From positions 248,001 through 312,000 of the forward strand of contig NZ_CANMDS010000005.1 in NCBI RefSeq assembly GCF_947496725.1: a DNA stretch of 64,000 nucleotides, read 5' to 3'. Source of the DNA: an uncultured Dokdonia sp. (GTDB lineage: Bacteria > Bacteroidota > Bacteroidia > Flavobacteriales > Flavobacteriaceae). The notes below the pieces were generated by a model. It did no database searches. It worked only from the letters and a program-made list of their open reading frames with translations, and was not told the origin of the DNA. Position 1 is the stretch's first letter. Each line of letters begins with the position of its first letter. Below, piece after piece: positions 1 to 64,000 of the stretch. The position numbers and the translations under genes are program-made.

Positions 1-2603
1 CAGTTGGTTTTGGTAGTGTTGAGCAAAATGCTGGAGAACGTAGTCTCGAAGATGTAATGCAGTATGACGTAGTTACAAATCTTAATGCGGGACAATTATT
101 ACCTAAAAAATGGGGTGTACAACTACCGCTTAACTATTCTATAGGAGAGCAAAGCATCACACCTAAGTTTGATCCCCTTTATGAAGATGTTGAGCTAGAT
201 ACATCACTTGATAATGCGGCAGATCAAGAGCAAAGAGATCAGATAGAAGACTATGCTATAGATTATACGAAGCGTCAAAGTTTTAATGCAATAGGTGTGC
301 GTAAAGAACGTACAAACACAGATCGTAAACCTATGCCGTATGATGTAGAAAACCTTACCTTCTCATACTCATATAGCCAGACAGATCATAAGGATTTTGA
401 GATTGAAGAATCATTAGATCAAAATGTGAGATTAGGAGGGACCTATAATTTTAATTTTAACTCAAAGCCTGTTGAGCCATTTGCAAAGAACGATAGCCTC
501 TTTACAGGGAAGTACTATAAATTCTTAAAGGATTTTAATTTTAACTACCTGCCTTCTAGTGTGGCGGTGCAATCTAACATTGTACGCCAGCGTAACGAGC
601 AAAAATTTAGAGATGTATTTGCAAATGATGGTGATATAGCTTTACCACGTTTATTTCAACGTAACTATTTATTTGACTGGGGGTATGCTATTGACTTTCC
701 TATCACAAAAAGTCTTAGATTCAATTATAATATGAATCATAATCGTGTGGTGAGAAACTATCTCGATAGTGATGGTACTCCTTCATTTCTAGATGATGAT
801 GGTCAAGAGATAGCTGGTTTTGGTATTTATGATGGATTCTTAGATGTAGGTACGCCAGACACACACTTTGGAGTATTACAGCTTAACTATGACTTACCAT
901 TTGACAAGTTTCCATTTACAGAATGGATTACAGCAACCTATGCATATACAGCAAACTATAGGTGGCAGCGTGGGTCACAGCAATTCCAAGTTTTAGAAAA
1001 TATACCAGAGATTGGGAACAGTGTAGAAAACACAAACACCCACGCTATAAATGGTACATTAGATATGGAGAAGCTCTATAAATATGTGGGGCTTAATAAA
1101 AAGAAAAAGAAGCGCGCAACAGCCTCTAGACCTAGAGGGCTACCATCGCCAGAAGATGATCGTAAGACATCAGATAGACAGCGTAAACAAGCGCAAGATC
1201 AAGATGCAAGTAGTGGTAGTTTAAGCGGTTCAGATAAGGCGCTTAATACAGGCGTAAGTTTGCTTACAGCCATAAAAAGGGTACAGGTCTCTTATGAAGA
1301 GCAAAACGGTCTTTACTTACCTGGATATTTACCAACTGTAGGGTTTACAGGGAGTTTGAAACCTACACCAGGATTTATCTTTGGTAGTCAGGCAGAGGTG
1401 CGAGAACTCGCCGCTAGTAATGGGTGGCTCACACTATTTCAAGATTTTAATGAGCAGTATCGTGAGGTTGAGAGTAGAAACTTAGGTATTCAGGCAAGAA
1501 TAGGATTATTAAAGGATCTTGATATTGATCTTAATATGAATAGAGTTTATCAAGAAAACTATCAAGAAAATTACCGAGTAGACCCAGAAACCTTGCAGTA
1601 CGAGTCTCTTACGGGTAATAGCTTTGGTAGATTTAATATTTCAACACTACTCATCGCCACTGCTTTTAATGAGAGCACATCAGATTTTTCTGAAACATTT
1701 AATACGTTTAGAGAAAACAGGCTAGCAGTTGCAGATAGGCTCGCATCAGAATTTTATGGAGGAGCAGGTTTTGAGAGAGATGAAAACGGCTTTCCAGAAG
1801 GTTTTGGAAGAACTAACCAGCGTGTATTATTACCAGCATTTTTATCGGCATATAGTGGTCGAGATGTAAATAAGACAGATTCTGGTTTCTTAAGAAATGT
1901 ACCGCTTCCTAACTGGAACATTAAGTACACAGGACTTATGAACTTAGACTGGTTTAGAGATAAGTTTAAGAGGTTCTCAGTGCAACACGGTTACACAGCT
2001 GGATATAGTGTAAATAATTTCCAGACCAACCTTGCTTATGATAGAAGTACAGACAGAGATCCAGAGACAGCTCAGAGAGATCAAGCGGGCAACTTCTTAA
2101 ATGAAACATTGCTAGGCAACGTTACCCTTACAGAGCAGTTTACACCACTAGTGCGTATAGACTTTGAGATGAAAAACTCAGTAAAAATCCTTGCAGAGGT
2201 TAAGCGCGATAGAGCACTTGGCTTAAGCTTTGATAACAACCTGCTCACAGAGATTAAAGGTAATGAGTACATACTAGGACTAGGGTATCGTATCAAAGAC
2301 CTTCGTTTTGTCACAAACTTTGGAGGTTCACGTAGAGTGCTTAAAAGTGATTTAAACTTTAAGGCAGATTTATCCCTTAGGCAAAACGAGACTATTATAA
2401 GATATCTAGATATCGATAATAGTCAGACCACACAGGGTCAAGACATCTATGGGTTGCGCTTTACAGCAGACTATGCGCTTACTAAAAACTTAACAGCACT
2501 TTTCTATTACGACCATACATTTTCGACATTTGCTATATCAACGGCATTTCCACAAACTACCATTCGATCAGGATTTACCTTAAGATATAACTTTGGAAAC
2601 TAA
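1..2603 (+). CDS. sprA: SprA (SOV), C-terminal part, 5' end outside window
   Basis: The reading frame is open from base 3 to the stop at 2601-2603 (about 866 codons) with no start, so this is the C-terminal third or so of a very large protein. SprA is the outer-membrane translocon barrel of the type IX secretion system and is needed for gliding; family members are about 2300-2400 residues. The visible part has the long strand-rich, Tyr/Phe/Asn-rich pattern of SprA (NLTFSYSYSQTD, PLPNWNIKYTGL, FTLRYNFGN at the end). A Lys/Arg/Ser-rich low-complexity stretch lies at about 1093-1245. The gene is followed by gcvH, an arrangement I recall from other flavobacterial sprA loci. Identification rests on family recall, not on a search. 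Confidence 0.88.
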   Translation, partial: VGFGSVEQNAGERSLEDVMQYDVVTNLNAGQLLPKKWGVQLPLNYSIGEQSITPKFDPLYEDVELDTSLDNAADQEQRDQIEDYAIDYTKRQSFNAIGVRKERTNTDRKPMPYDVENLTFSYSYSQTDHKDFEIEESLDQNVRLGGTYNFNFNSKPVEPFAKNDSLFTGKYYKFLKDFNFNYLPSSVAVQSNIVRQRNEQKFRDVFANDGDIALPRLFQRNYLFDWGYAIDFPITKSLRFNYNMNHNRVVRNYLDSDGTPSFLDDDGQEIAGFGIYDGFLDVGTPDTHFGVLQLNYDLPFDKFPFTEWITATYAYTANYRWQRGSQQFQVLENIPEIGNSVENTNTHAINGTLDMEKLYKYVGLNKKKKKRATASRPRGLPSPEDDRKTSDRQRKQAQDQDASSGSLSGSDKALNTGVSLLTAIKRVQVSYEEQNGLYLPGYLPTVGFTGSLKPTPGFIFGSQAEVRELAASNGWLTLFQDFNEQYREVESRNLGIQARIGLLKDLDIDLNMNRVYQENYQENYRVDPETLQYESLTGNSFGRFNISTLLIATAFNESTSDFSETFNTFRENRLAVADRLASEFYGGAGFERDENGFPEGFGRTNQRVLLPAFLSAYSGRDVNKTDSGFLRNVPLPNWNIKYTGLMNLDWFRDKFKRFSVQHGYTAGYSVNNFQTNLAYDRSTDRDPETAQRDQAGNFLNETLLGNVTLTEQFTPLVRIDFEMKNSVKILAEVKRDRALGLSFDNNLLTEIKGNEYILGLGYRIKDLRFVTNFGGSRRVLKSDLNFKADLSLRQNETIIRYLDIDNSQTTQGQDIYGLRFTADYALTKNLTALFYYDHTFSTFAISTAFPQTTIRSGFTLRYNFGN

Positions 2604-2612
2604 AATAGTTAC

Positions 2613-2626
2613 GCTTTCGCGAAAGC
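2613..2626. repeat. Palindromic repeat copy 1 (intergenic)
   Basis: Exact GCTTTCGCGAAAGC, ten bases after the sprA stop, in the sprA-gcvH gap. A decayed relative (ATTTTCGCGTAAGC, three mismatches) follows at 2667-2680. Confidence 0.95.
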
Positions 2627-2712
2627 TAGATGCTATAGAATATATATTTAATAAAAGATTATAATTATTTTCGCGTAAGCATACTTTAAACATATAATTA
2701 ATACCACCAAAA

Positions 2713-3093
2713 ATGAATATACCAGCAGAGTTAAAATACACAAAAGACCACGAGTGGATCCGTATAGAAGGAGATCTAGCCGTAGTAGGAATCACAGATT
2801 TTGCTCAAGGTGAGCTAGGAGACATCGTTTACGTTGAGGTAGAAACTCTTGACGAGACATTAGAAAAAGATGAGGTCTTTGGAACAGTAGAAGCTGTAAA
2901 AACAGTTTCTGATCTTTTCTTACCACTTTCTGGAGAGATAGTAGCTTTTAATGAAGGTCTTGAAGATGAGCCAGAAACGGTAAACAGTGATGCATATGGA
3001 GCTGGCTGGATGATAAAAATTAAGTTTTCTGACGCTTCAGAAATAGAAGAGCTTTTAAGTGCAGAAGCATATGGAGAGCTCATCGGTGGGTAA
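2713..3093 (+). CDS. gcvH: Glycine cleavage system H protein
   Basis: Lipoyl carrier of the glycine cleavage complex. It shuttles the methylamine group from the P protein to the T and L proteins. The protein has 126 residues, the normal length for the family. The start fits the conserved opening YTKDHEWI. The lipoylated lysine is K63 in VEAVKTVSD, within the typical GxVExVK context. It lies between sprA and a VanZ-like gene that overlaps its 3' end, so the two downstream genes are probably cotranscribed. Confidence 0.96.
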
Positions 3094-3481
3094 AATCATA
3101 GGAGTTGTTGCTACTCTTTATACGATACTATTAACTATAGGCTCACTTATTAAGCCTGTGGATGTAGTTCCTAAAGTAACTAACATAGATAAGCTCCTGC
3201 ACGCAGGAGCTTATTTTGGTCTTGCCGTACTCTGGTTATTGTTTTACTTTATGTATAAGAAGATAACAGTAAAAAAGAGTGCACACCTTAAGATCTATCT
3301 CATTATCGCTTTAATTTTAATAGGTTACGGCATAGTGATTGAGGTAATGCAAGGAAGCTTAACCGCATATAGACAGCCAGATGGCTGGGATGTGCTTGCA
3401 AATACAATAGGTGTCCTTTGTGGATGTTTATGCTTTGCTTTGTTTTTTAAGAAATTTAAAGCGTTAAATACGCTATATTAA
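3071..3481 (+). CDS. VanZ-like family membrane protein
   Basis: Small integral membrane protein of about 136 residues with roughly four hydrophobic segments. The motif set [13 protein letters not shown], then VIEVMQG, then a [15 protein letters not shown] segment ([14 protein letters not shown]), is the signature of the VanZ-like family, whose function is mostly unknown outside teicoplanin resistance. I chose the ATG at 3071, which overlaps gcvH by 23 bases. An in-frame GTG at 3059 gives a slightly longer form and a GTG at 3086 a shorter one. No sign of a link to antibiotic resistance here. Confidence 0.8.
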
Positions 3482-3535
3482 TTTCTATAGTGATAATAAT
3501 TTTGCTATTTTAGCTATCTACTTAACACATTAATT

Positions 3536-4264
3536 ATGGAACCCAAGAAAAATCCAAAAGCAGATCTTCGTAAAAGGAGTGTGCTCTTTTTTCAGTTAGG
3601 ACTCATCGCAGTTCTAGCACTTACGTATATCACTATAGAGTGGAAAACGTATGACAACGCTGCTGTTGATATAGGGCAGTTAGATCTTGATGATCTTGAT
3701 GACGAAGAAATTCCAATCACGGAGTTAAATACGCCTCCACCACCACCTCCACCACCACCGCCACCAGCGCCGGAAATTATTGAGGTTGTAGAAGATGAAG
3801 AAGAAATAGAGGAAACCGTAATTGAGTCTACAGAGACAGATGCCGAAGAGGAAATCGTTGAAGTAGAAGAAGTAGAGGTAGTAGAAGAAGAAGAAGAAAT
3901 TGCAGATGTACCATTTGCAGTTATTGAAAACGTGCCTATCTTCCCTGGTTGTGAGTCTATGAAGAACAACGATCAGCGTAAAAAGTGTATGTCTGAAAAG
4001 GTAAGTAAACTTGTAAACAAGAAGTTTAATACTGAGTTAGGAAGTGACCTTGGTCTTTCTGGAATAAACAGAATCTTTGTTAGTTTCAAGATTGATAAAA
4101 AAGGAAACATTACAAACATACGTTCACGTGCTCCGCACCCTAGACTTCAAACAGAAGCAGAGCGTGTAATTAGATTGTTACCTAAAATGACACCAGGTAA
4201 GCAACGTGGTAAGCCAGTAGGAGTATTATACTCTCTACCTATTACATTTAAAGTAGAAGACTAG
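3536..4264 (+). CDS. Energy transducer TonB
   Basis: Inner-membrane protein of 242 residues that would pass proton-motive energy to outer-membrane receptors. A cytoplasmic basic N-terminus is followed by one membrane helix (about residues 19-36), a run of eleven prolines at 67-77, an acidic Glu/Val-rich spacer to about residue 125, and a C-terminal TonB domain (VPFAVIENVPIFPGCE to the end), including the FKIDKKGNI and APHPRL segments. A TAATTTTG at 3497-3504 could be the -7 element, though I see no clear -33. Followed by a strong terminator. Closely related to the next gene, so a local duplication is likely. Confidence 0.9.
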   Translation: MEPKKNPKADLRKRSVLFFQLGLIAVLALTYITIEWKTYDNAAVDIGQLDLDDLDDEEIPITELNTPPPPPPPPPPPAPEIIEVVEDEEEIEETVIESTETDAEEEIVEVEEVEVVEEEEEIADVPFAVIENVPIFPGCESMKNNDQRKKCMSEKVSKLVNKKFNTELGSDLGLSGINRIFVSFKIDKKGNITNIRSRAPHPRLQTEAERVIRLLPKMTPGKQRGKPVGVLYSLPITFKVED

Positions 4265-4285
4265 TCTATACGTCTTAATTTATAT

Positions 4286-4319
4286 AAAAACTGCCTCAGC
4301 GATGAGGCAGTTTTTTTTT
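4286..4319 (+). terminator. Rho-independent terminator after first tonB gene
   Basis: Stem of 13 bases (4286-4298 with 4303-4315), loop GCGA, followed by a run of T. A second imperfect hairpin (4331-4340 with 4345-4354, one mismatch) follows and may back it up or lie in the leader of the next gene. Confidence 0.88.
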
Positions 4320-4415
4320 GTGTAAAAAAAAGAGACCACCGCTAGGTGATCTCTTAGTTTGGCTTGCTTCTTGATTCGTTTTAAGAATTGTTCAACATTT
4401 TTAAAACCATATCCT

Positions 4416-5207
4416 ATGGAAAATTCCAAAGAAGGTACGACTGTTCGCCAAAACAGCACGTACACATCAAGCCGCAAACACGAGGCAAATTTACGAAGAA
4501 ATCCCACGCTTCATTTTCAAATTGGGTTAATCTTAGCACTTCTCGCATCCATCTTCTTTATAGAAATGCGCACTGTAGAAAAGGATTTTGCAGTAGTTGA
4601 GCCTACCGAAAGTTATGACGAAGTCTATACGATAGGAGAAGTCCGGGTAGAGAAGAAGGAGGTAAAAGTCAAGAAAAAGGTACAGCCTAAAAAGCAGCAA
4701 GAACCTAAAGTACTTGACAATATCAAAAAGCAAGAAGATGATGTAAAAGACTTGATAGAAGATCTTACATCAGACTCAGAGCCCGACGATACTAAGATGG
4801 TAGAACCAGGTAGTGTTACAGAGGTAGAGGAGCCTGTAGAGCCGGAGATGGTTCCCTTTGTTGCTATTGAGACCGTTCCGCTTTTTCCAGGTTGTGAGGG
4901 TCTTAGTGATAATGACGAGCGCCGTGACTGTATGAGTGCAAACATCTCAAAATTTGTTTCTAAAAAGTTTAGAGCCGAAAGAGGAGAGGGCTTAGGTCTA
5001 GAGGGTGTAAATCGTATTTACGTAAACTTTAAGATAGATAAGTTTGGTAAAGTGGTAGATGTAATCGCAAAGGCCCCGCACCCTAAACTAGAGAAGGAAG
5101 CGTTGCGAGTAGCAAGATTATTGCCAGATATGACTCCTGGTAAGCAGGGAGGGAAAGATGTAGCTGTCTTATTTTCACTACCTATAATCTTTGAAATCAG
5201 AGACTAA
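4416..5207 (+). CDS. Energy transducer TonB, second paralogue
   Basis: Paralogue of the preceding gene: basic N-terminus, a helix at about residues 39-54 (starting at the FQIGLILALLASIFF segment), a Lys-rich then Glu-rich spacer without the poly-proline run, and a TonB C-terminal domain (VPFVAIETVPLFPGCE, VNFKIDKFGKV, LPDMTPGKQGGK) closely matching the neighbour. The ATG at 4416 (MENSKEG) is chosen because it aligns with the start of the first copy; an upstream in-frame ATG at 4359 lies within the hairpin-rich leader. The lack of the proline-rich rod suggests a different span or partner, which is inference. Confidence 0.85.
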   Translation: MENSKEGTTVRQNSTYTSSRKHEANLRRNPTLHFQIGLILALLASIFFIEMRTVEKDFAVVEPTESYDEVYTIGEVRVEKKEVKVKKKVQPKKQQEPKVLDNIKKQEDDVKDLIEDLTSDSEPDDTKMVEPGSVTEVEEPVEPEMVPFVAIETVPLFPGCEGLSDNDERRDCMSANISKFVSKKFRAERGEGLGLEGVNRIYVNFKIDKFGKVVDVIAKAPHPKLEKEALRVARLLPDMTPGKQGGKDVAVLFSLPIIFEIRD

Positions 5208-5227
5208 ATGAATTAATTTACGTTAAG

Positions 5228-5257
5228 AATCCCGTTACCTAAGGTGGCGGGATTTTT
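5228..5257 (+). terminator. Rho-independent terminator after second tonB gene
   Basis: Outer stem AATCCCG (5228-5234) with CGGGATT (5248-5254), extended inward by G-U pairs to a TAA loop, followed by a T run. Confidence 0.85.
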
Positions 5258-5302
5258 TGTGCAATAAACCCTATCTTTCGGCTGCAAACATCACGGCTTA
5301 TT

Positions 5303-7426
5303 ATGCATAAATACCTCTTTCTTTTTGTCTCTTTTATAGCAACTTCTATAACAGCTCAGGTTACGACTAGTGATTTTGAAAAATATCCTGTTTTTCCAGG
5401 CTGTGAGACTATGGATATCGCACAACTGCAAGATTGTTTTAATGAGAAGTTTATTGCGCATATACTTGACAATTTTGAGGTGCCAGCTGTGGTGAGTCAA
5501 GATAACTTTCAAGGTAAAATGGTCATCCTTTTTGAGGTTACTAAAACAGGTGATTTTAAGCTGCTTTATACAGATGCGATGTATCCAGAGCTTAAAACCG
5601 CTGCTCAGGATGTTTTTAAGACGCTGCCTCAAGTTGCGCCGGCTACCTATAATGGAGAGCCTACGTACCTGCAGTTTACAATGCCCGTTTTATTACCACT
5701 AGATAGAAATGCTGTAGATGCGATGATCGTGGGAGACGATGGTAATTCCGCTTTCGCGAAAGCGGAAAAAGAAACCTTAAATCCTATGCAGCAAGAGTAT
5801 GACCGCATTAAAAATCTCAAGTTTGATGATGAGAATGAATACACGAGTGGGCTAAATATCCCTTTCTCACATCAAGTATATAGTAGGTTTGACCAAGAGC
5901 TTAATCTTGTGGGGACAAATGCACATACGGCAAGCAAGCCTTTTTTATATAACAGGGTAAACCCATATTATAATTTTAAAGAGAAGAAAGATGCACTGCT
6001 CAAGGAGAAGTCTACGTGGTTTGGTAGAAAGTGGTCTAACGAGCATATGGTGCAAATACAAGGTGAAGATTACTGGATCACTCTAGATCCTGCAGCAGAT
6101 TTGCAACTAGGTTATGAAACCGATGATGCAAAAATTAATGACTTTACATATAACAATACCAGAGCTGTTTATCTGCAAGGAGGGCTTGGTAAGAAGATAA
6201 ACTTCTTTGCAGCAGTGTATGAGAGTCAAGGACGCTTCCCAAGATATTTTGACGCCATAGCTAGGTCATTGCGACCAGATGGAGGAAACCCAGCTGTTAT
6301 ACCGGGAAGAGGCATTGCAAAGGAGGGTACAAATGGAGACCTTGATTATCCGGTTGCAGAGGGATATGTGTCATACACACCGTCTAAGTATTTTAATATA
6401 CAGCTAGGGCACGGTAAGCAATTTATAGGAGATGGGTATAGATCATTGTTACTTAGTGATAATGCCAGTTACTTTCCTTACTTAAAACTCAATACTACAT
6501 TCTGGAAGTTTAAGTATACAAATACTTGGACCTCGCTGCGTGACGTGCGACCAGAGGTGACTGCAGATGGTGCTTTCCGCACAAAGTATATGAGCAATCA
6601 CTATCTAAGCTGGAATGTCTCAAAACGATTAAACGTAGGTCTCTTTGAGTCTGTAATATGGGAAAATGAAAATGGTAGAGGTTTTGATTTTAATTTCTTA
6701 AACCCAGTAATTTTTTACAGAGCCATTGAGTTTTCTACAGGATCAAGAGGAGGAAATGCACTTATAGGTCTTACAGGTAAATACAAGGTAAATGACCGAG
6801 TAAACGTGTACGGGCAGATTGTAATTGACGAATTTTCGGCGGGAGATGTTTTTAATGGTAGCCAGAGTTATAAAAATAAACAAGGTTTTCAGCTAGGGGC
6901 AAAGTATTATGACGCCTTTGGAATTAAAAATCTTACACTACAAGGTGAGTATAATCAAGTGAGACCATATGTGTACTCTAATAATGAGATACAGCTCAAT
7001 TATGGTCACACTAACCAGTCACTAGCACATCAATGGGGAGCAAACTTTAAGGAGCTCATAGGTATTGCTAGATATGAGCGTGATCGCTGGTATGGAACTG
7101 CAAAGCTCATTGTAGGTGCTCGTGGAGTTGAGATAGGTGATATAAACGAGGTGTATTATGGAGGTAGCATTTATGGTAATGATGAGAATAGACCCTCAGA
7201 TAACGGGATTGCATTTTTTCAAGGTAATAAAGTAACTAGTGTGTATGGTGATCTGGAGCTAGGGTATCTCATAAACCCCGCTACAAATTTAAAAGTATAT
7301 GTAAACCCAATATATCGCTCTCAAACGGCAGATGTTCAAGAAGCGTCACTTGGGATTGACACTAAAACACTATGGTTTAATGTAGGTTTTAGAACAGATC
7401 TCTTTAACTGGTATTACGATTACTAG
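5303..7426 (+). CDS. RemB-like gliding/outer-membrane protein with N-terminal TonB-type domain
   Basis: Secreted outer-membrane protein of 707 residues. A signal peptide ends near ITAQ (residue 19). Residues about 25-135 repeat the C-terminal domain of the two upstream TonB proteins (YPVFPGCE, DCFNEK, VTKTGDFK, LPQVAPATYNG). The rest is a strand-rich domain of the Wzi-like/RemB type (WSNEHMVQIQGEDYW, PSKYFNIQLGHGKQFIGDGYRS). RemB is a mobile cell-surface gliding protein in Flavobacterium. A palindromic repeat at 5750-5763 is read as AFAKA in the linker right after the first domain. I am fairly sure of the barrel family, less so of the gliding role. Confidence 0.78.
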   Translation: MHKYLFLFVSFIATSITAQVTTSDFEKYPVFPGCETMDIAQLQDCFNEKFIAHILDNFEVPAVVSQDNFQGKMVILFEVTKTGDFKLLYTDAMYPELKTAAQDVFKTLPQVAPATYNGEPTYLQFTMPVLLPLDRNAVDAMIVGDDGNSAFAKAEKETLNPMQQEYDRIKNLKFDDENEYTSGLNIPFSHQVYSRFDQELNLVGTNAHTASKPFLYNRVNPYYNFKEKKDALLKEKSTWFGRKWSNEHMVQIQGEDYWITLDPAADLQLGYETDDAKINDFTYNNTRAVYLQGGLGKKINFFAAVYESQGRFPRYFDAIARSLRPDGGNPAVIPGRGIAKEGTNGDLDYPVAEGYVSYTPSKYFNIQLGHGKQFIGDGYRSLLLSDNASYFPYLKLNTTFWKFKYTNTWTSLRDVRPEVTADGAFRTKYMSNHYLSWNVSKRLNVGLFESVIWENENGRGFDFNFLNPVIFYRAIEFSTGSRGGNALIGLTGKYKVNDRVNVYGQIVIDEFSAGDVFNGSQSYKNKQGFQLGAKYYDAFGIKNLTLQGEYNQVRPYVYSNNEIQLNYGHTNQSLAHQWGANFKELIGIARYERDRWYGTAKLIVGARGVEIGDINEVYYGGSIYGNDENRPSDNGIAFFQGNKVTSVYGDLELGYLINPATNLKVYVNPIYRSQTADVQEASLGIDTKTLWFNVGFRTDLFNWYYDY
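5750..5763. repeat. Palindromic repeat copy 2 (in CDS, AFAKA frame)
   Basis: Exact 14-mer; the palindrome extends to 22 bases here (5746-5767, TTCC...GGAA). It falls in the interdomain linker of the RemB-like protein. Confidence 0.95.
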
Positions 7427-7508
7427 ATAAATAGATAGTACATACTATTTGAATAAGAGTGCTCGTTATTTGTAAAGGCGAGAAACTACTTTATCAATCC
7501 ATTGTGCT

Positions 7509-7928
7509 ATGTTATCCAAAATCAACCTTCTCTGGGTGGTTGTCGCTGTGCTTCTTGTCTCTTGTGCTCAAAAAAAGGAGTGTCATAATACACAACGCAA
7601 CCCAATACTTGCCTCAAATATTTACTCTAGCAAAGCGTATCAAGCGGAGCTGTATAGACTTATAAAAGAAAGCCCAGATGTAGATTACTACTATGAGATG
7701 AGGGAAGAGATCTTTGGTCAAGTGTATCTTGTCGTGAGTGCATATGGAGATGCTTTTTGTGGTAAGCTCTGCCTAGTCATCTCAGAAGAGGATGCTTCTC
7801 GCATAGCCATAGACGCTAGTAAAGGTTATCAAGGCGCGCAGCTTATAGGTCTAAAGTATAAAAAGAAAGAAACTGCTTATGCTTTATCGAGTCTCGTTTA
7901 TGACTCTATGGAGTATCTAGTAGATTGA
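7509..7928 (+). CDS. Small lipoprotein of unknown function
   Basis: Product of 139 residues starting MLSKINLL, with a hydrophobic segment and lipobox LLVSC (lipidated Cys near residue 19), so probably a lipoprotein. The mature part has a Lys/Glu-rich mix, the pair FCGKLC near residue 78, and YYYEMREEIFGQVYL. I do not recognise a family. It sits 82 bases after the RemB-like gene on the same strand and is convergent with the VOC gene three bases downstream. Confidence 0.7.
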   Translation: MLSKINLLWVVVAVLLVSCAQKKECHNTQRNPILASNIYSSKAYQAELYRLIKESPDVDYYYEMREEIFGQVYLVVSAYGDAFCGKLCLVISEEDASRIAIDASKGYQGAQLIGLKYKKKETAYALSSLVYDSMEYLVD

Positions 7929-7930
7929 TC

Positions 7931-8299
7931 TTACTTAAAATTACCTATGTGCCATAGTATACCTGAGGGATCGTGTAAAAAGAACTCGCGTCCCCAGTCA
8001 TTATTTACAATATTAGAGAGCTTTACATTTTTAAATCGCTCACTAAGTTGCAATGAGTGTAGGTGTGAGAGATACTCATCAAGCTGTATTACTTCTAAAA
8101 AGAGCATTGTATTATCTACCCAGTCTTTTACATAAGCATCTTGTAAATAAAAGCCAAAGCCTTCTCGTGTAAACAGTGTCATATCTGGAGAGATCATACG
8201 TTCTTCAAATCCAATGGTTTTGTAAAAGGCACTTGAGGTTTTAAAGTCTTTTGAGCCTATAAAAGGCCTTATGGATTTGATGTGTATCTCTGAGCTCAT
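7931..8299 (-). CDS. VOC (glyoxalase/bleomycin resistance) family protein
   Basis: Single-domain protein of 122 residues with the VOC pattern: IRPFIGSKDFKTSSAFYKTIGFE near the start, MTLFTREGFGFYLQD in the middle, and FFLHDPSGILWHIG at the end, which is the usual metal-ligand strand of the family. The substrate cannot be read from sequence; such proteins range from lyases and dioxygenases to binding proteins. It lies seven bases downstream of the metallo-hydrolase gene and is probably cotranscribed with it. Confidence 0.85.
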   Translation of the reverse strand: MSSEIHIKSIRPFIGSKDFKTSSAFYKTIGFEERMISPDMTLFTREGFGFYLQDAYVKDWVDNTMLFLEVIQLDEYLSHLHSLQLSERFKNVKLSNIVNNDWGREFFLHDPSGILWHIGNFK

Positions 8300-8305
8300 A
8301 TGCGT

Positions 8306-9193
8306 TTAGTTTTCATTCGTTTCTAACTCTTGCAAAATGCTTTTGTAAACTGTACTTCTAAATTTTGGTCCAGAGATAAAATCTTTTGCTGTTTCTGCAT
8401 CTGTAAAAAACGAGCTTGTTATAGACTCCATTGCGGTAACCTCTTCTAAAGATACATTGTTTTGAGCAGCTTTTTTTACCTCACTATATATGGCAACGAG
8501 CATATCGTGATATTTCTGGTAGTCTGCCTTTGTTGCGAGTGACCCGTGGCCAGGGATGATTTTTGTGTCATTATTGATGAGCATCAATCCTTTTTTTGCA
8601 GCGGCAATATCACCTTTTATGCTTCCGCCTCTGTTTATATCTATAAAGGGGAATCGCCCGTTAAAGAACGTATCGCCAGTGTGAAGTACGTTACTTTGTG
8701 CAAAATAGACTAAAGCATCACCATCTGTATGTGCATTGTGCACGTGTGTTAAAAACACATCATCTCCATTTTGATAGAAGGTTGCATCCTCACTAAAGGT
8801 GATTACTGGTAGTCCTGCATTTGCAGTATTTTCATTTTCTGATAGTCTTTTACGCACATTGTCGTGTGCAACAATCATTGCGCCGGCCGCCTCAAAATTT
8901 GCATTACCACCACTGTGATCACCGTGAAAGTGTGTGTTTACAAGAAACTTTACAGGTTGTGGTGAGATGGTTTTTATAGCTGCGGTAATTTTATCACTAA
9001 GTGGCGCAAACTGATCATCTATCATAAATACACCATCTTCACCGGTAGATATGCCTATGTTTCCGCCGGCACCTTGTAGCATATATATGTGGTCTGACAC
9101 TTCTTTTACGGTAATTTCTACATTATCAAAGCGCCCTTGAGCGCCACTGAGTGTAGTGTATAATAAGATGATTAATAGTGCAAAGTACTTCAT
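8306..9193 (-). CDS. Secreted MBL-fold metallo-hydrolase
   Basis: Protein of 295 residues with a signal peptide (about 1-19, ending SGAQ). It has the metallo-beta-lactamase fold signature NTHFHGDHSGG, with metal ligands H88, H90, D92 and H93, a further His in HVHNAHTDGD (about residue 157) and a late IIPGHG (about 219). The export signal and motif set place it with periplasmic MBL hydrolases. Activity on beta-lactams is possible but not indicated; other subfamilies share this layout. It is divergent from the heme O synthase gene. Confidence 0.85.
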   Translation of the reverse strand: MKYFALLIILLYTTLSGAQGRFDNVEITVKEVSDHIYMLQGAGGNIGISTGEDGVFMIDDQFAPLSDKITAAIKTISPQPVKFLVNTHFHGDHSGGNANFEAAGAMIVAHDNVRKRLSENENTANAGLPVITFSEDATFYQNGDDVFLTHVHNAHTDGDALVYFAQSNVLHTGDTFFNGRFPFIDINRGGSIKGDIAAAKKGLMLINNDTKIIPGHGSLATKADYQKYHDMLVAIYSEVKKAAQNNVSLEEVTAMESITSSFFTDAETAKDFISGPKFRSTVYKSILQELETNEN

Positions 9194-9239
9194 AATAGCA
9201 GATCTTTTTTTTTGGATGTAGTCGCAAGTTATTAATTAC

Positions 9240-9253
9240 GCTTTCGCGAAAGC
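9240..9253. repeat. Palindromic repeat copy 3 (intergenic)
   Basis: Exact 14-mer within CGCTTTCGCGAAAGCG. It lies in the divergent gap between the MBL hydrolase and ctaB, 45 bases upstream of the -33 element proposed for ctaB. Confidence 0.95.
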
Positions 9254-9297
9254 GCAATTTTAACAATCCCTTGTGTAAAGCTTTCATTTTTTATGAG

Positions 9298-9328
9298 TTG
9301 TACAGATTGCTTTTGTGAGGTATCTTTG
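9298..9328 (+). promoter_or_regulatory. Bacteroidota-type promoter for ctaB
   Basis: TTG at 9298-9300, a 20-base spacer and TATCTTTG at 9321-9328 match the known -33 TTG / -7 TAnnTTTG pattern. The gene start lies 32 bases downstream. Confidence 0.55.
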
Positions 9329-9360
9329 CACGACAAAAATTAAAGCAAAAATTACAGTCT

Positions 9361-10254
9361 TTGAGCGACGTTGCAGTACATACAGAAACCTATTCGGCTT
9401 GGTACGATTTTAAGGAAATCACAAAGATGCGCTTATCTATAAGTGTTGTCTTTTCTAGTGTTGCTGGTTACTTTCTTGCGGCAGATACTATAGACTGGCT
9501 TGTAGTGGCACTCTTGTCTGTAGGTGGTTACTTTATGGTAGGAGCCTCTAATGCTTATAACCAGGTGCTAGAGAGAGATCTTGATGCACTTATGGATCGT
9601 ACTAAAAACAGACCCGTAGCCTCTGGGCGTATGTCTGTAAGTACGGCGCTTGCTATAGCAATACTATTTACCATATTAGGGCTAGGTACGTTATGGTACA
9701 TAAACCCACAGACAGCAATGTTTGGTGGGATTTCTATTTTTATGTATGTACTATTATACACGCCACTTAAGACTAAAACGCCATTATCTGTTTTTGTAGG
9801 AGCCTTTCCAGGTGCGATACCGTATATGCTGGGTTGGGTAGCTGCGACAAATGATTTTGGTATTGAGCCAGGTACACTGTTTATGATACAGTTTTTCTGG
9901 CAATTTCCTCACTTTTGGGCAATAGGGTGGTTTCTTTTTGATGACTATAAAAAAGGAGGCTTTGCTATGTTACCTACGGGTAAACGCGATAAGGGTACGG
10001 CCTTGCAGATTGTGCTATACACGGTCTGGACGGTACTTATTTCACTAGTTCCTGCCTTTGGGGTAACGGGAGATTTATTTTTATCACCTATATCTGCCAT
10101 TGTAGTGGGAGCTTTAGGATTATTTATGCTGTACTGGGCAATAAAATTGTACCAGAACAGAGACGCAAAAACAGCCAAACGACTAATGCTTTCAAGTGTA
10201 ACGTATATTACACTACTTCAGATAGTTTTTGTAGTAGATAAATTTTTAAGATAG
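9361..10254 (+). CDS. ctaB: Heme O synthase (protoheme IX farnesyltransferase)
   Basis: Membrane prenyltransferase of the UbiA family that adds a farnesyl group to heme b to make heme o for terminal oxidases. The protein has 297 residues and multiple membrane helices. The active-site loop NxxxERDxDxxMDRT is present at residues 67-81 (NQVLERDLDALMDRT), and the second Asp-rich loop at FLFDDYKKGG. The chosen start is TTG at 9361. An internal ATG at 9427 would cut into the first helix region and is less likely. It opens the oxidase cluster and abuts the next gene (TAG then ATG). Confidence 0.93.
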   Translation: MSDVAVHTETYSAWYDFKEITKMRLSISVVFSSVAGYFLAADTIDWLVVALLSVGGYFMVGASNAYNQVLERDLDALMDRTKNRPVASGRMSVSTALAIAILFTILGLGTLWYINPQTAMFGGISIFMYVLLYTPLKTKTPLSVFVGAFPGAIPYMLGWVAATNDFGIEPGTLFMIQFFWQFPHFWAIGWFLFDDYKKGGFAMLPTGKRDKGTALQIVLYTVWTVLISLVPAFGVTGDLFLSPISAIVVGALGLFMLYWAIKLYQNRDAKTAKRLMLSSVTYITLLQIVFVVDKFLR

Positions 10255-10836
10255 ATGGATTATACTCAAGGAGGAGAACGATTAAAAGAAGAGCGTGCAA
10301 AAAAGCAAATGCTCTGGTTTGGAATAATAAGTTTATGTATGACCTTTGGAGGACTTACAAGTGCTTACATTGTGAGTATGGAGCGTCGCGACTGGCTAGA
10401 AACTTATGATTTTCCACAAGCACTTATCATATCTACAGTGCTTATTGTGATAAGTAGTGTGACCATACACTTTGCAAAAAATGCAATAATTAATAACAAA
10501 AAGGGTCTGGGTACGGCGCTATTGTTAATCACTTTTTTACTAGGCTTAGGTTTTGTGGCTTCACAATTTGCTGGTTTTGCATCATTTCAAGAGCAAGGCT
10601 TTTATTTTACAGGAGCTTCTAGTAATATTACCACGACATTTTTATTTTTAATTATAGCGGTTCACATCGCACACGTAGTAGCGGGATTTATTGCTCTTTT
10701 GGTAGTGATTATTAATCATTTAAGAGGTAAGTATTCGGCAGAGAGCCATTTAGGATTGTCGCTAGGAGTCACGTTTTGGCACTTTTTAGACATTTTATGG
10801 GTCTTTTTATTTGTGTTATTATTTGTGACAAAATAG
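10255..10836 (+). CDS. Cytochrome c oxidase subunit III family protein (first copy)
   Basis: Integral membrane protein of 193 residues with about five helices and the subunit III landmarks: GLTSAYIVSMERRDWLETYDFP, FASFQEQGFYFTGASSN, AVHIAHVVAGFI (His-rich helix) and a C-terminal LGVTFWHFLDILWVFLF, which is highly typical. It starts immediately after the ctaB stop. It resembles the short subunit III of caa3-type oxidases. Subunits I and II are not in the window. Confidence 0.88.
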   Translation: MDYTQGGERLKEERAKKQMLWFGIISLCMTFGGLTSAYIVSMERRDWLETYDFPQALIISTVLIVISSVTIHFAKNAIINNKKGLGTALLLITFLLGLGFVASQFAGFASFQEQGFYFTGASSNITTTFLFLIIAVHIAHVVAGFIALLVVIINHLRGKYSAESHLGLSLGVTFWHFLDILWVFLFVLLFVTK

Positions 10837-10849
10837 AGATTGTGAGAAC

Positions 10850-10863
10850 GCTTTCGCGAAAGC
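10850..10863. repeat. Palindromic repeat copy 4 (intergenic)
   Basis: Exact 14-mer, extending to the 18-base palindrome ACGCTTTCGCGAAAGCGT (10848-10865), between the two subunit III genes and upstream of the second gene's promoter. Confidence 0.95.
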
Positions 10864-10897
10864 GTATCTAAAACCATTATAAATCGGAGTCTGAGTG

Positions 10898-10928
10898 TTG
10901 AATTCCGAATAGAAAATACTTATTTTTG
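10898..10928 (+). promoter_or_regulatory. Bacteroidota-type promoter for second subunit III gene
   Basis: TTG at 10898-10900, exactly 20 bases, then TATTTTTG at 10921-10928; the start codon is at 10957. This is the best promoter match I found and suggests an internal transcription start in the oxidase cluster. Confidence 0.6.
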
Positions 10929-10956
10929 CAACCATTAAATTAACCAATTCTTACGA

Positions 10957-11934
10957 ATGGACACGACTGTGACACATAATAACTCTGAGGAAGGAACTTG
11001 GAGTGGTGGAAATCAACCACTAAAAGCGAGCTACGGAAAACTAATGATGTGGTTTTTTATCGTATCTGATGCATTAACCTTTTCTGGGTTTCTTGCGGCT
11101 TACGGTTTTTCAAGATTTAAATTTATTGATGCTTGGCCTATAGCAGATGAGGTTTTTACCCACGTACCTTTTGTACACGGTAACTTCCCTATGATCTATG
11201 TTGCCTTTATGACATTTGTTTTAATTATGTCTTCTGTAACTATGGTACTTGCTGTAGACGCAGGTCATCACTTAAAACATAAGAGTGTAGCATTCTATAT
11301 GTTCTTAACGATTATAGGAGGTATTATCTTCGTAGGGTCACAAGGATGGGAGTGGGCAACTTTTATCAAGGGAGACTTTGGAGCAGTAGAGACTAAGGGT
11401 GGTAAAATCCTTCAGTTTGTAGATACAGAAGGTAACCGTCTTGCCCTTGCAGACTTTGCTATTGAGCAGGCTAGCGAGCGTGAGCAACACTTAGGTAAAA
11501 ACGGTATCTGGTATGATCAAGAGGCTACACCTACAACATACTCTATAGAGGAGGTAAAAGCAGGATTTGCTGCTACGCCTAATGCACTTATACGTATACA
11601 AACACTTACAGAAGATGGTGAGAAAACGGTACTCTCTAGAGAAGCGTCACTTGCTAAGCTTAACAAAGATGGTAAGCAAGTAGTAGAAGGAGCAAACCTT
11701 ATACACAACGAGTATGGAGCACCACTATTTGCAGATTTCTTTTTCTTTATTACAGGTTTTCACGGTTTCCACGTATTTTCTGGGGTACTAATTAATATCA
11801 TTATTTTCTTTAATGTGGTGTTAGGTACTTACGAGAGAAGAGGACACTATGAGATGGTTGAAAAGGTTGGGTTATACTGGCACTTTGTAGACCTTGTATG
11901 GGTATTTGTATTTACATTCTTCTACCTAGTTTAA
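10957..11934 (+). CDS. Cytochrome c oxidase subunit III with large loop insertion
   Basis: Subunit III homologue of 325 residues. The N-terminal helices (GKLMMWFFIVSDALTFSGFLAAYGFSR) and C-terminal helices (FFFFITGFHGFHVFSGV, LYWHFVDLVWVFVFTFFY) are typical. Between them, at about residues 135-255, sits a hydrophilic segment of about 120 residues (from FIKGDFGAV to LIHNEYGAP) absent from the short neighbour. Charge and position suggest it folds outside the membrane as a cap or docking domain, which is inference. Followed 25 bases later by the subunit IV gene. Confidence 0.88.
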   Translation: MDTTVTHNNSEEGTWSGGNQPLKASYGKLMMWFFIVSDALTFSGFLAAYGFSRFKFIDAWPIADEVFTHVPFVHGNFPMIYVAFMTFVLIMSSVTMVLAVDAGHHLKHKSVAFYMFLTIIGGIIFVGSQGWEWATFIKGDFGAVETKGGKILQFVDTEGNRLALADFAIEQASEREQHLGKNGIWYDQEATPTTYSIEEVKAGFAATPNALIRIQTLTEDGEKTVLSREASLAKLNKDGKQVVEGANLIHNEYGAPLFADFFFFITGFHGFHVFSGVLINIIIFFNVVLGTYERRGHYEMVEKVGLYWHFVDLVWVFVFTFFYLV

Positions 11935-11959
11935 TTTACCACGCAGACAGTTATATATT

Positions 11960-12343
11960 ATGGCACACGAACATAAACTTGCAATATTTAGAGGAACTTT
12001 AAAGTTCAAAAATAACATTCAGAAAATCTGGGGTGTACTTATATTTTTAACCTTAGTAACAGCTGTAGAGGTTGTACTAGGTATCTATAAGCCAGAATTC
12101 TTAATAGAAACTACATTTATAAGAATGAAGCTTCTTAACTGGATCTTCATTATACTTACTATAGTTAAGGCTTACTATATCACTTGGGACTTTATGCATA
12201 TGCGTGATGAAGTTAAGGGATTAAGAAGAGCTGTAGTTTGGACAGGTATATTCCTTATTTGTTACTTAGTATTTATACTACTTACAGAAGGAGATTACAT
12301 CTTTGAGGTTTACAACAACGGTTTCCAGAGTTGGGATTTTTAA
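11960..12343 (+). CDS. Cytochrome c oxidase subunit IV family protein
   Basis: Small protein of 127 residues with three hydrophobic helices (about 23-42, 55-73 and 88-110) and the prokaryotic subunit IV traits: IWGVLIFLTLVTAVEVVLG, NWIFIILTIVKAYYITWDFMH and a short polar tail. Its position after subunit III is the usual one. It is the last gene before a terminator. Confidence 0.88.
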   Translation: MAHEHKLAIFRGTLKFKNNIQKIWGVLIFLTLVTAVEVVLGIYKPEFLIETTFIRMKLLNWIFIILTIVKAYYITWDFMHMRDEVKGLRRAVVWTGIFLICYLVFILLTEGDYIFEVYNNGFQSWDF

Positions 12344-12361
12344 GAATCAAACAGTATTTAT

Positions 12362-12390
12362 AAAGCGACTTTCGGGTCGCTTTTTTTATG
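12362..12390 (+). terminator. Rho-independent terminator after oxidase subunit IV
   Basis: Stem AAAGCGAC (12362-12369) with GTCGCTTT (12376-12383), six-base loop, then a T run. Confidence 0.9.
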
Positions 12391-12402
12391 CGTTTTAATT
12401 CC

Positions 12403-12416
12403 GCTTTCGCGAAAGC
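12403..12416. repeat. Palindromic repeat copy 5 (intergenic)
   Basis: Exact 14-mer, 13 bases downstream of the terminator's T run, so outside the transcript of either neighbour's coding region. Confidence 0.95.
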
Positions 12417-12481
12417 GTTATTTCATAAAAATTGAAAAGAATACCTCGCTCTATTCCCATCTGGGATTTATCTTTGTAATT

Positions 12482-13159
12482 ATGAAAAAGAAACTCGTTC
12501 TGGTATCGCTTTTTGTCTTACCTATAGTTGCTTACCTCTTCTTTGCATCTGGAGTGTATAACTTTGCAAACTTGCCACTTGTTACAGAAAAGGTGGAAGA
12601 TGTAAGCCGTTATGCAAGTCAAGAATACAAAGTTGTGCAAACGGCAGAGGTGCCACTCACATTAAATAACCATATCACACTGGTAGGTTACCTAGGTGAT
12701 GGTTTAATGCAAAATGAAGGATATACCGCAAACCTTAATTTGATGATCTTTAAATACTTTGAGAGGTATGATGATTTTCAAATGGTACTCTTTGTAAATA
12801 AAGGCAGCGAAGATGTGGTAGAGGCTCTTAAAACAGAGCTTGCTCGTATTTTTGACACCTCAAAAATGCGTTTTGTAGTTGCCACAAAGGAGCAAACCGC
12901 GGCACATTTTAAATCACTTGACACAGGTTTATCTATGATGAGTGATGGTGGTCACCCTAATGTGTTCTTGGTTGATAAAGCATTATCACTACGCTCTGGT
13001 CACGAAGACAAAAAAGCAAATGCTTATGGCTATGATTTTACACAAGCTGTAGAGATGGGATACCTTAAGGATGATATTAAAATATTACTAGCCGAGTATA
13101 GACTAGCCCTTAAGAAAAATAACAATGCGAGTCCTAAGATAGAACAACGCAGAGATTAA
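12482..13159 (+). CDS. Membrane-anchored SCO-like protein without cysteines (unknown function)
   Basis: Protein of 225 residues with one N-terminal anchor helix (about 4-24) and a soluble extracytoplasmic part. It contains no cysteine at all. The segment PNVFLVDKALSLRSG resembles the SCO segment GLFALVDQNGFIRSR of the next gene, and the preceding MRFVVATKEQT fits a thioredoxin-like fold, so I infer a degenerate SCO/thioredoxin relative that cannot bind copper through CxxxC. A TATCTTTG at 12469-12476 lies only five bases before the ATG, suggesting a very short leader if used. Its gene sits 26 bases upstream of SCO1. Confidence 0.7.
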   Translation: MKKKLVLVSLFVLPIVAYLFFASGVYNFANLPLVTEKVEDVSRYASQEYKVVQTAEVPLTLNNHITLVGYLGDGLMQNEGYTANLNLMIFKYFERYDDFQMVLFVNKGSEDVVEALKTELARIFDTSKMRFVVATKEQTAAHFKSLDTGLSMMSDGGHPNVFLVDKALSLRSGHEDKKANAYGYDFTQAVEMGYLKDDIKILLAEYRLALKKNNNASPKIEQRRD

Positions 13160-13185
13160 TAGTCGTTTATAGATTTTTAAAACAA

Positions 13186-13920
13186 ATGAGAAAAAACACC
13201 TACATAGGCATCGCGGCCATCGTATTAATTTTTGGAATTATTGTAATCCCAAAAATATACAAGCGCCTCGCAAATGATGATGTATCTCGCGGCGGAAGAA
13301 TGCACCAAGAAGGTGGTGTGCCTATAGAAGAAGCACCAGATGGTCTTGTGTATATTACTCAAAATGGTGTAGATCGTAAAGTGCCGCCTTTTAAGTTTGT
13401 AAATCAAGATAACGATACCATAAGCAATGCAGATTATAAGGGTAAAGTATATCTAGTGGAGTTTTTCTTTACAAGGTGTACAGATATCTGTATCCCTATG
13501 AGTCATAACCTGCAGGCTATAGCAAAGAAGTTTGAAGGTCGTGATGATTTCGGAATTGCCTCATTCTCGATAGATCCAGAGCACGACCAGCCAGAGGTGC
13601 TTAAACAATATCAACAAGATTATGGGGTAACTAACACTAACTGGCATTTTATGACAGGTGATAGATCTGTGATACGCAAGCTGTCTAATGAAGGTTTTTA
13701 TCTAGCAACAAATGAAGAAGGAGATGAGACAGATTTATATCACTCGGGACTTTTTGCACTTGTAGATCAAAACGGTTTTATAAGATCTAGACTGGACCCT
13801 TATGGAAACCCAAAGCCATATTACCGTGGTTTTGTGCCTATGGATAAAGTCGTTCCAGAAGGAGGCGAAACATCAGAAGTAGATATCTTAATAGAAGACA
13901 TAAATAAATTATTAAAATAG
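13186..13920 (+). CDS. SCO1/SenC family copper chaperone
   Basis: Membrane-anchored thioredoxin-fold protein of 244 residues that delivers copper to, or reduces, the CuA site of cytochrome oxidase subunit II. One N-terminal helix (about 6-24) is followed by the SCO domain: the copper-binding CxxxC is C98/C102 in FFTRCTDICIP, and the third ligand is H186 in DLYHSGLFAL. Length and motif spacing are normal. It is one base from the next gene, consistent with one assembly operon. Confidence 0.93.
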   Translation: MRKNTYIGIAAIVLIFGIIVIPKIYKRLANDDVSRGGRMHQEGGVPIEEAPDGLVYITQNGVDRKVPPFKFVNQDNDTISNADYKGKVYLVEFFFTRCTDICIPMSHNLQAIAKKFEGRDDFGIASFSIDPEHDQPEVLKQYQQDYGVTNTNWHFMTGDRSVIRKLSNEGFYLATNEEGDETDLYHSGLFALVDQNGFIRSRLDPYGNPKPYYRGFVPMDKVVPEGGETSEVDILIEDINKLLK

Positions 13921-13921
13921 T

Positions 13922-14467
13922 ATGAGTACCCAAAACCCCACCGAAAAGAAATACAGAAACTGGATTATTATACTCTCTGTAGTGATACCCGTAGCTGTTG
14001 CTGTACTTTTTACCATCAAGCTCAAAGATTTTGGGCTAGATGTAGAACCACTTACCTTCTTGCCACCTATCTACGCTGGTATTAACGGGCTTACGGCACT
14101 TGTACTTATTCTTGCAGTAAGAGCTATAAAAAATGGTAATAGAGCAACACACGAGCGATTAATGAAGACTGCCATAGGTCTGTCTGTACTTTTTCTTTTA
14201 ATGTATGTGGCATACCATATGACGTCAGACTCTACATCATACGGTGGTGAAGGTTTTATAAGATATGTATACTTCTTTATACTTATCACACACATCGCAC
14301 TATCTATCATTATCATTCCGCTTGTGCTATTCACTTATGTTCGTGCGCTTGCAGAGCGATTTGATAAGCATAAAAAACTTGCTCGCATCACATATCCTAT
14401 ATGGTTATATGTTGCCATAACTGGCGTGATCGTTTACCTTATGATATCTCCATACTACGTGCACTAG
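13922..14467 (+). CDS. DUF420 family membrane protein (CtaM/YozB-like)
   Basis: Integral membrane protein of 181 residues with about five helices. The pattern LPPIYAGINGLTALVLILA, then HERLMKTAIGLSVLFLLMYVAYH, then YFFILITHIALSIIIIPLVL with conserved His residues, is characteristic of DUF420. Members such as CtaM/YozB of Firmicutes support maturation of heme-copper oxidases. Position directly after SCO1 agrees with that. The next gene starts at the following base. Confidence 0.85.
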   Translation: MSTQNPTEKKYRNWIIILSVVIPVAVAVLFTIKLKDFGLDVEPLTFLPPIYAGINGLTALVLILAVRAIKNGNRATHERLMKTAIGLSVLFLLMYVAYHMTSDSTSYGGEGFIRYVYFFILITHIALSIIIIPLVLFTYVRALAERFDKHKKLARITYPIWLYVAITGVIVYLMISPYYVH

Positions 14468-14737
14468 ATGAAATATATTAAGTACATCACTATTGTAATT
14501 GTTTTTTGTTGCGCTTTCGCGAAAGCGGACTTACACGCAACCACCACTGCCGCAACCACACAGTGTGCAATGTGTCGCGCCGTTCTTGAGTCTGAAGAAG
14601 ATAATAGTACTGCAAAGGGAATAAACAATGGTATCAAGTATCTAATGGTGATACCGTACATCTTAGTAGGAGGCGTATTTTACTTTATTTATAAGTCAAA
14701 AAAGAAGGTCCCTGCCGAGAATGGGGAAGATGAATAA
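14468..14737 (+). CDS. Small CxxC membrane protein of oxidase cluster (unknown)
   Basis: Protein of 89 residues: N-terminal signal-like segment (1-20), a short extracytoplasmic part with TQCAMCRAVLES (CxxC at 33-36), one membrane helix (about 57-75) and a basic then acidic tail. CxxC plus location suggest a metal or thiol role in oxidase biogenesis, but I do not recognise a named family. A palindromic repeat encodes AFAKA at residues 16-20, so that the putative signal peptidase site reads AKA before D21. Confidence 0.72.
   Translation: MKYIKYITIVIVFCCAFAKADLHATTTAATTQCAMCRAVLESEEDNSTAKGINNGIKYLMVIPYILVGGVFYFIYKSKKKVPAENGEDE
14513..14526. repeat. Palindromic repeat copy 6 (in CDS, AFAKA frame)
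   Basis: Exact 14-mer inside the signal-peptide coding region of the 89-residue CxxC protein. Confidence 0.95.
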
Positions 14738-14774
14738 TCAATAGTTCTCTCCATATATTTTCATCTTTTGTGAT

Positions 14775-14801
14775 AAGGTTTTATTCTTTAACAAAACCTT
14801 A
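14775..14801. promoter_or_regulatory. Inverted repeat with TTAACAAAACCTTA box
   Basis: AAGGTTTT (14775-14782) pairs with AAAACCTT (14793-14800); the right half contains TTAACAAAACCTTA (14788-14801). Similar boxes occur at 20259, 34922 (reverse) and 42445 (reverse, one mismatch). It lies 64 bases before the start of a receptor gene, a position that suits an operator. Confidence 0.45.
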
Positions 14802-14865
14802 GTACAACTGGACTAAACCCAGCCGTAATTTGCGTGTCTCATAACAGAACCAAATTATCAAAGAG

Positions 14866-17331
14866 ATGAAATATTTATTTACCCTCACCTTACTTGCATT
14901 TACTACGCTAGTGTTTGCACAGAGACCAGAGGGAGGAAGACCAGATGTAACTATCACTGGTAAAGTACTAGAGGCAGATACTAACGTGCCACTAGAGTAT
15001 GCAACGGTATCATTTACAAATAGTGAAGGTAAAGTTGTAACTGGAGGAATCACAGACCCAAACGGAAACTATAGTATAGAAGTAGCTGCTGGAGTATATG
15101 ATGTAAAATTTGAGTTTATCTCTTTTGAGACCAAAGTTCTACCTGGTCAAAAGCTATTTAAAAGCACAACGCTACCTACACAAGCACTGGCAATAGACTC
15201 ACAATCACTAGATGAAGTAATTGTACGTGCCGAAACTACAGAGGTGCAAGTGAGACTAGATAAAAAAATATATAACATAGGTAAAGATCTTACTACAAGT
15301 GGTGCCACGGTAAGTGACGCTTTGAGTAATGTGCCTTCTGTTACGGTAGATGTAGATGGGGCAATCGCCCTACGTGGTAATGAAAACGTGCGTATCCTTA
15401 TTAATGGTCGTCCATCTGCTATTGCAGGTTTTGGCTCTGTGGATGCATTGAGCCAGCTCCCGGCAGATGCTATTGAGCGTGTAGAAGTAATCACATCACC
15501 ATCTGCACGTTATGATGCAGAGGGTACTGCGGGTATACTTAATATCATACTAAGAAAAGAAAAAACACTAGGTCTTAATGGATCTATACAAACTAATGTG
15601 GGTGATCCAGAACGTTATGGTATCACAGGTAATATAAACCTACGTACAGACAAGTTTAATATTTTTAATACAACGGGCTATAGTAAACGTACATCGCCGG
15701 GTAATGCATTTTTTGAAAACAGATTCCTTTCTGATGATGTGACAAATCCTCTTATAGAAGAAACAAGAGAATTTGATAGAAACCGTGGTGGTTTCAACAC
15801 TAACCTAGGGATAGAATACTTCTTAACAGAAAAGACTTCTGTTACCGCTAGCGGATTTTTAAGACTAAGCGATAACTCTTCTGGAACAGATAACTTTACA
15901 GATGAGTTTGATACAAACGGTGACCTTGCTATCTCTAGAACACGATTAGAGCGTGAGGTAGAAGATGATAAAACATACCAGTTATCTTTAAACTCAATTA
16001 CAAAATTTGATGAGAGCGGTCACGAGCTTACCTCTGCATTTCAATATGCAGTAAATGAAGAAACAGAACTTTCTACCATTACAGAGTTTAACACCTTTCC
16101 AACAGATGTAACCCTTCCTGCAGAAGATATTACTCAAATAGAAGATCAAACAGAGTACCTTGCACAGGTAGATTATGTAAGACCTATAGGGGAGAATGCC
16201 CAGTTTGAGTTTGGTTACAGAGGTAATTTTGAAGAAACAGTTACAGATTATACACTACTAGAACAAGAAGAAGCCGGCGGCGCTTTTATACGTGATGATG
16301 GTCTTTCTAATATCTTCACTTATAAGGAGGATGTACACGCCATATACACACAGTATGGTAATAAATTTGGGGACTTCTCATTTTTAGCCGGTCTGCGTTA
16401 TGAGAATACAAGACAGAGGGGTACAGTAGATGCTATTGTAGAAGATAGCGATTTAGGTACTAATCTTGATTTTGATAATAAAACCGATGGTTTATTTCCT
16501 ACACTTAACTTAACCTATGAGTTTAACGATCGTGAGAACCTCACACTAGGTTATAATAGAAGGATAAACAGACCTAGAGGGCGTTTTATAAACCCTTTTC
16601 CATCACGTTCTAGTGAGGCAAACATTTTTCAAGGTAATCCAGATCTCGTACCATCATTTGCAAGTGCGTATGATATAGGGTATTTAAAAAGATGGGATAA
16701 AGTAACACTTACTTCATCTATCTATTATCAGTATGAGACAGACTCTTTTGAGCGTATACAAGAAGATACAGGACTAGTCACTGCAAACGGAATTCCTATT
16801 ATTAGAACCCTGCCTATTAACTTGAGCACAAACCAGCGATATGGAGCAGAGATGGGCGTTCTTTATAACCCAAAAAAATGGTTACGTCTTAACTTTAGTG
16901 CAAACGCATTTTTATTTGAAACAGAGGGTGAGTTTAATGGTGTAGATTATGGTGCAAGTAACTTTAGTTTCTTTACAAGGGGTAGTGCAAAAGTGACATT
17001 ACCGTATAAAATAGACTGGCAAACTAATGTGTTTTATAGAGGGCCAACGAATAATGCTCAAACAGAAACTGAAGGATTCTTATTTACCAACCTCGCTTTT
17101 AGTAAAGACATTCTTAATGATAATGCTACAATAGCATTTAACGTGAGTGACGTATTTAACTCAAGTAAAAGGCAGTCACTTACTCAAACAGAGTCTTTTG
17201 TGAGTGATAGTGAGTTTCAGTTTAGAGTGCGTTCATTTAACCTAGCATTTACATACCGTTTTAATCAGAAAAAACAACGATCAAGAGGTAACCGCGGTGG
17301 CGGTGATGATGACGGTGATTTTGAAGGATAA
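14866..17331 (+). CDS. Outer-membrane beta-barrel receptor with CarboxypepD-like domain
   Basis: TonB-receptor-like protein of 821 residues. Signal peptide ends near VFAQ (residue 19); then a carboxypeptidase regulatory-like domain (about 28-105, ITGKVLEADTNVPLEYATV, DPNGNYSIE); a plug (about 110-220, VSDALSNVPSVTVDVDGAI, IERVEVITSPSARYDAEGTAGI); and a long barrel (OMP_b-brl_3 type). The C-terminus ends in a Gly/Asp-rich tail (RGNRGGGDDDGDFEG) rather than the usual aromatic barrel residue. The ligand is unknown. A regulatory-looking inverted repeat is found upstream and a strong terminator downstream. Confidence 0.87.
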   Translation: MKYLFTLTLLAFTTLVFAQRPEGGRPDVTITGKVLEADTNVPLEYATVSFTNSEGKVVTGGITDPNGNYSIEVAAGVYDVKFEFISFETKVLPGQKLFKSTTLPTQALAIDSQSLDEVIVRAETTEVQVRLDKKIYNIGKDLTTSGATVSDALSNVPSVTVDVDGAIALRGNENVRILINGRPSAIAGFGSVDALSQLPADAIERVEVITSPSARYDAEGTAGILNIILRKEKTLGLNGSIQTNVGDPERYGITGNINLRTDKFNIFNTTGYSKRTSPGNAFFENRFLSDDVTNPLIEETREFDRNRGGFNTNLGIEYFLTEKTSVTASGFLRLSDNSSGTDNFTDEFDTNGDLAISRTRLEREVEDDKTYQLSLNSITKFDESGHELTSAFQYAVNEETELSTITEFNTFPTDVTLPAEDITQIEDQTEYLAQVDYVRPIGENAQFEFGYRGNFEETVTDYTLLEQEEAGGAFIRDDGLSNIFTYKEDVHAIYTQYGNKFGDFSFLAGLRYENTRQRGTVDAIVEDSDLGTNLDFDNKTDGLFPTLNLTYEFNDRENLTLGYNRRINRPRGRFINPFPSRSSEANIFQGNPDLVPSFASAYDIGYLKRWDKVTLTSSIYYQYETDSFERIQEDTGLVTANGIPIIRTLPINLSTNQRYGAEMGVLYNPKKWLRLNFSANAFLFETEGEFNGVDYGASNFSFFTRGSAKVTLPYKIDWQTNVFYRGPTNNAQTETEGFLFTNLAFSKDILNDNATIAFNVSDVFNSSKRQSLTQTESFVSDSEFQFRVRSFNLAFTYRFNQKKQRSRGNRGGGDDDGDFEG

Positions 17332-17360
17332 TTGTTATTAATAGATTAAGATGTTAGAAA

Positions 17361-17390
17361 AATCTCCCGTGTTTATCGGGAGATTTTTTT
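17361..17390 (+). terminator. Rho-independent terminator after receptor gene
   Basis: Stem AATCTCCCG (17361-17369) with CGGGAGATT (17377-17385), then T run. Confidence 0.9.
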
Positions 17391-17395
17391 GTTAC

Positions 17396-17409
17396 GCTTT
17401 CGCGAAAGC
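17396..17409. repeat. Palindromic repeat copy 7 (intergenic)
   Basis: Exact 14-mer (18-base palindrome 17394-17411) placed between two facing terminators of convergent genes. Confidence 0.95.
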
Positions 17410-17422
17410 GTATATAAAAGCC

Positions 17423-17453
17423 ATAAAAAAGGGCGATTATATAAATCGCCCTT
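17423..17453 (-). terminator. Terminator of the minus-strand receptor gene
   Basis: Stem AAGGGCGAT (17429-17437) with ATCGCCCTT (17445-17453); the A run on its left is a T run for minus-strand transcripts. Confidence 0.82.
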
Positions 17454-17474
17454 AAAGAAATTGAGTTAGTGATT

Positions 17475-19694
17475 CTAAAAAGTCACAGCTATTTTTCCTC
17501 TTATGAAGAAGGGTGTGCCTGGTGTAAAGTGAATCTCTTCAACTGGGGTTGCCTCGTTAAAAAGTCTACTTTCTGTTGCAAATTGTGTTTCATTCCACTC
17601 AGTGTCAAATAGGTTTTCTATTATGATTCCATAAGTCCAGTTGTTTACTTTATAATTAAGATTCATATCTGTAATAAAGTAACCCTCTGCAATAATAGAG
17701 TTGTCTTCATTTGCAGCTCTGTCATCTATATATCTATATGCAAGAGAACCGGAAAAGGCTCCTAGGTTATCTACATTAATACCACCTACAGCTGTAAAAT
17801 CTGGTGCGAGAGGGATTAAATCTTCTCCGTCTGGCTCATCTGTACTCCTAGCATAGGTGTAGTTTACATCTGAGTAAGCATATAACCAGTCGTTAAACTG
17901 GTAGCGAGCACCTAGTTCAACACCCACTCTACGAGAGCGACCACTAGGTTCTACAATACCTGCATCACCTACGTACACAAATTCTTGATCTAGAAAAAGA
18001 CTCCATAGCGCTGCATTTACCACTAGCCTGCTCGCAGGTTTTATAATTGTACCTATGTCAATACCATAGGCTGCGGGTAATATATCTTCCCCTTCATTTG
18101 CTACAACAACACGCGTGTCATTAGAGTGAAAACCTATACCTGTTTTTAAGAAATATTGAAAGGTAGTAGAGGGTGTATAAATTACATTAAGCTTAGGACT
18201 TACAGCAACTTTGTTCTCACTACGGTTGTCATAAACCGGACTAAGCTTGTTATTGTAATCAAATTTAAAATAATCAAGACGTAGCGAAGGATTAATATTC
18301 CAGTTACCTTTTTTAAACTCGGCATTAAAAAATGCAAACGCATTAAGCTCATCTACATCACCATAAGAAAGTCTTTCAAGCGTCTCACGACGATTTTTTG
18401 TGCGCGACAATTCAACATCATTTACGTCATCATATCTAAAGCCAGCACCAGCTTGATAATCTAGATCAAAACTAGCAAGTTCTTTCCCTTTTCTCTCAAA
18501 GGTGCTATTAACTCCCATTAGTAAACGATCTTCATATTGCTTTATCTGATCTCCGTTTATAGGATCTTCTAAAAAGAAGGTGAAATTTGAGAACAACTCA
18601 AAGTTGTATTTAGATAGAAAAGCATTTGTGGTAAACGAGTCGTTTTCATTTAAGTTCTTGGTGTAGCTTAGAGACACATTACTGCGGCTTGTGTTGCCAC
18701 CCTCTGTGTCATCTATAGCTCCAAAACGGTCTATTAACCCTGCGTCTACAGCGCGCTGTGGTATTTGTCCAGAAGCGTCCCATTTACTTTGGAAGTGCGA
18801 TACGGTGAGGTCTAACTTTTCTTCACCAGGGCGGTCATAAACGTACTTACTCATAAGGTTAATACGGTTGAAGTTTTGGGGTGAGTTTACAGGTCCATCT
18901 GTAAGATAAACTTCAGAGGCTAGGTATAGAGAATTATAATCACTATTGATAACAGGAAATAATCCGGTAAAGCGTTGCGTGTTAAACTGGCCAACTTCTA
19001 GCGTGACTTGGTTTTTTTCTAAAACATCTTTTAGCTTTAAATCAATATATCCAGCTGTTGCAAAATTACCTTGACTCGCAGTAAAAGGTCCTTTGCCAAA
19101 TTCTATATTATTTATAGTTTCTGGTATAACAAAGTGTAGATCTGAGTACCCTTGGCCGTGAGCGTGAGATACCATATTTACGGGTAGTCCATCTACGCTA
19201 AGCGCGAGATCTGTACCGTGATCTATGTCAAAACCTCGTAAAAATATCTGTTCTGCCTTACCGCCACCAGCGTGTTGACCTATAATTAGGCCAGGCACTT
19301 TCCTTAAAATCTCTTGTGAGGACTTAACAGGGTTGTTTTTTACATCTATATCAACAATGCGACTTAGTTGATCTACTTCAGAAACTATCACAATTTGATC
19401 TAGAGAGACTGATGATGGTGTTAGTATTACTTGCAACGACGTTTGTTGATCTGTAATTACTTCAAGCAGGGTTTCGTGACCTATGCGTGAGAAGTATAAT
19501 GAGTCGCCTTTTTTTGTGTTAGGTATGGCAAAATAACCTGTAGTGTTAGTATGACTATGTTGTCCAGAGGTTTTATTAAAAATGTTTACATCTTCTAGTG
19601 GAGACGAGTTAGTGTCTAATACGACACCTGTTATAGATTGCCCATATAACGGGATAATAAAGAGCATAGCAAATGCTCCAATAAGGAATTTCAT
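17475..19694 (-). CDS. TonB-dependent receptor, probable metal uptake
   Basis: Outer-membrane receptor of 739 residues: signal peptide (about 1-18, ending LYGQ), CarboxypepD-like domain (about 20-95), plug (about 110-230) and 22-strand-type barrel ending in KIAVTF, a proper terminal aromatic. The plug holds an unusual His-rich segment, VNMVSHAHGQGYSDLHFVIPE, which I recall from a receptor subgroup near metal-transport genes; another His cluster (SGQHSHTNTTG) lies in the first domain. The gene follows a His-rich secreted protein. A metal substrate is inferred from these histidines and not proven. Confidence 0.87.
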   Translation of the reverse strand: MKFLIGAFAMLFIIPLYGQSITGVVLDTNSSPLEDVNIFNKTSGQHSHTNTTGYFAIPNTKKGDSLYFSRIGHETLLEVITDQQTSLQVILTPSSVSLDQIVIVSEVDQLSRIVDIDVKNNPVKSSQEILRKVPGLIIGQHAGGGKAEQIFLRGFDIDHGTDLALSVDGLPVNMVSHAHGQGYSDLHFVIPETINNIEFGKGPFTASQGNFATAGYIDLKLKDVLEKNQVTLEVGQFNTQRFTGLFPVINSDYNSLYLASEVYLTDGPVNSPQNFNRINLMSKYVYDRPGEEKLDLTVSHFQSKWDASGQIPQRAVDAGLIDRFGAIDDTEGGNTSRSNVSLSYTKNLNENDSFTTNAFLSKYNFELFSNFTFFLEDPINGDQIKQYEDRLLMGVNSTFERKGKELASFDLDYQAGAGFRYDDVNDVELSRTKNRRETLERLSYGDVDELNAFAFFNAEFKKGNWNINPSLRLDYFKFDYNNKLSPVYDNRSENKVAVSPKLNVIYTPSTTFQYFLKTGIGFHSNDTRVVVANEGEDILPAAYGIDIGTIIKPASRLVVNAALWSLFLDQEFVYVGDAGIVEPSGRSRRVGVELGARYQFNDWLYAYSDVNYTYARSTDEPDGEDLIPLAPDFTAVGGINVDNLGAFSGSLAYRYIDDRAANEDNSIIAEGYFITDMNLNYKVNNWTYGIIIENLFDTEWNETQFATESRLFNEATPVEEIHFTPGTPFFIRGKIAVTF

Positions 19695-19783
19695 ATAATA
19701 TAATTTGATAATTGAATTTTGAGAATGGCATATAGCTTCCCTAGTCCCGAGTGGGTTTAGAGATAAGCTTGATAAAAGGTAAT

Positions 19784-20158
19784 TTATGCTTGTGGAGGCT
19801 CAAAAGGCAACCATCGTATAGAAGTATATGGTTTTAAAAGATAGTAGTAATTGTCCTTTTTAGTATGAGCTTGTAGATTTGAAGGCGTTGTGTATCTAGA
19901 GATAGATAATCTCTTATCTGTATTATAATTTTCTTTTTTTTGAGGAACTTCCTTTTCTAAATCTGTGTCAAATAGCTTGACGAGTAAGTCTATGCTTTGA
20001 TGGTTGTGTTGAGTATTATTTACTGTTAGACTAGAGCGCTCGTTATGATGGTGAGCACCGTGGTGTGCACTTTGTGCTATAGCGTGCTCAATAGTGTGTG
20101 CCAGTTGTATAAAAGCATCTTTTGTCGAAGAGACGAAACATATCACTGCAATGCACAA
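19784..20158 (-). CDS. His-rich secreted small protein (unknown, possible metal binding)
   Basis: At least 124 residues. A hydrophobic signal-like segment is followed by HTIEHAIAQSAHHGAHHHNER, rich in His, and a polar C-terminal part. No ATG exists: the frame continues upstream to a stop just after 20203, adding KQKQHISKSLTALT before the hydrophobic core, which makes a better signal peptide. The annotated start is TTG at 20158; CTG at 20203 is an attractive alternative. It lies 89 bases upstream of the receptor gene on the same strand, so the two are probably an operon for uptake of a His-liganded metal (inference). Confidence 0.62.
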   Translation of the reverse strand: MCIAVICFVSSTKDAFIQLAHTIEHAIAQSAHHGAHHHNERSSLTVNNTQHNHQSIDLLVKLFDTDLEKEVPQKKENYNTDKRLSISRYTTPSNLQAHTKKDNYYYLLKPYTSIRWLPFEPPQA

Positions 20159-20247
20159 GGTTAATGCGGTTAATGATTTTGATATGTGTTGCTTTTGTTT
20201 CAGAATGTTTGGTTGTTAATTATTGAATCTACGTTTATTTCTTAGGT

Positions 20248-20274
20248 AGGGTTTCATTTTAACAAAACCCTAAC
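20248..20274. promoter_or_regulatory. Inverted repeat with TTAACAAAACCCTA box
   Basis: AGGGTTT (20248-20254) pairs with AAACCCT (20265-20271); the box TTAACAAAACCCTA is 20259-20272. Same architecture as the site at 14775-14801. It sits in the divergent gap between the His-rich protein/receptor operon and the ABC exporter. Confidence 0.45.
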
Positions 20275-20288
20275 AAATTCAACTGTAA

Positions 20289-20320
20289 CAGATAATCATC
20301 TGCATAGTCTATAAGACTAT
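20289..20320. promoter_or_regulatory. Two adjacent inverted repeats in divergent gap
   Basis: CAGAT-AATC-ATCTG (20289-20302) is followed at once by ATAGTCT-ATA-AGACTAT (20304-20320). Candidate operators; no regulator gene lies next to them. Confidence 0.4.
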
Positions 20321-20381
20321 ACACTACCGACGACTAACCAAAACAACCCGAAGTAGTCTTAACAAGAATTTCACAATTAGT

Positions 20382-20396
20382 GACAGATTATCTGTC
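20382..20396. promoter_or_regulatory. Inverted repeat GACAGA-TTA-TCTGTC
   Basis: Perfect six-base arms around TTA, 24 bases upstream of the ABC transporter start. It shares the CAGAT/ATCTG core with the site at 20289-20302, so one dimeric regulator could bind both (inference). Confidence 0.45.
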
Positions 20397-20419
20397 TATA
20401 TTGTCATAAAGTGTTGACT

Positions 20420-21121
20420 ATGATAGAAATAAAAGATCTTCATAAATCGTATCAAATGGGGAGCAACTCGCTTCACGTTTTAAAAGGAATAGACTTTTCT
20501 GTAAAGGAGGGTGAGTTAGTTTCTATTATGGGTTCTTCAGGATCTGGTAAATCTACATTACTCAATATTCTAGGTATGCTAGATGAGGCAGACGAGGGAA
20601 CATATAACCTAGATAATGTTCCTATAAAAAATCTTAATGAAAAGGTTGCCGCACAGTATAGAAACAAATTTCTAGGTTTCATTTTTCAGTCATTTAATCT
20701 TATCAATTATAAAAATGCGTTAGATAATGTCTCTATGCCGCTTTATTACCAAGGTATGAAGCGAGCAGAGCGTACAGATAGAGCTATGCATTACTTAGAA
20801 AAGGTAGGTCTTGCACAATGGGCAACACACCTGCCTAGTGAAATGTCTGGAGGTCAAAAACAAAGAGTTGCAATCGCGAGAGCACTAGCAAGTGACCCAA
20901 AAGTACTACTAGCAGATGAGCCTACGGGAGCACTCGATACAAAAACTTCTTACGAAGTAATGGATCTCATACAAGGTATAAATGATGAGGGTAAGACCAT
21001 ACTTGTGGTAACACACGAACCAGATATTGCAGAGATGACTAAGCGCATTGTAAATCTAAAGGACGGTCGCATCATAGATGACTCTGTTGTAAATCAAGTA
21101 AAAGCAAGTTTACATGTTTGA
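20420..21121 (+). CDS. ABC exporter ATP-binding protein (MacB/LolD type)
   Basis: ATPase of 233 residues: Walker A GSSGSGKST at 38-46, signature MSGGQKQRVAIARA, Walker B VLLADEPTGALD, H-loop VVTHEP. This is the MacB/LolD subgroup that pairs with FtsX-type permeases to drive efflux or lipoprotein/envelope transport. The ATG at 20420 (MIEIKDLHKSY) is preferred over the in-frame GTG at 20411, as it matches the usual family start. Its end overlaps the permease gene by eight bases, indicating coupling. Confidence 0.93.
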   Translation: MIEIKDLHKSYQMGSNSLHVLKGIDFSVKEGELVSIMGSSGSGKSTLLNILGMLDEADEGTYNLDNVPIKNLNEKVAAQYRNKFLGFIFQSFNLINYKNALDNVSMPLYYQGMKRAERTDRAMHYLEKVGLAQWATHLPSEMSGGQKQRVAIARALASDPKVLLADEPTGALDTKTSYEVMDLIQGINDEGKTILVVTHEPDIAEMTKRIVNLKDGRIIDDSVVNQVKASLHV

Positions 21122-22358
21122 TGTAGAGCGCTGGCAAGAAATATTTGAAACTATAGGTAAGAACAAGCTTCGCACCTTTCTCACTGGGCTGTCTGTAGCT
21201 TCGGGTATTTTTATATTAGTCATTCTTCTAGGTTTTAGTACGGGTATTCAGAAAGGAGTAAAAACACAATTTGCTCAAGATGCAGAGAGCCGAGTAAATG
21301 TATGGACAGGTGTTACTACAAAAGAGTACGCAGGTCTCAATCCTGGCCGTCGTATACAGATGCACAATAGTGATTTAGAAAATGTAGATCAAAAATTTGG
21401 CGAAGCAATAGAACATCAAACTGGTTTATACAATATCTGGGGAGGCCTTGTTAACTACGGTAACGAAACAGGTAATTATAGAATAGAAGGCGCAAACTAC
21501 GGACAGCAGTTCATTGAGAATGCTGGGCTATCTGCAGGTAGATTCTTGACTCAGAAGGATGAAGAAGAAGGTGTTAAAGTTGCCATCATAGGCCAGAAGG
21601 TAAAAAACGACCTTTTTAAAACAGAGCAAGCAGTAGGAGCAACTATTAAAATTATGGGTATAAACTTTCTAGTAGCGGGAGTATTTACAGACCCTGGAGG
21701 AGAGCGTGAGGAGTCTCGTATTTTTATACCACTCAGTACGGCACAACGCGTTTTTAATGCAGGAGACAAGTTAAGGTCTATGGCATTTACAGTAAAGATG
21801 TCTGATAATTTTGACGAAGCCGTAGCACTTTCGGCAGCAGTGAGTCAAGGTATAGAAGATGAGATTAAGTCTAGATATCAAATCTCACCAGATGATCGTA
21901 GCGCCGTGCGTGTGCGTTATAATCTGGAAGAAGCACAAAAAATTTATAGCCTCATAGATACCATACGTATGGTGTTCTGGTTTGTAGGCATAGGTACAAT
22001 TATAGCAGGCGTGGTAGGTGTAAGTAACATAATGCTCATCATTGTAAAAGAACGTACTAAGGAGATAGGTGTGCGCAAAGCACTAGGAGCATTGCCTAGC
22101 TCTATAATCGGGATGATACTGCAAGAGTCTATTTTTATAACCGCAATAGCTGGCTTCTTAGGGCTGTTTTTAGGTGTTGGTTTATTAGAGTTAATCGGCC
22201 CACAGATAGATAGTGATTTCATCAAGTTTCCTCAGGTAGATTTTGTGACTGCGATGTCAACAGTAATTATTCTTATCGTGGCAGGAGCCCTTGCAGGTTA
22301 CATACCAGCTAGAAGAGCGGCAAATATTAGACCTATAGAAGCACTAAGAGATGAGTAG
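21114..22358 (+). CDS. ABC exporter permease (MacB_PCD/FtsX), first
   Basis: Permease of 414 residues: N-terminal helix (about 17-40), a periplasmic MacB core domain (about 45-250, with EESRIFIPLSTAQRVFNAGD) and three C-terminal FtsX helices, including VVGVSNIMLIIVKERTKEIGVRKALGA and ending ARRAANIRPIEALRDE. The end motif and length are typical of half-size MacB permeases that work with a separate ATPase. It is followed by a second permease, so the complex may be a heterodimer. Confidence 0.92.
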   Translation: MFDVERWQEIFETIGKNKLRTFLTGLSVASGIFILVILLGFSTGIQKGVKTQFAQDAESRVNVWTGVTTKEYAGLNPGRRIQMHNSDLENVDQKFGEAIEHQTGLYNIWGGLVNYGNETGNYRIEGANYGQQFIENAGLSAGRFLTQKDEEEGVKVAIIGQKVKNDLFKTEQAVGATIKIMGINFLVAGVFTDPGGEREESRIFIPLSTAQRVFNAGDKLRSMAFTVKMSDNFDEAVALSAAVSQGIEDEIKSRYQISPDDRSAVRVRYNLEEAQKIYSLIDTIRMVFWFVGIGTIIAGVVGVSNIMLIIVKERTKEIGVRKALGALPSSIIGMILQESIFITAIAGFLGLFLGVGLLELIGPQIDSDFIKFPQVDFVTAMSTVIILIVAGALAGYIPARRAANIRPIEALRDE

Positions 22359-22374
22359 TATGGAGAGTTATACC

Positions 22375-22388
22375 GCTTTCGCGAAAGC
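22375..22388. repeat. Palindromic repeat copy 8 (intergenic in operon)
   Basis: Exact 14-mer in the 44-base gap between the two permease genes, ending 14 bases before the second ATG; it would be in the transcript and near the ribosome binding region. Confidence 0.95.
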
Positions 22389-22402
22389 AAAAAAAGAATA
22401 TA

Positions 22403-23662
22403 ATGTTTAGTAAAGATCGTTGGAACGAAATACTAGAAGCACTTAACGCAAACAGGTTTAGAACCCTGCTTACGGCATTTGGTGTGTTTTGGGGTATACT
22501 GATTTTAGTATTACTACTCGCACTTACTAATGGGTTGAAGAATGGCGTTTCGGCAGATTTTGGTGACTTTGCTACAAACTCGATGTTTATGTGGTCACAA
22601 GGAACCTCGATGTCATATAAGGGTTTGCCTAAGGGACGTTATTTCAATTTTAAATTAGAAGATGTAGACGTTTTACGGGAAAAGTACCCACAGTTAAAGT
22701 ACATCTCACCTCGAAATCAGCTAGGAGGTTATAATGGTGCAAATAATGTTACCTACAAGGAAAAAACAGGTGCTTATAGCGTTTACGGTGATTATCCAGA
22801 ATTTATAAAACAGCAACCACAAGATATTACTTCTGGTCGCTACATCTCTTATTCTGATATAGAAGAGAAAAGAAAAATATGCATCATAGGTGAAGATGTT
22901 GTAAAGGGGCTTTATGACAAAGGTGAAGAACCGCTTAACACCTATATTAAAATAAATGGTGTCAACTTTTTGGTAGTAGGGACATTTAAAGACCCAAAGA
23001 GTAGTGGAGATGCAGAGGAGTCTGCAAATACAATTTTTGTTCCTTTTACTACATTTTCGCAAGCTTTTAATCGTGCAGATAATGTAGGGTGGATGGCTAT
23101 AACGGCTCACGACGGTACAAGTATCACCAGTATAAAAGAACAAGTTTTTACTACAATGAGGGAGCAGCGCTCTATTCATCCAGATGATAAAAGAGCCATA
23201 GGCCACTTTGACCTTGCCGAGGAGTTTGGTAGAGTGATGGGGCTATTCTCAATACTCACATTTGTAGGATACTTTGTGGGGTCTCTTGTACTGCTTTCTG
23301 GAGTGATAGGGATAAGTAACATTATGCTCATAGTAGTAAAAGAACGTACCAAAGAGATAGGAGTACGTCGCGCTCTAGGTGCAACTCCTTGGGAGATTAA
23401 ATCTCAAATATTACAAGAGTCACTAGTACTCACCATAATATCTGGTATGGCAGGTATTGCAGTTGCTGCTGGATTTATATGGGTGATGAATAGTATACTA
23501 GATCAAGTAGGTAAAGTAGACAACTTTGCAAATCCTTCTGTAAATATTACAGTGATCTTTATCGCCCTCGCCATACTCATCATCTCTGGACTACTCGCTG
23601 GTTTTATACCTGCAACAAGAGCTATACAAATGAAACCAATAGACGCATTAAGAATAGAATAA
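22403..23662 (+). CDS. ABC exporter permease (MacB_PCD/FtsX), second
   Basis: Paralogue of the preceding permease with 419 residues: helix at about 18-42, periplasmic domain with EESANTIFVPFTTFSQAFN, and FtsX helices with VIGISNIMLIVVKERTKEIGVRRALGA and the closing ATRAIQMKPIDALRIE. The order of ATPase, two permeases, adaptor, TolC, adaptor describes a tripartite efflux pump spanning both membranes. Confidence 0.92.
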   Translation: MFSKDRWNEILEALNANRFRTLLTAFGVFWGILILVLLLALTNGLKNGVSADFGDFATNSMFMWSQGTSMSYKGLPKGRYFNFKLEDVDVLREKYPQLKYISPRNQLGGYNGANNVTYKEKTGAYSVYGDYPEFIKQQPQDITSGRYISYSDIEEKRKICIIGEDVVKGLYDKGEEPLNTYIKINGVNFLVVGTFKDPKSSGDAEESANTIFVPFTTFSQAFNRADNVGWMAITAHDGTSITSIKEQVFTTMREQRSIHPDDKRAIGHFDLAEEFGRVMGLFSILTFVGYFVGSLVLLSGVIGISNIMLIVVKERTKEIGVRRALGATPWEIKSQILQESLVLTIISGMAGIAVAAGFIWVMNSILDQVGKVDNFANPSVNITVIFIALAILIISGLLAGFIPATRAIQMKPIDALRIE

Positions 23663-23684
23663 TACAATCCAATCATATAATAGA

Positions 23685-24851
23685 ATGAAACGCACAGGAA
23701 CCATTATCACGCTCGTACTAATTGCAGTATTTTTCTCCATAGGTATCTGGTATATCTACACAAAAGATAAGCAGGACCCAGTGGTGTATACCACAGAGCA
23801 AGCGACTAATCGTACAATTGTAAAGAAAACAGTTGCGACAGGAAGTATTGTCCCAAAAGAAGAGGTGCTCATAAAACCTAATATCTCAGGTATTATAAAA
23901 GAGGTATATGTAGAGGCTGGAGATAATATTAAGGCTGGAGACCTTATTGCCCAGATTGATGTAGTGCCTAACGTGTCATCACTTACTAATGCAAAAAATA
24001 ATATTGCTGGAGCAAGAACTACTGTAGAGACAGCGAGACTAGCACTTGCAAACCAAAAGAGCATTTATGATAGGCAGAAAGCGCTTTTTGATAAAGGTGT
24101 TATCTCTGCAAATGATTTTGATAATATTAGAAATACTTATAACGCTGCAGAGCAAAGGCTCAAGCAAGAGCAGGTAAACCTGCGTAGCGCTTCTCAAAAT
24201 TATGATATCATAAAAACGGGAACCACCAGTGGGCTAGGTAACGCAGCAACTACTCAAATACGATCTACTATTACAGGTATGATTCTGGACGTGCCAGTAA
24301 AGGCCGGTAACCAGGTGATAGAGGCAAATAACTTTAATGATGGTACCACCGTTGCTACGCTAGCAGATGTTGAAAAGATGATCTTTGAAGGTAAGGTAGA
24401 CGAGAGCGAAGTGGGTAAAATAAAGGAAGATTTACCACTTGAGATTACGGTAGGAGCTATAGAAAATAAAGTTTTTGATGCTACGCTAGATTACATCGCA
24501 CCAAAAGGCGTTGCCGAAAATGGAGCCATACAATTTGAAATAAAAGGAACCCTAGCAAAGAAGGATGATGATACCTTCATACGTGCAGGCTTGAGTGCAA
24601 ATGCAAGTATTATTTTAGAAAAAGCAGAGGAGGTGCTTTCTATAAAAGAAGCACTTGTGCAGTATGATCCTAAAACTAAGAGCCCTTATGTTGAGGTAGC
24701 AACGGGAGATCAAGAGTTTGAGCGCCGTGATATCCAGGTAGGAGTAAGCGATGGGATTTTTGTAGAGGTAAAGAGCGGTATCACAGCAGAAGATAACATC
24801 AAAGTTTGGAACCAGCTTAAGGCGCCAGCAGGATTTGGTGGTAGAGGGTAA
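23685..24851 (+). CDS. Periplasmic adaptor subunit (MacA/HlyD family), first
   Basis: Membrane fusion protein of 388 residues. An N-terminal anchor helix (about 7-24) is followed by a split lipoyl-like domain (KPNISGIIKEVYVEAGDNIKAGDLIAQID and later TITGMILDVPVKAGNQV), an alpha-hairpin between them (about 105-175, NAKNNIAGARTTVETARLA), then barrel domains. Adaptors of this type join the inner-membrane permease to a TolC channel. The gene starts 22 bases after the second permease. Confidence 0.9.
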   Translation: MKRTGTIITLVLIAVFFSIGIWYIYTKDKQDPVVYTTEQATNRTIVKKTVATGSIVPKEEVLIKPNISGIIKEVYVEAGDNIKAGDLIAQIDVVPNVSSLTNAKNNIAGARTTVETARLALANQKSIYDRQKALFDKGVISANDFDNIRNTYNAAEQRLKQEQVNLRSASQNYDIIKTGTTSGLGNAATTQIRSTITGMILDVPVKAGNQVIEANNFNDGTTVATLADVEKMIFEGKVDESEVGKIKEDLPLEITVGAIENKVFDATLDYIAPKGVAENGAIQFEIKGTLAKKDDDTFIRAGLSANASIILEKAEEVLSIKEALVQYDPKTKSPYVEVATGDQEFERRDIQVGVSDGIFVEVKSGITAEDNIKVWNQLKAPAGFGGRG

Positions 24852-24889
24852 ATCCTTTGATTACTAGTGGTTAGGAGTTTCTTTATAAC

Positions 24890-24903
24890 GCTTTCGCGAA
24901 AGC
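24890..24903. repeat. Palindromic repeat copy 9 (intergenic)
   Basis: Exact 14-mer (18-base palindrome 24888-24905) between the first adaptor gene and the TolC gene. Confidence 0.95.
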
Positions 24904-24987
24904 GTAAACCTATACCCAAAAAAAATAATTAACAGTTTTTGTAACATATAACCGTTTCAATAGTCATATTGGACATCAATCAAGATT

Positions 24988-26445
24988 ATGAAAAAAGCCA
25001 TCTTATTTTGTATGACAGCGATACTAGCTCTTACTACCTACGGGCAGGAGAGAAAGTGGACACTTCAAGAATGCGTGCAATATGCGATAGATAATAATAT
25101 CAATATTCAGCAAACTACGCTAGACCTTGAGTCGGCAGCAATAGATAGGTCTGATGCCATAGGTGCATTTTTACCTACTCTTAATGGTACTGCAAGTAAT
25201 AGCTGGCAGACAGGTCTTACACAAAACGTACTTACAGGAGTACTAGAGTCGCAACAAACTCGTAACTCGTCTTTTGGTGTAAGTTCTGGGGTGCGATTAA
25301 TAAATGGTTTTAGAAATCATAAAGTACTAGACAGAGCAGAACTTTCTAAAATTGCAGCAGACTATAATATTGCAAAACTTAAGGATGATGTAGCACTTAA
25401 CGTCGCTGTAGCATACCTACAAGTCTTACTGGCAAAGGAAAGCTTAAATGTAATTGTTACTCAAAACGCAGTAACGCAAGAGCAAATAGATCGCACACAA
25501 GAGCTGGTAGATGGAGGAGTATTACCTAGAGGAGATTTACTAGAGATACGTGCAACAAATGCAAGTGAGAGACAACGTATTGTTGCTTCCGAAAATTCAA
25601 TAGCAATAGGACTTGTAAATCTAGCACAGCTACTTAATATATCAGATTTTGAAAATTTTGATATTGCAGAGGGAGATTATAGTGTGCAAGGGGAGAGTAT
25701 ACTTGACACGCAGCCAGAGGTGCTTATAAGCACTGCAAAAGACAATAGATATGATGTAAAAATCGCCGAGCAAAATGAGGCGATTGCACAAAAGGATCTT
25801 GAGATAAGCAAGACAGGGCTATACCCTACACTAGATGCATTTTTTAATTATAATACTAGAGAGTCTAACAGAGCAAGTGGTTTTAATACGATTCTTGATC
25901 CAGATAATCCAGTTATAGATTCTGGTAACCCTATAGGAGTAGTAGGTGCTACGGGAGATGTAGTAACAAGCCTTACTCCTAATATTATAGGAGGTAATGA
26001 AGTAGGGCCTTTACCATTTGTAGAGCAGTTATATCTTAATGATGGTATCTCTTATGGTTTATCTTTGCGAGTTCCAGTTTTTAATGGATGGAGCACAAAA
26101 AATCAAATAAAACGTAGCAAGGTAAATGTAATGCGTGCAGAGTTTCAAAAGGAACTTGCAGAGCAAAATTTAAGAACGGCTGTTTACCAGGCTTATACAG
26201 ATGCAAAAGCAGCAAAAGAGAGTTATGAAGCGGCAAATATTGCTGTAGAGTCGCAGGAGCTAGCATATCAATATGCAAAAGATAGGTACGATGTAGGGCT
26301 TACTAATGCTTTTGATTTTAGCCAGAGTAAATTGCGTTATGATAACGCACAGATAGAACTTGCACGTTCTAAGTATGATTATATTTTCCGCATAAAGGTA
26401 TTGGAGCTCTATTTTGGAGTGCCAGTTACCGAACTTAAATTCTAA
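24988..26445 (+). CDS. TolC family outer-membrane channel
   Basis: Efflux channel of 485 residues with a signal peptide (about 1-19, ending TYGQ) and the duplicated helical-hairpin pattern of TolC: WTLQECVQYAIDNNINIQQ at the start, LLEIRATNASERQRIVASENSI in repeat one, and AYQYAKDRYDVGLTNAFDFSQSKLRYDNAQIEL-like helices in repeat two. It lies between two adaptor genes, which makes it the outer component of the pump. Confidence 0.92.
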   Translation: MKKAILFCMTAILALTTYGQERKWTLQECVQYAIDNNINIQQTTLDLESAAIDRSDAIGAFLPTLNGTASNSWQTGLTQNVLTGVLESQQTRNSSFGVSSGVRLINGFRNHKVLDRAELSKIAADYNIAKLKDDVALNVAVAYLQVLLAKESLNVIVTQNAVTQEQIDRTQELVDGGVLPRGDLLEIRATNASERQRIVASENSIAIGLVNLAQLLNISDFENFDIAEGDYSVQGESILDTQPEVLISTAKDNRYDVKIAEQNEAIAQKDLEISKTGLYPTLDAFFNYNTRESNRASGFNTILDPDNPVIDSGNPIGVVGATGDVVTSLTPNIIGGNEVGPLPFVEQLYLNDGISYGLSLRVPVFNGWSTKNQIKRSKVNVMRAEFQKELAEQNLRTAVYQAYTDAKAAKESYEAANIAVESQELAYQYAKDRYDVGLTNAFDFSQSKLRYDNAQIELARSKYDYIFRIKVLELYFGVPVTELKF

Positions 26446-26450
26446 CCAAA

Positions 26451-27731
26451 ATGAGTAAAAAAACACTTTTCATCTTACTAGGTATTGTTGCCATTGTAAT
26501 TGTAGCATTAATAGCCGGCAAGAAATCTGGAGCGTTCGGTAAATCCGGAAACTTTAAATCTGTTGAAACTCAAAAAATTGAGAAAGCGACAATTATAGAG
26601 ACAGTTGCAGCTACTGGTAAAATACAGCCAGAAATAGAAGTAAAGCTATCTTCAGAAGTATCTGGTGAGATTATAGACTTACCTATCAAAGAAGGTCAGG
26701 ATGTAAAAAAAGGGGACTTGTTAGTAAGGATTAATCCAGACTTAGTGCAGGCAGCAGTGAGCCAGTCGCGAGCAGCTTTACAAAACAGTCGTGCTGGTCT
26801 TTCTCAGGCAGAAGCAAGTCTTAACCAGGCAAAACTCAACTTTGAACGTAACAAACCACTTTTTGATAAAGGTGTGATTTCAAAAGCAGATTTTGAACGT
26901 GCAGAGTCTGACTATCAGATAGCACAGGCTAATCGCCAGAGTGCCTTTTATAATGTGCAGAGTGTAGCTGCACAAGTAAAACAGGCTACAGATAACTTAG
27001 GGCGTACATCTATTTTTGCACCACGTGATGGTACCATCTCTATGCTTAATGTTGAGCTAGGTGAGCGAGTAGTGGGAACAGCGCAAATGGCAGGTACAGA
27101 AATTGTGCGTGTTGCAAACCTTCAAAATATGGAGGTAGAGGTAGACGTAAACGAAAATGATATCGTAAAAATACAAGTAGGTGACTCTACCATCGTTGAG
27201 GTAGACGCATATCTCAAAAAGAAATTTTCGGGTATTGTAACAGAAATTGCAAACTCTGCGCAGTCTACACTTACTGCAGACCAGGTAACTAACTTTAAAG
27301 TAAAAGTGCGTATTCTAGAAGAATCTTACACAGACTTACTTGAAGGTAAAAGAGAAACATATTCACCTTTTAGACCAGGTATGACTGCAACGGTAGATAT
27401 TATAACAAAAAAGCGTAGTGATATACTAGCAGCTCCTATAAGTGCCATTGTTGTAAAGAGCGATACGAGCTCAACAAAGCGTTCTGCTCCAAAAACAAGT
27501 GACCTTACTTCAGATAAAAAGTTTGAGTGTGTATTTATAAAAGATGGAGACACCGCAAAGCTCAAAGTTGTTACTACAGGTATACAAGATGATTCAAAAA
27601 TAGAAATTCTCTCAGGCCTTGAAGAGGGAGATGAGATCATTACAGGGCCTTATAGCTTAGTGGCAAAGTCGCTCAAGACAGGTGATAAGGTAGAGCTAGA
27701 AAACCAAGAAGGAAAGAATACAGAAGAATAA
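26451..27731 (+). CDS. Periplasmic adaptor subunit (MacA/HlyD family), second
   Basis: Second membrane fusion protein of the cluster, 426 residues, with an anchor helix (about 5-22), lipoyl half-motifs (LSSEVSGEIIDLPIKEGQDVKKGDLLVRI and FAPRDGTISMLNVELGERV), an alpha-hairpin (about 95-175) and C-terminal barrel domains ending in a Lys/Glu-rich tail. It is longer in the hairpin than the first adaptor (Ala/Gln-rich SRAALQNSRAGLSQAEASL). Whether the two adaptors act together or with different permeases is not shown by sequence. It starts five bases after tolC and ends four bases before tsaB. Confidence 0.9.
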   Translation: MSKKTLFILLGIVAIVIVALIAGKKSGAFGKSGNFKSVETQKIEKATIIETVAATGKIQPEIEVKLSSEVSGEIIDLPIKEGQDVKKGDLLVRINPDLVQAAVSQSRAALQNSRAGLSQAEASLNQAKLNFERNKPLFDKGVISKADFERAESDYQIAQANRQSAFYNVQSVAAQVKQATDNLGRTSIFAPRDGTISMLNVELGERVVGTAQMAGTEIVRVANLQNMEVEVDVNENDIVKIQVGDSTIVEVDAYLKKKFSGIVTEIANSAQSTLTADQVTNFKVKVRILEESYTDLLEGKRETYSPFRPGMTATVDIITKKRSDILAAPISAIVVKSDTSSTKRSAPKTSDLTSDKKFECVFIKDGDTAKLKVVTTGIQDDSKIEILSGLEEGDEIITGPYSLVAKSLKTGDKVELENQEGKNTEE

Positions 27732-27735
27732 AAGA

Positions 27736-28413
27736 ATGACACACATATTATGTCTAGAGACAGCCACCACAAATTGTTCGGTGGCTTTGTCTATTAACGG
27801 AGAAGTCGTGATGATGCAGGAGGATAATGCAAAAAAGTATTCTCACGCAGAGCGCCTGCACACTTTTATAAAAGAAGTTTTAGATAAAGCAGGTGTTGCT
27901 CAAGAAAAATTAGATGCCATAGCGGTAAGTAAAGGTCCAGGGAGTTATACGGGACTGCGCATAGGAGTTTCGGCGGCAAAAGGTCTCTGTGCTGCGCTAG
28001 ACATACCCTTAATTGCTGTAGAGACGCTTAGGTCGCTTTCGCGAAAGCAAAATCTTACTCATAATGAGCTTGTGGTACCTATGCTAGACGCGAGGCGTAT
28101 GGAAGTGTATAGCGCTATTTATGATAGTGAGGGCAATGTTATAAGAGGTACAGAAGCACAAATACTAGATGAAACCTCATTTACCGAATATTTAGATAAG
28201 AGTATTGTACATTTTATAGGTAATGGAGTTGAAAAATTTCAAGAAGTATGTACACACCCTAATGCGAGATTTGTAACTAATGAATTGCCTAGCGCTGCGC
28301 AAATGGCAGCGATTTCAAACCAAAAGTTTCAAGAAGGATTATTTGAAGATGTAGCTTATTTTGAACCTTATTACCTTAAAGATTTTATTGCTGGTAAGCC
28401 TAAGAAAAAATAA
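27736..28413 (+). CDS. tsaB: tRNA threonylcarbamoyladenosine biosynthesis protein TsaB
   Basis: ASKHA-fold protein of 225 residues that partners TsaD and TsaE in making the t6A modification of ANN-decoding tRNAs. Typical motifs are ILCLETATTNCSVAL at the start, VSKGPGSYTGLRIGVSAAKGL in the middle and PMLDARRMEVYSAIY. A palindromic repeat at 28035-28048 is read as LSRK within ETLRSLSRKQN, a surface loop region before the PMLDARR strand. It follows the efflux operon with a four-base gap, so may be cotranscribed. Confidence 0.93.
   Translation: MTHILCLETATTNCSVALSINGEVVMMQEDNAKKYSHAERLHTFIKEVLDKAGVAQEKLDAIAVSKGPGSYTGLRIGVSAAKGLCAALDIPLIAVETLRSLSRKQNLTHNELVVPMLDARRMEVYSAIYDSEGNVIRGTEAQILDETSFTEYLDKSIVHFIGNGVEKFQEVCTHPNARFVTNELPSAAQMAAISNQKFQEGLFEDVAYFEPYYLKDFIAGKPKKK
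28035..28048. repeat. Palindromic repeat copy 10 (in CDS, LSRK frame)
   Basis: Exact 14-mer within tsaB, read as S-L-S-R-K-Q. Confidence 0.95.
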
Positions 28414-28430
28414 GCACAGTTTTATAAATG

Positions 28431-28466
28431 ACAAACGCCCTTAATGTAAACATTAAGGGCGTTGTC
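28431..28466. terminator. Hairpin between convergent tsaB and mscS
   Basis: Perfect 13-base stem AACGCCCTTAATG (28434-28446) with CATTAAGGGCGTT (28451-28463), loop TAAA, extendable outward by ATGACA/TGTCAT with one bulge. There is no T run on either side, so it may act as an RNA-stabilising or bidirectional stop structure. Confidence 0.6.
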
Positions 28467-28484
28467 ATTATGAGGGACTTGATA

Positions 28485-29303
28485 TTATGCCTCTTTCTGA
28501 ATTTCAACAGCGTGAGGGTAAGGTATTTCAATTCCAGCTTTGTCAAGCTCGATTTTACAGTTTTCAATAGTTTGGAAGTACACATCCCAGTAGTTTTCTG
28601 GTGTTGCCCACGGGCGTACTTCATAGTTTACAGAACTCTCTGCAAGTTCACCCATATTTACAGATGGAGCAGGTACTTTAAGTACATTTTCTTGAGACTC
28701 CATAGCACGCATTAGGGCTTCTTTGGTAGCTTTAATATCTGCATCGTATGATACGCCTATTGTAAGGTCTACACGTAGTTCTCCTAGCTCTGTATAGTTC
28801 TTTATATTACCATTAGATAGTGCACCGTTAGGTAAGATAACTAGCTTATTACCTGGTGTAGATATTTTTGTAGTAAAGATTTGAATCTCTGTCACAACAC
28901 CTATTTCGCCTTGAGCTTCTATAAGATCTCCTACTTTAAAAGGTTTGAAAAGTATTAAAAGTACACCTCCAGCAAAGTTAGATAATGATCCTTGTAGAGC
29001 AAGACCTACAGCAAGACCAGCAGCAGCAAGTATCGCTGCAAAAGAAGCGGTGTCTATGCCTAATTGACCTAAAATAGCAATGATAAGAAGTACTAGCAAT
29101 ATGGTTCTTACTAGGTTAGACAAGAACTTTTCTAGGGTCTTGTCCATATTTTTATTCTTCTCGAGCATTTTTTTGAAAACTTTCATAAGTTTCCCAATAA
29201 CCCATTTACCAACAATCCATATAACAACGGCCATAAGTATTTTAAGCCCGTATTCTGATCCTTTTTCGATAGCTAGATCAATCCATTTTTGATAGTCTTC
29301 CAT
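28485..29303 (-). CDS. MscS family mechanosensitive channel, first of tandem pair
   Basis: Channel protein of 272 residues: three membrane helices (about 15-40, 58-80, 84-112), the pore helix with AAAGLAVGLALQGSLSNFAGG, and the beta domain motif LFKPFKVGDLIEAQGEIGVVTEI followed by ILPNGALSNGNIKNYTE. This size and layout match small-conductance channels that release solutes on hypo-osmotic shock. It lies downstream of a close paralogue on the same strand, but a terminator separates the two. Confidence 0.93.
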   Translation of the reverse strand: MEDYQKWIDLAIEKGSEYGLKILMAVVIWIVGKWVIGKLMKVFKKMLEKNKNMDKTLEKFLSNLVRTILLVLLIIAILGQLGIDTASFAAILAAAGLAVGLALQGSLSNFAGGVLLILFKPFKVGDLIEAQGEIGVVTEIQIFTTKISTPGNKLVILPNGALSNGNIKNYTELGELRVDLTIGVSYDADIKATKEALMRAMESQENVLKVPAPSVNMGELAESSVNYEVRPWATPENYWDVYFQTIENCKIELDKAGIEIPYPHAVEIQKEA

Positions 29304-29342
29304 TACAATGTTTTTAGTTTAAGTTGTTTGATACTTTAAAAC

Positions 29343-29375
29343 TAAAAAAAACGCTCATAATAAAAATTATGAGCG
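29343..29375 (-). terminator. Terminator between tandem mscS genes
   Basis: Stem CGCTCATAAT (29352-29361) with ATTATGAGCG (29366-29375), loop AAAA; the A run at 29344-29351 gives the minus-strand T run. Confidence 0.85.
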
Positions 29376-29440
29376 CGTTATATTCTTGTAATTATTTAAT
29401 AATGAGCATAGGTCTATGCTTCTGTGTCTTTCATCTATAA

Positions 29441-30286
29441 TTATTCTTGTTTGTATAGATGCACATCACGTTGTGGGTACGGTATTGTGATGCCTTGAGC
29501 CTCTAGTCTTTCTTTACCTTCTTCAAGCACGGTCCATCGTAAGTTCCAAAAATCATCTATATGTGCCCAATATCTTAATGAGAGATTAACACTGCTATCG
29601 CCTAGCTCTGCAAGTACAATCATAGGGGCTTTGCCTTCTTCTTGTATTACGGTCTCTTGCTCATTTACGAGTTCTAAGAGAATATTTTTTGCAAGCTTCA
29701 CATCGTCATCATAACCTATTCCAAAAGTAAGAGCTTCTCTACGTATACCTTCTTCTGTAAAGTTTACAATGGTTTCATTAGATAATTGTCCGTTAGGGAT
29801 GATAGCAAGTTGGTTCCCAAAAGTATTCAGCTTGGTCTGGAAAATTGAAATTTCCTTTACAGTTCCTTCTTGTCCTTGGGCTTTTATAAAATCTCCTACT
29901 TTAAATGGTCTAAGTAGTAATATAAGTACACCACCGGCAAAGTTTGCAAGTGACCCTTGTAGCGCAAGACCTATAGCAAGACCAGCGGCACCTATAATCG
30001 CAACAAGCGATGTAGTTTTTACTCCTAGTTGAGTGATTACAGTAACAAAAAGTATAATTTTGAGCGTCCAGTTTATGAGGTCTTGTGCAAACTTTTCTAG
30101 GGTAGGGTCATAATCCTTTCTTTGGAAAAATTTACGAGTAAAACGTTTAATAAGACGTATGATCCAGAGACCTACAAATAGGAGTATAATAGCACTTATA
30201 AACCCTGGGATAAATGCCCATATCCAGTTTGCGGCACGCTTTATATATTCTTCGTACTGACTTAACGTACTTAGGGGGTCTTTCAT
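29441..30286 (-). CDS. MscS family mechanosensitive channel, second of tandem pair
   Basis: Paralogue of the neighbouring channel, 281 residues, with the same pore helix (AAGLAIGLALQGSLANFAGG) and beta domain (LLRPFKVGDFIKAQGQEGTVKEI, IIPNGQLSNETIVNFTEEG). It differs in the N-terminal paddle helix (GFISAIILLFVGLWIIRLIKR). Having its own terminator suggests separate expression from the copy downstream of it. Confidence 0.93.
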   Translation of the reverse strand: MKDPLSTLSQYEEYIKRAANWIWAFIPGFISAIILLFVGLWIIRLIKRFTRKFFQRKDYDPTLEKFAQDLINWTLKIILFVTVITQLGVKTTSLVAIIGAAGLAIGLALQGSLANFAGGVLILLLRPFKVGDFIKAQGQEGTVKEISIFQTKLNTFGNQLAIIPNGQLSNETIVNFTEEGIRREALTFGIGYDDDVKLAKNILLELVNEQETVIQEEGKAPMIVLAELGDSSVNLSLRYWAHIDDFWNLRWTVLEEGKERLEAQGITIPYPQRDVHLYKQE

Positions 30287-30354
30287 AACAATGTATTTTT
30301 TACAAAGTTGAAGATAAGCCCTAAGGTTCTATAAAATGTGGGGATAAACTTCTG

Positions 30355-32472
30355 TTAAAGTTCTATGAGTTTTAAGGCTTCCTTAACTGTTTTTACTGGT
30401 AGTTTACAAGCATTGTTAACACAGACATAAATTAATGTTTCACCCTCTAGGTACCTGCCTTCAAAAATTTCTTGTTTGCTAGCGGTAGTAGTGGCAGCAA
30501 TTAATTTATTTGGTAAATATTCTTGCTCTAATTCTGCGAGAATGTTTTGAGCATCTGGTCCTACCACTACAAGCTCATAATAAGGCTTTGTGTAGTTGAG
30601 CATAAGGTCCATCCAGTTAGAAAAACTCGTAGGGCTTTGTGTAAAGTTAGGCTGCATATTATTGAGCATAGCAGCTGCGGTATCTGTATATGTTTTGTCT
30701 AGATAATAGTGTGATAGGGTAAAAATGTTTTTTGCCATTATCGAGTTTGATGACGGGATCACATTATCATAAAACTCAGTGTTTCTAGAAGACAGTGTAG
30801 GGTCTTCATTTGAGGTGAAAAAGAAGAGTTTATTTTCTGCGTTTTGAAAATGAGTAAACGTATAGTCTGTTAGACTTTTTGCCTTCTCTAGCCATTGCTC
30901 ATCCATAGTCACCTCAAAAAGGGCAATAAAAGCATCTATAGTTGCAGCATAATCTTCAAGGTATGCGTTTATAGTGCTCTTGCCATCTTTATAGGTTCTA
31001 TTGAGCCCCCCATCTTTACGAAGCAGATTGTCTACCACAAAATTTGCATTCTTAAGAGCTGCGTCAAGAAATTCCTTTTCGTCAAACACGCGGTAGGCGT
31101 CTACATAACCTTTGGTCATTAAGCCATTCCAAGAGGTGAGAATTTTGTCATCTAGGCGCGGTTTTTCTTTTTTGCTTTCGCGAAAGCGTAATAAATCCTC
31201 ACGCCACTTACTCTTTCTAGTAGTAAGTTCTTCTAGCGAAATCTGGTGCTCCTTTACAAAATCTGTATCTAGATCTTGTCTTATAAGGACATAGTGATCA
31301 TTCTCCCACTTACCGTAATCATTGATGTTGTAATAAGCGCTAAAGAGTTCAAAATCATCTCTTACAAGGTTCTTAAGCTCCTCTTCTGTCCATACATAAT
31401 AAGCACCTTCTTCTAGCTCACCATCTGGGGTAAGGCTGTCTGCATCTAGCGCGCTGTAAAAACCTCCCTCATTTGTCGTCATTTCTCGTTTTATAAACTC
31501 GAGTGTCTCATAGACGGTTTCTTTATAAAGCGGATTTTTAGTCTTTAAGTAAGCGTTTGAGTATAGACTTACGAGCTGAGCGTTATCATATAGCATTTTT
31601 TCAAAGTGAGGGATATGCCATTTTGTATCAACACTATACCTCGCAAAGCCACCACCTACTTGATCATTTACCCCGCCAAAGGCAATTTGCTCTAGTGTGG
31701 TATTTACATACTCAAGTATCTCGTCATCATTATTTTGATGTGCGTAGCGCAGTAAGAATTCATAATTATTAGGCATCATAAACTTTGGCGCTCTGTTTAG
31801 ACCACCTTGACGTGTGTCCCATTGTCGTGACCACTTCTCAATAGATGTTTGGAGTGTATCTATAACAAAGCTGGGTTTATTAGGGTTAGGTGTTACAAGG
31901 TCCATTTGTGCAAGACCCGTACCTAGCTTATCTGCATACTCCACCAGTTTGTTAGGGTCTGATGTGTAGATGTCTGCAACTTGCCCTAGCGCGTTGAGCC
32001 AGTCTTCTTTTGAAAAATAAGTGCCACCCCATACTGGTCTTCCATCTGGCAATGCTACAGCATTAAGAGGCCAGCCACCGCGACCTGTCATAAGCTGTAC
32101 AGCATTCATATATACATTATCTACATCTGGTCTTTCCTCGCGGTCTACTTTTATGTTTATAAAATTTTCATTCATAAATTGAGCGACCAGAGTATCTTCA
32201 AAGCTCTCGTGCTCCATCACGTGACACCAGTGACACGATGAGTACCCTATACTTACGAGTATGAGCTTGTTTTCTTTTTTTGCTTGAGCGAGCGTTTCGT
32301 CGTTCCAGGCTTTCCAGTCTACAGGGTTGTGGGCGTGTTGTAAAAGGTAAGGACTTGTTTCTTTTATAAGGTCGTTTGTATAATCGTGTTGCATAGTGGT
32401 GTCGGTTTTCCCCTCACAGCTTGTAATGAGAATCGCAGTAATAAAGGCAAGTACAGGGATATGTAATTTCAT
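30355..32472 (-). CDS. Thioredoxin-domain (DUF255/YyaL-type) lipoprotein
   Basis: Protein of 705 residues. Residues 1-19 form a lipoprotein signal ([10 protein letters not shown], lipid Cys 19). A DUF255 thioredoxin-like domain follows (about 28-190, [21 protein letters not shown], with CHWC at C80-C83 in [16 protein letters not shown]), then a long six-hairpin-type helical region ([50 protein letters not shown]). The YyaL/SPATA20 family has no settled function. The ATG at 32472 is chosen because it starts the lipoprotein signal directly; the frame also has an ATG 15 bases upstream. A palindromic repeat encodes RFRES near residue 430. Confidence 0.88.
31174..31187. repeat. Palindromic repeat copy 11 (in CDS, RFRES frame)
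   Basis: Exact 14-mer in the DUF255 lipoprotein gene, read on the minus strand as L-R-F-R-E-S-K-K. Confidence 0.95.
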
Positions 32473-32484
32473 AAGGTAAAAATA

Positions 32485-32516
32485 CAAACAAAAAAAGTCC
32501 CACTTTAGAGCGGGAC
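32485..32516 (-). terminator. Terminator of dodecin gene
   Basis: Stem 32497-32504 with 32509-32516 (one A-C mismatch), loop TTAG, and a left-hand A run giving a minus-strand T run; it separates dodecin from the downstream lipoprotein gene. Confidence 0.7.
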
Positions 32517-32544
32517 CTTATATAGCTCTTTAAAAAGCCTCTTA

Positions 32545-32748
32545 TTATTTTACTTCAAAAGTAATCTTACAGTTCATACGGTATTCTCTTATTTTTCCGT
32601 CGTCGCCCACTACACAGTTTTGCTCATTTACATATAAAGAGCGGATGTTTTTTATAGACTTGCTTGCGTGCTTAAGTGCGTTTTCTGCTGCGTTTTCCCA
32701 GCTTTTTTCTGAACTTGCTAATACTTCTATTACTTTTAATACTGCCAT
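32545..32748 (-). CDS. Dodecin family protein
   Basis: Small flavin-binding storage protein of 67 residues that normally forms a dodecamer. The sequence MAVLKVIEVLASSEKSW is the family opening, followed by the helix NAAENALKHASKSIKNI and strands with GKIREYRMNCKITFEVK. The ATG at 32748 gives the normal dodecin length; an upstream in-frame ATG would add 17 residues not found in the family. Confidence 0.92.
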   Translation of the reverse strand: MAVLKVIEVLASSEKSWENAAENALKHASKSIKNIRSLYVNEQNCVVGDDGKIREYRMNCKITFEVK

Positions 32749-32943
32749 TTTATTGGTTTTAAGAATTAATAAATTGTTGTTTTCCTTAAAGTTAAGCAAT
32801 ATGTTAGTAATAAGAGTGCGAGGTGTTTAGAATATTGAGATTAGTCTAATTGTGAGTTACAACGTGAGTTTGTGCAGCTTGCCGTCATTTTTTTAATTTT
32901 ATCAATAAAAAATGCAATAGGCCTGAGTAGGTAAAATAAGCAT

Positions 32944-33774
32944 TTACCAACCTCCAGAAGCACCACCGCCGCCAAAGCCGCCACCGCCAAAACCTCCTCC
33001 GAAGCCACCGCCGCCTCCAAAGCTGCCGCCACCTCCAAAGGAACCGCCACCGCCGCCAAAACCGCCGCGCCCCATATTACTGAGTATAATAACGTCTAGT
33101 AGTGAGCCAGTTCTTCTAGTACCATTACCACCGTCACGACCACCACCACGGTGATTGTTACGACTTATGATAATCAATATGATGACAAAGAAGATAAACA
33201 TTAAGATAGGTTGTATGGGGAAATTACTATCCTCTGGTCGAGAGCCTGTAAAATTACCCTGCAACCCTTGAAAAATTGCATCTGTACCTTGGTCTAGACC
33301 TGCATAAAAATTACCCTGTTTAAATTGCGGAATCATTATGCGGTTTATGATTTGCTCTGCGTCACGATCTGAGATAATACCCTCAATACCATAGCCAGTA
33401 TTGATATCAATCTTTCGGTCGTCTTTTGCTAGGAGTATAAGAATCCCATTGTCTTCATCTGCCTGGCCTATTCCCCATTTTTGTCCCCATTTTGCACCTA
33501 GCATATCGAGACCTTCACCGTTTGATGATGAGATTACAGCAACTACAATTTGTGTTGAGGTGGTATCACTATACTTAATAAGTTTGCGTTCTAAAGCATT
33601 TTTTTGACCTTCAGAGAGTAAACCTATATAGTCATAAACAGCATCTGGATTTGCCGTGGTGGGTTTATCTGGTATTGTGTATTGTGCAACTGCCGTCATA
33701 CTCACAATACAGAGAAGAAGTGTGAGTACGCTTTCGCGAAAGCGGAATCCCATAAAAAATTCTTTTTCTAGCAT
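32944..33774 (-). CDS. TPM-domain membrane protein with Gly-rich tail
   Basis: Protein of 276 residues: N-terminal signal peptide (about 8-32), TPM domain (about 36-180, DYIGLLSEGQKNALERKLIKYSD, IVVAVISSSNG, LAKDDRKIDINTGYGIEG), one membrane helix (about 192-207) and a long Gly/Phe-rich tail ending GGGGASGGW. This layout is that of YgcG-type proteins, whose role is unclear. The ATG at 33774 overlaps the stop of the upstream gene (TAATG), but an internal ATG at residue 8 is also possible. A palindromic repeat encodes RFRES just before the hydrophobic core of the signal peptide. Confidence 0.87.
   Translation of the reverse strand: MLEKEFFMGFRFRESVLTLLLCIVSMTAVAQYTIPDKPTTANPDAVYDYIGLLSEGQKNALERKLIKYSDTTSTQIVVAVISSSNGEGLDMLGAKWGQKWGIGQADEDNGILILLAKDDRKIDINTGYGIEGIISDRDAEQIINRIMIPQFKQGNFYAGLDQGTDAIFQGLQGNFTGSRPEDSNFPIQPILMFIFFVIILIIISRNNHRGGGRDGGNGTRRTGSLLDVIILSNMGRGGFGGGGGSFGGGGSFGGGGGFGGGFGGGGFGGGGASGGW
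33730..33743. repeat. Palindromic repeat copy 12 (in CDS, RFRES frame)
   Basis: Exact 14-mer in the N-terminal region of the TPM protein, read on the minus strand as F-R-F-R-E-S. Confidence 0.95.
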
Positions 33775-34214
33775 TAAGAAGTCGTTATTTCGTCTGGAAG
33801 TTCATTTACATCTCCGTGCTCCCACGGAAAGTATTGTGCAAGCTTTTCACCAGCACAGCGCACCCCATCTATAAGTCCATCACGGAATTTGTCTTGTTTA
33901 AACTGAGCAATTATTTTGTCTTTTGTAGACTCCCAGAAGTCTGCAGGGACCTTGTTGTTAATCCCCCTGTCGCCACAAATGGCAAGTTTATGATCATCTA
34001 CAGCTACATAAATGAGCACACCGTTTTCATCTTTAGTATTGTCCATTTTAAGTAGGTGAAATAACTCTTGAGCACGCACTAGAGCATCCTTTTTAGAATG
34101 ATGCTCTAGGTGCACTCTTATTTCTCCAGAGGTCTGTTGCTCAGACTCGCGTATGGCCTTAATGATAGCCTGCTCATCTTCTTTGCTTAAAAAGTCTTCT
34201 ACCGTAGATACCAT
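33774..34214 (-). CDS. TPM-domain protein, cytoplasmic type
   Basis: Stand-alone TPM domain of 146 residues without signal peptide: FLSKEDEQAIIKAIRESEQQTSGEIRVHLE, DENGVLIYVAVDDHKLAICGDRGIN and KFRDGLIDGVRCAGEKLAQYFPW. It starts at the base after the lemA stop and overlaps the next TPM gene by one base, giving a tightly coupled lemA-TPM-TPM operon common in Bacteroidota. The function is unknown. Confidence 0.88.
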   Translation of the reverse strand: MVSTVEDFLSKEDEQAIIKAIRESEQQTSGEIRVHLEHHSKKDALVRAQELFHLLKMDNTKDENGVLIYVAVDDHKLAICGDRGINNKVPADFWESTKDKIIAQFKQDKFRDGLIDGVRCAGEKLAQYFPWEHGDVNELPDEITTS

Positions 34215-34823
34215 CTAGCTTCCAAAATCAAATTCTACATTTGGAGCGTCTTCAGATCCAGCGTCTGCCTCAAAGTAATCCATCTCTGCAAAGTTTCCTA
34301 TAAATGAGTTTATCACGTTGTTAGGAAACGTCTTAAGGTGTTTGTTATATGGTTTTACCGTCTCGTTAAATCTGTTGCGCTCTACGTTTATGCGGTTTTC
34401 TGTGCGCTCAAGCTCGTTTATGAGTTCTTTAAAGTTTTCATTTGCCTTGAGGTCTGGGTAACGCTCAAAAACGGCAAGTAATCTAGACAGGGCAGAGGTA
34501 AGTCCTTGCTGCGCTTGTTGAAACTGCTTGAGTTGTGCTGGTGTAATGTTAGAAGGATCTATTTGAATAGAGGTAGCTTTAGATCGTGCTTCTGTCACTT
34601 TTATAAGTGTAGACTGCTCAAACTCTGCATAACCCTTTGCAGTGTTTACAATGTTAGGTATCAGGTCTGCTCTACGTTGGTATGAGCTTTCAACATTTGC
34701 CCACTGTGAAGTTGCATTTTCTTGTAAGTCAATTGCGGTGTTGTAAAATTTAGGCCCTACCATAAATCCTACGATGGCTATAAGAGCGATAATGGCAATG
34801 ACAGCAATAAGTCCTTTTTTCAT
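34215..34823 (-). CDS. LemA family protein
   Basis: Protein of 202 residues with an N-terminal membrane helix (about 4-24) and a mostly helical body. Family markers are WANVESSYQRRADLIPNIVNTAKGYA, ERYPDLKANENFKELINELERTENRI and RFNETVKPYNKHLKTFP. LemA proteins are membrane-anchored and of uncertain role; in many genomes they accompany TPM proteins, as here. The ATG at 34823 fits the family start; an upstream in-frame ATG at 34883 would add a polar extension. Confidence 0.92.
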   Translation of the reverse strand: MKKGLIAVIAIIALIAIVGFMVGPKFYNTAIDLQENATSQWANVESSYQRRADLIPNIVNTAKGYAEFEQSTLIKVTEARSKATSIQIDPSNITPAQLKQFQQAQQGLTSALSRLLAVFERYPDLKANENFKELINELERTENRINVERNRFNETVKPYNKHLKTFPNNVINSFIGNFAEMDYFEADAGSEDAPNVEFDFGS

Positions 34824-34921
34824 AATATAATACTGGTTTTGATTGTTAGTTGTCTTATAGTAGTATTTGTTACACACTACCATTCTAGTAGCAAGGTACT
34901 AATTTATGTAACTATTAAGGA

Positions 34922-34935
34922 TAAGGTTTTGTTAA
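34922..34935 (-). promoter_or_regulatory. TTAACAAAACCTTA box upstream of lemA
   Basis: On the minus strand this reads TTAACAAAACCTTA, identical to 14788-14801, 99 bases upstream of the lemA start. Possible binding site of a regulator shared with the other boxes. Confidence 0.4.
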
Positions 34936-34987
34936 GAGGGCCTAGTCATAACATTTTATGTATGATTTTTGCACTCTTATCGACTTA

Positions 34988-35182
34988 ATGAATAAATTGT
35001 TTATGACCTTAAAACTAATACACATACTTGGCTCTATGGGATTGCTCGGTGTTTTTACCGGACTATACCATCTCGTTTATGGAGATTATGCTGTGATGAG
35101 TTTTTGCGCTGTGTTAGTAAGTACACTATTTATCATACTCGCTATAATAGATATAGCAAGGCAGTCTAGAGGTCACCTTTAA
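34988..35182 (+). CDS. Small two-helix membrane protein (unknown)
   Basis: Predicted protein of 64 residues (MNKLFMTLKLIHILG...) with two hydrophobic segments (about 8-27 and 31-53) and a basic end. No family recognised. An in-frame ATG at 34958 would add ten residues. Its 3' end overlaps the convergent MerR gene by 17 bases. It could be a real small membrane protein, since the hydrophobic pattern is coherent, but evidence is limited. Confidence 0.5.
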   Translation: MNKLFMTLKLIHILGSMGLLGVFTGLYHLVYGDYAVMSFCAVLVSTLFIILAIIDIARQSRGHL

Positions 35183-35495
35183 TCTCTAGTAACTGCGCCT
35201 TTACGCCTTCTAGCTTGCGTATAATGTCAAAGTTGCTCAAGATCTCCTTTTTTCCTTCCTTAAGATGGATTTTTGCGCCTTCTAGTGTAAAGCCGCGCTC
35301 TTTTACTAAGTGATAGATAAGCTCTAAATTCTTAATGTCACTTGGAGTAAACTTACGAGTGCCACGCGCATTCTTTTTAGGTTGAAGCACGTCAAACTCT
35401 TTCTCCCAGAAGCGCAGGAGCGATGCGTTTACATCAAAGGCCTTTGCAACCTCACCTATACTATAATAACGCTTTTCTGGAAGATCTATGTGCAT
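35166..35495 (-). CDS. MerR family transcriptional regulator
   Basis: Small regulator of 109 residues with the MerR winged helix at the N-terminus (YYSIGEVAKAFDVNASLLRFWEKEF) followed by RGTRKFTPSDIKNLELIYHLVKERGFTLEGAK and a short coiled helix. It lacks a long effector domain and cysteines, so no metal or drug ligand is suggested. Its ATG overlaps the stop of the upstream M23 peptidase gene (TAATG), a pairing often seen in Flavobacteriia. Confidence 0.9.
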   Translation of the reverse strand: MHIDLPEKRYYSIGEVAKAFDVNASLLRFWEKEFDVLQPKKNARGTRKFTPSDIKNLELIYHLVKERGFTLEGAKIHLKEGKKEILSNFDIIRKLEGVKAQLLEIKGDL

Positions 35496-36466
35496 TAGTC
35501 AAGTGATTGATTTTCTAGTGCAGCAGCAGCTAGCATAATATCATACTCCTCAGGAGTAAGATCATTATGATAAAAATTTACTGGATTTACCACTTTACCG
35601 TTTTTCCAAACTTCATAATGCAAGTGTGGTCCAGATGAAAGTCCTGTGTTACCTACATAGCCTATAATCTCTCCACGTTTTACCTTGCGTCCTACTTTTG
35701 TGTTGTACTTGCTCATATGGGCATAGTAGGTTTTGTAGCCAAAACCGTGTTCTATAATCACCATCTTACCATAACCGCTACCTAAACCTACTTTTTTTAC
35801 AGTACCGTCACCAGTTGCATAAATAGGTGTGCCTGGAGGGGCTGTAAAATCCATTCCATTGTGCATTTTTCTATACTTTAAAATAGGGTGTACGCGCATA
35901 CCATAACCAGAGGCAACTCTAGAGAGGTCTTTGTTTTGTACCGGTTGTATGGCTGGTATAGTTTTGAGAAGTGCTTCTTTTTCTTCGGCGAGCTTTGCAA
36001 TCTCGTCTAGTGATTTAGATTGTATAACAAGTCTTTTTGTGATCTGGTCTATACGTTTTGCACTGTTTGTAATCATTGCAGAGTTATCATAACCCTCAAG
36101 GTTTTTGTAACGGTTAACCCCACCAAAACCCGCTAGACGTACATCATTAGGTATAGGGCTCGCTTCAAAGAGTACACGATATACATTATTATCACGCTCC
36201 TCTACATTTGCAAGTACACGTTCTATCTGGTCGAGTTTCTTTTCTTGCATCTCAAACTGCAGAGACATATTAGAAAGTTCCCGTTCTAGCTTACGTTCTT
36301 TAGGCGTATCTACACCAGAGTTAAATACAGCAATTGTTATAAGAAGCCCCATAAGAGCAGAAGAAGCAATAAATATAAGTGCGGCTCCAAAGGTGCGTCC
36401 CTTTTTTCGCTCTACTTTTCGGTAAGATAGTGTCTCACTATCATAGTAATATTTTACCTTAGACAT
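35495..36466 (-). CDS. M23 family metallopeptidase (LytM domain)
   Basis: Membrane-anchored protein of 323 residues: cytoplasmic basic start, membrane helix (about 26-47), coiled-coil (about 55-95 and 128-160), and a C-terminal LytM domain with the zinc motifs HNGMDFTAPPGTPIYA, YYAHMS and SGPHLHYEVW. Such proteins cleave, or help others cleave, peptidoglycan cross-links during growth or division. All three zinc/active-site motifs are intact, so it is probably catalytic. Confidence 0.92.
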   Translation of the reverse strand: MSKVKYYYDSETLSYRKVERKKGRTFGAALIFIASSALMGLLITIAVFNSGVDTPKERKLERELSNMSLQFEMQEKKLDQIERVLANVEERDNNVYRVLFEASPIPNDVRLAGFGGVNRYKNLEGYDNSAMITNSAKRIDQITKRLVIQSKSLDEIAKLAEEKEALLKTIPAIQPVQNKDLSRVASGYGMRVHPILKYRKMHNGMDFTAPPGTPIYATGDGTVKKVGLGSGYGKMVIIEHGFGYKTYYAHMSKYNTKVGRKVKRGEIIGYVGNTGLSSGPHLHYEVWKNGKVVNPVNFYHNDLTPEEYDIMLAAAALENQSLD

Positions 36467-36509
36467 AAGTTAAAATGCTTATTTTTGAGGTTTATTTATG
36501 GAGCTGTGC

Positions 36510-36523
36510 GCTTTCGCGAAAGC
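36510..36523. repeat. Palindromic repeat copy 13 (intergenic)
   Basis: Exact 14-mer in the divergent gap between the M23 peptidase gene and alaS. Confidence 0.95.
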
Positions 36524-36582
36524 GTGATTTCTCAACTTCATAACAGTCAAATATAAAATAAATTATCCACACCTTCTATCGT

Positions 36583-39195
36583 ATGAAATCTCAAGAGGTA
36601 CGTAAACAGTTTTTAGAATTTTTCAAGTCCAAAAATCATTCCATAGTCGCCTCTGCGCCAATGGTTTTGAAGGATGACCCGACCCTGATGTTTACAAACG
36701 CTGGAATGGTTCCGTTTAAAGAATACTTTTTAGGAAACGCTACGCCAAAAAATTCACGACTTACTGACACCCAAAAGTGTTTGCGTGTATCTGGTAAGCA
36801 TAATGATCTTGAGGAGGTAGGAAAAGATACGTATCATCACACGATGTTTGAGATGCTGGGTAACTGGTCTTTTGGAGATTACTTTAAGGAAGAAGCGATT
36901 GCTTGGGCTTGGGAGTTTCTTACAGAGGTAGTAAAGGTAGATAAGGACAGTATATATGTTTCGATTTTTGAAGGTGACGAGTCTGAAGGGCTTGAGCGCG
37001 ATCAAGAGGCATATGATATATGGACAAAACATATAGACGAGAGCCGCATTATAAACGGAAACAAGAAAGATAATTTCTGGGAGATGGGTGCTCAAGGCCC
37101 TTGTGGACCTTGCTCTGAGATACACGTAGATATACGCTCTGCCGAAGAAAAAGCAGCCGTAGACGGTAAGTCACTAGTAAATATGGATCACCCGCTCGTA
37201 ATCGAGATCTGGAATCTGGTATTTATGCAATACAACCGTCTGGCAAATGGGTCGCTCACAAAGCTTCCTAGCCAGCACGTAGATACGGGAATGGGCTTTG
37301 AGAGATTGTGTATGGTCCTGCAAGGTGTACAATCTAACTATGATACAGATGTGTTTACACCACTTATGCGTGAGGTAGAAACCATTACTTCATCAAAATG
37401 TGGCGAGACAGAAGAAACAGATATCGCTGTACGTGTGATTGCAGATCACGTGAGAGCTGTCTCATTTTCTATAGCAGATGGACAGTTACCGTCTAACACA
37501 GGTGCTGGGTATGTGATAAGACGTATACTGCGACGTGCCATTCGTTACGGATTTACATTTTTAGACACAAAAGAACCATTTATATATAAACTGGTTTCTA
37601 CACTTGTAAACCAGATGGGAGATGCCTTTCCAGAGCTGGAAGCACAAAAAAATCTTATTACAAATGTGATACGAGAAGAAGAGGCTTCGTTCTTGCGCAC
37701 ACTTGATAAAGGACTCATCTTATTAGATAATGTAATTGCAAATACCTCTGGAGATACTGTTTCTGGTGATAAAGCTTTTGAGCTTTATGACACCTATGGC
37801 TTCCCAATAGATCTTACAGCACTTATACTTAGTGAGAAAAATCTAAAACTAGACGAAGCTGGCTTTGAAGCTGCGCTTAAAGAGCAAAAAGACCGTTCTC
37901 GTGCAGCAACCAAAGTTGAGACAGACGACTGGAATATCTTACAAGAAGATAGCGAAGAGGAATTCATAGGCTACGATACTCTAGAAGCATCTGTAAAAAT
38001 CACTCGCTACCGTAAGACAGAGAGTAAAAAAGACGGGGAGTTATATCAACTAGTATTTAATCTTACTCCGTTCTATCCAGAAGGAGGAGGGCAAGTAGGT
38101 GATAAAGGATATCTAGAAACTCCAAGCGGAGAGGTGGTTTATATCATAGATACAAAGAAAGAAAACAACCTTATTATACACCTTGCCAAAAACCTCCCAA
38201 GATCTACCGAGGGAACGTTTAAGGCAGTGGTAGATGTAAAGCAACGTAGCCGTACGGCTGCAAACCATACTGCAACACACTTATTGCACCAAGGGCTTCG
38301 TAAGATATTAGGAACACACGTGGAGCAAAAAGGAAGTATGGTACATAGCAGAAACCTACGTTTTGACTTCTCTCACTTTTCTAAAGTGACAAGCGAGGAG
38401 TTGAAAGAGGTAGAAGATTTTGTAAATGCACGCATACGGGAAAACTTATCTCTAGAAGAGCAACGTGGTATTTCTTATGATCAAGCTATTCAAGAAGGAG
38501 CGATAGCATTATTTGGAGAGAAGTATGGTGATGCAGTAAGGACAATACGCTTTGGGAAGTCTATGGAGCTTTGTGGTGGTACACACGTAAAAAATACAGG
38601 AGACATCTGGCATTTTAAAATCACTTCAGAAGGTGCAGTGGCATCTGGTATACGCCGTATAGAAGCAATTACTAGTGATGCTGCCAAAGATTACTTTACA
38701 TCAGAAACCGAAGCCTATAATCAAGTAAAAGCAACCCTTAAAGGGAATCAAGATCCAGTAAAGGCGATTACTAGCCTACTAGATGAGAATGCTGCTTTAA
38801 AAAAGCAAGTAGAAGCACTTATAAAAGAGAAAGCTCAAAACCTAAGTGGTGATCTTGCAAAAGAATTTGAAGACATAGATGGAGTAGATTTCTTAGCAAA
38901 AAAGGTAGATCTAGATGCGGGAGCTATTAAAGATCTTGCTTTTAAATTAGGAGAGAATAAAGACAACGTATTCTTGCTATTTGGAACAGAGCAAAACGGT
39001 AAGGCATTACTAAGTTGCTACATCTCAAAAGAGCTTGTCGCTTCAAAAAATCTGAACGCAGGTACTGTCGTGCGTGAGTTAGGAAAGCACATCCAAGGTG
39101 GAGGTGGAGGACAACCTTTCTTTGCAACTGCAGGAGGTAAAAATCCAGCAGGTATAGACGCAGCCATTGTTGAGGTTAAGAACTATCTTGTATAA
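36583..39195 (+). CDS. alaS: Alanine--tRNA ligase
   Basis: Enzyme of 870 residues that charges tRNA-Ala. Class II catalytic core at the start ([51 protein letters not shown]), tRNA-binding middle, editing domain with zinc ligands HTATH (about residue 563) and CGGTH (about 663), and a C-terminal DHHA1-type domain with [17 protein letters not shown]. Length and motifs are complete. The stop overlaps the next start (TAATG). Confidence 0.97.
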
Positions 39196-40139
39196 TGAAA
39201 CTACAGACCCAAATACCGCTAGAGCCTGCTGCTCGTCAATTTGGGTATGATCATAAATTATTGTTATTAGGTTCTTGCTTTGCGCAGAACATAGGTGACA
39301 AGCTAGCATATTATAAATTCCAAGCGGTTACAAATCCGTTTGGAATTATTTTTAATCCCGTCGCACTAGAACGGTTAGTAGCAGATGCTGTTGCAAATAA
39401 AACCTATACAGAAGCAGATGTTTTTGAACTAGACGGCGTCTGGAAATCTTTTTATGCCCATAGTGATAAAAACGCCCTTACAAGACTAGGAGCTGTGATA
39501 CACTTACAAGAGGCGCAGCAATTGCTCAGGCAACAGCTCATAGAGGCTTCTCATCTATTTGTCACACTAGGTACTGCTTGGGTTTATAAACATCTTGAAC
39601 GTGATGAGGTGGTGGCCAACTGTCACAAGGTTCCTCAACAAGCTTTTACTAAAAAACTCCTTTCTGTAACTGAAATTCAAGAAAGTCTGTCTCGTATTTG
39701 TGAGCTGGTAAAAACACTTAACCCACAAATTGAGATTGCCTTTACGGTGTCGCCAGTGCGCCATATTAAAGATGGTATAGTAGAAAATACCCGCAGCAAG
39801 TCACATTTACTTACAGCAGTTCATCAACTTGTAGATAGTCGTGAGGTGAGTTATTTTCCGGCTTATGAGATTGTGATGGATGAGTTGCGTGACTATCGCT
39901 TTTATGCAAGTGATATGGTTCACCCATCTGAGCAAGCTGTTATGTATGTATGGGAGCGTTTTGTAGAGGTGTACGCTTTCGCGAAAGCGCAACAAATAAT
40001 GAAAAAAGTAGCTCAAGTGCAACAAGGGTTGGCTCACAAACCTTTTAATGAAGACAGCGCTGCGCACCAGAAATTTATTACAGATCTTGCAAAAAAACAG
40101 CAAGCCCTAACTGAAGTCTATCCTTTTATGAACTTCTAG
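39195..40139 (+). CDS. GSCFA domain protein
   Basis: Protein of 314 residues with the family-defining motif LLLLGSCFAQNIG (GSCFA at 26-30), KFQAVTNPFGIIFNP, LFVTLGTAWVY, and VSPVRHIKDG, followed by YFPAYEIVMDELRDYRFYASDMVHPS. The motif order (Ser block, Asn, and DxVHPS) suggests an SGNH-like esterase or acyltransferase fold, which is inference. It is translationally coupled to alaS. A palindromic repeat encodes AFAKA near residue 261, in a helix after the active-site DMVHPS segment. Confidence 0.88.
   Translation: MKLQTQIPLEPAARQFGYDHKLLLLGSCFAQNIGDKLAYYKFQAVTNPFGIIFNPVALERLVADAVANKTYTEADVFELDGVWKSFYAHSDKNALTRLGAVIHLQEAQQLLRQQLIEASHLFVTLGTAWVYKHLERDEVVANCHKVPQQAFTKKLLSVTEIQESLSRICELVKTLNPQIEIAFTVSPVRHIKDGIVENTRSKSHLLTAVHQLVDSREVSYFPAYEIVMDELRDYRFYASDMVHPSEQAVMYVWERFVEVYAFAKAQQIMKKVAQVQQGLAHKPFNEDSAAHQKFITDLAKKQQALTEVYPFMNF
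39975..39988. repeat. Palindromic repeat copy 14 (in CDS, AFAKA frame)
   Basis: Exact 14-mer in the GSCFA gene, read V-Y-A-F-A-K-A-Q-Q. Confidence 0.95.
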
Positions 40140-40159
40140 ATAATTAAAGTAAAAAAGGA

Positions 40160-40471
40160 TCACCCATTCATTTTCTTATAAGCACTCATCCAGGCACCTC
40201 CATTCATTGCTTCAATACCTTTTGATCTAAGGACGGCTGCGGCTGTAGCACTGCGGCCACCGCTGGCACAAACGCATATTACAGGTTTGTTCCATTTTTT
40301 AATCGTTGTGGCTTGGGCGGTTATGTTTTGCACAGTTATGTGCTTTGAGCCTGGAATGGCGCCGCTATCATACTCGGCTTTTGAGCGCACGTCTATAATG
40401 ATACCACCACGAGAGATGTACTCGTTAAGTTTATCTTTTTTATTACCAAAGAGCTTACTTAAAAATCCCAT
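40160..40471 (-). CDS. Rhodanese-like domain protein
   Basis: Single rhodanese domain of 103 residues. The catalytic loop is CASGGRS with active-site C68, preceded by the CVC pair; the substrate-side motif DVRSKAEYDSGAIPGSKHI is clear. Such proteins carry sulfane sulfur as a persulfide. It lies three bases downstream of the aromatic amino acid hydroxylase gene and is probably cotranscribed, though a functional link is not obvious. Confidence 0.9.
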   Translation of the reverse strand: MGFLSKLFGNKKDKLNEYISRGGIIIDVRSKAEYDSGAIPGSKHITVQNITAQATTIKKWNKPVICVCASGGRSATAAAVLRSKGIEAMNGGAWMSAYKKMNG

Positions 40472-40474
40472 AGT

Positions 40475-42202
40475 TTACTGTATTAATTCTAGGCCATTTG
40501 TGATGAGGTGTGCTACCTTCTCTTTGTGTTTTTGCACCTCTTTAAGATGTGTGAGTACGGCGTTGTCTTTTGTGAGTTCATAAATTTCTAAGGCACATAA
40601 CCAGTCTTGAGGGTAGTTTTTTTGTAAGCTTGTAAATACCTCAAGAAGTGCTTCTTTGTCTATTTGATTGCTTTCTCTTTGTAATCGTACTTGCTGGTAG
40701 AGCCTGTTAAGCGTGTCTTCTTTTTCTGAGAGCGTAGGTTTTACCGTATTAGTCTCTGCGACGTGTGTAATGAGATCAAAAGATAAGAAGTCTGCCGCTC
40801 CGGCAAAGGCAGAGACAATTTGTGAACCTATCACTAGGTCGAAGTCTCCCATAGATGGGTCGTGTAAAATTTTGTCACCATAAGTTACCGTACAATCTGT
40901 AAACTGTATAAGCATTAACTGCCCACCTAGGTTACGCATCCCGGTAACATTTAATCCGCTTACGGTGATGCCACTTTCATATTCAAAAGAGATAGGCTTA
41001 CCATCATAAAAGTCATAAGCTTTTAAGTCTCTTGGTCCCATATTTTCTATAGAGAGATTTATGCCCTTAAGCTTGCCTAGAGGAGAGCTAAAACCGTTTT
41101 TGTAACGGTTTACTCCGTGACCTATAAGTTCTTTCTCTCTATAAGAAAGTGCTGTTTCACCTTGAGTAGCAAAGTAAACCACCTCATTATCTTCATTTTG
41201 AATCATCTCTGTAAATATGCCGCTTACTTGTAAACCTGTGTTGAGTTCTAGTGTGCCTATTTGCTTTGATTCTATGAGTTTTTTTAGTCCGCGCCAGCCA
41301 CCTTTACGTACTGCCATTGTACCTGCAAATTCTTCTAAGACTTGCATTAGGTATGCAAAGTCTGGTGTGACAAATAGTTGAGGTTGCGGTTTTGTAATGT
41401 CAAATTCTTGGTAAGCAGCATCTATCGAGTAAGGTATTTTCTTTACCTCGTCTGTCATACACCAGGTGCTCTCTCCTATAGAAGAGAGTAATCCTGCTCC
41501 GTATATTTTTGGGTTTTCTACAGCACCTACCATTCCATACTCTACCGTCCACCAGTGTAGGTTGCGTATAAGTGCAATTTCAGAAGGCTGTACCTCTTTA
41601 TTTTGTAATTGTTCTACACTTCTTTCGGCGGCGTCTATGGCCTCTTGTGTGATGCCATCTGCCTCTTTAAGAATAGATAGTGTGCGTACAGCTTCATACA
41701 TTTCCATATCGTGGGCACTAGAGATGGCTTTTGCACCTATCTCTCCAAATCTTCTTAAGTACTCTGCATAGTCTGGACTTGCAATAATAGGCGCGTGCCC
41801 GGCTCCCTCGTGTATAATATCTGGTGCAGGGGTGTACTCTATGTTTTCTAGCTGGCGTATATCACTTGCAATGACAAGCACTTTGTAAGCTTGAAACTCC
41901 ATAAAAGCATTAGGTGGTATAAAACCATCTACGGCTACGGCTGCCCATCCTATTTCTTTAAGGATGCGGTTCATCCCGTACATAGAAGGGATGTTATCTA
42001 TAGAGATGCCGGTTTTTTCTAACCCCATTACATAGCTCTCGTGGGCTACTTTACTTAGATAGTCTACGTTTTTACGCATCACATATCGCCATACGGCTTG
42101 ATTTATGGGCGTATACTGCTCATAATCTTGTGCTTTGATATATTGTTTTAAGTGCGGCGGAAGCCTGTCTAATAGAGGATTACTCTCAACGTTTGTATGC
42201 AT
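40475..42202 (-). CDS. Aromatic amino acid hydroxylase (phenylalanine 4-monooxygenase type)
   Basis: Iron- and pterin-dependent monooxygenase that converts phenylalanine to tyrosine. The catalytic domain lies in the first half: iron ligands H131 and H136 in HEGAGHAP, with the Glu ligand in HWWTVEYGMVG (about residue 217), and the pterin-side GLLSSIGE. The protein has 575 residues, much longer than short bacterial PhhA (about 270-300), because of a C-terminal half of about 260 residues typical of Bacteroidota members and of unknown role. It fits with the amino acid catabolic genes downstream. Confidence 0.9.
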   Translation of the reverse strand: MHTNVESNPLLDRLPPHLKQYIKAQDYEQYTPINQAVWRYVMRKNVDYLSKVAHESYVMGLEKTGISIDNIPSMYGMNRILKEIGWAAVAVDGFIPPNAFMEFQAYKVLVIASDIRQLENIEYTPAPDIIHEGAGHAPIIASPDYAEYLRRFGEIGAKAISSAHDMEMYEAVRTLSILKEADGITQEAIDAAERSVEQLQNKEVQPSEIALIRNLHWWTVEYGMVGAVENPKIYGAGLLSSIGESTWCMTDEVKKIPYSIDAAYQEFDITKPQPQLFVTPDFAYLMQVLEEFAGTMAVRKGGWRGLKKLIESKQIGTLELNTGLQVSGIFTEMIQNEDNEVVYFATQGETALSYREKELIGHGVNRYKNGFSSPLGKLKGINLSIENMGPRDLKAYDFYDGKPISFEYESGITVSGLNVTGMRNLGGQLMLIQFTDCTVTYGDKILHDPSMGDFDLVIGSQIVSAFAGAADFLSFDLITHVAETNTVKPTLSEKEDTLNRLYQQVRLQRESNQIDKEALLEVFTSLQKNYPQDWLCALEIYELTKDNAVLTHLKEVQKHKEKVAHLITNGLELIQ

Positions 42203-42327
42203 AGCGTAAAATTAATTCATAAGTCGTGGTTGTCCTCATATAATTTCAAGATTTGTTTGATAATTGTGGGGAGTGTTGTTGCGCTTTATCGCTTTGCTCT
42301 CCATTAGGTAGTGAGTCTCATAAGTTC

Positions 42328-42341
42328 GCTTTCGCGAAAGC
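42328..42341. repeat. Palindromic repeat copy 15 (intergenic)
   Basis: Exact 14-mer in the divergent gap upstream of the aromatic amino acid hydroxylase. Confidence 0.95.
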
Positions 42342-42444
42342 GTTATAAAGCCCATTAGCCCCTTTTTTAGAATAAGGAGTATCATAAGTACTCGTTAATA
42401 TTTGGAAAAATTATGCTAATGCCCTAGCGTTTGTTAAGAGACGG

Positions 42445-42458
42445 TAGGGTTATGTTAA
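42445..42458 (-). promoter_or_regulatory. Box resembling TTAACAAAACCCTA (one mismatch)
   Basis: The minus strand reads TTAACATAACCCTA, one base from the box at 20259-20272. It starts 94 bases before the ATG of the acidic secreted protein. Confidence 0.35.
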
Positions 42459-42551
42459 GGATGTCTCCATACTTTAGCATAGGCTTATAACTATATATTT
42501 TATGTAGCCTCGATGTCCTTATACATTTGTATCAAACAAAAATATAAGACT

Positions 42552-43151
42552 ATGAAGAAGACAATAATCACATCGTTATTTGCAATTGCAATAGCAACAG
42601 GAATACAAGCACAAACCGAAACAATGGCAGTAAATAATATGCTAGTTGAGATGAACGGTACCCAAGATGATATAAATGAGACAGGCGTAGTAGGGATAAG
42701 TGGCTGGACAAGTTTTAATGAGTTGAGCTCACAGATGTATAAACTCAAAGGAGCAAATTACTTTAATACCATTAAAATGATACGCGCTATGGAGCCTACA
42801 GTGATGTCACTAGAAGCTACAAAGCCTATGTGGATGAACACAGAAGAGATTAATGAAGACGTAGCAGATTTTAAGAAAGAGTATATGGAACTCACTACAG
42901 AGATGAACGTAGATAATGATGAGTTCAGAGAAAATCTAGAGGAAATCTCAGAGCAGTATGAAGATTTAAGAGAAGAGGCGATGGAAACTTTTATTGACTA
43001 CCGTAAGACCGTGATAGATGGGAATGAGGAGTATAAAGAAGAAATCGAAAAAGACCGTTCTAAAATGATGAATAGTAAAGATGGTCAAGAAGAATATAAA
43101 GAGGAGACTAAGGAGCTCAAGAAGATACGTGATGGTAAATCAAACCAATAG
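42552..43151 (+). CDS. Acidic secreted protein of unknown function
   Basis: Protein of 199 residues with a clear signal peptide (MKKTIITSLFAIAIATGIQAQ, cleavage near residue 21). The mature part is rich in Glu, Asp, Lys and Met, with long helix-forming stretches at about 100-199 (EEISEQYEDLREEAMETF, EEYKEETKELKKI), suggesting a coiled coil. The N-terminal mature part has GVVGISGWTSFNEL and a second module with MIRAMEPTVMSLE. I recognise no family. The start at 42552 is chosen over the upstream in-frame ATG because it begins the signal peptide. Confidence 0.72.
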   Translation: MKKTIITSLFAIAIATGIQAQTETMAVNNMLVEMNGTQDDINETGVVGISGWTSFNELSSQMYKLKGANYFNTIKMIRAMEPTVMSLEATKPMWMNTEEINEDVADFKKEYMELTTEMNVDNDEFRENLEEISEQYEDLREEAMETFIDYRKTVIDGNEEYKEEIEKDRSKMMNSKDGQEEYKEETKELKKIRDGKSNQ

Positions 43152-43176
43152 TATTAATTTGATATAATTTAATTGT

Positions 43177-43206
43177 AAAGCCACCCGTTAAGGGTGGCTT
43201 TTTTTA
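43177..43206 (+). terminator. Rho-independent terminator after acidic secreted protein
   Basis: Stem AAAGCCACCC (43177-43186) with GGGTGGCTTT (43192-43201), loop GTTAA, then T run. Confidence 0.92.
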
Positions 43207-43282
43207 TGTTGAGTGGGCAATAATCTGGCTGTAATAGTTAAGATGTTTTTACAGTTAGTCGTTGTGCATTATCTTGCACATA

Positions 43283-43861
43283 ATGAAATCTACTACGCTT
43301 ACGCGAAAACAAGAAATCTGTATCACAGCCGCTAGACTTTTCAAACAGAAAGGGTATAGCGCTGTAACAATGCGTGATCTCGCTGCAGAGGTAGGTGTAA
43401 AAGCGGCAAGTTTATACAACCACATTGCCTCAAAAGAAGAAATACTTAACGAGGTGATTGTAAACATAGCCGAAAGCTTTACCGAAGGCATACAAGACAT
43501 ACGCCTTGCAGATACAAAAGTGGCAGAAAAACTTGAAGCCGTTATAGCCCAGCACGTGCATCTCACGGCAGATAATCCTTATGGAATGGCATCGCTCAAT
43601 AATGACTGGATGCACCTAGGAGAGGGCAAAGAAAAGTATCTTGCCTTGCGTAGTGCCTATGAGCAGCACTTTAGAGAAATTATAAAAAAGGGTAAAGCAC
43701 AAAATGTACTTAAGGATATAGATGAGGAAGTAATTCTCTTTTCAACCTTAGGAACTCTAAGAAATCTCTACCTGTGGATTCCTAAAAAGGCAGATTTACA
43801 ACGATCAAAGCTCATCGATTCTCTCTGTGAGACCCTACTTAATGGGGTTAAAACTGCATAA
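43283..43861 (+). CDS. TetR/AcrR family regulator, probably of the paa genes
   Basis: Regulator of 192 residues. The N-terminal helix-turn-helix is ITAARLFKQKGYSAVTMRDLAAEVGVKAASLYNHIASKEEIL; the C-terminal half is a divergent ligand domain. The ATG at 43283 is preferred over the in-frame TTG at 43262. It sits directly upstream of the paa cluster on the same strand; TetR-type PaaR proteins respond to phenylacetyl-CoA in other bacteria, so control of paa is a reasonable inference. A 7-4-7 inverted repeat before paaE is its likely operator. A decayed copy of the window's palindrome (GCTTACGCGAAAAC) encodes LTRK at residues 6-9. Confidence 0.87.
   Translation: MKSTTLTRKQEICITAARLFKQKGYSAVTMRDLAAEVGVKAASLYNHIASKEEILNEVIVNIAESFTEGIQDIRLADTKVAEKLEAVIAQHVHLTADNPYGMASLNNDWMHLGEGKEKYLALRSAYEQHFREIIKKGKAQNVLKDIDEEVILFSTLGTLRNLYLWIPKKADLQRSKLIDSLCETLLNGVKTA
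43297..43310. repeat. Decayed palindromic repeat in TetR gene
   Basis: GCTTACGCGAAAAC, two mismatches from the 14-mer; could be chance or a decayed copy. It lies 1.8 kb before the next exact copy and 1.0 kb after the previous one. Confidence 0.35.
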
Positions 43862-43891
43862 CTTACTTTTTACTATTATTGAGATACATTT

Positions 43892-43941
43892 CATAAACCA
43901 CTATTTATAAGGGGTAACTTGTTGTGCTTTTGTGGTTTATG
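43892..43941. other. Ten-base inverted repeat between TetR gene and paaE
   Basis: CATAAACCAC (43892-43901) and GTGGTTTATG (43932-43941) are perfect reverse complements separated by 30 bases. No T run follows, so a regulatory structure or paired binding site is as likely as a terminator. Confidence 0.5.
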
Positions 43942-43959
43942 TTAAATAGTTGTAATATT

Positions 43960-43977
43960 AACTAACAATCGTTAGTT
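43960..43977. promoter_or_regulatory. Probable TetR-type operator before paaE
   Basis: AACTAAC-AATC-GTTAGTT, a perfect 7-4-7 inverted repeat ending 22 bases before the paaE start, with spacing and form typical of TetR-family operators. No second copy was noticed in the window. Confidence 0.6.
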
Positions 43978-43999
43978 TTACATAGTTCTAAACTATACT

Positions 44000-45073
44000 A
44001 TGGCACTTTTTCATTCTCTAAGAGTAAAAGATATTTATAAAGAAACCACAGACTGTTCTGTTGTAACCTTTGATGTACCTGTAGATCTCTATCAGGATTT
44101 TAGTTTTAATGCTGGGCAGCATTTAACTCTTAAAGCCATTATAAATGGAGAAGATGTAAGACGTTCATATAGCCTCTGTTCTAGTCCGCTAGAGCAGCAG
44201 TGGAAGGTAGCTGTAAAGCAAATACCTGGAGGACTCTTTTCTACCTATGTAAATGAAGAGTTGCAAGCCGGAGACACACTAGAGGTAATGGCGCCTAGTG
44301 GAAAATTTGGAGTGCCCGTAGATACACAAAAGAAAAAAAACTATATAGCCTTTGCAGCAGGAAGTGGTATAACACCTATGCTGTCTATCATAAAGACACA
44401 TCTAGCAGCAGAGCCAGACGCGACCTTCAAGCTGTTTTATTTGAACCGCACGGTTAAATCTATTATCTTTAAAGAAGAGGTAGAACAGCTTCGTAATCAA
44501 TATTTTGGGAGATTTGAGATATTTTATTTTCTCACAAAAGAGCAACGAGATATCGAGCTTTTTAACGGTAGATTTAATTCAGAAAAATTACAGACGCTTA
44601 CTAAAACGCTTATCGATGTAAGCACTACAGATGAGGTTTTTATTTGTGGTCCAGAGGAGATGATTTTCTTAATACGTGATGAGCTAGTTGCTGCTGGATT
44701 AGAAAAAGAAAAAGTACACTATGAGCTTTTTGTTACTGGACTCTCAGAAGAAGATAAAAAACGTGCTGCACGACTGGCAGAGCAAAAGGTAGAAGGAGTA
44801 GAAGTTACCATTATTGATGGTGGTAAAGAATTTCACTTCACAATGACCGATGAATATGATAATATACTTGACGCAGCACTAGGTGCTGGGGCAGATCTTC
44901 CATTTGCTTGTAAAGGAGGAGTGTGTTCTACCTGTAAGTGTAAGGTAGAAGGAGGAAATGTAGAGATGAAAATAAATTATGCGTTAGAAGAAGATGAGGT
45001 AGCACAAAACCTAGTATTAAGTTGCCAGGCAGTACCTACAACGGAGCGTGTAAAAGTAAATTTTGATGTTTAA
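44000..45073 (+). CDS. paaE: 1,2-phenylacetyl-CoA epoxidase, reductase subunit PaaE
   Basis: Reductase of 357 residues that feeds electrons from NAD(P)H to the PaaABC epoxidase. FAD domain with RRSYSLCSS (about 54-62), nucleotide domain with [14 protein letters not shown] (about 118-131) and FICGPEEM, then a C-terminal plant-type ferredoxin with cluster ligands C304, C309, C312 and C342 ([13 protein letters not shown]). All ligands are intact. First gene of the catabolic run; a palindromic repeat begins at the base after its stop codon. Confidence 0.95.
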
Positions 45074-45087
45074 GCTTTCGCGAAAGC
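45074..45087. repeat. Palindromic repeat copy 16 (intergenic in operon)
   Basis: Exact 14-mer beginning at the base after the paaE stop codon and ending 21 bases before paaA. Confidence 0.95.
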
Positions 45088-45108
45088 GGAAATCTAATAC
45101 AAATTGCT

Positions 45109-46071
45109 ATGAGTGATAAAGAAGTAAAAAACCTAGAAGATCTTTTTGATGCCCGCATTGCGCGTGACGAAAAGATAGAGCCAAAAGACTGGATGCCTGA
45201 GAAGTATCGTAAAACTCACATACGCCAGATAAGCCAGCACGCACATTCTGAAATTGTAGGGATGCTGCCAGAGGGCAACTGGATCTCACGTGCCCCATCG
45301 TTACGTCGTAAAGTGGCGTTACTTGCAAAGGTGCAAGATGAGGCAGGTCACGGTTTATACTTATACTCGGCTTGTGAGACTCTAGGTGTATCGCGTGAGG
45401 AGTTATATGAGCAACTACACTCTGGTAAGGCAAAGTACTCTTCTATATTTAATTACCCTACGGTTACTTGGGCAGATATGGGAGCGATAGGCTGGCTAGT
45501 AGATGGTGCAGCCATTATAAATCAAGTACCGCTTTGTAGTACTTCTTATGGTCCTTACGCACGAGCGATGATTAGAGTGTGTAAAGAAGAGAGTTTTCAC
45601 CAGCGTCAAGGGTTTGAGATTATGCTTAAACTCTCAAACGGGTCGCAGGAGCAAAAAGATATGGCGCAAGATGCACTTAATAGATGGTGGTGGCCGTCAC
45701 TTATGATGCTAGGACCTACAGATGCAGAGTCTGTGCACACAGCACAGTCTATGAAATGGAAATTAAAGCGTAAGACTAATGACGAGCTACGCCAGCAATT
45801 TATAGATCAAACTGTACCACAAGCAGAGTTGCTTGGACTTACCATACCTGATCCAGATTTAAAATGGAATGAGGAGACAGGGCACTACGATTTTGGAGAA
45901 ATAGACTGGGATGAGTTCTGGCAAGTAGTAAAAGGTCACGGGCCAAGTAATAAAAAGCGTATGAAAGATAGAGTAGGCGCTTGGGAACGTGGTGAGTGGG
46001 TACGTGATGCAGCAATGGCACACGCCAAAAAGAAAGAAGAAAGAAAAAATCAAACTAAGAAAGCAGTCTAG
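45109..46071 (+). CDS. paaA: 1,2-phenylacetyl-CoA epoxidase, catalytic subunit PaaA
   Basis: Diiron oxygenase subunit of 320 residues that epoxidises the ring of phenylacetyl-CoA. Characteristic stretches are [46 protein letters not shown] (EAGH diiron ligands), and [13 protein letters not shown] (second ExxH pair). The Lys/Arg-rich end ([13 protein letters not shown]) is usual. It is followed one base later by paaB. Confidence 0.96.
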
Positions 46072-46072
46072 T

Positions 46073-46357
46073 ATGAGCAAAAATTGGCCCCTTTGGGAAG
46101 TCTTCGTAAGAAGCAAGAACGGATTGGAGCATAGACACTTTGGAAGTCTACGCGCTGCAGATGCTGAAATGGCAATGGAGAACGCGCGCGATGTATACAC
46201 ACGTCGTAGTGAGGGAGTGAGTATATGGGTAGTAGAAAGTAATAATATCACAGCAAGCAATCCAGAAAATAATGGAGAGCTATTTGAACCAGCTGCAGAT
46301 AAGGTATACCGTCACCCTACATTTTACGATTTGCCAGATGAGGTAAAACATATGTAA
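46073..46357 (+). CDS. paaB: 1,2-phenylacetyl-CoA epoxidase subunit PaaB
   Basis: Small structural subunit of 94 residues, starting MSKNWPLWEVFVRSKNGLEHRHFGSLRA, the normal PaaB opening and length, followed by DAEMAMENARDVYTRRSEGVSIWVV. PaaB bridges PaaAC heterodimers. The ATG at 46073 is one base after the paaA stop, and longer in-frame starts overlap paaA and are not plausible. Confidence 0.95.
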   Translation: MSKNWPLWEVFVRSKNGLEHRHFGSLRAADAEMAMENARDVYTRRSEGVSIWVVESNNITASNPENNGELFEPAADKVYRHPTFYDLPDEVKHM

Positions 46358-46361
46358 TAGT

Positions 46362-46442
46362 GAAATCGAAATCGAAACTGAAACCCAAAAAATGACGACA
46401 TCTACTTGAGATGGTCGATCATAGTTTCAATTTCAGTTTTAT
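46362..46442. repeat. GAAATCGAAATC-type repeat in paaB-paaC gap
   Basis: Left arm GAAATCGAAATCGAAACTG (46362-46380) plus GTTTCAATTTCAGTTTT (46424-46440) form an imperfect inverted repeat, with an inner hairpin near CGACATCT/AGATGGTCG. Related sequences fill other paa gaps. Confidence 0.6.
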
Positions 46443-46457
46443 TTTTAAAAGTTTATT

Positions 46458-47213
46458 ATGAACAAAGATTTATATAACTACATCATAGGTATTGCAGATA
46501 ACAGCTTGATACTTGGGCAACGTCTGGGAGAATTATGTGGTCACGGACCTAGCTTAGAGACAGATATTGCAGGTACAAACATCTCTTTAGATTTGTTTGG
46601 CCAGGTGCGCAGTTATTTTCAATATGCGGCACAAGTCTCGGGTGATGAGAATGCTACAGAAGATACCCTTGCGTTTTTACGTATAGAGAGAGAGTATAAA
46701 AACGTGTTACTCGTAGAGCAACCTAATACAGATTTTGCATACACAATCGTACGTCAGTTTTATTTTGATGCCTTTCATCTCTTGTTTCTTAAAGCGTTAG
46801 AAACTAGCAAAGATGAGACGCTGGCGGCCATTGCAAAAAAATCCATAAAAGAAGTAAGCTATCACTGGCGCTTCTCATCAGACTGGGTGCGCAGGCTAGG
46901 TGACGGTACAGAAGAGAGTCACACTCGTGTGCTTGAAGCTGTAAATGAATTGTGGATGTATACAGATGAGCTTTTTCACCAGACAGAGGCAGATAAGGCT
47001 ATGATAGCCCAAGGCATAGGAGTAGAAACCTTAGCACTTAAAGAGACCTATTATAAAATGATAGGAGACGTGCTTGAAGAAGCTACATTACCTATTCCAG
47101 AAAGTAAGTACTGGCACAAGGGAGGTAAGCAAGGAATACATACAGAGCATATGGGATATATACTTTCAGATATGCAATATATGCAACGCACCTACCCAAA
47201 TATGGAATGGTAG
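46458..47213 (+). CDS. paaC: 1,2-phenylacetyl-CoA epoxidase subunit PaaC
   Basis: Structural partner of PaaA, 251 residues, with ferritin-like helices: DNSLILGQRLGELCGHGPSLETDIAGTNISLDLFGQVRSY, FLRIEREYKNVLLVEQPNTDFAYTIVRQF and VSYHWRFSSDWVRRLGDGTEESH. These match PaaC well. A 100-base gap with repeats separates it from paaB, unlike the tight joints elsewhere. Confidence 0.95.
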   Translation: MNKDLYNYIIGIADNSLILGQRLGELCGHGPSLETDIAGTNISLDLFGQVRSYFQYAAQVSGDENATEDTLAFLRIEREYKNVLLVEQPNTDFAYTIVRQFYFDAFHLLFLKALETSKDETLAAIAKKSIKEVSYHWRFSSDWVRRLGDGTEESHTRVLEAVNELWMYTDELFHQTEADKAMIAQGIGVETLALKETYYKMIGDVLEEATLPIPESKYWHKGGKQGIHTEHMGYILSDMQYMQRTYPNMEW

Positions 47214-47218
47214 AGAAT

Positions 47219-47300
47219 TATGAACACAGAATATCGAATTTTGAACATCGAAGTATTACTTCGGCGTTTCATATTTGTTATTCTTTATTCGATATTTAAA
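47219..47300. repeat. TTCGATATTC-type repeat in paaC-paaD gap
   Basis: AGAATATCGAATTTTGAACA (47227-47246) and ATTCGATATTT (47287-47297) form an imperfect inverted repeat around a small hairpin (CGAAG-TATTA-CTTCG at 47250-47264). Shares TTCGATATTC and TGTTCAAAA with the repeat at 48653-48690. Confidence 0.6.
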
Positions 47301-47302
47301 AA

Positions 47303-47803
47303 TTGATATTAGAAACGCAAAACATACAACCGCATTTGATCTCAATACTTGAAGGAGTAAGCGATCCAGAGATTCCTGTGTTGTCTATTATGGATATGGG
47401 TGTGGTACGCGAGGCAATAGAGCAAGACGGTATTGTACGTGTAAAAATAACACCTACTTACTCCGGTTGCCCTGCAATGGATGTTATAGGAGATGATATT
47501 GTTTCCGCTTTCGCGAAAGCGGGAAAAACCGCAAAAATCCAGCTCGTACTCGCTCCGGCCTGGACCACAGACTGGATAACTCCACGTGGTAGAGAAGCGC
47601 TTGAAAAATACGGTATTGCAGCACCATTATCTCCAGAAGCAGATAAAGAAGCCTTGCTGGGAAATAAGAAGATAGTAAAATGTACCAACTGTGGCTCTAC
47701 AGAGACACATCTGGTCAGTCAGTTTGGGTCTACCGCCTGTAAAGCATTGTTTAAATGTGATACGTGCCAAGAACCTTTTGACTATTTTAAATGTTTAAAA
47801 TAA
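47303..47803 (+). CDS. paaD: 1,2-phenylacetyl-CoA epoxidase accessory protein PaaD
   Basis: Accessory protein of 166 residues for iron-sulfur or diiron maturation of the epoxidase. An N-terminal DUF59/MIP18 domain (LEGVSDPEIPVLSIMDMGVVR, KITPTYSGCPAMDVI) is followed by a C-terminal zinc-ribbon-like part with CTNCGSTET and FKCDTCQEPFDYFKC. The start is TTG at 47303; an in-frame stop lies just upstream, so no longer ATG start exists. A palindromic repeat is read as AFAKA at about residues 69-73, next to the conserved GDDIVS helix. Confidence 0.94.
   Translation: MILETQNIQPHLISILEGVSDPEIPVLSIMDMGVVREAIEQDGIVRVKITPTYSGCPAMDVIGDDIVSAFAKAGKTAKIQLVLAPAWTTDWITPRGREALEKYGIAAPLSPEADKEALLGNKKIVKCTNCGSTETHLVSQFGSTACKALFKCDTCQEPFDYFKCLK
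47507..47520. repeat. Palindromic repeat copy 17 (in CDS, AFAKA frame)
   Basis: Exact 14-mer in paaD; the surrounding TTTCC...GGAAA lets the palindrome extend further. Confidence 0.95.
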
Positions 47804-47804
47804 T

Positions 47805-47828
47805 TCCCGCAGCAGCGGGATTCTTTGT
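47805..47828 (+). terminator. Weak hairpin between paaD and paaG
   Basis: TCCCGC-AGCA-GCGGGA (47805-47820) followed by TTCTTTG. A short T-rich tail only, so it may be an attenuator or stabiliser rather than an operon end. Confidence 0.4.
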
Positions 47829-47831
47829 TAT

Positions 47832-48611
47832 ATGAGTAGTATACAGAAATCAATAGAGAATGGTGTAGCAACGCTCACCTTTAATCGTCCAGAAGTATTT
47901 AATAGTTTTAACCGTGAGATGGCATTCTTACTGCAAGATGAGTTAGATGCTTGTAATAAGGATACACAAGTAAGAGCCATTATTCTCACCGGTAGTGGTA
48001 AGGCATTTTGTGCCGGTCAAGATTTAAAAGAAATTACAGATCCAGAATTAAATCCAGGGTTTAAGAAAATACTAGAAGAGCACTACAACCCGATTATAGA
48101 AAAAATACGAGCGATTGAAAAACCTATCATTGCTGCTGTAAATGGTGTTGCCGCTGGAGCTGGGGCAAATATTGCACTAGCCTGTGATATTGTTATTGCA
48201 CACGAGAAGGTGAGTTTTATACAAGCCTTTAGCAAGATAGGACTTGTGCCAGATAGTGCAGGTACGTTTTTCTTGCCTAGGCTCATAGGTTTTGGTAAAG
48301 CAAGCGCATTGATGATGCTGGGTGATAAAATCTCTGCAACAGAGGCAGAGAAGATGGGTATGATTTATAAAGTAACTACGCTAGACGAGTTTAATAATAC
48401 TGTAACTTCGACTGCAATGACACTAGCACAAATGCCTACAAAGGCAATAGGTCTTACAAAGAGATTACTTAATGTATCTATGACTAATAATCTTGAAGAT
48501 CAACTTGCGCTAGAAGGTAAGTTACAAATAGAAGCATCAGAGAGTGAAGATTTTAAAGAAGGGGTAGATGCTTTTGTAAATAAAAGACGCCCGGTTTTTA
48601 AAGGGAAGTAA
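47832..48611 (+). CDS. paaG: Enoyl-CoA hydratase/isomerase, PaaG type
   Basis: Crotonase-fold enzyme of 259 residues. In the paa pathway PaaG isomerises the ring epoxide to an oxepin. Motifs are FNRPEVFNSFNREM, LTGSGKAFCAGQDLKEI (oxyanion hole), NGVAAGAGANIALACD and FIQAFSKIGLVPDSAGTFFLPR, where the D in PDSAG is the acid/base position of isomerising members. Location right after paaD supports the PaaG role over PaaF. Confidence 0.87.
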   Translation: MSSIQKSIENGVATLTFNRPEVFNSFNREMAFLLQDELDACNKDTQVRAIILTGSGKAFCAGQDLKEITDPELNPGFKKILEEHYNPIIEKIRAIEKPIIAAVNGVAAGAGANIALACDIVIAHEKVSFIQAFSKIGLVPDSAGTFFLPRLIGFGKASALMMLGDKISATEAEKMGMIYKVTTLDEFNNTVTSTAMTLAQMPTKAIGLTKRLLNVSMTNNLEDQLALEGKLQIEASESEDFKEGVDAFVNKRRPVFKGK

Positions 48612-48652
48612 AGACTGACGAACCGTTTTTATACGAGTGAGAAAAACTTCTG

Positions 48653-48690
48653 CATTCGATATTCATTAATCGATATTCGGTGTTCAAAAA
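48653..48690. repeat. TTCGATATTC-type repeat in paaG-paaH gap
   Basis: Two direct copies of CGATATTC (48657 and 48671) with a following TGTTCAAAAAAT; same family as 47219-47300. Confidence 0.55.
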
Positions 48691-48703
48691 ATAAGCATTG
48701 TTA

Positions 48704-49888
48704 ATGATAAAAAACATAGGAATTATAGGCGCTGGTACAATGGGTTCTGGCATTGCTCAAGTAGCTGCAACTGCTGGTTGTGCTGTAAAACTCTTTGATG
48801 TAAATCAAGAGGCGCTTGATAAAGCAAAGGCAGCACTAGAAAAAGTACTAAAACGTCTTATAGAGAAGGGACGCATAGACGCCTCAGAAAAAGATAGAAT
48901 ACAAGCTAATATTACGTATGTTACTACGCTTAAAGAGTTAGCAAACGCAGATCTTACCATTGAAGCTATTGTAGAAAATCTTGAGGTCAAGAAAAAAGTA
49001 TTTCAAGAGTTAGAAACCTACGTTTCTGACACAGCGATAATAGCCTCAAACACCTCAAGTCTTTCTATCGCTTCTATTGCAGCATCATTGCAAAATCCAG
49101 AGCGTTGCATCGGGATTCACTTTTTTAATCCTGCGCCGTTAATGAAGCTTGTTGAGGTGATACCTGCGGTACAAACCGCACAAAACGTTTTAGACACTTG
49201 CGTTGCCGAAATTACACGTTGGAAAAAAGTTGTAGCCATCGCAAAAGATACTCCAGGGTTTATTGTAAACCGCGTTGCACGACCATTTTATGGGGAGGCG
49301 TTACGTATGTATGAAGAAGGTGTGGCAAATTTTGCAACCATAGATGCAGCTATGAAAAGTGTGGGAGGTTTCCGTATGGGACCTTTTGAGTTGATGGATT
49401 TTATAGGTAACGATGTAAATTATACGGTTACAGAAACCGTGTTTAATGCCTTTTATCAAGATCCAAGATACAAGCCGTCTTTTACCCAACAGCGATATAG
49501 CCAGGCGGGATATCTAGGTCGTAAATCGGGACGCGGTTATTATGATTATAAAAATGTGGAGGCAGATAACGCTTTCGCGAAAGCGTCATCACAAGCAGCA
49601 ATAGCTACTCAAGATAAGGAAGCAATTTTTGAGCGTATTCTAGTAATGCTTATTAACGAAGCAGCAGATGCCTTGTTCTGGAATGTAGCAAGTGCCGAAG
49701 ATATAGACAATGCGATGACTAAAGGGGTAAACTACCCAAAAGGGTTACTAGCCTGGGCAGATGAGAAAGGAATAAGCTGGTGTGTGCAAAAAATGGATGC
49801 TCTGTATGATGAGTATAGAGAAGATAGATACAGATGCAGCCCACTTTTAAGAAGGATGGAAAAAGAGGGAAAACAATTTTTTGCCTAA
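48704..49888 (+). CDS. paaH: 3-hydroxyacyl-CoA dehydrogenase, PaaH type
   Basis: NAD-dependent dehydrogenase of 394 residues for the 3-hydroxyadipyl-CoA step. Rossmann motif GAGTMGSG (about 7-14), catalytic His region GIHFFNPAPLMKLVEVI, helical domain with TPGFIVNRVARPFYGEALRM, and a second shorter C-terminal domain (KEAIFERILVMLINEAADAL). The ATG at 48704 is preferred to the TTG six bases upstream. A palindromic repeat encodes AFAKA at about residue 290, between the two C-terminal domains. Confidence 0.92.
   Translation: MIKNIGIIGAGTMGSGIAQVAATAGCAVKLFDVNQEALDKAKAALEKVLKRLIEKGRIDASEKDRIQANITYVTTLKELANADLTIEAIVENLEVKKKVFQELETYVSDTAIIASNTSSLSIASIAASLQNPERCIGIHFFNPAPLMKLVEVIPAVQTAQNVLDTCVAEITRWKKVVAIAKDTPGFIVNRVARPFYGEALRMYEEGVANFATIDAAMKSVGGFRMGPFELMDFIGNDVNYTVTETVFNAFYQDPRYKPSFTQQRYSQAGYLGRKSGRGYYDYKNVEADNAFAKASSQAAIATQDKEAIFERILVMLINEAADALFWNVASAEDIDNAMTKGVNYPKGLLAWADEKGISWCVQKMDALYDEYREDRYRCSPLLRRMEKEGKQFFA
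49571..49584. repeat. Palindromic repeat copy 18 (in CDS, AFAKA frame)
   Basis: Exact 14-mer in the interdomain linker of paaH, read D-N-A-F-A-K-A-S-S. Confidence 0.95.
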
Positions 49889-49901
49889 TCTAGATGCTAT
49901 T

Positions 49902-50312
49902 ATGACTGGAGCCCAAATACCTTATAAAATGTTATCTCAAGACGCATACAGCAGTTGGCTAGGTATTGAGATTATAGAGGCACAAGTAGGTTTTGTAAAA
50001 GTGGGGATGACTATACGCAAGGAGATGCTCAACAGTATGGGCAAGGCTCACGGTGGGATAAGTTACTCCCTGGCAGACACGGCTTTTGGATTTACTGCAA
50101 ACACGCACGGAAAATATGCCGTGTCTATTGAGACAAGTATAAATCATATAGAAGCTTTAGAAGAAGGAGATTACATCACTGCAGAGGCAACGGTAAACCT
50201 CCAGAAAACTAAAGTAGGTTTTAATATTGTTGAAATTAAAAGAGGTGATGAGCTTGTTGCACTTTTTAAAGGGGTAGTTTATCGTACTTCAAAAGATTGG
50301 GAAATAGATTAA
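49902..50312 (+). CDS. paaI: Hotdog-fold thioesterase PaaI
   Basis: Thioesterase of 136 residues that hydrolyses aryl-CoA side products of the pathway. Hotdog motifs: MLNSMGKAHGGISYSLADTAFGF, which holds the HGG and Asp active-site pattern, and VSIETSINHIEALEEGD. I prefer the ATG at 49902; an in-frame TTG at 49881 overlaps the paaH stop and would add seven residues (MPNLDAI). Confidence 0.9.
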   Translation: MTGAQIPYKMLSQDAYSSWLGIEIIEAQVGFVKVGMTIRKEMLNSMGKAHGGISYSLADTAFGFTANTHGKYAVSIETSINHIEALEEGDYITAEATVNLQKTKVGFNIVEIKRGDELVALFKGVVYRTSKDWEID

Positions 50313-50327
50313 ATAATAAAAAAAGAA

Positions 50328-50363
50328 CTTCGATTTCGACTTCGATTTCGACTTCAATTTCAA
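50328..50363 (+). repeat. Three 12-base tandem repeats before thiolase start
   Basis: CTTCGATTTCGA twice (50328-50339, 50340-50351) and a variant CTTCAATTTCAA (50352-50363), ending three bases before the ATG. They replace the expected ribosome binding region. Confidence 0.75.
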
Positions 50364-50366
50364 AAT

Positions 50367-51578
50367 ATGGAAGCATATATCATAGACGGAGTTCGTACTC
50401 CTATAGGAAATTATAAAGGAACATTAAGTGCTGTGCGCACAGACGATTTGGGAGCGCAAGTGATACGCGAGGTCGTAAGACGTAACCCAAATATCCCAAA
50501 AGAAGCATATGACGATGTGATTATGGGGTGTGCAAATCAGGCTGGAGAAGATAACCGTAATGTAGCGCGTATGAGTTTGCTACTTGCTGGACTACCTTTT
50601 ACCGTACCTGGAGAGACCGTAAATCGTTTATGTAGTTCTGGACTTTCGGCCATTATACACGCAAACCGAGCTATAAAAGCTGGAGACGGAGACCTATTTA
50701 TCTCTGGTGGTGTAGAAAATATGACACGTGGCCCGTATGTGATGGCAAAGCCTTCTACAGCTTTTGGTGGTGATAGTAAGATGTATGACTCGACCTTTGG
50801 GTGGCGTTTTATTAACCCAAAGATGAAAGAGTTATACGGAGTAGATGGAATGGGAACCACTGCCGAAAATCTTGTAGAAAAATATAACATCTCACGTGAA
50901 GATCAAGATGCCTTTGCATATCACAGCCAGATGAAAGCTGCAGCTGCTCAAAAAAGTGGCCGTCTAGCAAAGGAAATTGTTCCTGTAGAAATCCCACAGC
51001 GTAAAAAAGATCCCATCATCTTTAAGGATGACGAATTTATAAAACCTAATAGCTCAAAGGAAGTGCTTGCAAAGCTTCGTCCAGCTTTTAAAAAGGAGGG
51101 TGGAAGTGTAACTGCGGGTAACAGCTCAGGACTTAATGATGGTGCAGCTGCAACCATTGTAGCAAGTGAAGCTGCTGTAAAAAAATATGGCCTTACACCA
51201 CTTGCAAGAATTGTAAGTTCTGCAGTGGTAGGAGTCGAGCCACGCATTATGGGAATAGGTCCAGTACAAGCTTCAAACAAGGCGCTTCAAAAAGCAGGTC
51301 TTACACTAGAAGATATGGACGTTATAGAACTTAATGAAGCATTTGCCTCACAAGCCCTGGCTTGTATACGTGAGTGGGGACTGGCAGATGATGATGCGAG
51401 AATAAACCCTAACGGAGGTTCTATCGCAATAGGTCATCCGCTAGGTGTAACAGGGGCGCGTATTGCATATTCGGCGGCTGTAGAGCTTAAAGAACAAGGA
51501 AAACGCTATGCACTTGTGACAATGTGTATAGGCGTAGGTCAAGGCTATGCTGCAGTGATAGAAAATATGGCTGTTTAG
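50367..51578 (+). CDS. paaJ: Thiolase, 3-oxoadipyl-CoA thiolase PaaJ type
   Basis: Thiolase of 403 residues that cleaves 3-oxoadipyl-CoA and related acyl-CoAs in the last steps. Nucleophile C89 in VNRLCSSGLSA, His in NGGSIAIGHPLGVTGAR (about 359) and second Cys in MCIGVGQGY (about 389) are all present. The genomic position in the paa run favours PaaJ/PcaF activity over simple acetyl-CoA acetyltransferase. Confidence 0.92.
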   Translation: MEAYIIDGVRTPIGNYKGTLSAVRTDDLGAQVIREVVRRNPNIPKEAYDDVIMGCANQAGEDNRNVARMSLLLAGLPFTVPGETVNRLCSSGLSAIIHANRAIKAGDGDLFISGGVENMTRGPYVMAKPSTAFGGDSKMYDSTFGWRFINPKMKELYGVDGMGTTAENLVEKYNISREDQDAFAYHSQMKAAAAQKSGRLAKEIVPVEIPQRKKDPIIFKDDEFIKPNSSKEVLAKLRPAFKKEGGSVTAGNSSGLNDGAAATIVASEAAVKKYGLTPLARIVSSAVVGVEPRIMGIGPVQASNKALQKAGLTLEDMDVIELNEAFASQALACIREWGLADDDARINPNGGSIAIGHPLGVTGARIAYSAAVELKEQGKRYALVTMCIGVGQGYAAVIENMAV

Positions 51579-51617
51579 TACTATAATTCCTACTCGATTG
51601 TAATACGAGGGTAGACC

Positions 51618-51631
51618 GCTTTCGCGAAAGC
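51618..51631. repeat. Palindromic repeat copy 19 (intergenic)
   Basis: Exact 14-mer in the 117-base gap between paaJ and paaZ. Confidence 0.95.
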
Positions 51632-51654
51632 AAAAAAAAGAATAACATCGGCGC

Positions 51655-51685
51655 TGATATCGATTTCAGTTTCCGATTTCAAAAA
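51655..51685. repeat. TCGATTTC-type repeat in paaJ-paaZ gap
   Basis: ATATCGATTTCAGTTTCCGATTTC belongs to the same degenerate family as the repeats at 46362 and 50328, here upstream of the paaZ start. Confidence 0.5.
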
Positions 51686-51695
51686 CGAGCGTTTT

Positions 51696-54233
51696 ATGAT
51701 TTTAGAATCTTATATAAATGGCCATTGGGTAAAAGGTGATGACAGCAATACACGTAATATGTATGACGCCATCACTGGAGATATAATAGGTCTCACAAGT
51801 ACCGAAGGTTTAGATATTGCCAGTGCATTACAATTTGGACGTGATAATGGAAAGGCGTTACGAGATATGACCTTTCAGCAGCGTGGAAATATGATTAAAA
51901 AACTGGCGCTTTACCTTAACAAGCGCAAGGAACAGTTTTATGAGATTAGTTACAAAACCGGAGCAACAAGAGCAGATAGCTGGGTAGATATAGAAGGAGG
52001 TTTTGGAAACCTCTTTGCAAATGCTAGCTTGCGTAAGCTCTTTCCAGATCAAAGCTATGCTGTAGAAGGTGATGCAATAGATTTATCAAGAGGAGGGCGT
52101 TTTATGGCGCACCATATTTTGGTTCCTAAAAAAGGTGTTGCAGTTCATATTAACGCTTTTAACTTCCCTGTATGGGGTATGTTAGAAAAATGTGCTGTAA
52201 ACTGGATGGCAGGTATGCCAGCAGTCGTATTGCCAGCACCACAAACCGCATTCTTAACAGAGGCTGTTGTGAGAGAGATTATAAACAGCGGTATATTACC
52301 TAAGGGAGCTTTACAATTACTCTCAGGTCTTACAACATCTATACTAGATACCGTAAATAGTCAAGACGTGGTAACCTTTACTGGAAGCGCGCAAACTGGG
52401 AGAAAGTTAAAAGTACATCCTCGACTTACAGAAGAGAGTGTGCCTTTTACAATGGAGGCAGATAGTCTTAACGCATCAATACTTGGTCCAGACGCTGTAC
52501 CGGGTACACCAGAGTTTGCTATTTTTATTAAGGAGGTACGTAAAGAGATTACGTCTAAGTGTGGTCAAAAATGTACGGCAATACGCCGTGTGGTTGTACC
52601 AGAAAACTTGATGGAAGATGTGCAGATTGCTCTAGGCAAACAGCTAGAACGCACGGTTATAGGAGATCCAAAATTGCGCGAGGTGAGAATGGGAGCCCTC
52701 ATTAATAATGACCAGCGTGATGCTATAAAAACGCAAATTGCCAAAATAGCCCAAACAGCAGATATGGTGTATGGATCTACAGATACCATAGATGCGATGG
52801 GTGCAGACGGAGCAAAGGGTGCTTTTATGAGCCCTATTGTGATGCGTGAAAATAATCCGTTTAAAAATACGCAGGTGCACGAGATTGAAGCCTTTGGCCC
52901 TGTAACGACACTTATGCCATATAACGGTGTGGAGGAAGCTATAGAACTCGCCCAGATGGGTAAGGGGTCTCTTGTGAGTAGTGTGGTTACTGCAGATGAC
53001 GCTTTCGCGAAAGCGTACACCATAGAAGCAGCATCACACCACGGAAGAATATTAACACTTAACCGCGACAGTGCGCCACAAAGTACGGGTCACGGCTCAC
53101 CATTACCATTACTGGTACACGGAGGTCCAGGTCGTGCCGGCGGAGGTGAAGAGATGGGAGGAATACGAGGTATAAAACATTATATGCAGCGTTGTGCCGT
53201 GCAGGGAAGCCCTACAAGCCTTACGGAAATTACAGGTATCTACCAGCCTAATGGAGATTACAAGGAGGCAGAACAGCATCCTTTTGCATACCATTATGAA
53301 GATATTAAACCAGGGATGAGTTTAAAAACTCATAAGCGTACGATTACTGATAATGATATACAGAATTTTGCAAATCTTACCTGGGATCACTTTTATGCAC
53401 ATACGGATATTACAAGTTTAGACGGGAGTATATTTGAGAAAAGAACGGCACACGGTTACTTTATTATTTCGGCTGCTGCAGGATTGTTTGTGTACCCTAA
53501 CAAAGGTCCGGTGAGTGCAAACTATGGGCTTGAAGATATTCGTTTCTTGAGACCGTTATATCACAATGACACCATCTATGTGCGCCTTACCTGTAAGGAA
53601 AAGCGTGAGAGAGATGTGAGCGGTAGGGAACACCCTAGCGGTATTGTAAAATGGTATGTTGAGGTGTATGACGCAGAGCCAGTAGATTATGAAAATGGAA
53701 AGACAGATGAAGAGGCAGAGGCGCTAGTAGCAGTGGCGACCATCCTTACAATGGTAGAAAAGAAACAAACTACCTTTGTTGAAATGACAGAGAGTCGCAT
53801 TGATACTTGTCTCTCAAAACTTAATCAAGATACAAAGCCAGTCTGGGGAACAATGACGCCACAACAAATGGTAGAGCACCTTGAGTTAACCTACCGTATA
53901 GCCGCTGGTGAAATACAAGATTTTGAGGTGGCCACACCAGATAAAGTACTTGACAAGGTGGCTGCAACACTCTGGGATTATAATAAAATGCCTAGAGATT
54001 ATAACTTCCCGCTATATGAAGCAGGAATTCAACCGGCATTACAACACAAAGACCTAGATGAAGCAAAAAAAGCGATGCTAGACGCAAGAAAGGCATATCT
54101 AGATTTTTACAAGAAGAATAAAAAGGCAACGACTAACAATGCAGTCTTTGGCGAGCTTAATAAATATGAGTGGTACTTAATGGAGCGCAAGCACCTTAAT
54201 CACCACTTTGAACAATTTAACCTTATAGATTAA
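51696..54233 (+). CDS. paaZ: PaaZ bifunctional ring-opening enzyme with extra DUF1569-like domain
   Basis: Residues about 1-520 are an aldehyde dehydrogenase: Glu general base E254 in FTMEADSLN and nucleophile C293 in CGQKCTAI, with spacing as in characterised PaaZ. Residues about 530-690 are a MaoC hydratase domain (MSLKTHKRTITDNDIQNFANLTWDHFYAHTD), which opens the oxepin-CoA ring; the dehydrogenase oxidises the semialdehyde. From about 700 to 845 there is an added domain (GTMTPQQMVEHLELTY, then NKYEWYLMERKHLNHHFEQF) resembling DUF1569/DinB-like proteins. Usual PaaZ is about 680 residues, so this is a C-terminal fusion. A palindromic repeat gives AFAKA at 436-440. Confidence 0.92.
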   Translation: MILESYINGHWVKGDDSNTRNMYDAITGDIIGLTSTEGLDIASALQFGRDNGKALRDMTFQQRGNMIKKLALYLNKRKEQFYEISYKTGATRADSWVDIEGGFGNLFANASLRKLFPDQSYAVEGDAIDLSRGGRFMAHHILVPKKGVAVHINAFNFPVWGMLEKCAVNWMAGMPAVVLPAPQTAFLTEAVVREIINSGILPKGALQLLSGLTTSILDTVNSQDVVTFTGSAQTGRKLKVHPRLTEESVPFTMEADSLNASILGPDAVPGTPEFAIFIKEVRKEITSKCGQKCTAIRRVVVPENLMEDVQIALGKQLERTVIGDPKLREVRMGALINNDQRDAIKTQIAKIAQTADMVYGSTDTIDAMGADGAKGAFMSPIVMRENNPFKNTQVHEIEAFGPVTTLMPYNGVEEAIELAQMGKGSLVSSVVTADDAFAKAYTIEAASHHGRILTLNRDSAPQSTGHGSPLPLLVHGGPGRAGGGEEMGGIRGIKHYMQRCAVQGSPTSLTEITGIYQPNGDYKEAEQHPFAYHYEDIKPGMSLKTHKRTITDNDIQNFANLTWDHFYAHTDITSLDGSIFEKRTAHGYFIISAAAGLFVYPNKGPVSANYGLEDIRFLRPLYHNDTIYVRLTCKEKRERDVSGREHPSGIVKWYVEVYDAEPVDYENGKTDEEAEALVAVATILTMVEKKQTTFVEMTESRIDTCLSKLNQDTKPVWGTMTPQQMVEHLELTYRIAAGEIQDFEVATPDKVLDKVAATLWDYNKMPRDYNFPLYEAGIQPALQHKDLDEAKKAMLDARKAYLDFYKKNKKATTNNAVFGELNKYEWYLMERKHLNHHFEQFNLID
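53001..53014. repeat. Palindromic repeat copy 20 (in CDS, AFAKA frame)
   Basis: Exact 14-mer in the dehydrogenase domain of paaZ, read D-D-A-F-A-K-A-Y. Confidence 0.95.
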
Positions 54234-54285
54234 TAAACGTATTGCCTGTGATTTTTACAAGCAACGATAATAGTAATTTTACAAT

Positions 54286-55038
54286 ATGAGTGATCCACAC
54301 GTAAAAGAACATATAGAAAACGGAATTTCAACCATTGAGTTTTTTCACCCAGCGCATAATAGTTTACCAGGTGATATACTTGCAAAACTAGCCTTGACTA
54401 TAAAAGAAGCTGGTGAAAATGATGACGTAAAAGTAATTGTACTTAAATCTGGAGGTGACCGTACTTTTTGTGCAGGAGCAAGTTTTAAGGAGCTTATAAG
54501 TATTAACGATAAAGAGACGGGACGTGTGTTTTTCTCGGGCTTTGCAAATGTGATTAATGCAATGCGTAAGTGTCCTAAGTTTATTATAGGTCGCGTGCAA
54601 GGTAAAACTGTAGGTGGCGGCGTAGGTGTTGCTAGTGCTACAGACTACTGTATGGCTAGTAAATTTGCCAGTATAAAACTGAGCGAACTAAACATAGGGA
54701 TAGGCCCTTTTGTAGTAGGTCCCGCTGTAGAGCGTAAATTAGGGCTTACAGGGATGTCTCAAATCGCTATCGATGCAAATACTTTTTATGATGCAGAGTG
54801 GGCAAGGCAAAAAGGGCTATATGCACACGTTTATGATAGTACAGAAGAGCTAGATGCTGCCGTACAAGCCACTGCCGAAAATCTTTGCAAGTATAATCCA
54901 GAGGCAATGCGTGAGATGAAAAAGATGATGTGGGCTGGTACAGAGCACTGGGATGAGCTACTTGCAGAGCGTGCTGCTATATCTGGAAAACTCGTATTAT
55001 CAGACTTTACAAAAGAAACCCTCAAACGCTTTAAATAA
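54286..55038 (+). CDS. Enoyl-CoA hydratase/isomerase family protein (PaaF-like)
   Basis: Second crotonase-fold enzyme of the cluster, 250 residues: ISTIEFFHPAHNSLPGDIL, VIVLKSGGDRTFCAGASFKEL, GRVQGKTVGGGVGVASATDYC and SELNIGIGPFVVGPAVERKLG. In position it would serve as the hydratase of the 2,3-dehydroadipyl-CoA step (PaaF), but the FxxGGxVGV variants and GPFVVGP in place of the common PDxGG motif leave the reaction uncertain; it may be a methylglutaconyl-like hydratase. A hairpin overlaps its stop codon. Confidence 0.8.
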   Translation: MSDPHVKEHIENGISTIEFFHPAHNSLPGDILAKLALTIKEAGENDDVKVIVLKSGGDRTFCAGASFKELISINDKETGRVFFSGFANVINAMRKCPKFIIGRVQGKTVGGGVGVASATDYCMASKFASIKLSELNIGIGPFVVGPAVERKLGLTGMSQIAIDANTFYDAEWARQKGLYAHVYDSTEELDAAVQATAENLCKYNPEAMREMKKMMWAGTEHWDELLAERAAISGKLVLSDFTKETLKRFK

Positions 55039-55048
55039 GCGTTTGAGG
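55020..55048. terminator. Hairpin overlapping the stop codon of the PaaF-like gene
   Basis: CCTCAAACGCTT (55020-55031), loop TAAAT, AAGCGTTTGAGG (55037-55048): a perfect 12-base stem that contains the stop codon at 55036-55038. No T run on the plus strand. It separates convergent genes. Confidence 0.6.
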
Positions 55049-55054
55049 ATTATA

Positions 55055-55345
55055 TTACTCTACGCGCTCTATACTATGTATAGGGATGAGTGTTCCTTTT
55101 TTAAGTATAACATCTTTCTGGGTAACACCCCAAATGGTTGTGTTTACTTTTATAAGACGATTTAATGAATCTCTAAAGTATATGGAGACTTTGTTTTTAA
55201 AGAGATTGCCTAAGCGCATAGCTCTTATAAGTGCTAGCGATCTTTTACGTTTTTCGGTCTCGTTATTTATTACTTCTTTATTTGCAAATCGTAATAAGTG
55301 AATCCTTTCTTTTGTAGTGTTATATATGCTTGTTTCTCCTTTCAT
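55055..55345 (-). CDS. Small conserved-looking basic protein (unknown)
   Basis: Product of 96 residues: an Arg/Lys-rich N-terminal half (KEVINNETEKRKRSLALIRAMRLGNLFKNKV) and a strand-rich C-terminal half (TTIWGVTQKDVILKKGTLIPIHSIERV) resembling a small beta-barrel such as an Sm- or SH3-like fold, an inference from the pattern only. No family recalled. The plus strand in this stretch also lacks long frames, and base composition fits coding on the minus strand. It is isolated between the paa cluster and paaY. Confidence 0.6.
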   Translation of the reverse strand: MKGETSIYNTTKERIHLLRFANKEVINNETEKRKRSLALIRAMRLGNLFKNKVSIYFRDSLNRLIKVNTTIWGVTQKDVILKKGTLIPIHSIERVE

Positions 55346-55436
55346 AATCCTTCTCGTTTTTAAATACGTCGTATTTTTATCTTAAAGCTAACAACTCTTT
55401 CTATTTTAGAGTTCCATTTTAAAACAACTTTAGCAT

Positions 55437-56036
55437 ATGGTCTATTCATTTAAAGGACACATTCCCGTGGTTCACGAGTCTAGTTTTGTGCATCCGCTGG
55501 CTGCGGTTACTGGTAATGTAATTATTGGTAAAAATTGCTACATAGGTCCTGGAGCAGCAATACGTGGTGATTGGGGTGAGATCATTCTTGAAGATGGTGT
55601 AAACGTACAAGAAAACTGTACTGTGCATATGTTTCCAGGTAAGAGTATACGCTTTCGCGAAAGCGCACATATAGGTCACGGAGCCGTCATACACGGAGCA
55701 AACTTAGGGCGTAACTGCTTGATAGGGATGAATAGCGTGATTATGGATGATGCCGTTATAGGTGATGAATGTATAGTAGGTGCAATGGCATTTGTAAAAG
55801 CCGAAAGTGTTTTTGAATCTCGCCAGCTCATCGTAGGAAATCCTGCAAAGGCTATTAAAGAGGTTACAGATCAAATGATAGCTTGGAAAACTGCAGGAAC
55901 AAGGTTATACCAGCAGTTACCAGCAGACTGTCACGAGAGTTTAAGAGAGGTGGAGCCTTTACGAGAGATACCCCTAGACAGATCAGAGCAAGAAGATTTT
56001 TATAAAACGCTGCAAGACTTTAGAAAAGAAAACTAA
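55437..56036 (+). CDS. paaY: Gamma-carbonic-anhydrase-like hexapeptide protein PaaY
   Basis: Left-handed beta-helix protein of 199 residues. Hexapeptide repeats run through about 20-140 (VIIGKNCYIGPGAAIRGDWGEI, NLGRNCLIGMNSVIMDDAVIGDECIVGA). Metal ligands of the gamma-carbonic anhydrase type are H64, H81 and H86. PaaY has been reported as a thioesterase acting with the phenylacetate pathway, and the end of the paa cluster is its usual place. A palindromic repeat is read as RFRES at residues 72-76, in the loop between ligand strands. Confidence 0.88.
   Translation: MVYSFKGHIPVVHESSFVHPLAAVTGNVIIGKNCYIGPGAAIRGDWGEIILEDGVNVQENCTVHMFPGKSIRFRESAHIGHGAVIHGANLGRNCLIGMNSVIMDDAVIGDECIVGAMAFVKAESVFESRQLIVGNPAKAIKEVTDQMIAWKTAGTRLYQQLPADCHESLREVEPLREIPLDRSEQEDFYKTLQDFRKEN
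55651..55664. repeat. Palindromic repeat copy 21 (in CDS, RFRES frame)
   Basis: Exact 14-mer in paaY, read I-R-F-R-E-S-A, in the loop preceding metal ligands H81 and H86. Confidence 0.95.
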
Positions 56037-56503
56037 AACAAGGAACTCAAGTCTAGCCTATTAGTTTCCTTACTACTGGATAGTACAATGTGACTTTGTA
56101 AATTACCTATGTATGGGAGCAGGGTAAGCTTTGTGATGATAAAGCGCTCATAGGCTTCTATATCTTCAACCACAAGTTTGAGTAGGTAGTCAAAACCTCC
56201 ACTCACACGGTGACACTCTATTACTTCTGGAAAGCTGTTTATCTCATTTACAAATTTCTCTAGGTAACTACGCGTGTGTCCTTGCAGCGATATAGCGATA
56301 AAGACGGTTTGTTTAAGCCCAACTTTTTTTGCATTTATACGAGCAGAGTAGCCATCTATCAATCCTTCTTTTTCTAACTTTTTAATACGTTCAAAAATGG
56401 GCGTTGTAGACTTACCTAGCTTTTCTGCTAGGGCTTTTACTGTCTGGTTAGAATCCTCTTGTAGTAATATGAGTAATTGCTGGTCTGTAGCATCTAGTCG
56501 CAT
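56033..56503 (-). CDS. Lrp/AsnC family transcriptional regulator
   Basis: Regulator of 156 residues: N-terminal winged helix (LLILLQEDSNQTVKALAEKLGKSTTPIFERIKKLEKEGLI) and C-terminal RAM/AsnC ligand domain (FIAISLQGHTRSYLEKFVNEIN, VSGGFDYLLKLVVEDIEAYE). Divergent from the E2 gene of a branched-chain keto-acid dehydrogenase set, which fits a BkdR- or Lrp-like leucine-responsive role (inference). It overlaps the convergent paaY gene by four bases. Confidence 0.93.
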   Translation of the reverse strand: MRLDATDQQLLILLQEDSNQTVKALAEKLGKSTTPIFERIKKLEKEGLIDGYSARINAKKVGLKQTVFIAISLQGHTRSYLEKFVNEINSFPEVIECHRVSGGFDYLLKLVVEDIEAYERFIITKLTLLPYIGNLQSHIVLSSSKETNRLDLSSLF

Positions 56504-56644
56504 AATAAATCACTTTATTTAGACTGTAAAGATGAGCTATTTAGAATAAAAAAACAATTAATAAGATAAGATAGTGTTTTATTCTATTATGAAAGTATAA
56601 AGTAGATTTTATAAATAAAATTAGCTTATTCTGTAGTAATTTGT

Positions 56645-57964
56645 ATGGATATAGAAATACCTATACTTATGAGCGCTACATCTTTATTAATGCCCAAAAT
56701 GGGAGAGTCTATCACAGAGGGAACCATCATAAACTGGCTTGTTGCCGAGGGTGAATCTTTTGAAGAAGGCGATATCCTTGTAGAGATTGCTACAGATAAA
56801 GTAGATAACGAGGTACCTGCTACCAGCGCAGGAGTGATGCAAAAGCATCTTTATGATGCAAATGCCGTTGTTGCTGTAGGCGAGCCTATCGCAACCTATC
56901 TAGCACAAGGAGGAGATGCAGAAAAAGCTATCAACCCTTCAGAAAAGAAAGAATCCCAGCCTATTAAAGCGCAAACATCAAAAAAACAAGCAAAACCAAA
57001 AGTAGCACCAGCTAGAAGAGCAATTGTCTCAAACGAGAATGTTTTTGTGAGTCCGCTTATAGATAGTATTGCGCGCAAGCATCATATATCTTATGAAGAA
57101 ATCGCTAGAATACCTGGTACGGGTACTAAAGGCAGATTAAGAAAGAAAGATATAATGCAATATATAGATGATGGTAGACCATTTCAATTTGCACAGCCAG
57201 TAGCTCAACCAGATCCAGATGCTTATAAAATACCAAATCTTAAACTCGATAAGGGTAAAGGTAAAATAGTAGAGATGGACCGTATGCGCCAGATGATTGC
57301 AGATCATATGGTCTACAGTAAGCATACCAGCCCGCACGTGACCGCATATGTAGAGGCAGATTTAACAGAGATGGTACAATGGCGCAACGATAATAAGGTT
57401 GCCTTTCAAGAAAAACACGGTGAGCGTCTTACGTTTACACCTCTTTTTGTAGAAGCCGTAGCAAAAGCCGTCGAAGAGTTCCCAATGATAAACGTATCTG
57501 TAGATGGTAAAAATATCATTGTCAAAGAAGATATAAATATAGGGATGGCGACTGCATTACCCTCTGGAAACTTAATTGTACCAGTAGTAAAAAATGCAAA
57601 TCAAAAAAACCTTGTAGAAATCGCAGCAGAGGTAAACAGACTTGCGTCACTTGCTAGAGAAAATAAACTAGGAGGTGATGATGTAAAGGGAAGCACCTTT
57701 ACCATAAGTAACGTAGGGACCTTTGGTAGTGTGATGGGAACACCCATTATAAACCAGCCAGAGGCGGCCATTCTTGCCACAGGGATTATTAAGAAAAGAG
57801 CTGAGGTAATGGAACGCCCAGAAGGCGACACCATAGAGATACGCCAGATGATGTACCTGTCTCTAAGTTTTGACCACCGTATAGTAGATGGTTATCTGGG
57901 CGGGAGTTTCTTGCGTAAAATAGCAGACCATCTCGAGCAGTTTGATACCACTAGAGCATTATAA
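56645..57964 (+). CDS. 2-oxo acid dehydrogenase E2 (lipoyl acyltransferase), branched-chain type
   Basis: E2 subunit of 439 residues with one lipoyl domain (lipoyl lysine K52 in EIATDKVDNEVPA), an Ala/Pro/Lys linker, a peripheral-subunit-binding domain (VSPLIDSIARKHHISYEEIARIPGTGTKGRLRKKDI) and the catalytic domain with FDHRIVDGYLGG (His about 411). Context with an aminotransferase and an alpha-beta fused E1 marks it as the branched-chain keto-acid complex. Start may be at 56645 or at the ATG at 56669 (MSATSLLMPKMGES), which begins the lipoyl domain directly. Confidence 0.9.
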   Translation: MDIEIPILMSATSLLMPKMGESITEGTIINWLVAEGESFEEGDILVEIATDKVDNEVPATSAGVMQKHLYDANAVVAVGEPIATYLAQGGDAEKAINPSEKKESQPIKAQTSKKQAKPKVAPARRAIVSNENVFVSPLIDSIARKHHISYEEIARIPGTGTKGRLRKKDIMQYIDDGRPFQFAQPVAQPDPDAYKIPNLKLDKGKGKIVEMDRMRQMIADHMVYSKHTSPHVTAYVEADLTEMVQWRNDNKVAFQEKHGERLTFTPLFVEAVAKAVEEFPMINVSVDGKNIIVKEDINIGMATALPSGNLIVPVVKNANQKNLVEIAAEVNRLASLARENKLGGDDVKGSTFTISNVGTFGSVMGTPIINQPEAAILATGIIKKRAEVMERPEGDTIEIRQMMYLSLSFDHRIVDGYLGGSFLRKIADHLEQFDTTRAL

Positions 57965-58013
57965 AAACCAACCAGCACACCACTGCATAACGCGGCGGTA
58001 AAAACCTATTGCT

Positions 58014-59060
58014 ATGAAAATAGAAGTCACAAAAACAACAAATTCTAAACTAGCGAGTATAGATTTTGATAACATCCCACTAGGAAGAACCTTTACAGAT
58101 CATATGTTTATCTGTGATTATGAAGATGGTAAGTGGCAAAACCCCCGTGTAGAGCCTTTAGCAATGATACCTACACACCCAGCAGCAATGGCGCTTCATT
58201 ATGGTCAAGCAATTTTTGAAGGGATGAAGAGTACGCTTTCGCGAAAGCGAGAACCCCTACTTTTTAGACCATATGAAAATGCTGCCCGTCTTAACGCGAG
58301 TGCAGAGCGTATGGGGATGCCGGCATTTCCAGAAGATCTTTTTGTAGACGGTTTAAAAGCGCTAGTTAGTATGGAGCAAGACTGGATTCCGCCGGTAGAT
58401 GGTAGTGCATTATACTTAAGACCATTTATGTATGCAGATGAACCTTTTATAGGGATGCGCGCAGCCACTAGTTATAAGTTTATCATCATAGGCTCACCAG
58501 CAGGACCATTTTTTACAAAGCCTGTAAAGCTTTGGGCAGAAAAGCATTATATACGTGCTGCCAGTGGAGGAACTGGAGAGGCAAAAGCCGCAGGAAATTA
58601 TGCTGCCGCCATACGCCCTACAGAGATTGCAAAGTCTAAAGGGTATGATCAAGTGCTATGGCTAGATGCACAAGAGCACGCCTATATACAAGAGGTAGGT
58701 ACAATGAATATTTTCTTTAAAGTAGATGGCAACTTTATAACGCCTACGCTAGACGGGTCTGTGTTGCACGGTATCACTCGTAAAAGTGTGATAGATGTTT
58801 TAAAGCACAAAGGCTATACGGTTACAGAGCGTAAAATATCGATACAAGAAATAAAAGAAGCTGCAGCACAAGGAACGCTTGAAGAAGCTTTTGGTACAGG
58901 TACTGCAGTAGGTATTGCTCATATACAAGAAATAGGTTGGGGTGATGATGTAATACCTGTTTCTACAGAGTTCCCTGTAGGTAAGGCGGTAAATGATATG
59001 CTTAACGATATCAAAACAGGAGGCGAAGACCCTTTTAACTGGATGACACCGGTACTTTAA
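58014..59060 (+). CDS. ilvE: Branched-chain amino acid aminotransferase
   Basis: PLP enzyme of 348 residues of the class II BCAT group. Motifs include YGQAIFEGMKSTL, FRPYENAARLNASAERMGMP, the segment AASGGTGEAKAAGNYAAAI (PLP lysine region), LWLDAQEHAYIQEVGTMNIFF and LHGITRKSVI. It removes amino groups from Val, Leu and Ile to give keto-acids for the flanking E1/E2 genes. A palindromic repeat is read as LSRK in the loop STLSRKREPLLF, where family members are variable. Confidence 0.93.
   Translation: MKIEVTKTTNSKLASIDFDNIPLGRTFTDHMFICDYEDGKWQNPRVEPLAMIPTHPAAMALHYGQAIFEGMKSTLSRKREPLLFRPYENAARLNASAERMGMPAFPEDLFVDGLKALVSMEQDWIPPVDGSALYLRPFMYADEPFIGMRAATSYKFIIIGSPAGPFFTKPVKLWAEKHYIRAASGGTGEAKAAGNYAAAIRPTEIAKSKGYDQVLWLDAQEHAYIQEVGTMNIFFKVDGNFITPTLDGSVLHGITRKSVIDVLKHKGYTVTERKISIQEIKEAAAQGTLEEAFGTGTAVGIAHIQEIGWGDDVIPVSTEFPVGKAVNDMLNDIKTGGEDPFNWMTPVL
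58235..58248. repeat. Palindromic repeat copy 22 (in CDS, LSRK frame)
   Basis: Exact 14-mer in ilvE, read S-T-L-S-R-K-R-E, in a variable surface loop. Confidence 0.95.
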
Positions 59061-59095
59061 TAATAGTTTACTACAGCACATTAATACATTGTAAG

Positions 59096-61177
59096 ATGAA
59101 TAAGGAGGTATTAAAAAAAGCATTTCATAACGTAAGTACGGCGAAAGCACTCACAGAGTTATATGAAGAAAATTTTAAGGTGATATCAAAGTATGTACAC
59201 GCTACAAGCCGTGGTCACGAGGTGATACAAACCGCTATAGGGATGCAGTTGCAACCACAAGATTATGCTTTTCCTTACTACAGAGATGATAGTATGCTTC
59301 TTGCCATAGGGATGAAGCCTTATGAGTTAATGTTACAAGTGCTAGCAAAGAAGGATGATCCATTTTCGGCGGGGCGTACGTATTACTCGCACCCAAGTTT
59401 ACGAGATGATGATAAGCCTAAAATACCGCACCAGAGTAGTGCTACAGGTATGCAAGCCATACCAGCAACGGGTGTTGCAATGGGTTTTTATTATAAAGAA
59501 GGACTTTCTGAAAAGCTGTCGACTGCGCTCAATGAGACAGAAAGTGCAATTTCCAGCACAGAAGCACCTTTTGTAGTTTGCTCACTAGGAGATGCATCTG
59601 TGACTGAGGGTGAAATCGCCGAAGCCTTCCAGATGGCAGCGCTCAAGCAGTTACCTATCTTATATTTAGTACAAGATAACGGCTGGGACATCTCTGCAAA
59701 TGCTGCCGAGACCCGTGCTCAAAATGCATTTGAGTACGCACAAGGTTTTCACGGTCTTGAGGCAGTAACTATAGACGGGACAGATTTTGAAGAGAGTTAC
59801 ACGACGCTCGAGAAGGTCATTAAGACCATCAGGACAGAGCGTAGACCATTTTTAGTACACGCAAAAGTTCCCCTGCTTAATCACCATACCTCTGGCGTGC
59901 GTATGGAGTGGTACAGAGATGATTTAGAAGAGGCACAAAGCCGCGACCCGTATCCAAAAATGATTGAGCTACTACTCAATAATGGATTTGATAAAAAAGA
60001 GATTGAGGATATGACCGCTTTCGCGAAAGCGGAAGTCCAAAAAGATTTTGACAAAGCACAACAAGCCGAAGATCCCGTTCCAGCAGATTTATTTACACAC
60101 GACTTTGCTCCCACACCTATCACAGAAGAGCGTGGCGAGCGCTCTCCAAAGGATGGAGAAAAGGTAGTGATGGTAGACTGTGCATTGTTTGCCGTAGAGG
60201 AGCTTATGCGTAAACATCCAGAATGCTTGATGTATGGTCAAGATGTAGGAGGTAGACTGGGAGGTGTTTTTAGAGAAGCGGCGACACTTGCTCAAAAATT
60301 TGGTGATAATCGCGTTTTTAACACACCTATACAAGAAGCTTTTATCGTAGGGTCTACAGTAGGGATGAGCGCCGTAGGGCTTAAGCCTATCGTAGAAGTT
60401 CAATTTGCAGATTATATATGGCCAGGCCTTAATCAACTATTTACAGAGGTGTCTCGATCGTGTTACTTGAGTAATGGTAAATGGCCAGTCTCAATGATTT
60501 TGAGAGTACCTATAGGAGCTTATGGTTCTGGAGGGCCGTATCACTCATCTTCTGTTGAGAGTGTGGTGACTAATATACGTGGTCTTAAAATTGCATATCC
60601 TTCTAATGGAGCAGACCTTAAAGGACTTCTTAAGGCGGCTTACTATGATCCTAATCCAGTTGTGATTTTTGAGCACAAGGGGCTATACTGGTCTAAGGTA
60701 AAAGGAACACAAGGCGCTACATCTGTAATGCCAGATGAAGATTATGTACTTCCTTTTGGGAAAGCAAATGTGCTGCAAGAAATCTGGAAGCAAGAAGATG
60801 AAGAAACAATTTCTATCATCACTTACGGTATGGGTGTACACTGGGCTATGAATGCCAGTGCAGAATTAGGATTACAAGATAGCGTTGAGGTGGTAGATTT
60901 AAGAACATTACATCCACTAGATTATGAGACGGTATTTAAGTCTGTAAAAAAATGTGCCAAGTGTCTTGTTATAACAGAAGAGCCTTCTAATAATGGCTTT
61001 AGTAGAGGACTGCAAGGAAGTATACAAGAAGAATGTTTTCAATATCTAGATGCGCCAGTAATGCTCATAGGATCTGAAAATATGCCAGCAATACCGCTCA
61101 ATAGTGTGTTAGAACAAACGATGATACCAAGTACTGAGAAGGTAAAGAGAAAGATAGAAGAGTTAATTGCTTACTAG
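59096..61177 (+). CDS. Branched-chain 2-oxo acid dehydrogenase E1, alpha-beta fusion
   Basis: Thiamine-diphosphate enzyme of 693 residues that decarboxylates branched-chain keto-acids. The alpha part (about 1-320) has GDASVTEGEIAEAFQMAALKQ and LVQDNGWDIS (TPP-binding region); the beta part (about 345-693) has YGQDVGGRLGGVFREA, PIQEAFIVGSTVGMSAVGL and EVQFADYIWPGLNQL. Alpha and beta chains, usually separate, are joined in one polypeptide as in several Bacteroidota. The palindromic repeat at 60017-60030 is read AFAKA at about residues 308-312, in the alpha-beta connecting segment. E3 is not in the window. Confidence 0.9.
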   Translation: MNKEVLKKAFHNVSTAKALTELYEENFKVISKYVHATSRGHEVIQTAIGMQLQPQDYAFPYYRDDSMLLAIGMKPYELMLQVLAKKDDPFSAGRTYYSHPSLRDDDKPKIPHQSSATGMQAIPATGVAMGFYYKEGLSEKLSTALNETESAISSTEAPFVVCSLGDASVTEGEIAEAFQMAALKQLPILYLVQDNGWDISANAAETRAQNAFEYAQGFHGLEAVTIDGTDFEESYTTLEKVIKTIRTERRPFLVHAKVPLLNHHTSGVRMEWYRDDLEEAQSRDPYPKMIELLLNNGFDKKEIEDMTAFAKAEVQKDFDKAQQAEDPVPADLFTHDFAPTPITEERGERSPKDGEKVVMVDCALFAVEELMRKHPECLMYGQDVGGRLGGVFREAATLAQKFGDNRVFNTPIQEAFIVGSTVGMSAVGLKPIVEVQFADYIWPGLNQLFTEVSRSCYLSNGKWPVSMILRVPIGAYGSGGPYHSSSVESVVTNIRGLKIAYPSNGADLKGLLKAAYYDPNPVVIFEHKGLYWSKVKGTQGATSVMPDEDYVLPFGKANVLQEIWKQEDEETISIITYGMGVHWAMNASAELGLQDSVEVVDLRTLHPLDYETVFKSVKKCAKCLVITEEPSNNGFSRGLQGSIQEECFQYLDAPVMLIGSENMPAIPLNSVLEQTMIPSTEKVKRKIEELIAY
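60017..60030. repeat. Palindromic repeat copy 23 (in CDS, AFAKA frame)
   Basis: Exact 14-mer near the interdomain joint of the E1 fusion, read M-T-A-F-A-K-A-E. Confidence 0.95.
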
Positions 61178-61197
61178 GATGCCTAGCGTGAGTAATA

Positions 61198-61228
61198 AAA
61201 AAAGCACCCAGATGGGTGCTTTTTTTAT
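61198..61228. terminator. Terminator after E1 gene, possibly bidirectional
   Basis: GCACCCAGATGGGTGC flanked by A run left and T run right (arms 61198-61208 and 61215-61225). It can serve the plus-strand E1 gene and the convergent DUF4136 gene. Confidence 0.85.
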
Positions 61229-61248
61229 TGTTGCTATTAAAGTATGAA

Positions 61249-61815
61249 TTAGTTACCTGCAACTTGTGGTGGGTATACTTCCATAATTTCTTGTACGATG
61301 AGGTTAATGCGCTCCTCACGTTTGTTTACATCTCCGGATACGAGCGGTGCTGTACCTTGCCCTTGCCATATAAGTTGTTTCTTATTTGCATCTATAAGGT
61401 CTATGTACAATGTTCCTTGTGTAGTTCTTGAGACGGTATTGCTATTAAAGCCGTTATTCCATCCCCAAGGGCCGCCCCAGAAGCCGCCTCCCCAGCCCCA
61501 ACCACCGTTGAAGCCAAAGTTGTTTTGATATACATCCACACGCTCTTTTGCTTTTGTAAAGATGCTTACAAGCACAGCTGGGTTGCTAGATTTTGTAAAA
61601 CCTTTTGCGAGCATTTGTGCCTCTACGGCGCGTAGCACACGTTTTTTATCAAGATCAGATATCTCTGCTTTATCTATACCTGGCTTGTAGAAGGCAAATG
61701 TTTTGTAATCACTAAAGTTTGTGTCTTTGTCGTAGTCTGATGCTACGCGCACAGTGCTACAAGAAGCGAGTAATAATACGGCTCCTAGTAAGGGTAAAAG
61801 TCTTAATGCTTTCAT
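61249..61815 (-). CDS. DUF4136 lipoprotein
   Basis: Lipoprotein of 188 residues: signal MKALRLLPLLGAVLLLASC (lipid Cys near residue 19), then DUF4136 features VASDYDKDTNFSDYKTFAFY and DLDKKRVLRAVEAQMLAKGFTKSS, a Gly/Trp/Asn-rich insert (about 120-140, NGGWGWGGGFWGGPWGWNN) and a final strand part with GTLYIDLIDANKKQLIWQG. This is a common envelope lipoprotein family of unknown function in Bacteroidota. It follows the hutU gene by 11 bases on the same strand. Confidence 0.88.
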   Translation of the reverse strand: MKALRLLPLLGAVLLLASCSTVRVASDYDKDTNFSDYKTFAFYKPGIDKAEISDLDKKRVLRAVEAQMLAKGFTKSSNPAVLVSIFTKAKERVDVYQNNFGFNGGWGWGGGFWGGPWGWNNGFNSNTVSRTTQGTLYIDLIDANKKQLIWQGQGTAPLVSGDVNKREERINLIVQEIMEVYPPQVAGN

Positions 61816-61826
61816 AGTAGTTTTTT

Positions 61827-63812
61827 TTAAATGTTATTAAATAAATCTTCTTCTACAATATTTGGTATGGTGACCTTAAGATTTGGTTCGATTTCCATTG
61901 CTCTTTTTATGGCAAAAACAGCACCTTCATTACGAGCCCAACTTCTTCTTGCAATTCCGTTGTTTACATCCCAGAAAAGCATTGATTGTAAGCGTCTTTC
62001 GGCTTCCTTACTACCATCAATTACCATACCAAAACCACCATTTACAACTTCGCCCCAGCCTACACCACCACCATTGTGAATACTCACCCAGGTAGCTCCT
62101 CTAAAGCTATCACCTATTACATTGTGAATTGCCATATCTGCCGTAAAGCGACTGCCGTCATAAATATTACTCGTCTCGCGGTACGGAGAGTCTGTACCAG
62201 ATACATCGTGATGATCACGACCTAAAATAACTAATCCTATCTCGTTGCGAGCAATAGCATCGTTAAAGGCTTGTGCAATTTTTGCACGTCCCTCTGCATC
62301 TGCATATAGTATACGCGCTTGTGAGCCTACTACGAGCTTGTTTTGTTGTGCACCTTGTATCCAGGTGATGTTATCTTGTAATTGCTGTTGTATTTCTGCT
62401 GGAGCATTTACTGCTAGTTCTTCCAGAACAGCGCAGGCTATAGCATCAGTTTTTGCAAGGTCTTCTTCCTTTCCAGAAGCGCAAACCCACCTAAAGGGGC
62501 CAAAACCGTAATCAAAACACATAGGTCCCATTATGTCTTGTACATAGCTGGGGTATTTAAAGTCAATGCCATTTTCGGCGAGTACATCTGCTCCTGCACG
62601 GCTGGATTCTAGTAAAAAAGCATTTCCGTAATCAAAAAAGTAGGTGCCCTTTGCGGTGTGTGCATTTACTGCTGCGGCGTGACGACAAAGGGTGGTTTTT
62701 ACGCTTTGGCGAAAGCGCTCTACATCATTTGCCATCATATCATTTGCCTCCTCAACAGTGTATCCCATAGGGTAGTAACCACCAGCCCAAGGATTATGTA
62801 AAGAGGTCTGATCGCTACCTATATCAATCTTTATATTGTGCTCATCAAAGGCCTCCCATACTTCTACCACATTACCGTGATATGCGATGGAGACCGTCTC
62901 CTTATCAAGTTGTGCCTGCTGTACACGGGTAACGAGAGCTGTTGTGTTGTCAATTATTTCATCTACCCATCCTTGTGAGTGCCTAGTGTGTACCGCTTTT
63001 TTATTTACCTCTGCACATATAGTGATACAGCCTGCAATATTACCAGCCTTAGGTTGCGCCCCAGACATACCGCCTAGGCCAGAAGTGACAAAAATCCCTC
63101 CCTTGGGTGGTTTACCTATTTTTCTAAAGGCGTTAAGAACGGTAATTGTGGTGCCGTGTACAATGCCTTGAGGACCTATGTACATATAACTGCCAGCCGT
63201 CATCTGGCCGTACTGGGTGACGCCTAGTGCGTTGTATTTTTCCCAGTCGTCTGGCTTACTATAGTTAGGAATCATCATCCCGTTTGTGACAACTACTCTA
63301 GGTGCTTCTTTGTGAGATGGGAACAAGCCCATAGGGTGACCAGAGTACATAACCAGCGTTTGCTCATCTGTCATCTGAGCGAGGTATTGCATCGTGAGGC
63401 GATACTGAGCCCAGTTTGAAAAAACTGCTCCATTACCACCATAAGTGATAAGCTCTAGCGGGTGCTGTGCCACAGCGTGATCGAGATTGTTTTGAATCAT
63501 AAGCATAATAGCTGCCGCTTGCTTAGATTGAGCCGGATATTCTTCTATAGGTCTCGCATATATTTTATATTCTGGCGCAAAACGATACATATAAATGCGG
63601 CCATACGTTTCTAGTTCATTTTTGAATTCAGGTAATAGTGTTGCGTGATGCTGGGGTTCAAAATAGCGCAGGGCGTTTTGAAGTGCTAGTTTCTCTTCAC
63701 TAGGAGAGAGTATCTTTTTTCTTTTTGGGGCGTGGTTTATAGCTGGGTCATATTCCTTTTGTGTAGGAAGTACTGCAGGAATCCCTTCAAGTATTTGTTG
63801 TTGAAATGTCAT
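61827..63812 (-). CDS. hutU: Urocanate hydratase
   Basis: NAD-dependent enzyme of 661 residues for the second step of histidine breakdown (urocanate to imidazolone propionate). Motifs include MIQNNLDHAVAQHPLELITYGGNG, VFVTSGLGGMSGAQPKAGNIAG (NAD-binding), QTSLHNPWAGGYYP and CFDYGFGPFRWVCASG, with the active-site Cys at about residue 442. The length is that of the long Bacteroidota form. Other hut genes are not seen in the window. The site 62703-62716 carries a one-mismatch copy of the palindrome, read RFRQS instead of RFRES. Confidence 0.94.
   Translation of the reverse strand: MTFQQQILEGIPAVLPTQKEYDPAINHAPKRKKILSPSEEKLALQNALRYFEPQHHATLLPEFKNELETYGRIYMYRFAPEYKIYARPIEEYPAQSKQAAAIMLMIQNNLDHAVAQHPLELITYGGNGAVFSNWAQYRLTMQYLAQMTDEQTLVMYSGHPMGLFPSHKEAPRVVVTNGMMIPNYSKPDDWEKYNALGVTQYGQMTAGSYMYIGPQGIVHGTTITVLNAFRKIGKPPKGGIFVTSGLGGMSGAQPKAGNIAGCITICAEVNKKAVHTRHSQGWVDEIIDNTTALVTRVQQAQLDKETVSIAYHGNVVEVWEAFDEHNIKIDIGSDQTSLHNPWAGGYYPMGYTVEEANDMMANDVERFRQSVKTTLCRHAAAVNAHTAKGTYFFDYGNAFLLESSRAGADVLAENGIDFKYPSYVQDIMGPMCFDYGFGPFRWVCASGKEEDLAKTDAIACAVLEELAVNAPAEIQQQLQDNITWIQGAQQNKLVVGSQARILYADAEGRAKIAQAFNDAIARNEIGLVILGRDHHDVSGTDSPYRETSNIYDGSRFTADMAIHNVIGDSFRGATWVSIHNGGGVGWGEVVNGGFGMVIDGSKEAERRLQSMLFWDVNNGIARRSWARNEGAVFAIKRAMEIEPNLKVTIPNIVEEDLFNNI
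62703..62716. repeat. One-mismatch palindromic repeat in hutU
   Basis: GCTTTGGCGAAAGC; the single C-to-G change at 62708 breaks the central TCGCGA. Its distance from the previous exact copy is 2.7 kb, the mean period, so it may be a mutated copy. Confidence 0.7.
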
Positions 63813-63927
63813 AAGTAGTGATATTAAGTAAGTACTAGTTTAAAAACTCTTACTCACACACTATGGATAACGTATATCTACTCTATGGTAGCTTCTATAA
63901 ACACACTTACGATATAAGAGTAGCAGT

Positions 63928-63999
63928 CTATCCATTTTGAGTATTTGTCTTTTTACTATAGCCATAAGGGCAATGACGGCAGCCACTCTCACAACAGTA
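63928..63999 (-). CDS. DUF5522-like Cys-rich protein, C-terminal end only
   Basis: The minus strand from 63999 reads YCCESGCRHCPYGYSKKTNTQNG and a stop at 63928-63930; the rest lies beyond the window. The CC...C..C cluster with CRHCPYG recalls DUF5522 proteins, which may bind a metal or cluster. Only 23 residues are visible, so the call rests on this motif. Confidence 0.6.
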   Translation of the reverse strand, partial: YCCESGCRHCPYGYSKKTNTQNG

Positions 64000-64000
64000 T

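Follow-up and report, generated by a model that had tools for sequence, protein, structure and literature searches.

Only a handful of genome-wide recognition codes have been described, and a basic process (transformation, recombination or segregation) came to light through every one of them. The matS/MatP, SBS/SlmA and Noc sites are palindromic, suit a homodimer and occur in tens of copies, and sites of the matS or SlmA type show an ori/ter pattern. The Chi sites known so far are short, non-palindromic sequences. Uptake sequences of Haemophilus, according to passages of one study, occur about once per 1 kb with relatively even spacing and consist of a core with helpful AT-rich flanks (PMC7811141). 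Parts of another paper describe known uptake sequences as non-palindromic and, in its author's view, as less even than compaction sites should be, and also cite significant even spacing of uptake sequences; they report 947 one-mismatch versus 438 exact copies of the pasteurellacean uptake 10-mer in its genome (PMC1939737). A third article describes highly iterated palindromes that have matching methyltransferases, and states that one-off copies of one of them, HIP1, are common in many cyanobacteria (PMC4390886).

The window analysed here, i.e. the whole 64-kb stretch of DNA from a Dokdonia genome, harbours 23 exact copies of the 14-bp palindrome GCTTTCGCGAAAGC. Dinucleotide shuffles of the window gave an expectation of 0.00 (largest value 0), in line with an earlier note on this DNA that had put the chance expectation far below one. 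The 23 positions given in that note are all exact, and its count of 17 of 23 copies extending to CGCTTTCGCGAAAGCG was reproduced. Rfam and tRNA scans of the window yielded no match. In the portions of open-access literature searched, the exact 14-mer appears in no paper, in agreement with the note's author knowing of no description; TTTCGCGAAA does occur there. The sites are as follows:

Site 1: 2613..2626, no strand, intergenic, 9 bp past the sprA stop
Site 2: 5750..5763, no strand, within ORF 5303-7426, translated AFAKA
Site 3: 9240..9253, no strand, intergenic, divergent
Site 4: 10850..10863, no strand, intergenic
Site 5: 12403..12416, no strand, intergenic
Site 6: 14513..14526, no strand, intergenic
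Site 7: 17396..17409, no strand, intergenic, convergent
Site 8: 22375..22388, no strand, intergenic
Site 9: 24890..24903, no strand, intergenic
Site 10: 28035..28048, no strand, within ORF 27736-28413, translated LSRK
Site 11: 31174..31187, no strand, within minus-strand ORF 30355-32487, translated RFRES
Site 12: 33730..33743, no strand, close to the start of minus-strand ORF 32944-33774, RFRES; one mismatch in G010
Site 13: 36510..36523, no strand, intergenic (divergent), before alaS; kept in 4/4 relatives aligning there, including G016
Site 14: 39975..39988, no strand, within ORF 39195-40139, AFAKA; substituted in G013
Site 15: 42328..42341, no strand, intergenic, divergent
Site 16: 45074..45087, no strand, between paaE-like and paaA-like genes
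Site 17: 47507..47520, no strand, within ORF 47303-47803, AFAKA; one mismatch in G011
Site 18: 49571..49584, no strand, within a 3-hydroxyacyl-CoA dehydrogenase gene, AFAKA; broken by a small insert in G013
Site 19: 51618..51631, no strand, intergenic, before a paaZ-like gene
Site 20: 53001..53014, no strand, within the paaZ-like gene, AFAKA; kept in 5/5 aligned relatives, including G016
Site 21: 55651..55664, no strand, within a paaY-like gene, RFRES; kept in 5/5 aligned relatives, including G016
Site 22: 58235..58248, no strand, within ORF 58014-59060, LSRK; broken by a small insert in G014
Site 23: 60017..60030, no strand, within ORF 59096-61177, AFAKA; one mismatch in G013
Near copy: 62703..62716, no strand, one-mismatch GCTTTGGCGAAAGC; exact site at the same place in the relative G016

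The window's own genome contains 905 copies in 3.29 Mb, against 0 for a reversed control, a count far from composition-like. We propose that GCTTTCGCGAAAGC is the recognition site of a putative homodimeric intracellular protein over the whole chromosome, most likely forming an organising or marking array, and we give this reading as a whole a probability of about 40%. Its support comes from the number, strictness and maintenance of the sites, their evenness over 400 kb, their density in seven stretches of the complete genome of the close relative G016 and their presence on a phage contig. A sequence-specific homodimer would dock at about one site per 3.6 kb, each monomer reading one GCTTTCG half, which in Dokdonia is usually preceded by TTAC; on each strand, the G/T-rich, C-avoiding ~25 bp located 5' of the site would help. 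The two flanks of the sites show no covariation, and palindromy without such covariation suits two identical half-site readers. We infer the homodimeric reading, the cytoplasmic location and the organising or marking role rather than uptake.

All 17 Dokdonia congeners are rich in the motif (369-903 copies), which is thus not confined to the window, and so are three Nonlabens (578-664 copies) and one further genus (408), while 388 of the 397 family genomes sampled have 0-9 copies. Judged by one gene, the three carrier genera are not nearest neighbours. We also sampled 18 further genera of this family (four as short masked stretches only, one of 10 kb, the rest of 20 kb each) and saw no abundant palindromes besides the 14-mer in Nonlabens and in a G029 stretch chosen for it. 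Three copies are present in 23 kb of a phage contig, one of them within the head-maturation protease gene, so that the motif also occurs outside bacterial genes. A plasmid collection searched with alaS gave no match. The patchy spread over three genera speaks against an organising array, as one would hardly expect it of a core chromosome organiser, whereas a transferable uptake or defence trait could more easily show it. We tentatively consider a horizontally spread marking system, in which Dokdonia, Nonlabens and the third genus would have independently acquired one homodimer of fixed 14-bp specificity, and hundreds of exact sites, with C-free 5' flanks in two of the genera, would have evolved in each. 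The sites might then serve to organise the cell's DNA or to distinguish it from foreign DNA, and some phages seem to have followed.

Positions are maintained between genomes 5.2% apart, which share 47 of 50 sites over 133 kb, namely the window and ~70 kb from the 400-kb comparison, which aligned over only that length because gene order differs. The site core has undergone 1 substitution in 672 positions, compared with 299 in 5575 at 61-120 bp away. At about 76% identity, four Dokdonia keep the site in 24 of 30 aligned comparisons, for which 11 of the 23 window sites were alignable. Site positions mostly differ between genera; therefore, the sites seem to have arisen separately under one rule. 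Copying of a small mobile or REP-like element into the genome would account for a repeated, palindromic sequence, but the three differences between close genomes are all single substitutions, 19 of 24 Dokdonia-Nonlabens coding comparisons are gap-free in the stretch compared, coding copies occur in all three reading frames, and the flanks are alike in composition, not in sequence. With no insertion bearing a footprint found, a REP or MITE origin is largely refuted and appears extremely improbable. Of the genome-wide selected site with a cognate protein that the earlier note had put forward, the first part thus holds, as the site is genome-wide, maintained and over-even; the protein itself we infer from palindromy, strictness and conservation.

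The motif is strict. In 464 kb, we counted 143 exact, 5 one-mismatch and 14 two-mismatch copies. Genome-wide, copies within two mismatches number 208 versus 13 for the control; they are few yet exceed chance, which counts against the array reading. Strictness also bears on a methylation-linked iterated palindrome of the HIP1 kind, for which TCGCGA or CGCG could be the methylated core. One-off copies are rare for the 14-mer but common for HIP1, and fourteen strict positions are more than methyltransferases usually recognise. Methyltransferases of family PF01555 are over cut-off in none of 11 Dokdonia, and PF00145 is absent from 7 of the 11, including the genome of the window, and from the third genus. 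The methyltransferase suggested earlier is therefore disfavoured for these two families, which are not conserved among carriers, and we regard a methylation-linked role as very unlikely.

The recomputed mean gap between window sites is 2609 bp with a coefficient of variation (CV) of 0.306, matching the ~2.6 kb and ~0.3 estimated by hand. When 23 sites were placed uniformly 20,000 times, the CV never fell this low (lowest simulated value 0.46). Over 400 kb of another contig of the same genome, the CV is 0.50 and no gap is shorter than 500 bp; the window is more evenly spaced than average. A null matched for gene context gave for these 400 kb a mean CV of 1.04 (lowest of 5000, 0.77) and a mean of 19.9 gaps <500 bp; the observed CV is thus below all 5000 nulls. 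Neither composition-like counts, nor confinement to the window, nor clustering, which the note had named as outcomes that would contradict it, was seen. In seven blocks of G016, the CV is 0.32-0.81 and amounts to 0.69 when they are pooled; 5 of 227 gaps are <500 bp, and the pooled value is inflated by one 25-kb stretch (island) without any site. For four other Dokdonia, each represented by an 80-kb stretch containing 12-21 sites, the CV is 0.86, 0.50, 0.41 and 0.90; it is 0.52 for one Nonlabens and 0.78 for the third genus. Over-even spacing is clear in the genome of the window and variable elsewhere. The seven G016 stretches hold 0.25-0.36 sites per kb, without visible regional restriction. 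No ori/ter pattern was apparent over these stretches, evenness varies and flanks are weaker in the third genus, observations that weigh against an array.

With crude ORF calling, 63 of the 143 copies are intergenic, although only 9.5% of the DNA is, and 28 of the 39 copies between co-directional genes are closer to the upstream stop. Such enrichment might be expected of intrinsic terminators or operators, but 80 of the 143 copies lie within ORFs, 13 of the 63 intergenic ones sit between divergent genes, and the downstream flank is A-rich, G-poor and devoid of a T run. The hairpin plus T run downstream of genes that characterizes intrinsic terminators is not found at the sites, making this role highly improbable. 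The sites are placed in DNA that tolerates them.

On each strand, the ~25 bp 5' of the site are G/T-rich and avoid C; in the third genus, the flank preference is weaker than in other carriers. Flank periodicity is mainly of period 3, as coding sites would give. Substitution in the flanks is not clearly raised overall (112/1968 vs 687/12902), and fewer of the changes are C/T exchanges (12% vs 33%). These results favour selection against C over a mutation hotspot as the origin of the flanks. RecA favours G/T-rich DNA, and the density of Chi is near that of the 14-mer. A Chi-like two-way stop would thus be conceivable, in which the palindrome halts a helicase-nuclease coming from either side and makes it load RecA, serving as a self mark, since the G/T-rich stretch lies where the 3' tail would receive RecA in either direction. 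Nucleases of family PF12705 are present, but in 30 of 30 genomes irrespective of the motif; adjacent pairs, AddAB-like by size and adjacency, occur in 25 of the 30, the exceptions being the three Nonlabens, G019 and G272. Known Chi sites, being short and non-palindromic, also differ. Each single strand ends in GCGAAAGC, a DNA mini-hairpin type called extraordinarily stable in a title cited by PMC4686876, part of which states nuclease resistance for such mini-hairpins. However, the predicted folding of the 14-mer (-2.1 kcal/mol) is no better than that of its own shuffles, and the 54-nt contexts of three sites gave a z of -2.4 once and of about 0 twice. On balance, a Chi-like function seems rather improbable.

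The main rival is a DNA uptake, or self-recognition, sequence: competent cells would prefer site-bearing DNA, and biased recombination would accumulate sites. The sites resemble Haemophilus uptake sequences in their density, wide distribution and even spacing, and the genome-wide over-representation with wide, even spread that marks such sequences is found here, with variable evenness in relatives. The site-free island of G016 fits, and the same motif at mostly different positions in three genera would follow from a transferred receptor and exchange of tagged DNA. Nevertheless, known uptake sequences are not palindromes, the many near copies expected of them are lacking (5 one-mismatch vs 143 exact), and a phage contig bears sites. 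Of 9 motif-rich genomes tested, 8 have no match to the pilus/secretion ATPase PF00437 over cut-off (5/5 Dokdonia, 2/3 Nonlabens and the third genus), which disfavours the known pilus type for the uptake receptor envisaged earlier; this absence is not decisive, as DNA uptake in Bacteroidota may not depend on pili of this kind. We view uptake as unlikely, though less so than the Chi-like, methylation-linked, REP-like and terminator readings.

Returning to an intracellular organising or marking array, no reader protein was found, which counts against it, and we are not aware of any nucleoid protein that has some 900 exact sites of 14 bp. A comparison of parts of the Dokdonia, Nonlabens and third-genus genomes for anomalously similar proteins, made without a negative set, singled out no cognate gene. 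Each of the 9 motif-rich genomes has one PF02195 (ParB) match and no ParB/Noc paralogue; by eye, the ParB helix-turn-helix region of G016, G230, G281 and G433 is close to that of motif-poor relatives. The nucleoid protein or repair factor suggested in the note may be compatible with the data. A simple capture experiment on culturable marine bacteria should suffice to find the reader, and chromosome organisation, competence or self-recognition in Bacteroidota could then be tested directly. The site already traces DNA that seems to have left Dokdonia, Nonlabens and the third genus.

Among known systems, the USS/DUS of Pasteurellaceae and Neisseriaceae share with the 14-mer hundreds to thousands of fairly even copies in and between genes, a core with flanks and restriction to lineages; unlike them, it is palindromic, with 14 strict positions, few one-mismatch copies and no PF00437 over cut-off in 8 of 9 motif-rich genomes. 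HIP1 of cyanobacteria is likewise an exact palindrome, iterated genome-wide and taxonomically patchy, but it has 8 bp rather than 14 bp plus flanks, common rather than few one-off copies, and matching methyltransferases, none being shared for the 14-mer in the two families tested. The matS/MatP, SBS/SlmA and Noc sites resemble it in palindromy, length and suitability for a homodimer, whereas the 14-mer has ~900 copies, no regional restriction in seven G016 stretches and no ParB/Noc paralogue in 9 genomes. Chi also occurs once per few kb with a G/T-rich element on the 3'-ended strand; in contrast to Chi, the 14-mer is palindromic, 14 bp long and strict. Strictness and palindromy set it apart from the uptake sequences that it most resembles, and the three genera seem to have come by it separately, under the same rule.

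All 23 copies of the exact 14-base palindrome that the earlier note had located in the window were recovered, shuffled sequences yielding none, and their regularity also stood, with gaps averaging 2609 bp at a coefficient of variation (CV) of 0.306 and the extended 16-mer form at 17 of the 23 sites. In gene content, the window is an ordinary Flavobacteriaceae-like chromosome, with genes for the C-terminal region of SprA (type IX secretion system), alanyl-tRNA synthetase, phenylacetate degradation and urocanate hydratase. As proposed from the window, the site is genome-wide, with 905 copies in the genome of this uncultured Dokdonia (3.29 Mb, 121 contigs) versus none of the reversed motif used as a control. 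The over-even spacing was likewise borne out in a 400-kb stretch, where the CV is 0.50 versus a mean of 1.04 and a lowest value of 0.77 in 5000 random placements preserving the intergenic/coding split; no gap is shorter than 500 bp (null mean 19.9) or longer than 9 kb (null mean 8.5). Evenness varies elsewhere, with CVs of 0.32-0.81 in blocks of G016, a close Dokdonia relative, 0.41-0.90 in 80 kb from each of four other Dokdonia, 0.52 in the Nonlabens genome G027 and 0.78 in G230, from the third motif-rich genus. The largest gap in a 400-kb stretch of G016 (24.9 kb, 35% GC) harbours genes that by eye look recombinase-, metal transport- and restriction-modification-like. Crude ORF calling places 63 of 143 copies between genes, versus 9.5% of the DNA, and the other 80 inside ORFs, in the frames AFAKA (46), LSRK (17) and RFRES (17); several AFAKA copies are near ORF starts, in stretches that look by eye like signal peptides.

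The site is strict. We counted 143 exact, 5 one-mismatch and 14 two-mismatch copies in 464 kb, and 1113 copies within two mismatches in the whole genome versus 905 exact and 13 for the control, so that inexact copies are scarce yet more frequent than by chance. The corresponding numbers are 722, 578 and 9 in G027, and 732, 408 and 48 in G230, where the motif is looser.

Sites are also maintained. In an alignment of ~133 kb with G016 (5.2% divergence), 47 positions are common and three differ, by one substitution each; all 23 window sites are exact in G016. Eleven of these could be aligned in at least one of four Dokdonia at ~76% identity, and in the resulting 30 comparisons the site is kept 24 times, substituted four times and interrupted by a small insert twice. 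Between the two Dokdonia, substitutions number 1/672 in the core, 11/381 in the nearest four bases and 299/5575 in the background, the choice of sites from the window's own genome giving a slight advantage to the core, and the slowing is confined to the core and these four bases. Compositional bias extends further: at 63 intergenic Dokdonia sites, C is conserved at -1 but makes up 0-10% of bases from -2 to -13, versus a genome average of ~19% and 11-21% farther out in these sites (-26 to -40), with A at 77% at -2 and T at 85% and 70% at -3 and -4, and the bias has faded by about -25. It recurs in sets of 148 sites from other Dokdonia and 104 from Nonlabens, in which position -1 is biased by selection because many loci were found via the 16-mer, and is much weaker in G230 (34 sites). 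The left and right flanks do not covary, and the site is therefore not a longer hairpin. At the window sites, each strand has GCGAAAGC as its 3' half; this sequence is that of a DNA mini-hairpin reported as exceptionally stable (cited in PMC4686876), and 23 of its 25 copies on the window's plus strand are within palindromes.

In G010 (D. pacifica), G011 (D. sinensis), G013 and G014 (loci L081-L096), small repeats interrupt some palindromes right after GCTTTCGCGAAA. At four such places (G010, G013 and twice in G014), an element of ~30-70 bp is followed by AAAGC, with AAA as if duplicated; the remaining interruptions lead into different repeats. REP-like elements may use the palindrome as a landing site.

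All 17 congeners harbour 369-903 copies. The same draw covered 18 genomes of other Flavobacteriaceae genera, with 578 copies in G027, six in G029 and none in 16; none was found in 23 genomes from elsewhere in the order. Of 397 genomes in a family survey, 80 have at least one copy, namely >100 in six (two Dokdonia, three Nonlabens and G230), 16-19 in three and 1-9 in the remaining 71. A phylum survey of 395 genomes gave 22 with at least one copy, and more than six only in the window's own genome. The 16-mer occurs in at least 105 stretches of named genomes; among the matches listed, 90 are from Dokdonia, Nonlabens or strain BBFL7, which we take to be a Nonlabens, and 15 from others. Five genomes of genera without the system (G254, G118, G127, G141 and G200) carry a few copies within a single stretch, two of them always separated by exactly 933 bp; in G254 (L098), this stretch is an RND-efflux/TolC-like gene cluster (gene names by eye), a possible import from a genus rich in the motif.

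Positions are mostly not common between genera: 2 are common and 22 not between Dokdonia and Nonlabens, 1 and 10 between G230 and Dokdonia, and by script 0 and 3 between G230 and Nonlabens, with pairs below 45% identity dropped and many loci chosen for having the motif. Two of the last three overlap over an alignment gap of six bases and could be a single common place. In a similarity ranking of one gene, alanyl-tRNA synthetase, without a tree, the three motif-rich genera are not nearest neighbours: G230 comes at about row 108 relative to Dokdonia, and two Nonlabens searched are absent among the matches listed. As an economical reading, we infer a single recognition rule, transferred or very old, with sites that rose separately.

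A scan of viral contigs yielded at least 120 stretches with the motif, although by our estimate many single matches may be due to chance. The flanks of 21 viral loci were inspected, mostly from contigs with at least two copies, and most have 35-42% GC. One contig (L158/L474, IMG/VR UViG 2617271332), a relative of Cellulophaga phage Ingeline with 43.5% in one protein, was examined over 23 of its 39.8 kb: three copies occur at intervals of 3.1 and 3.6 kb, one of them inside a head-maturation protease gene (PHROG 53), and the remaining 13.7 kb of that stretch lack the motif. Two Nonlabens phages with no annotated integrase, whose host strain may or may not carry the motif itself, have no copy in 35.7 kb each, and a Cellulophaga phage related to them has none in 42.6 kb.

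Candidate protein families were compared by profile matches over cut-off in panels of 30 genomes. PF00437 was found in four of the 30, just one of them motif-rich (a Nonlabens), and PF12705 in all 30; in 25, neighbouring ORFs of ~900 and ~1060 codons form a pair whose size and order are like those of AddAB. PF02195 has one match per genome in nine motif-rich genomes, with a DNA-reading region close, by eye, to that of motif-poor relatives. PF01555 occurs in none of 11 Dokdonia, one of three Nonlabens and G230, and PF00145 in four of 11 Dokdonia and two of three Nonlabens, being absent from the window's own genome and G230. None of these five families tracks the motif, and the reader was not found among them. 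At locus L032 (G023), GTTCCACGTGGAAC, which resembles parS, is present twice in 20 kb; sites of this type are absent from 100 kb of G016 containing parB.

Palindromy, strictness and maintenance, as read from the sequences, point to a putative homodimeric reader with a near all-or-none requirement. We favour an intracellular reader with an organising or marking role, at a probability of about 0.4, because so strict a palindrome is unlike described uptake sequences. A two-way Chi-like signal ranks third and appears improbable. DNA uptake, ranking second, is a somewhat unlikely function: in the passages of PMC1939737 and PMC7811141 that describe them, uptake sequences involve a pilus machine, are non-palindromic and are accompanied by abundant one-mismatch copies, whereas the site described here is palindromic and strict.
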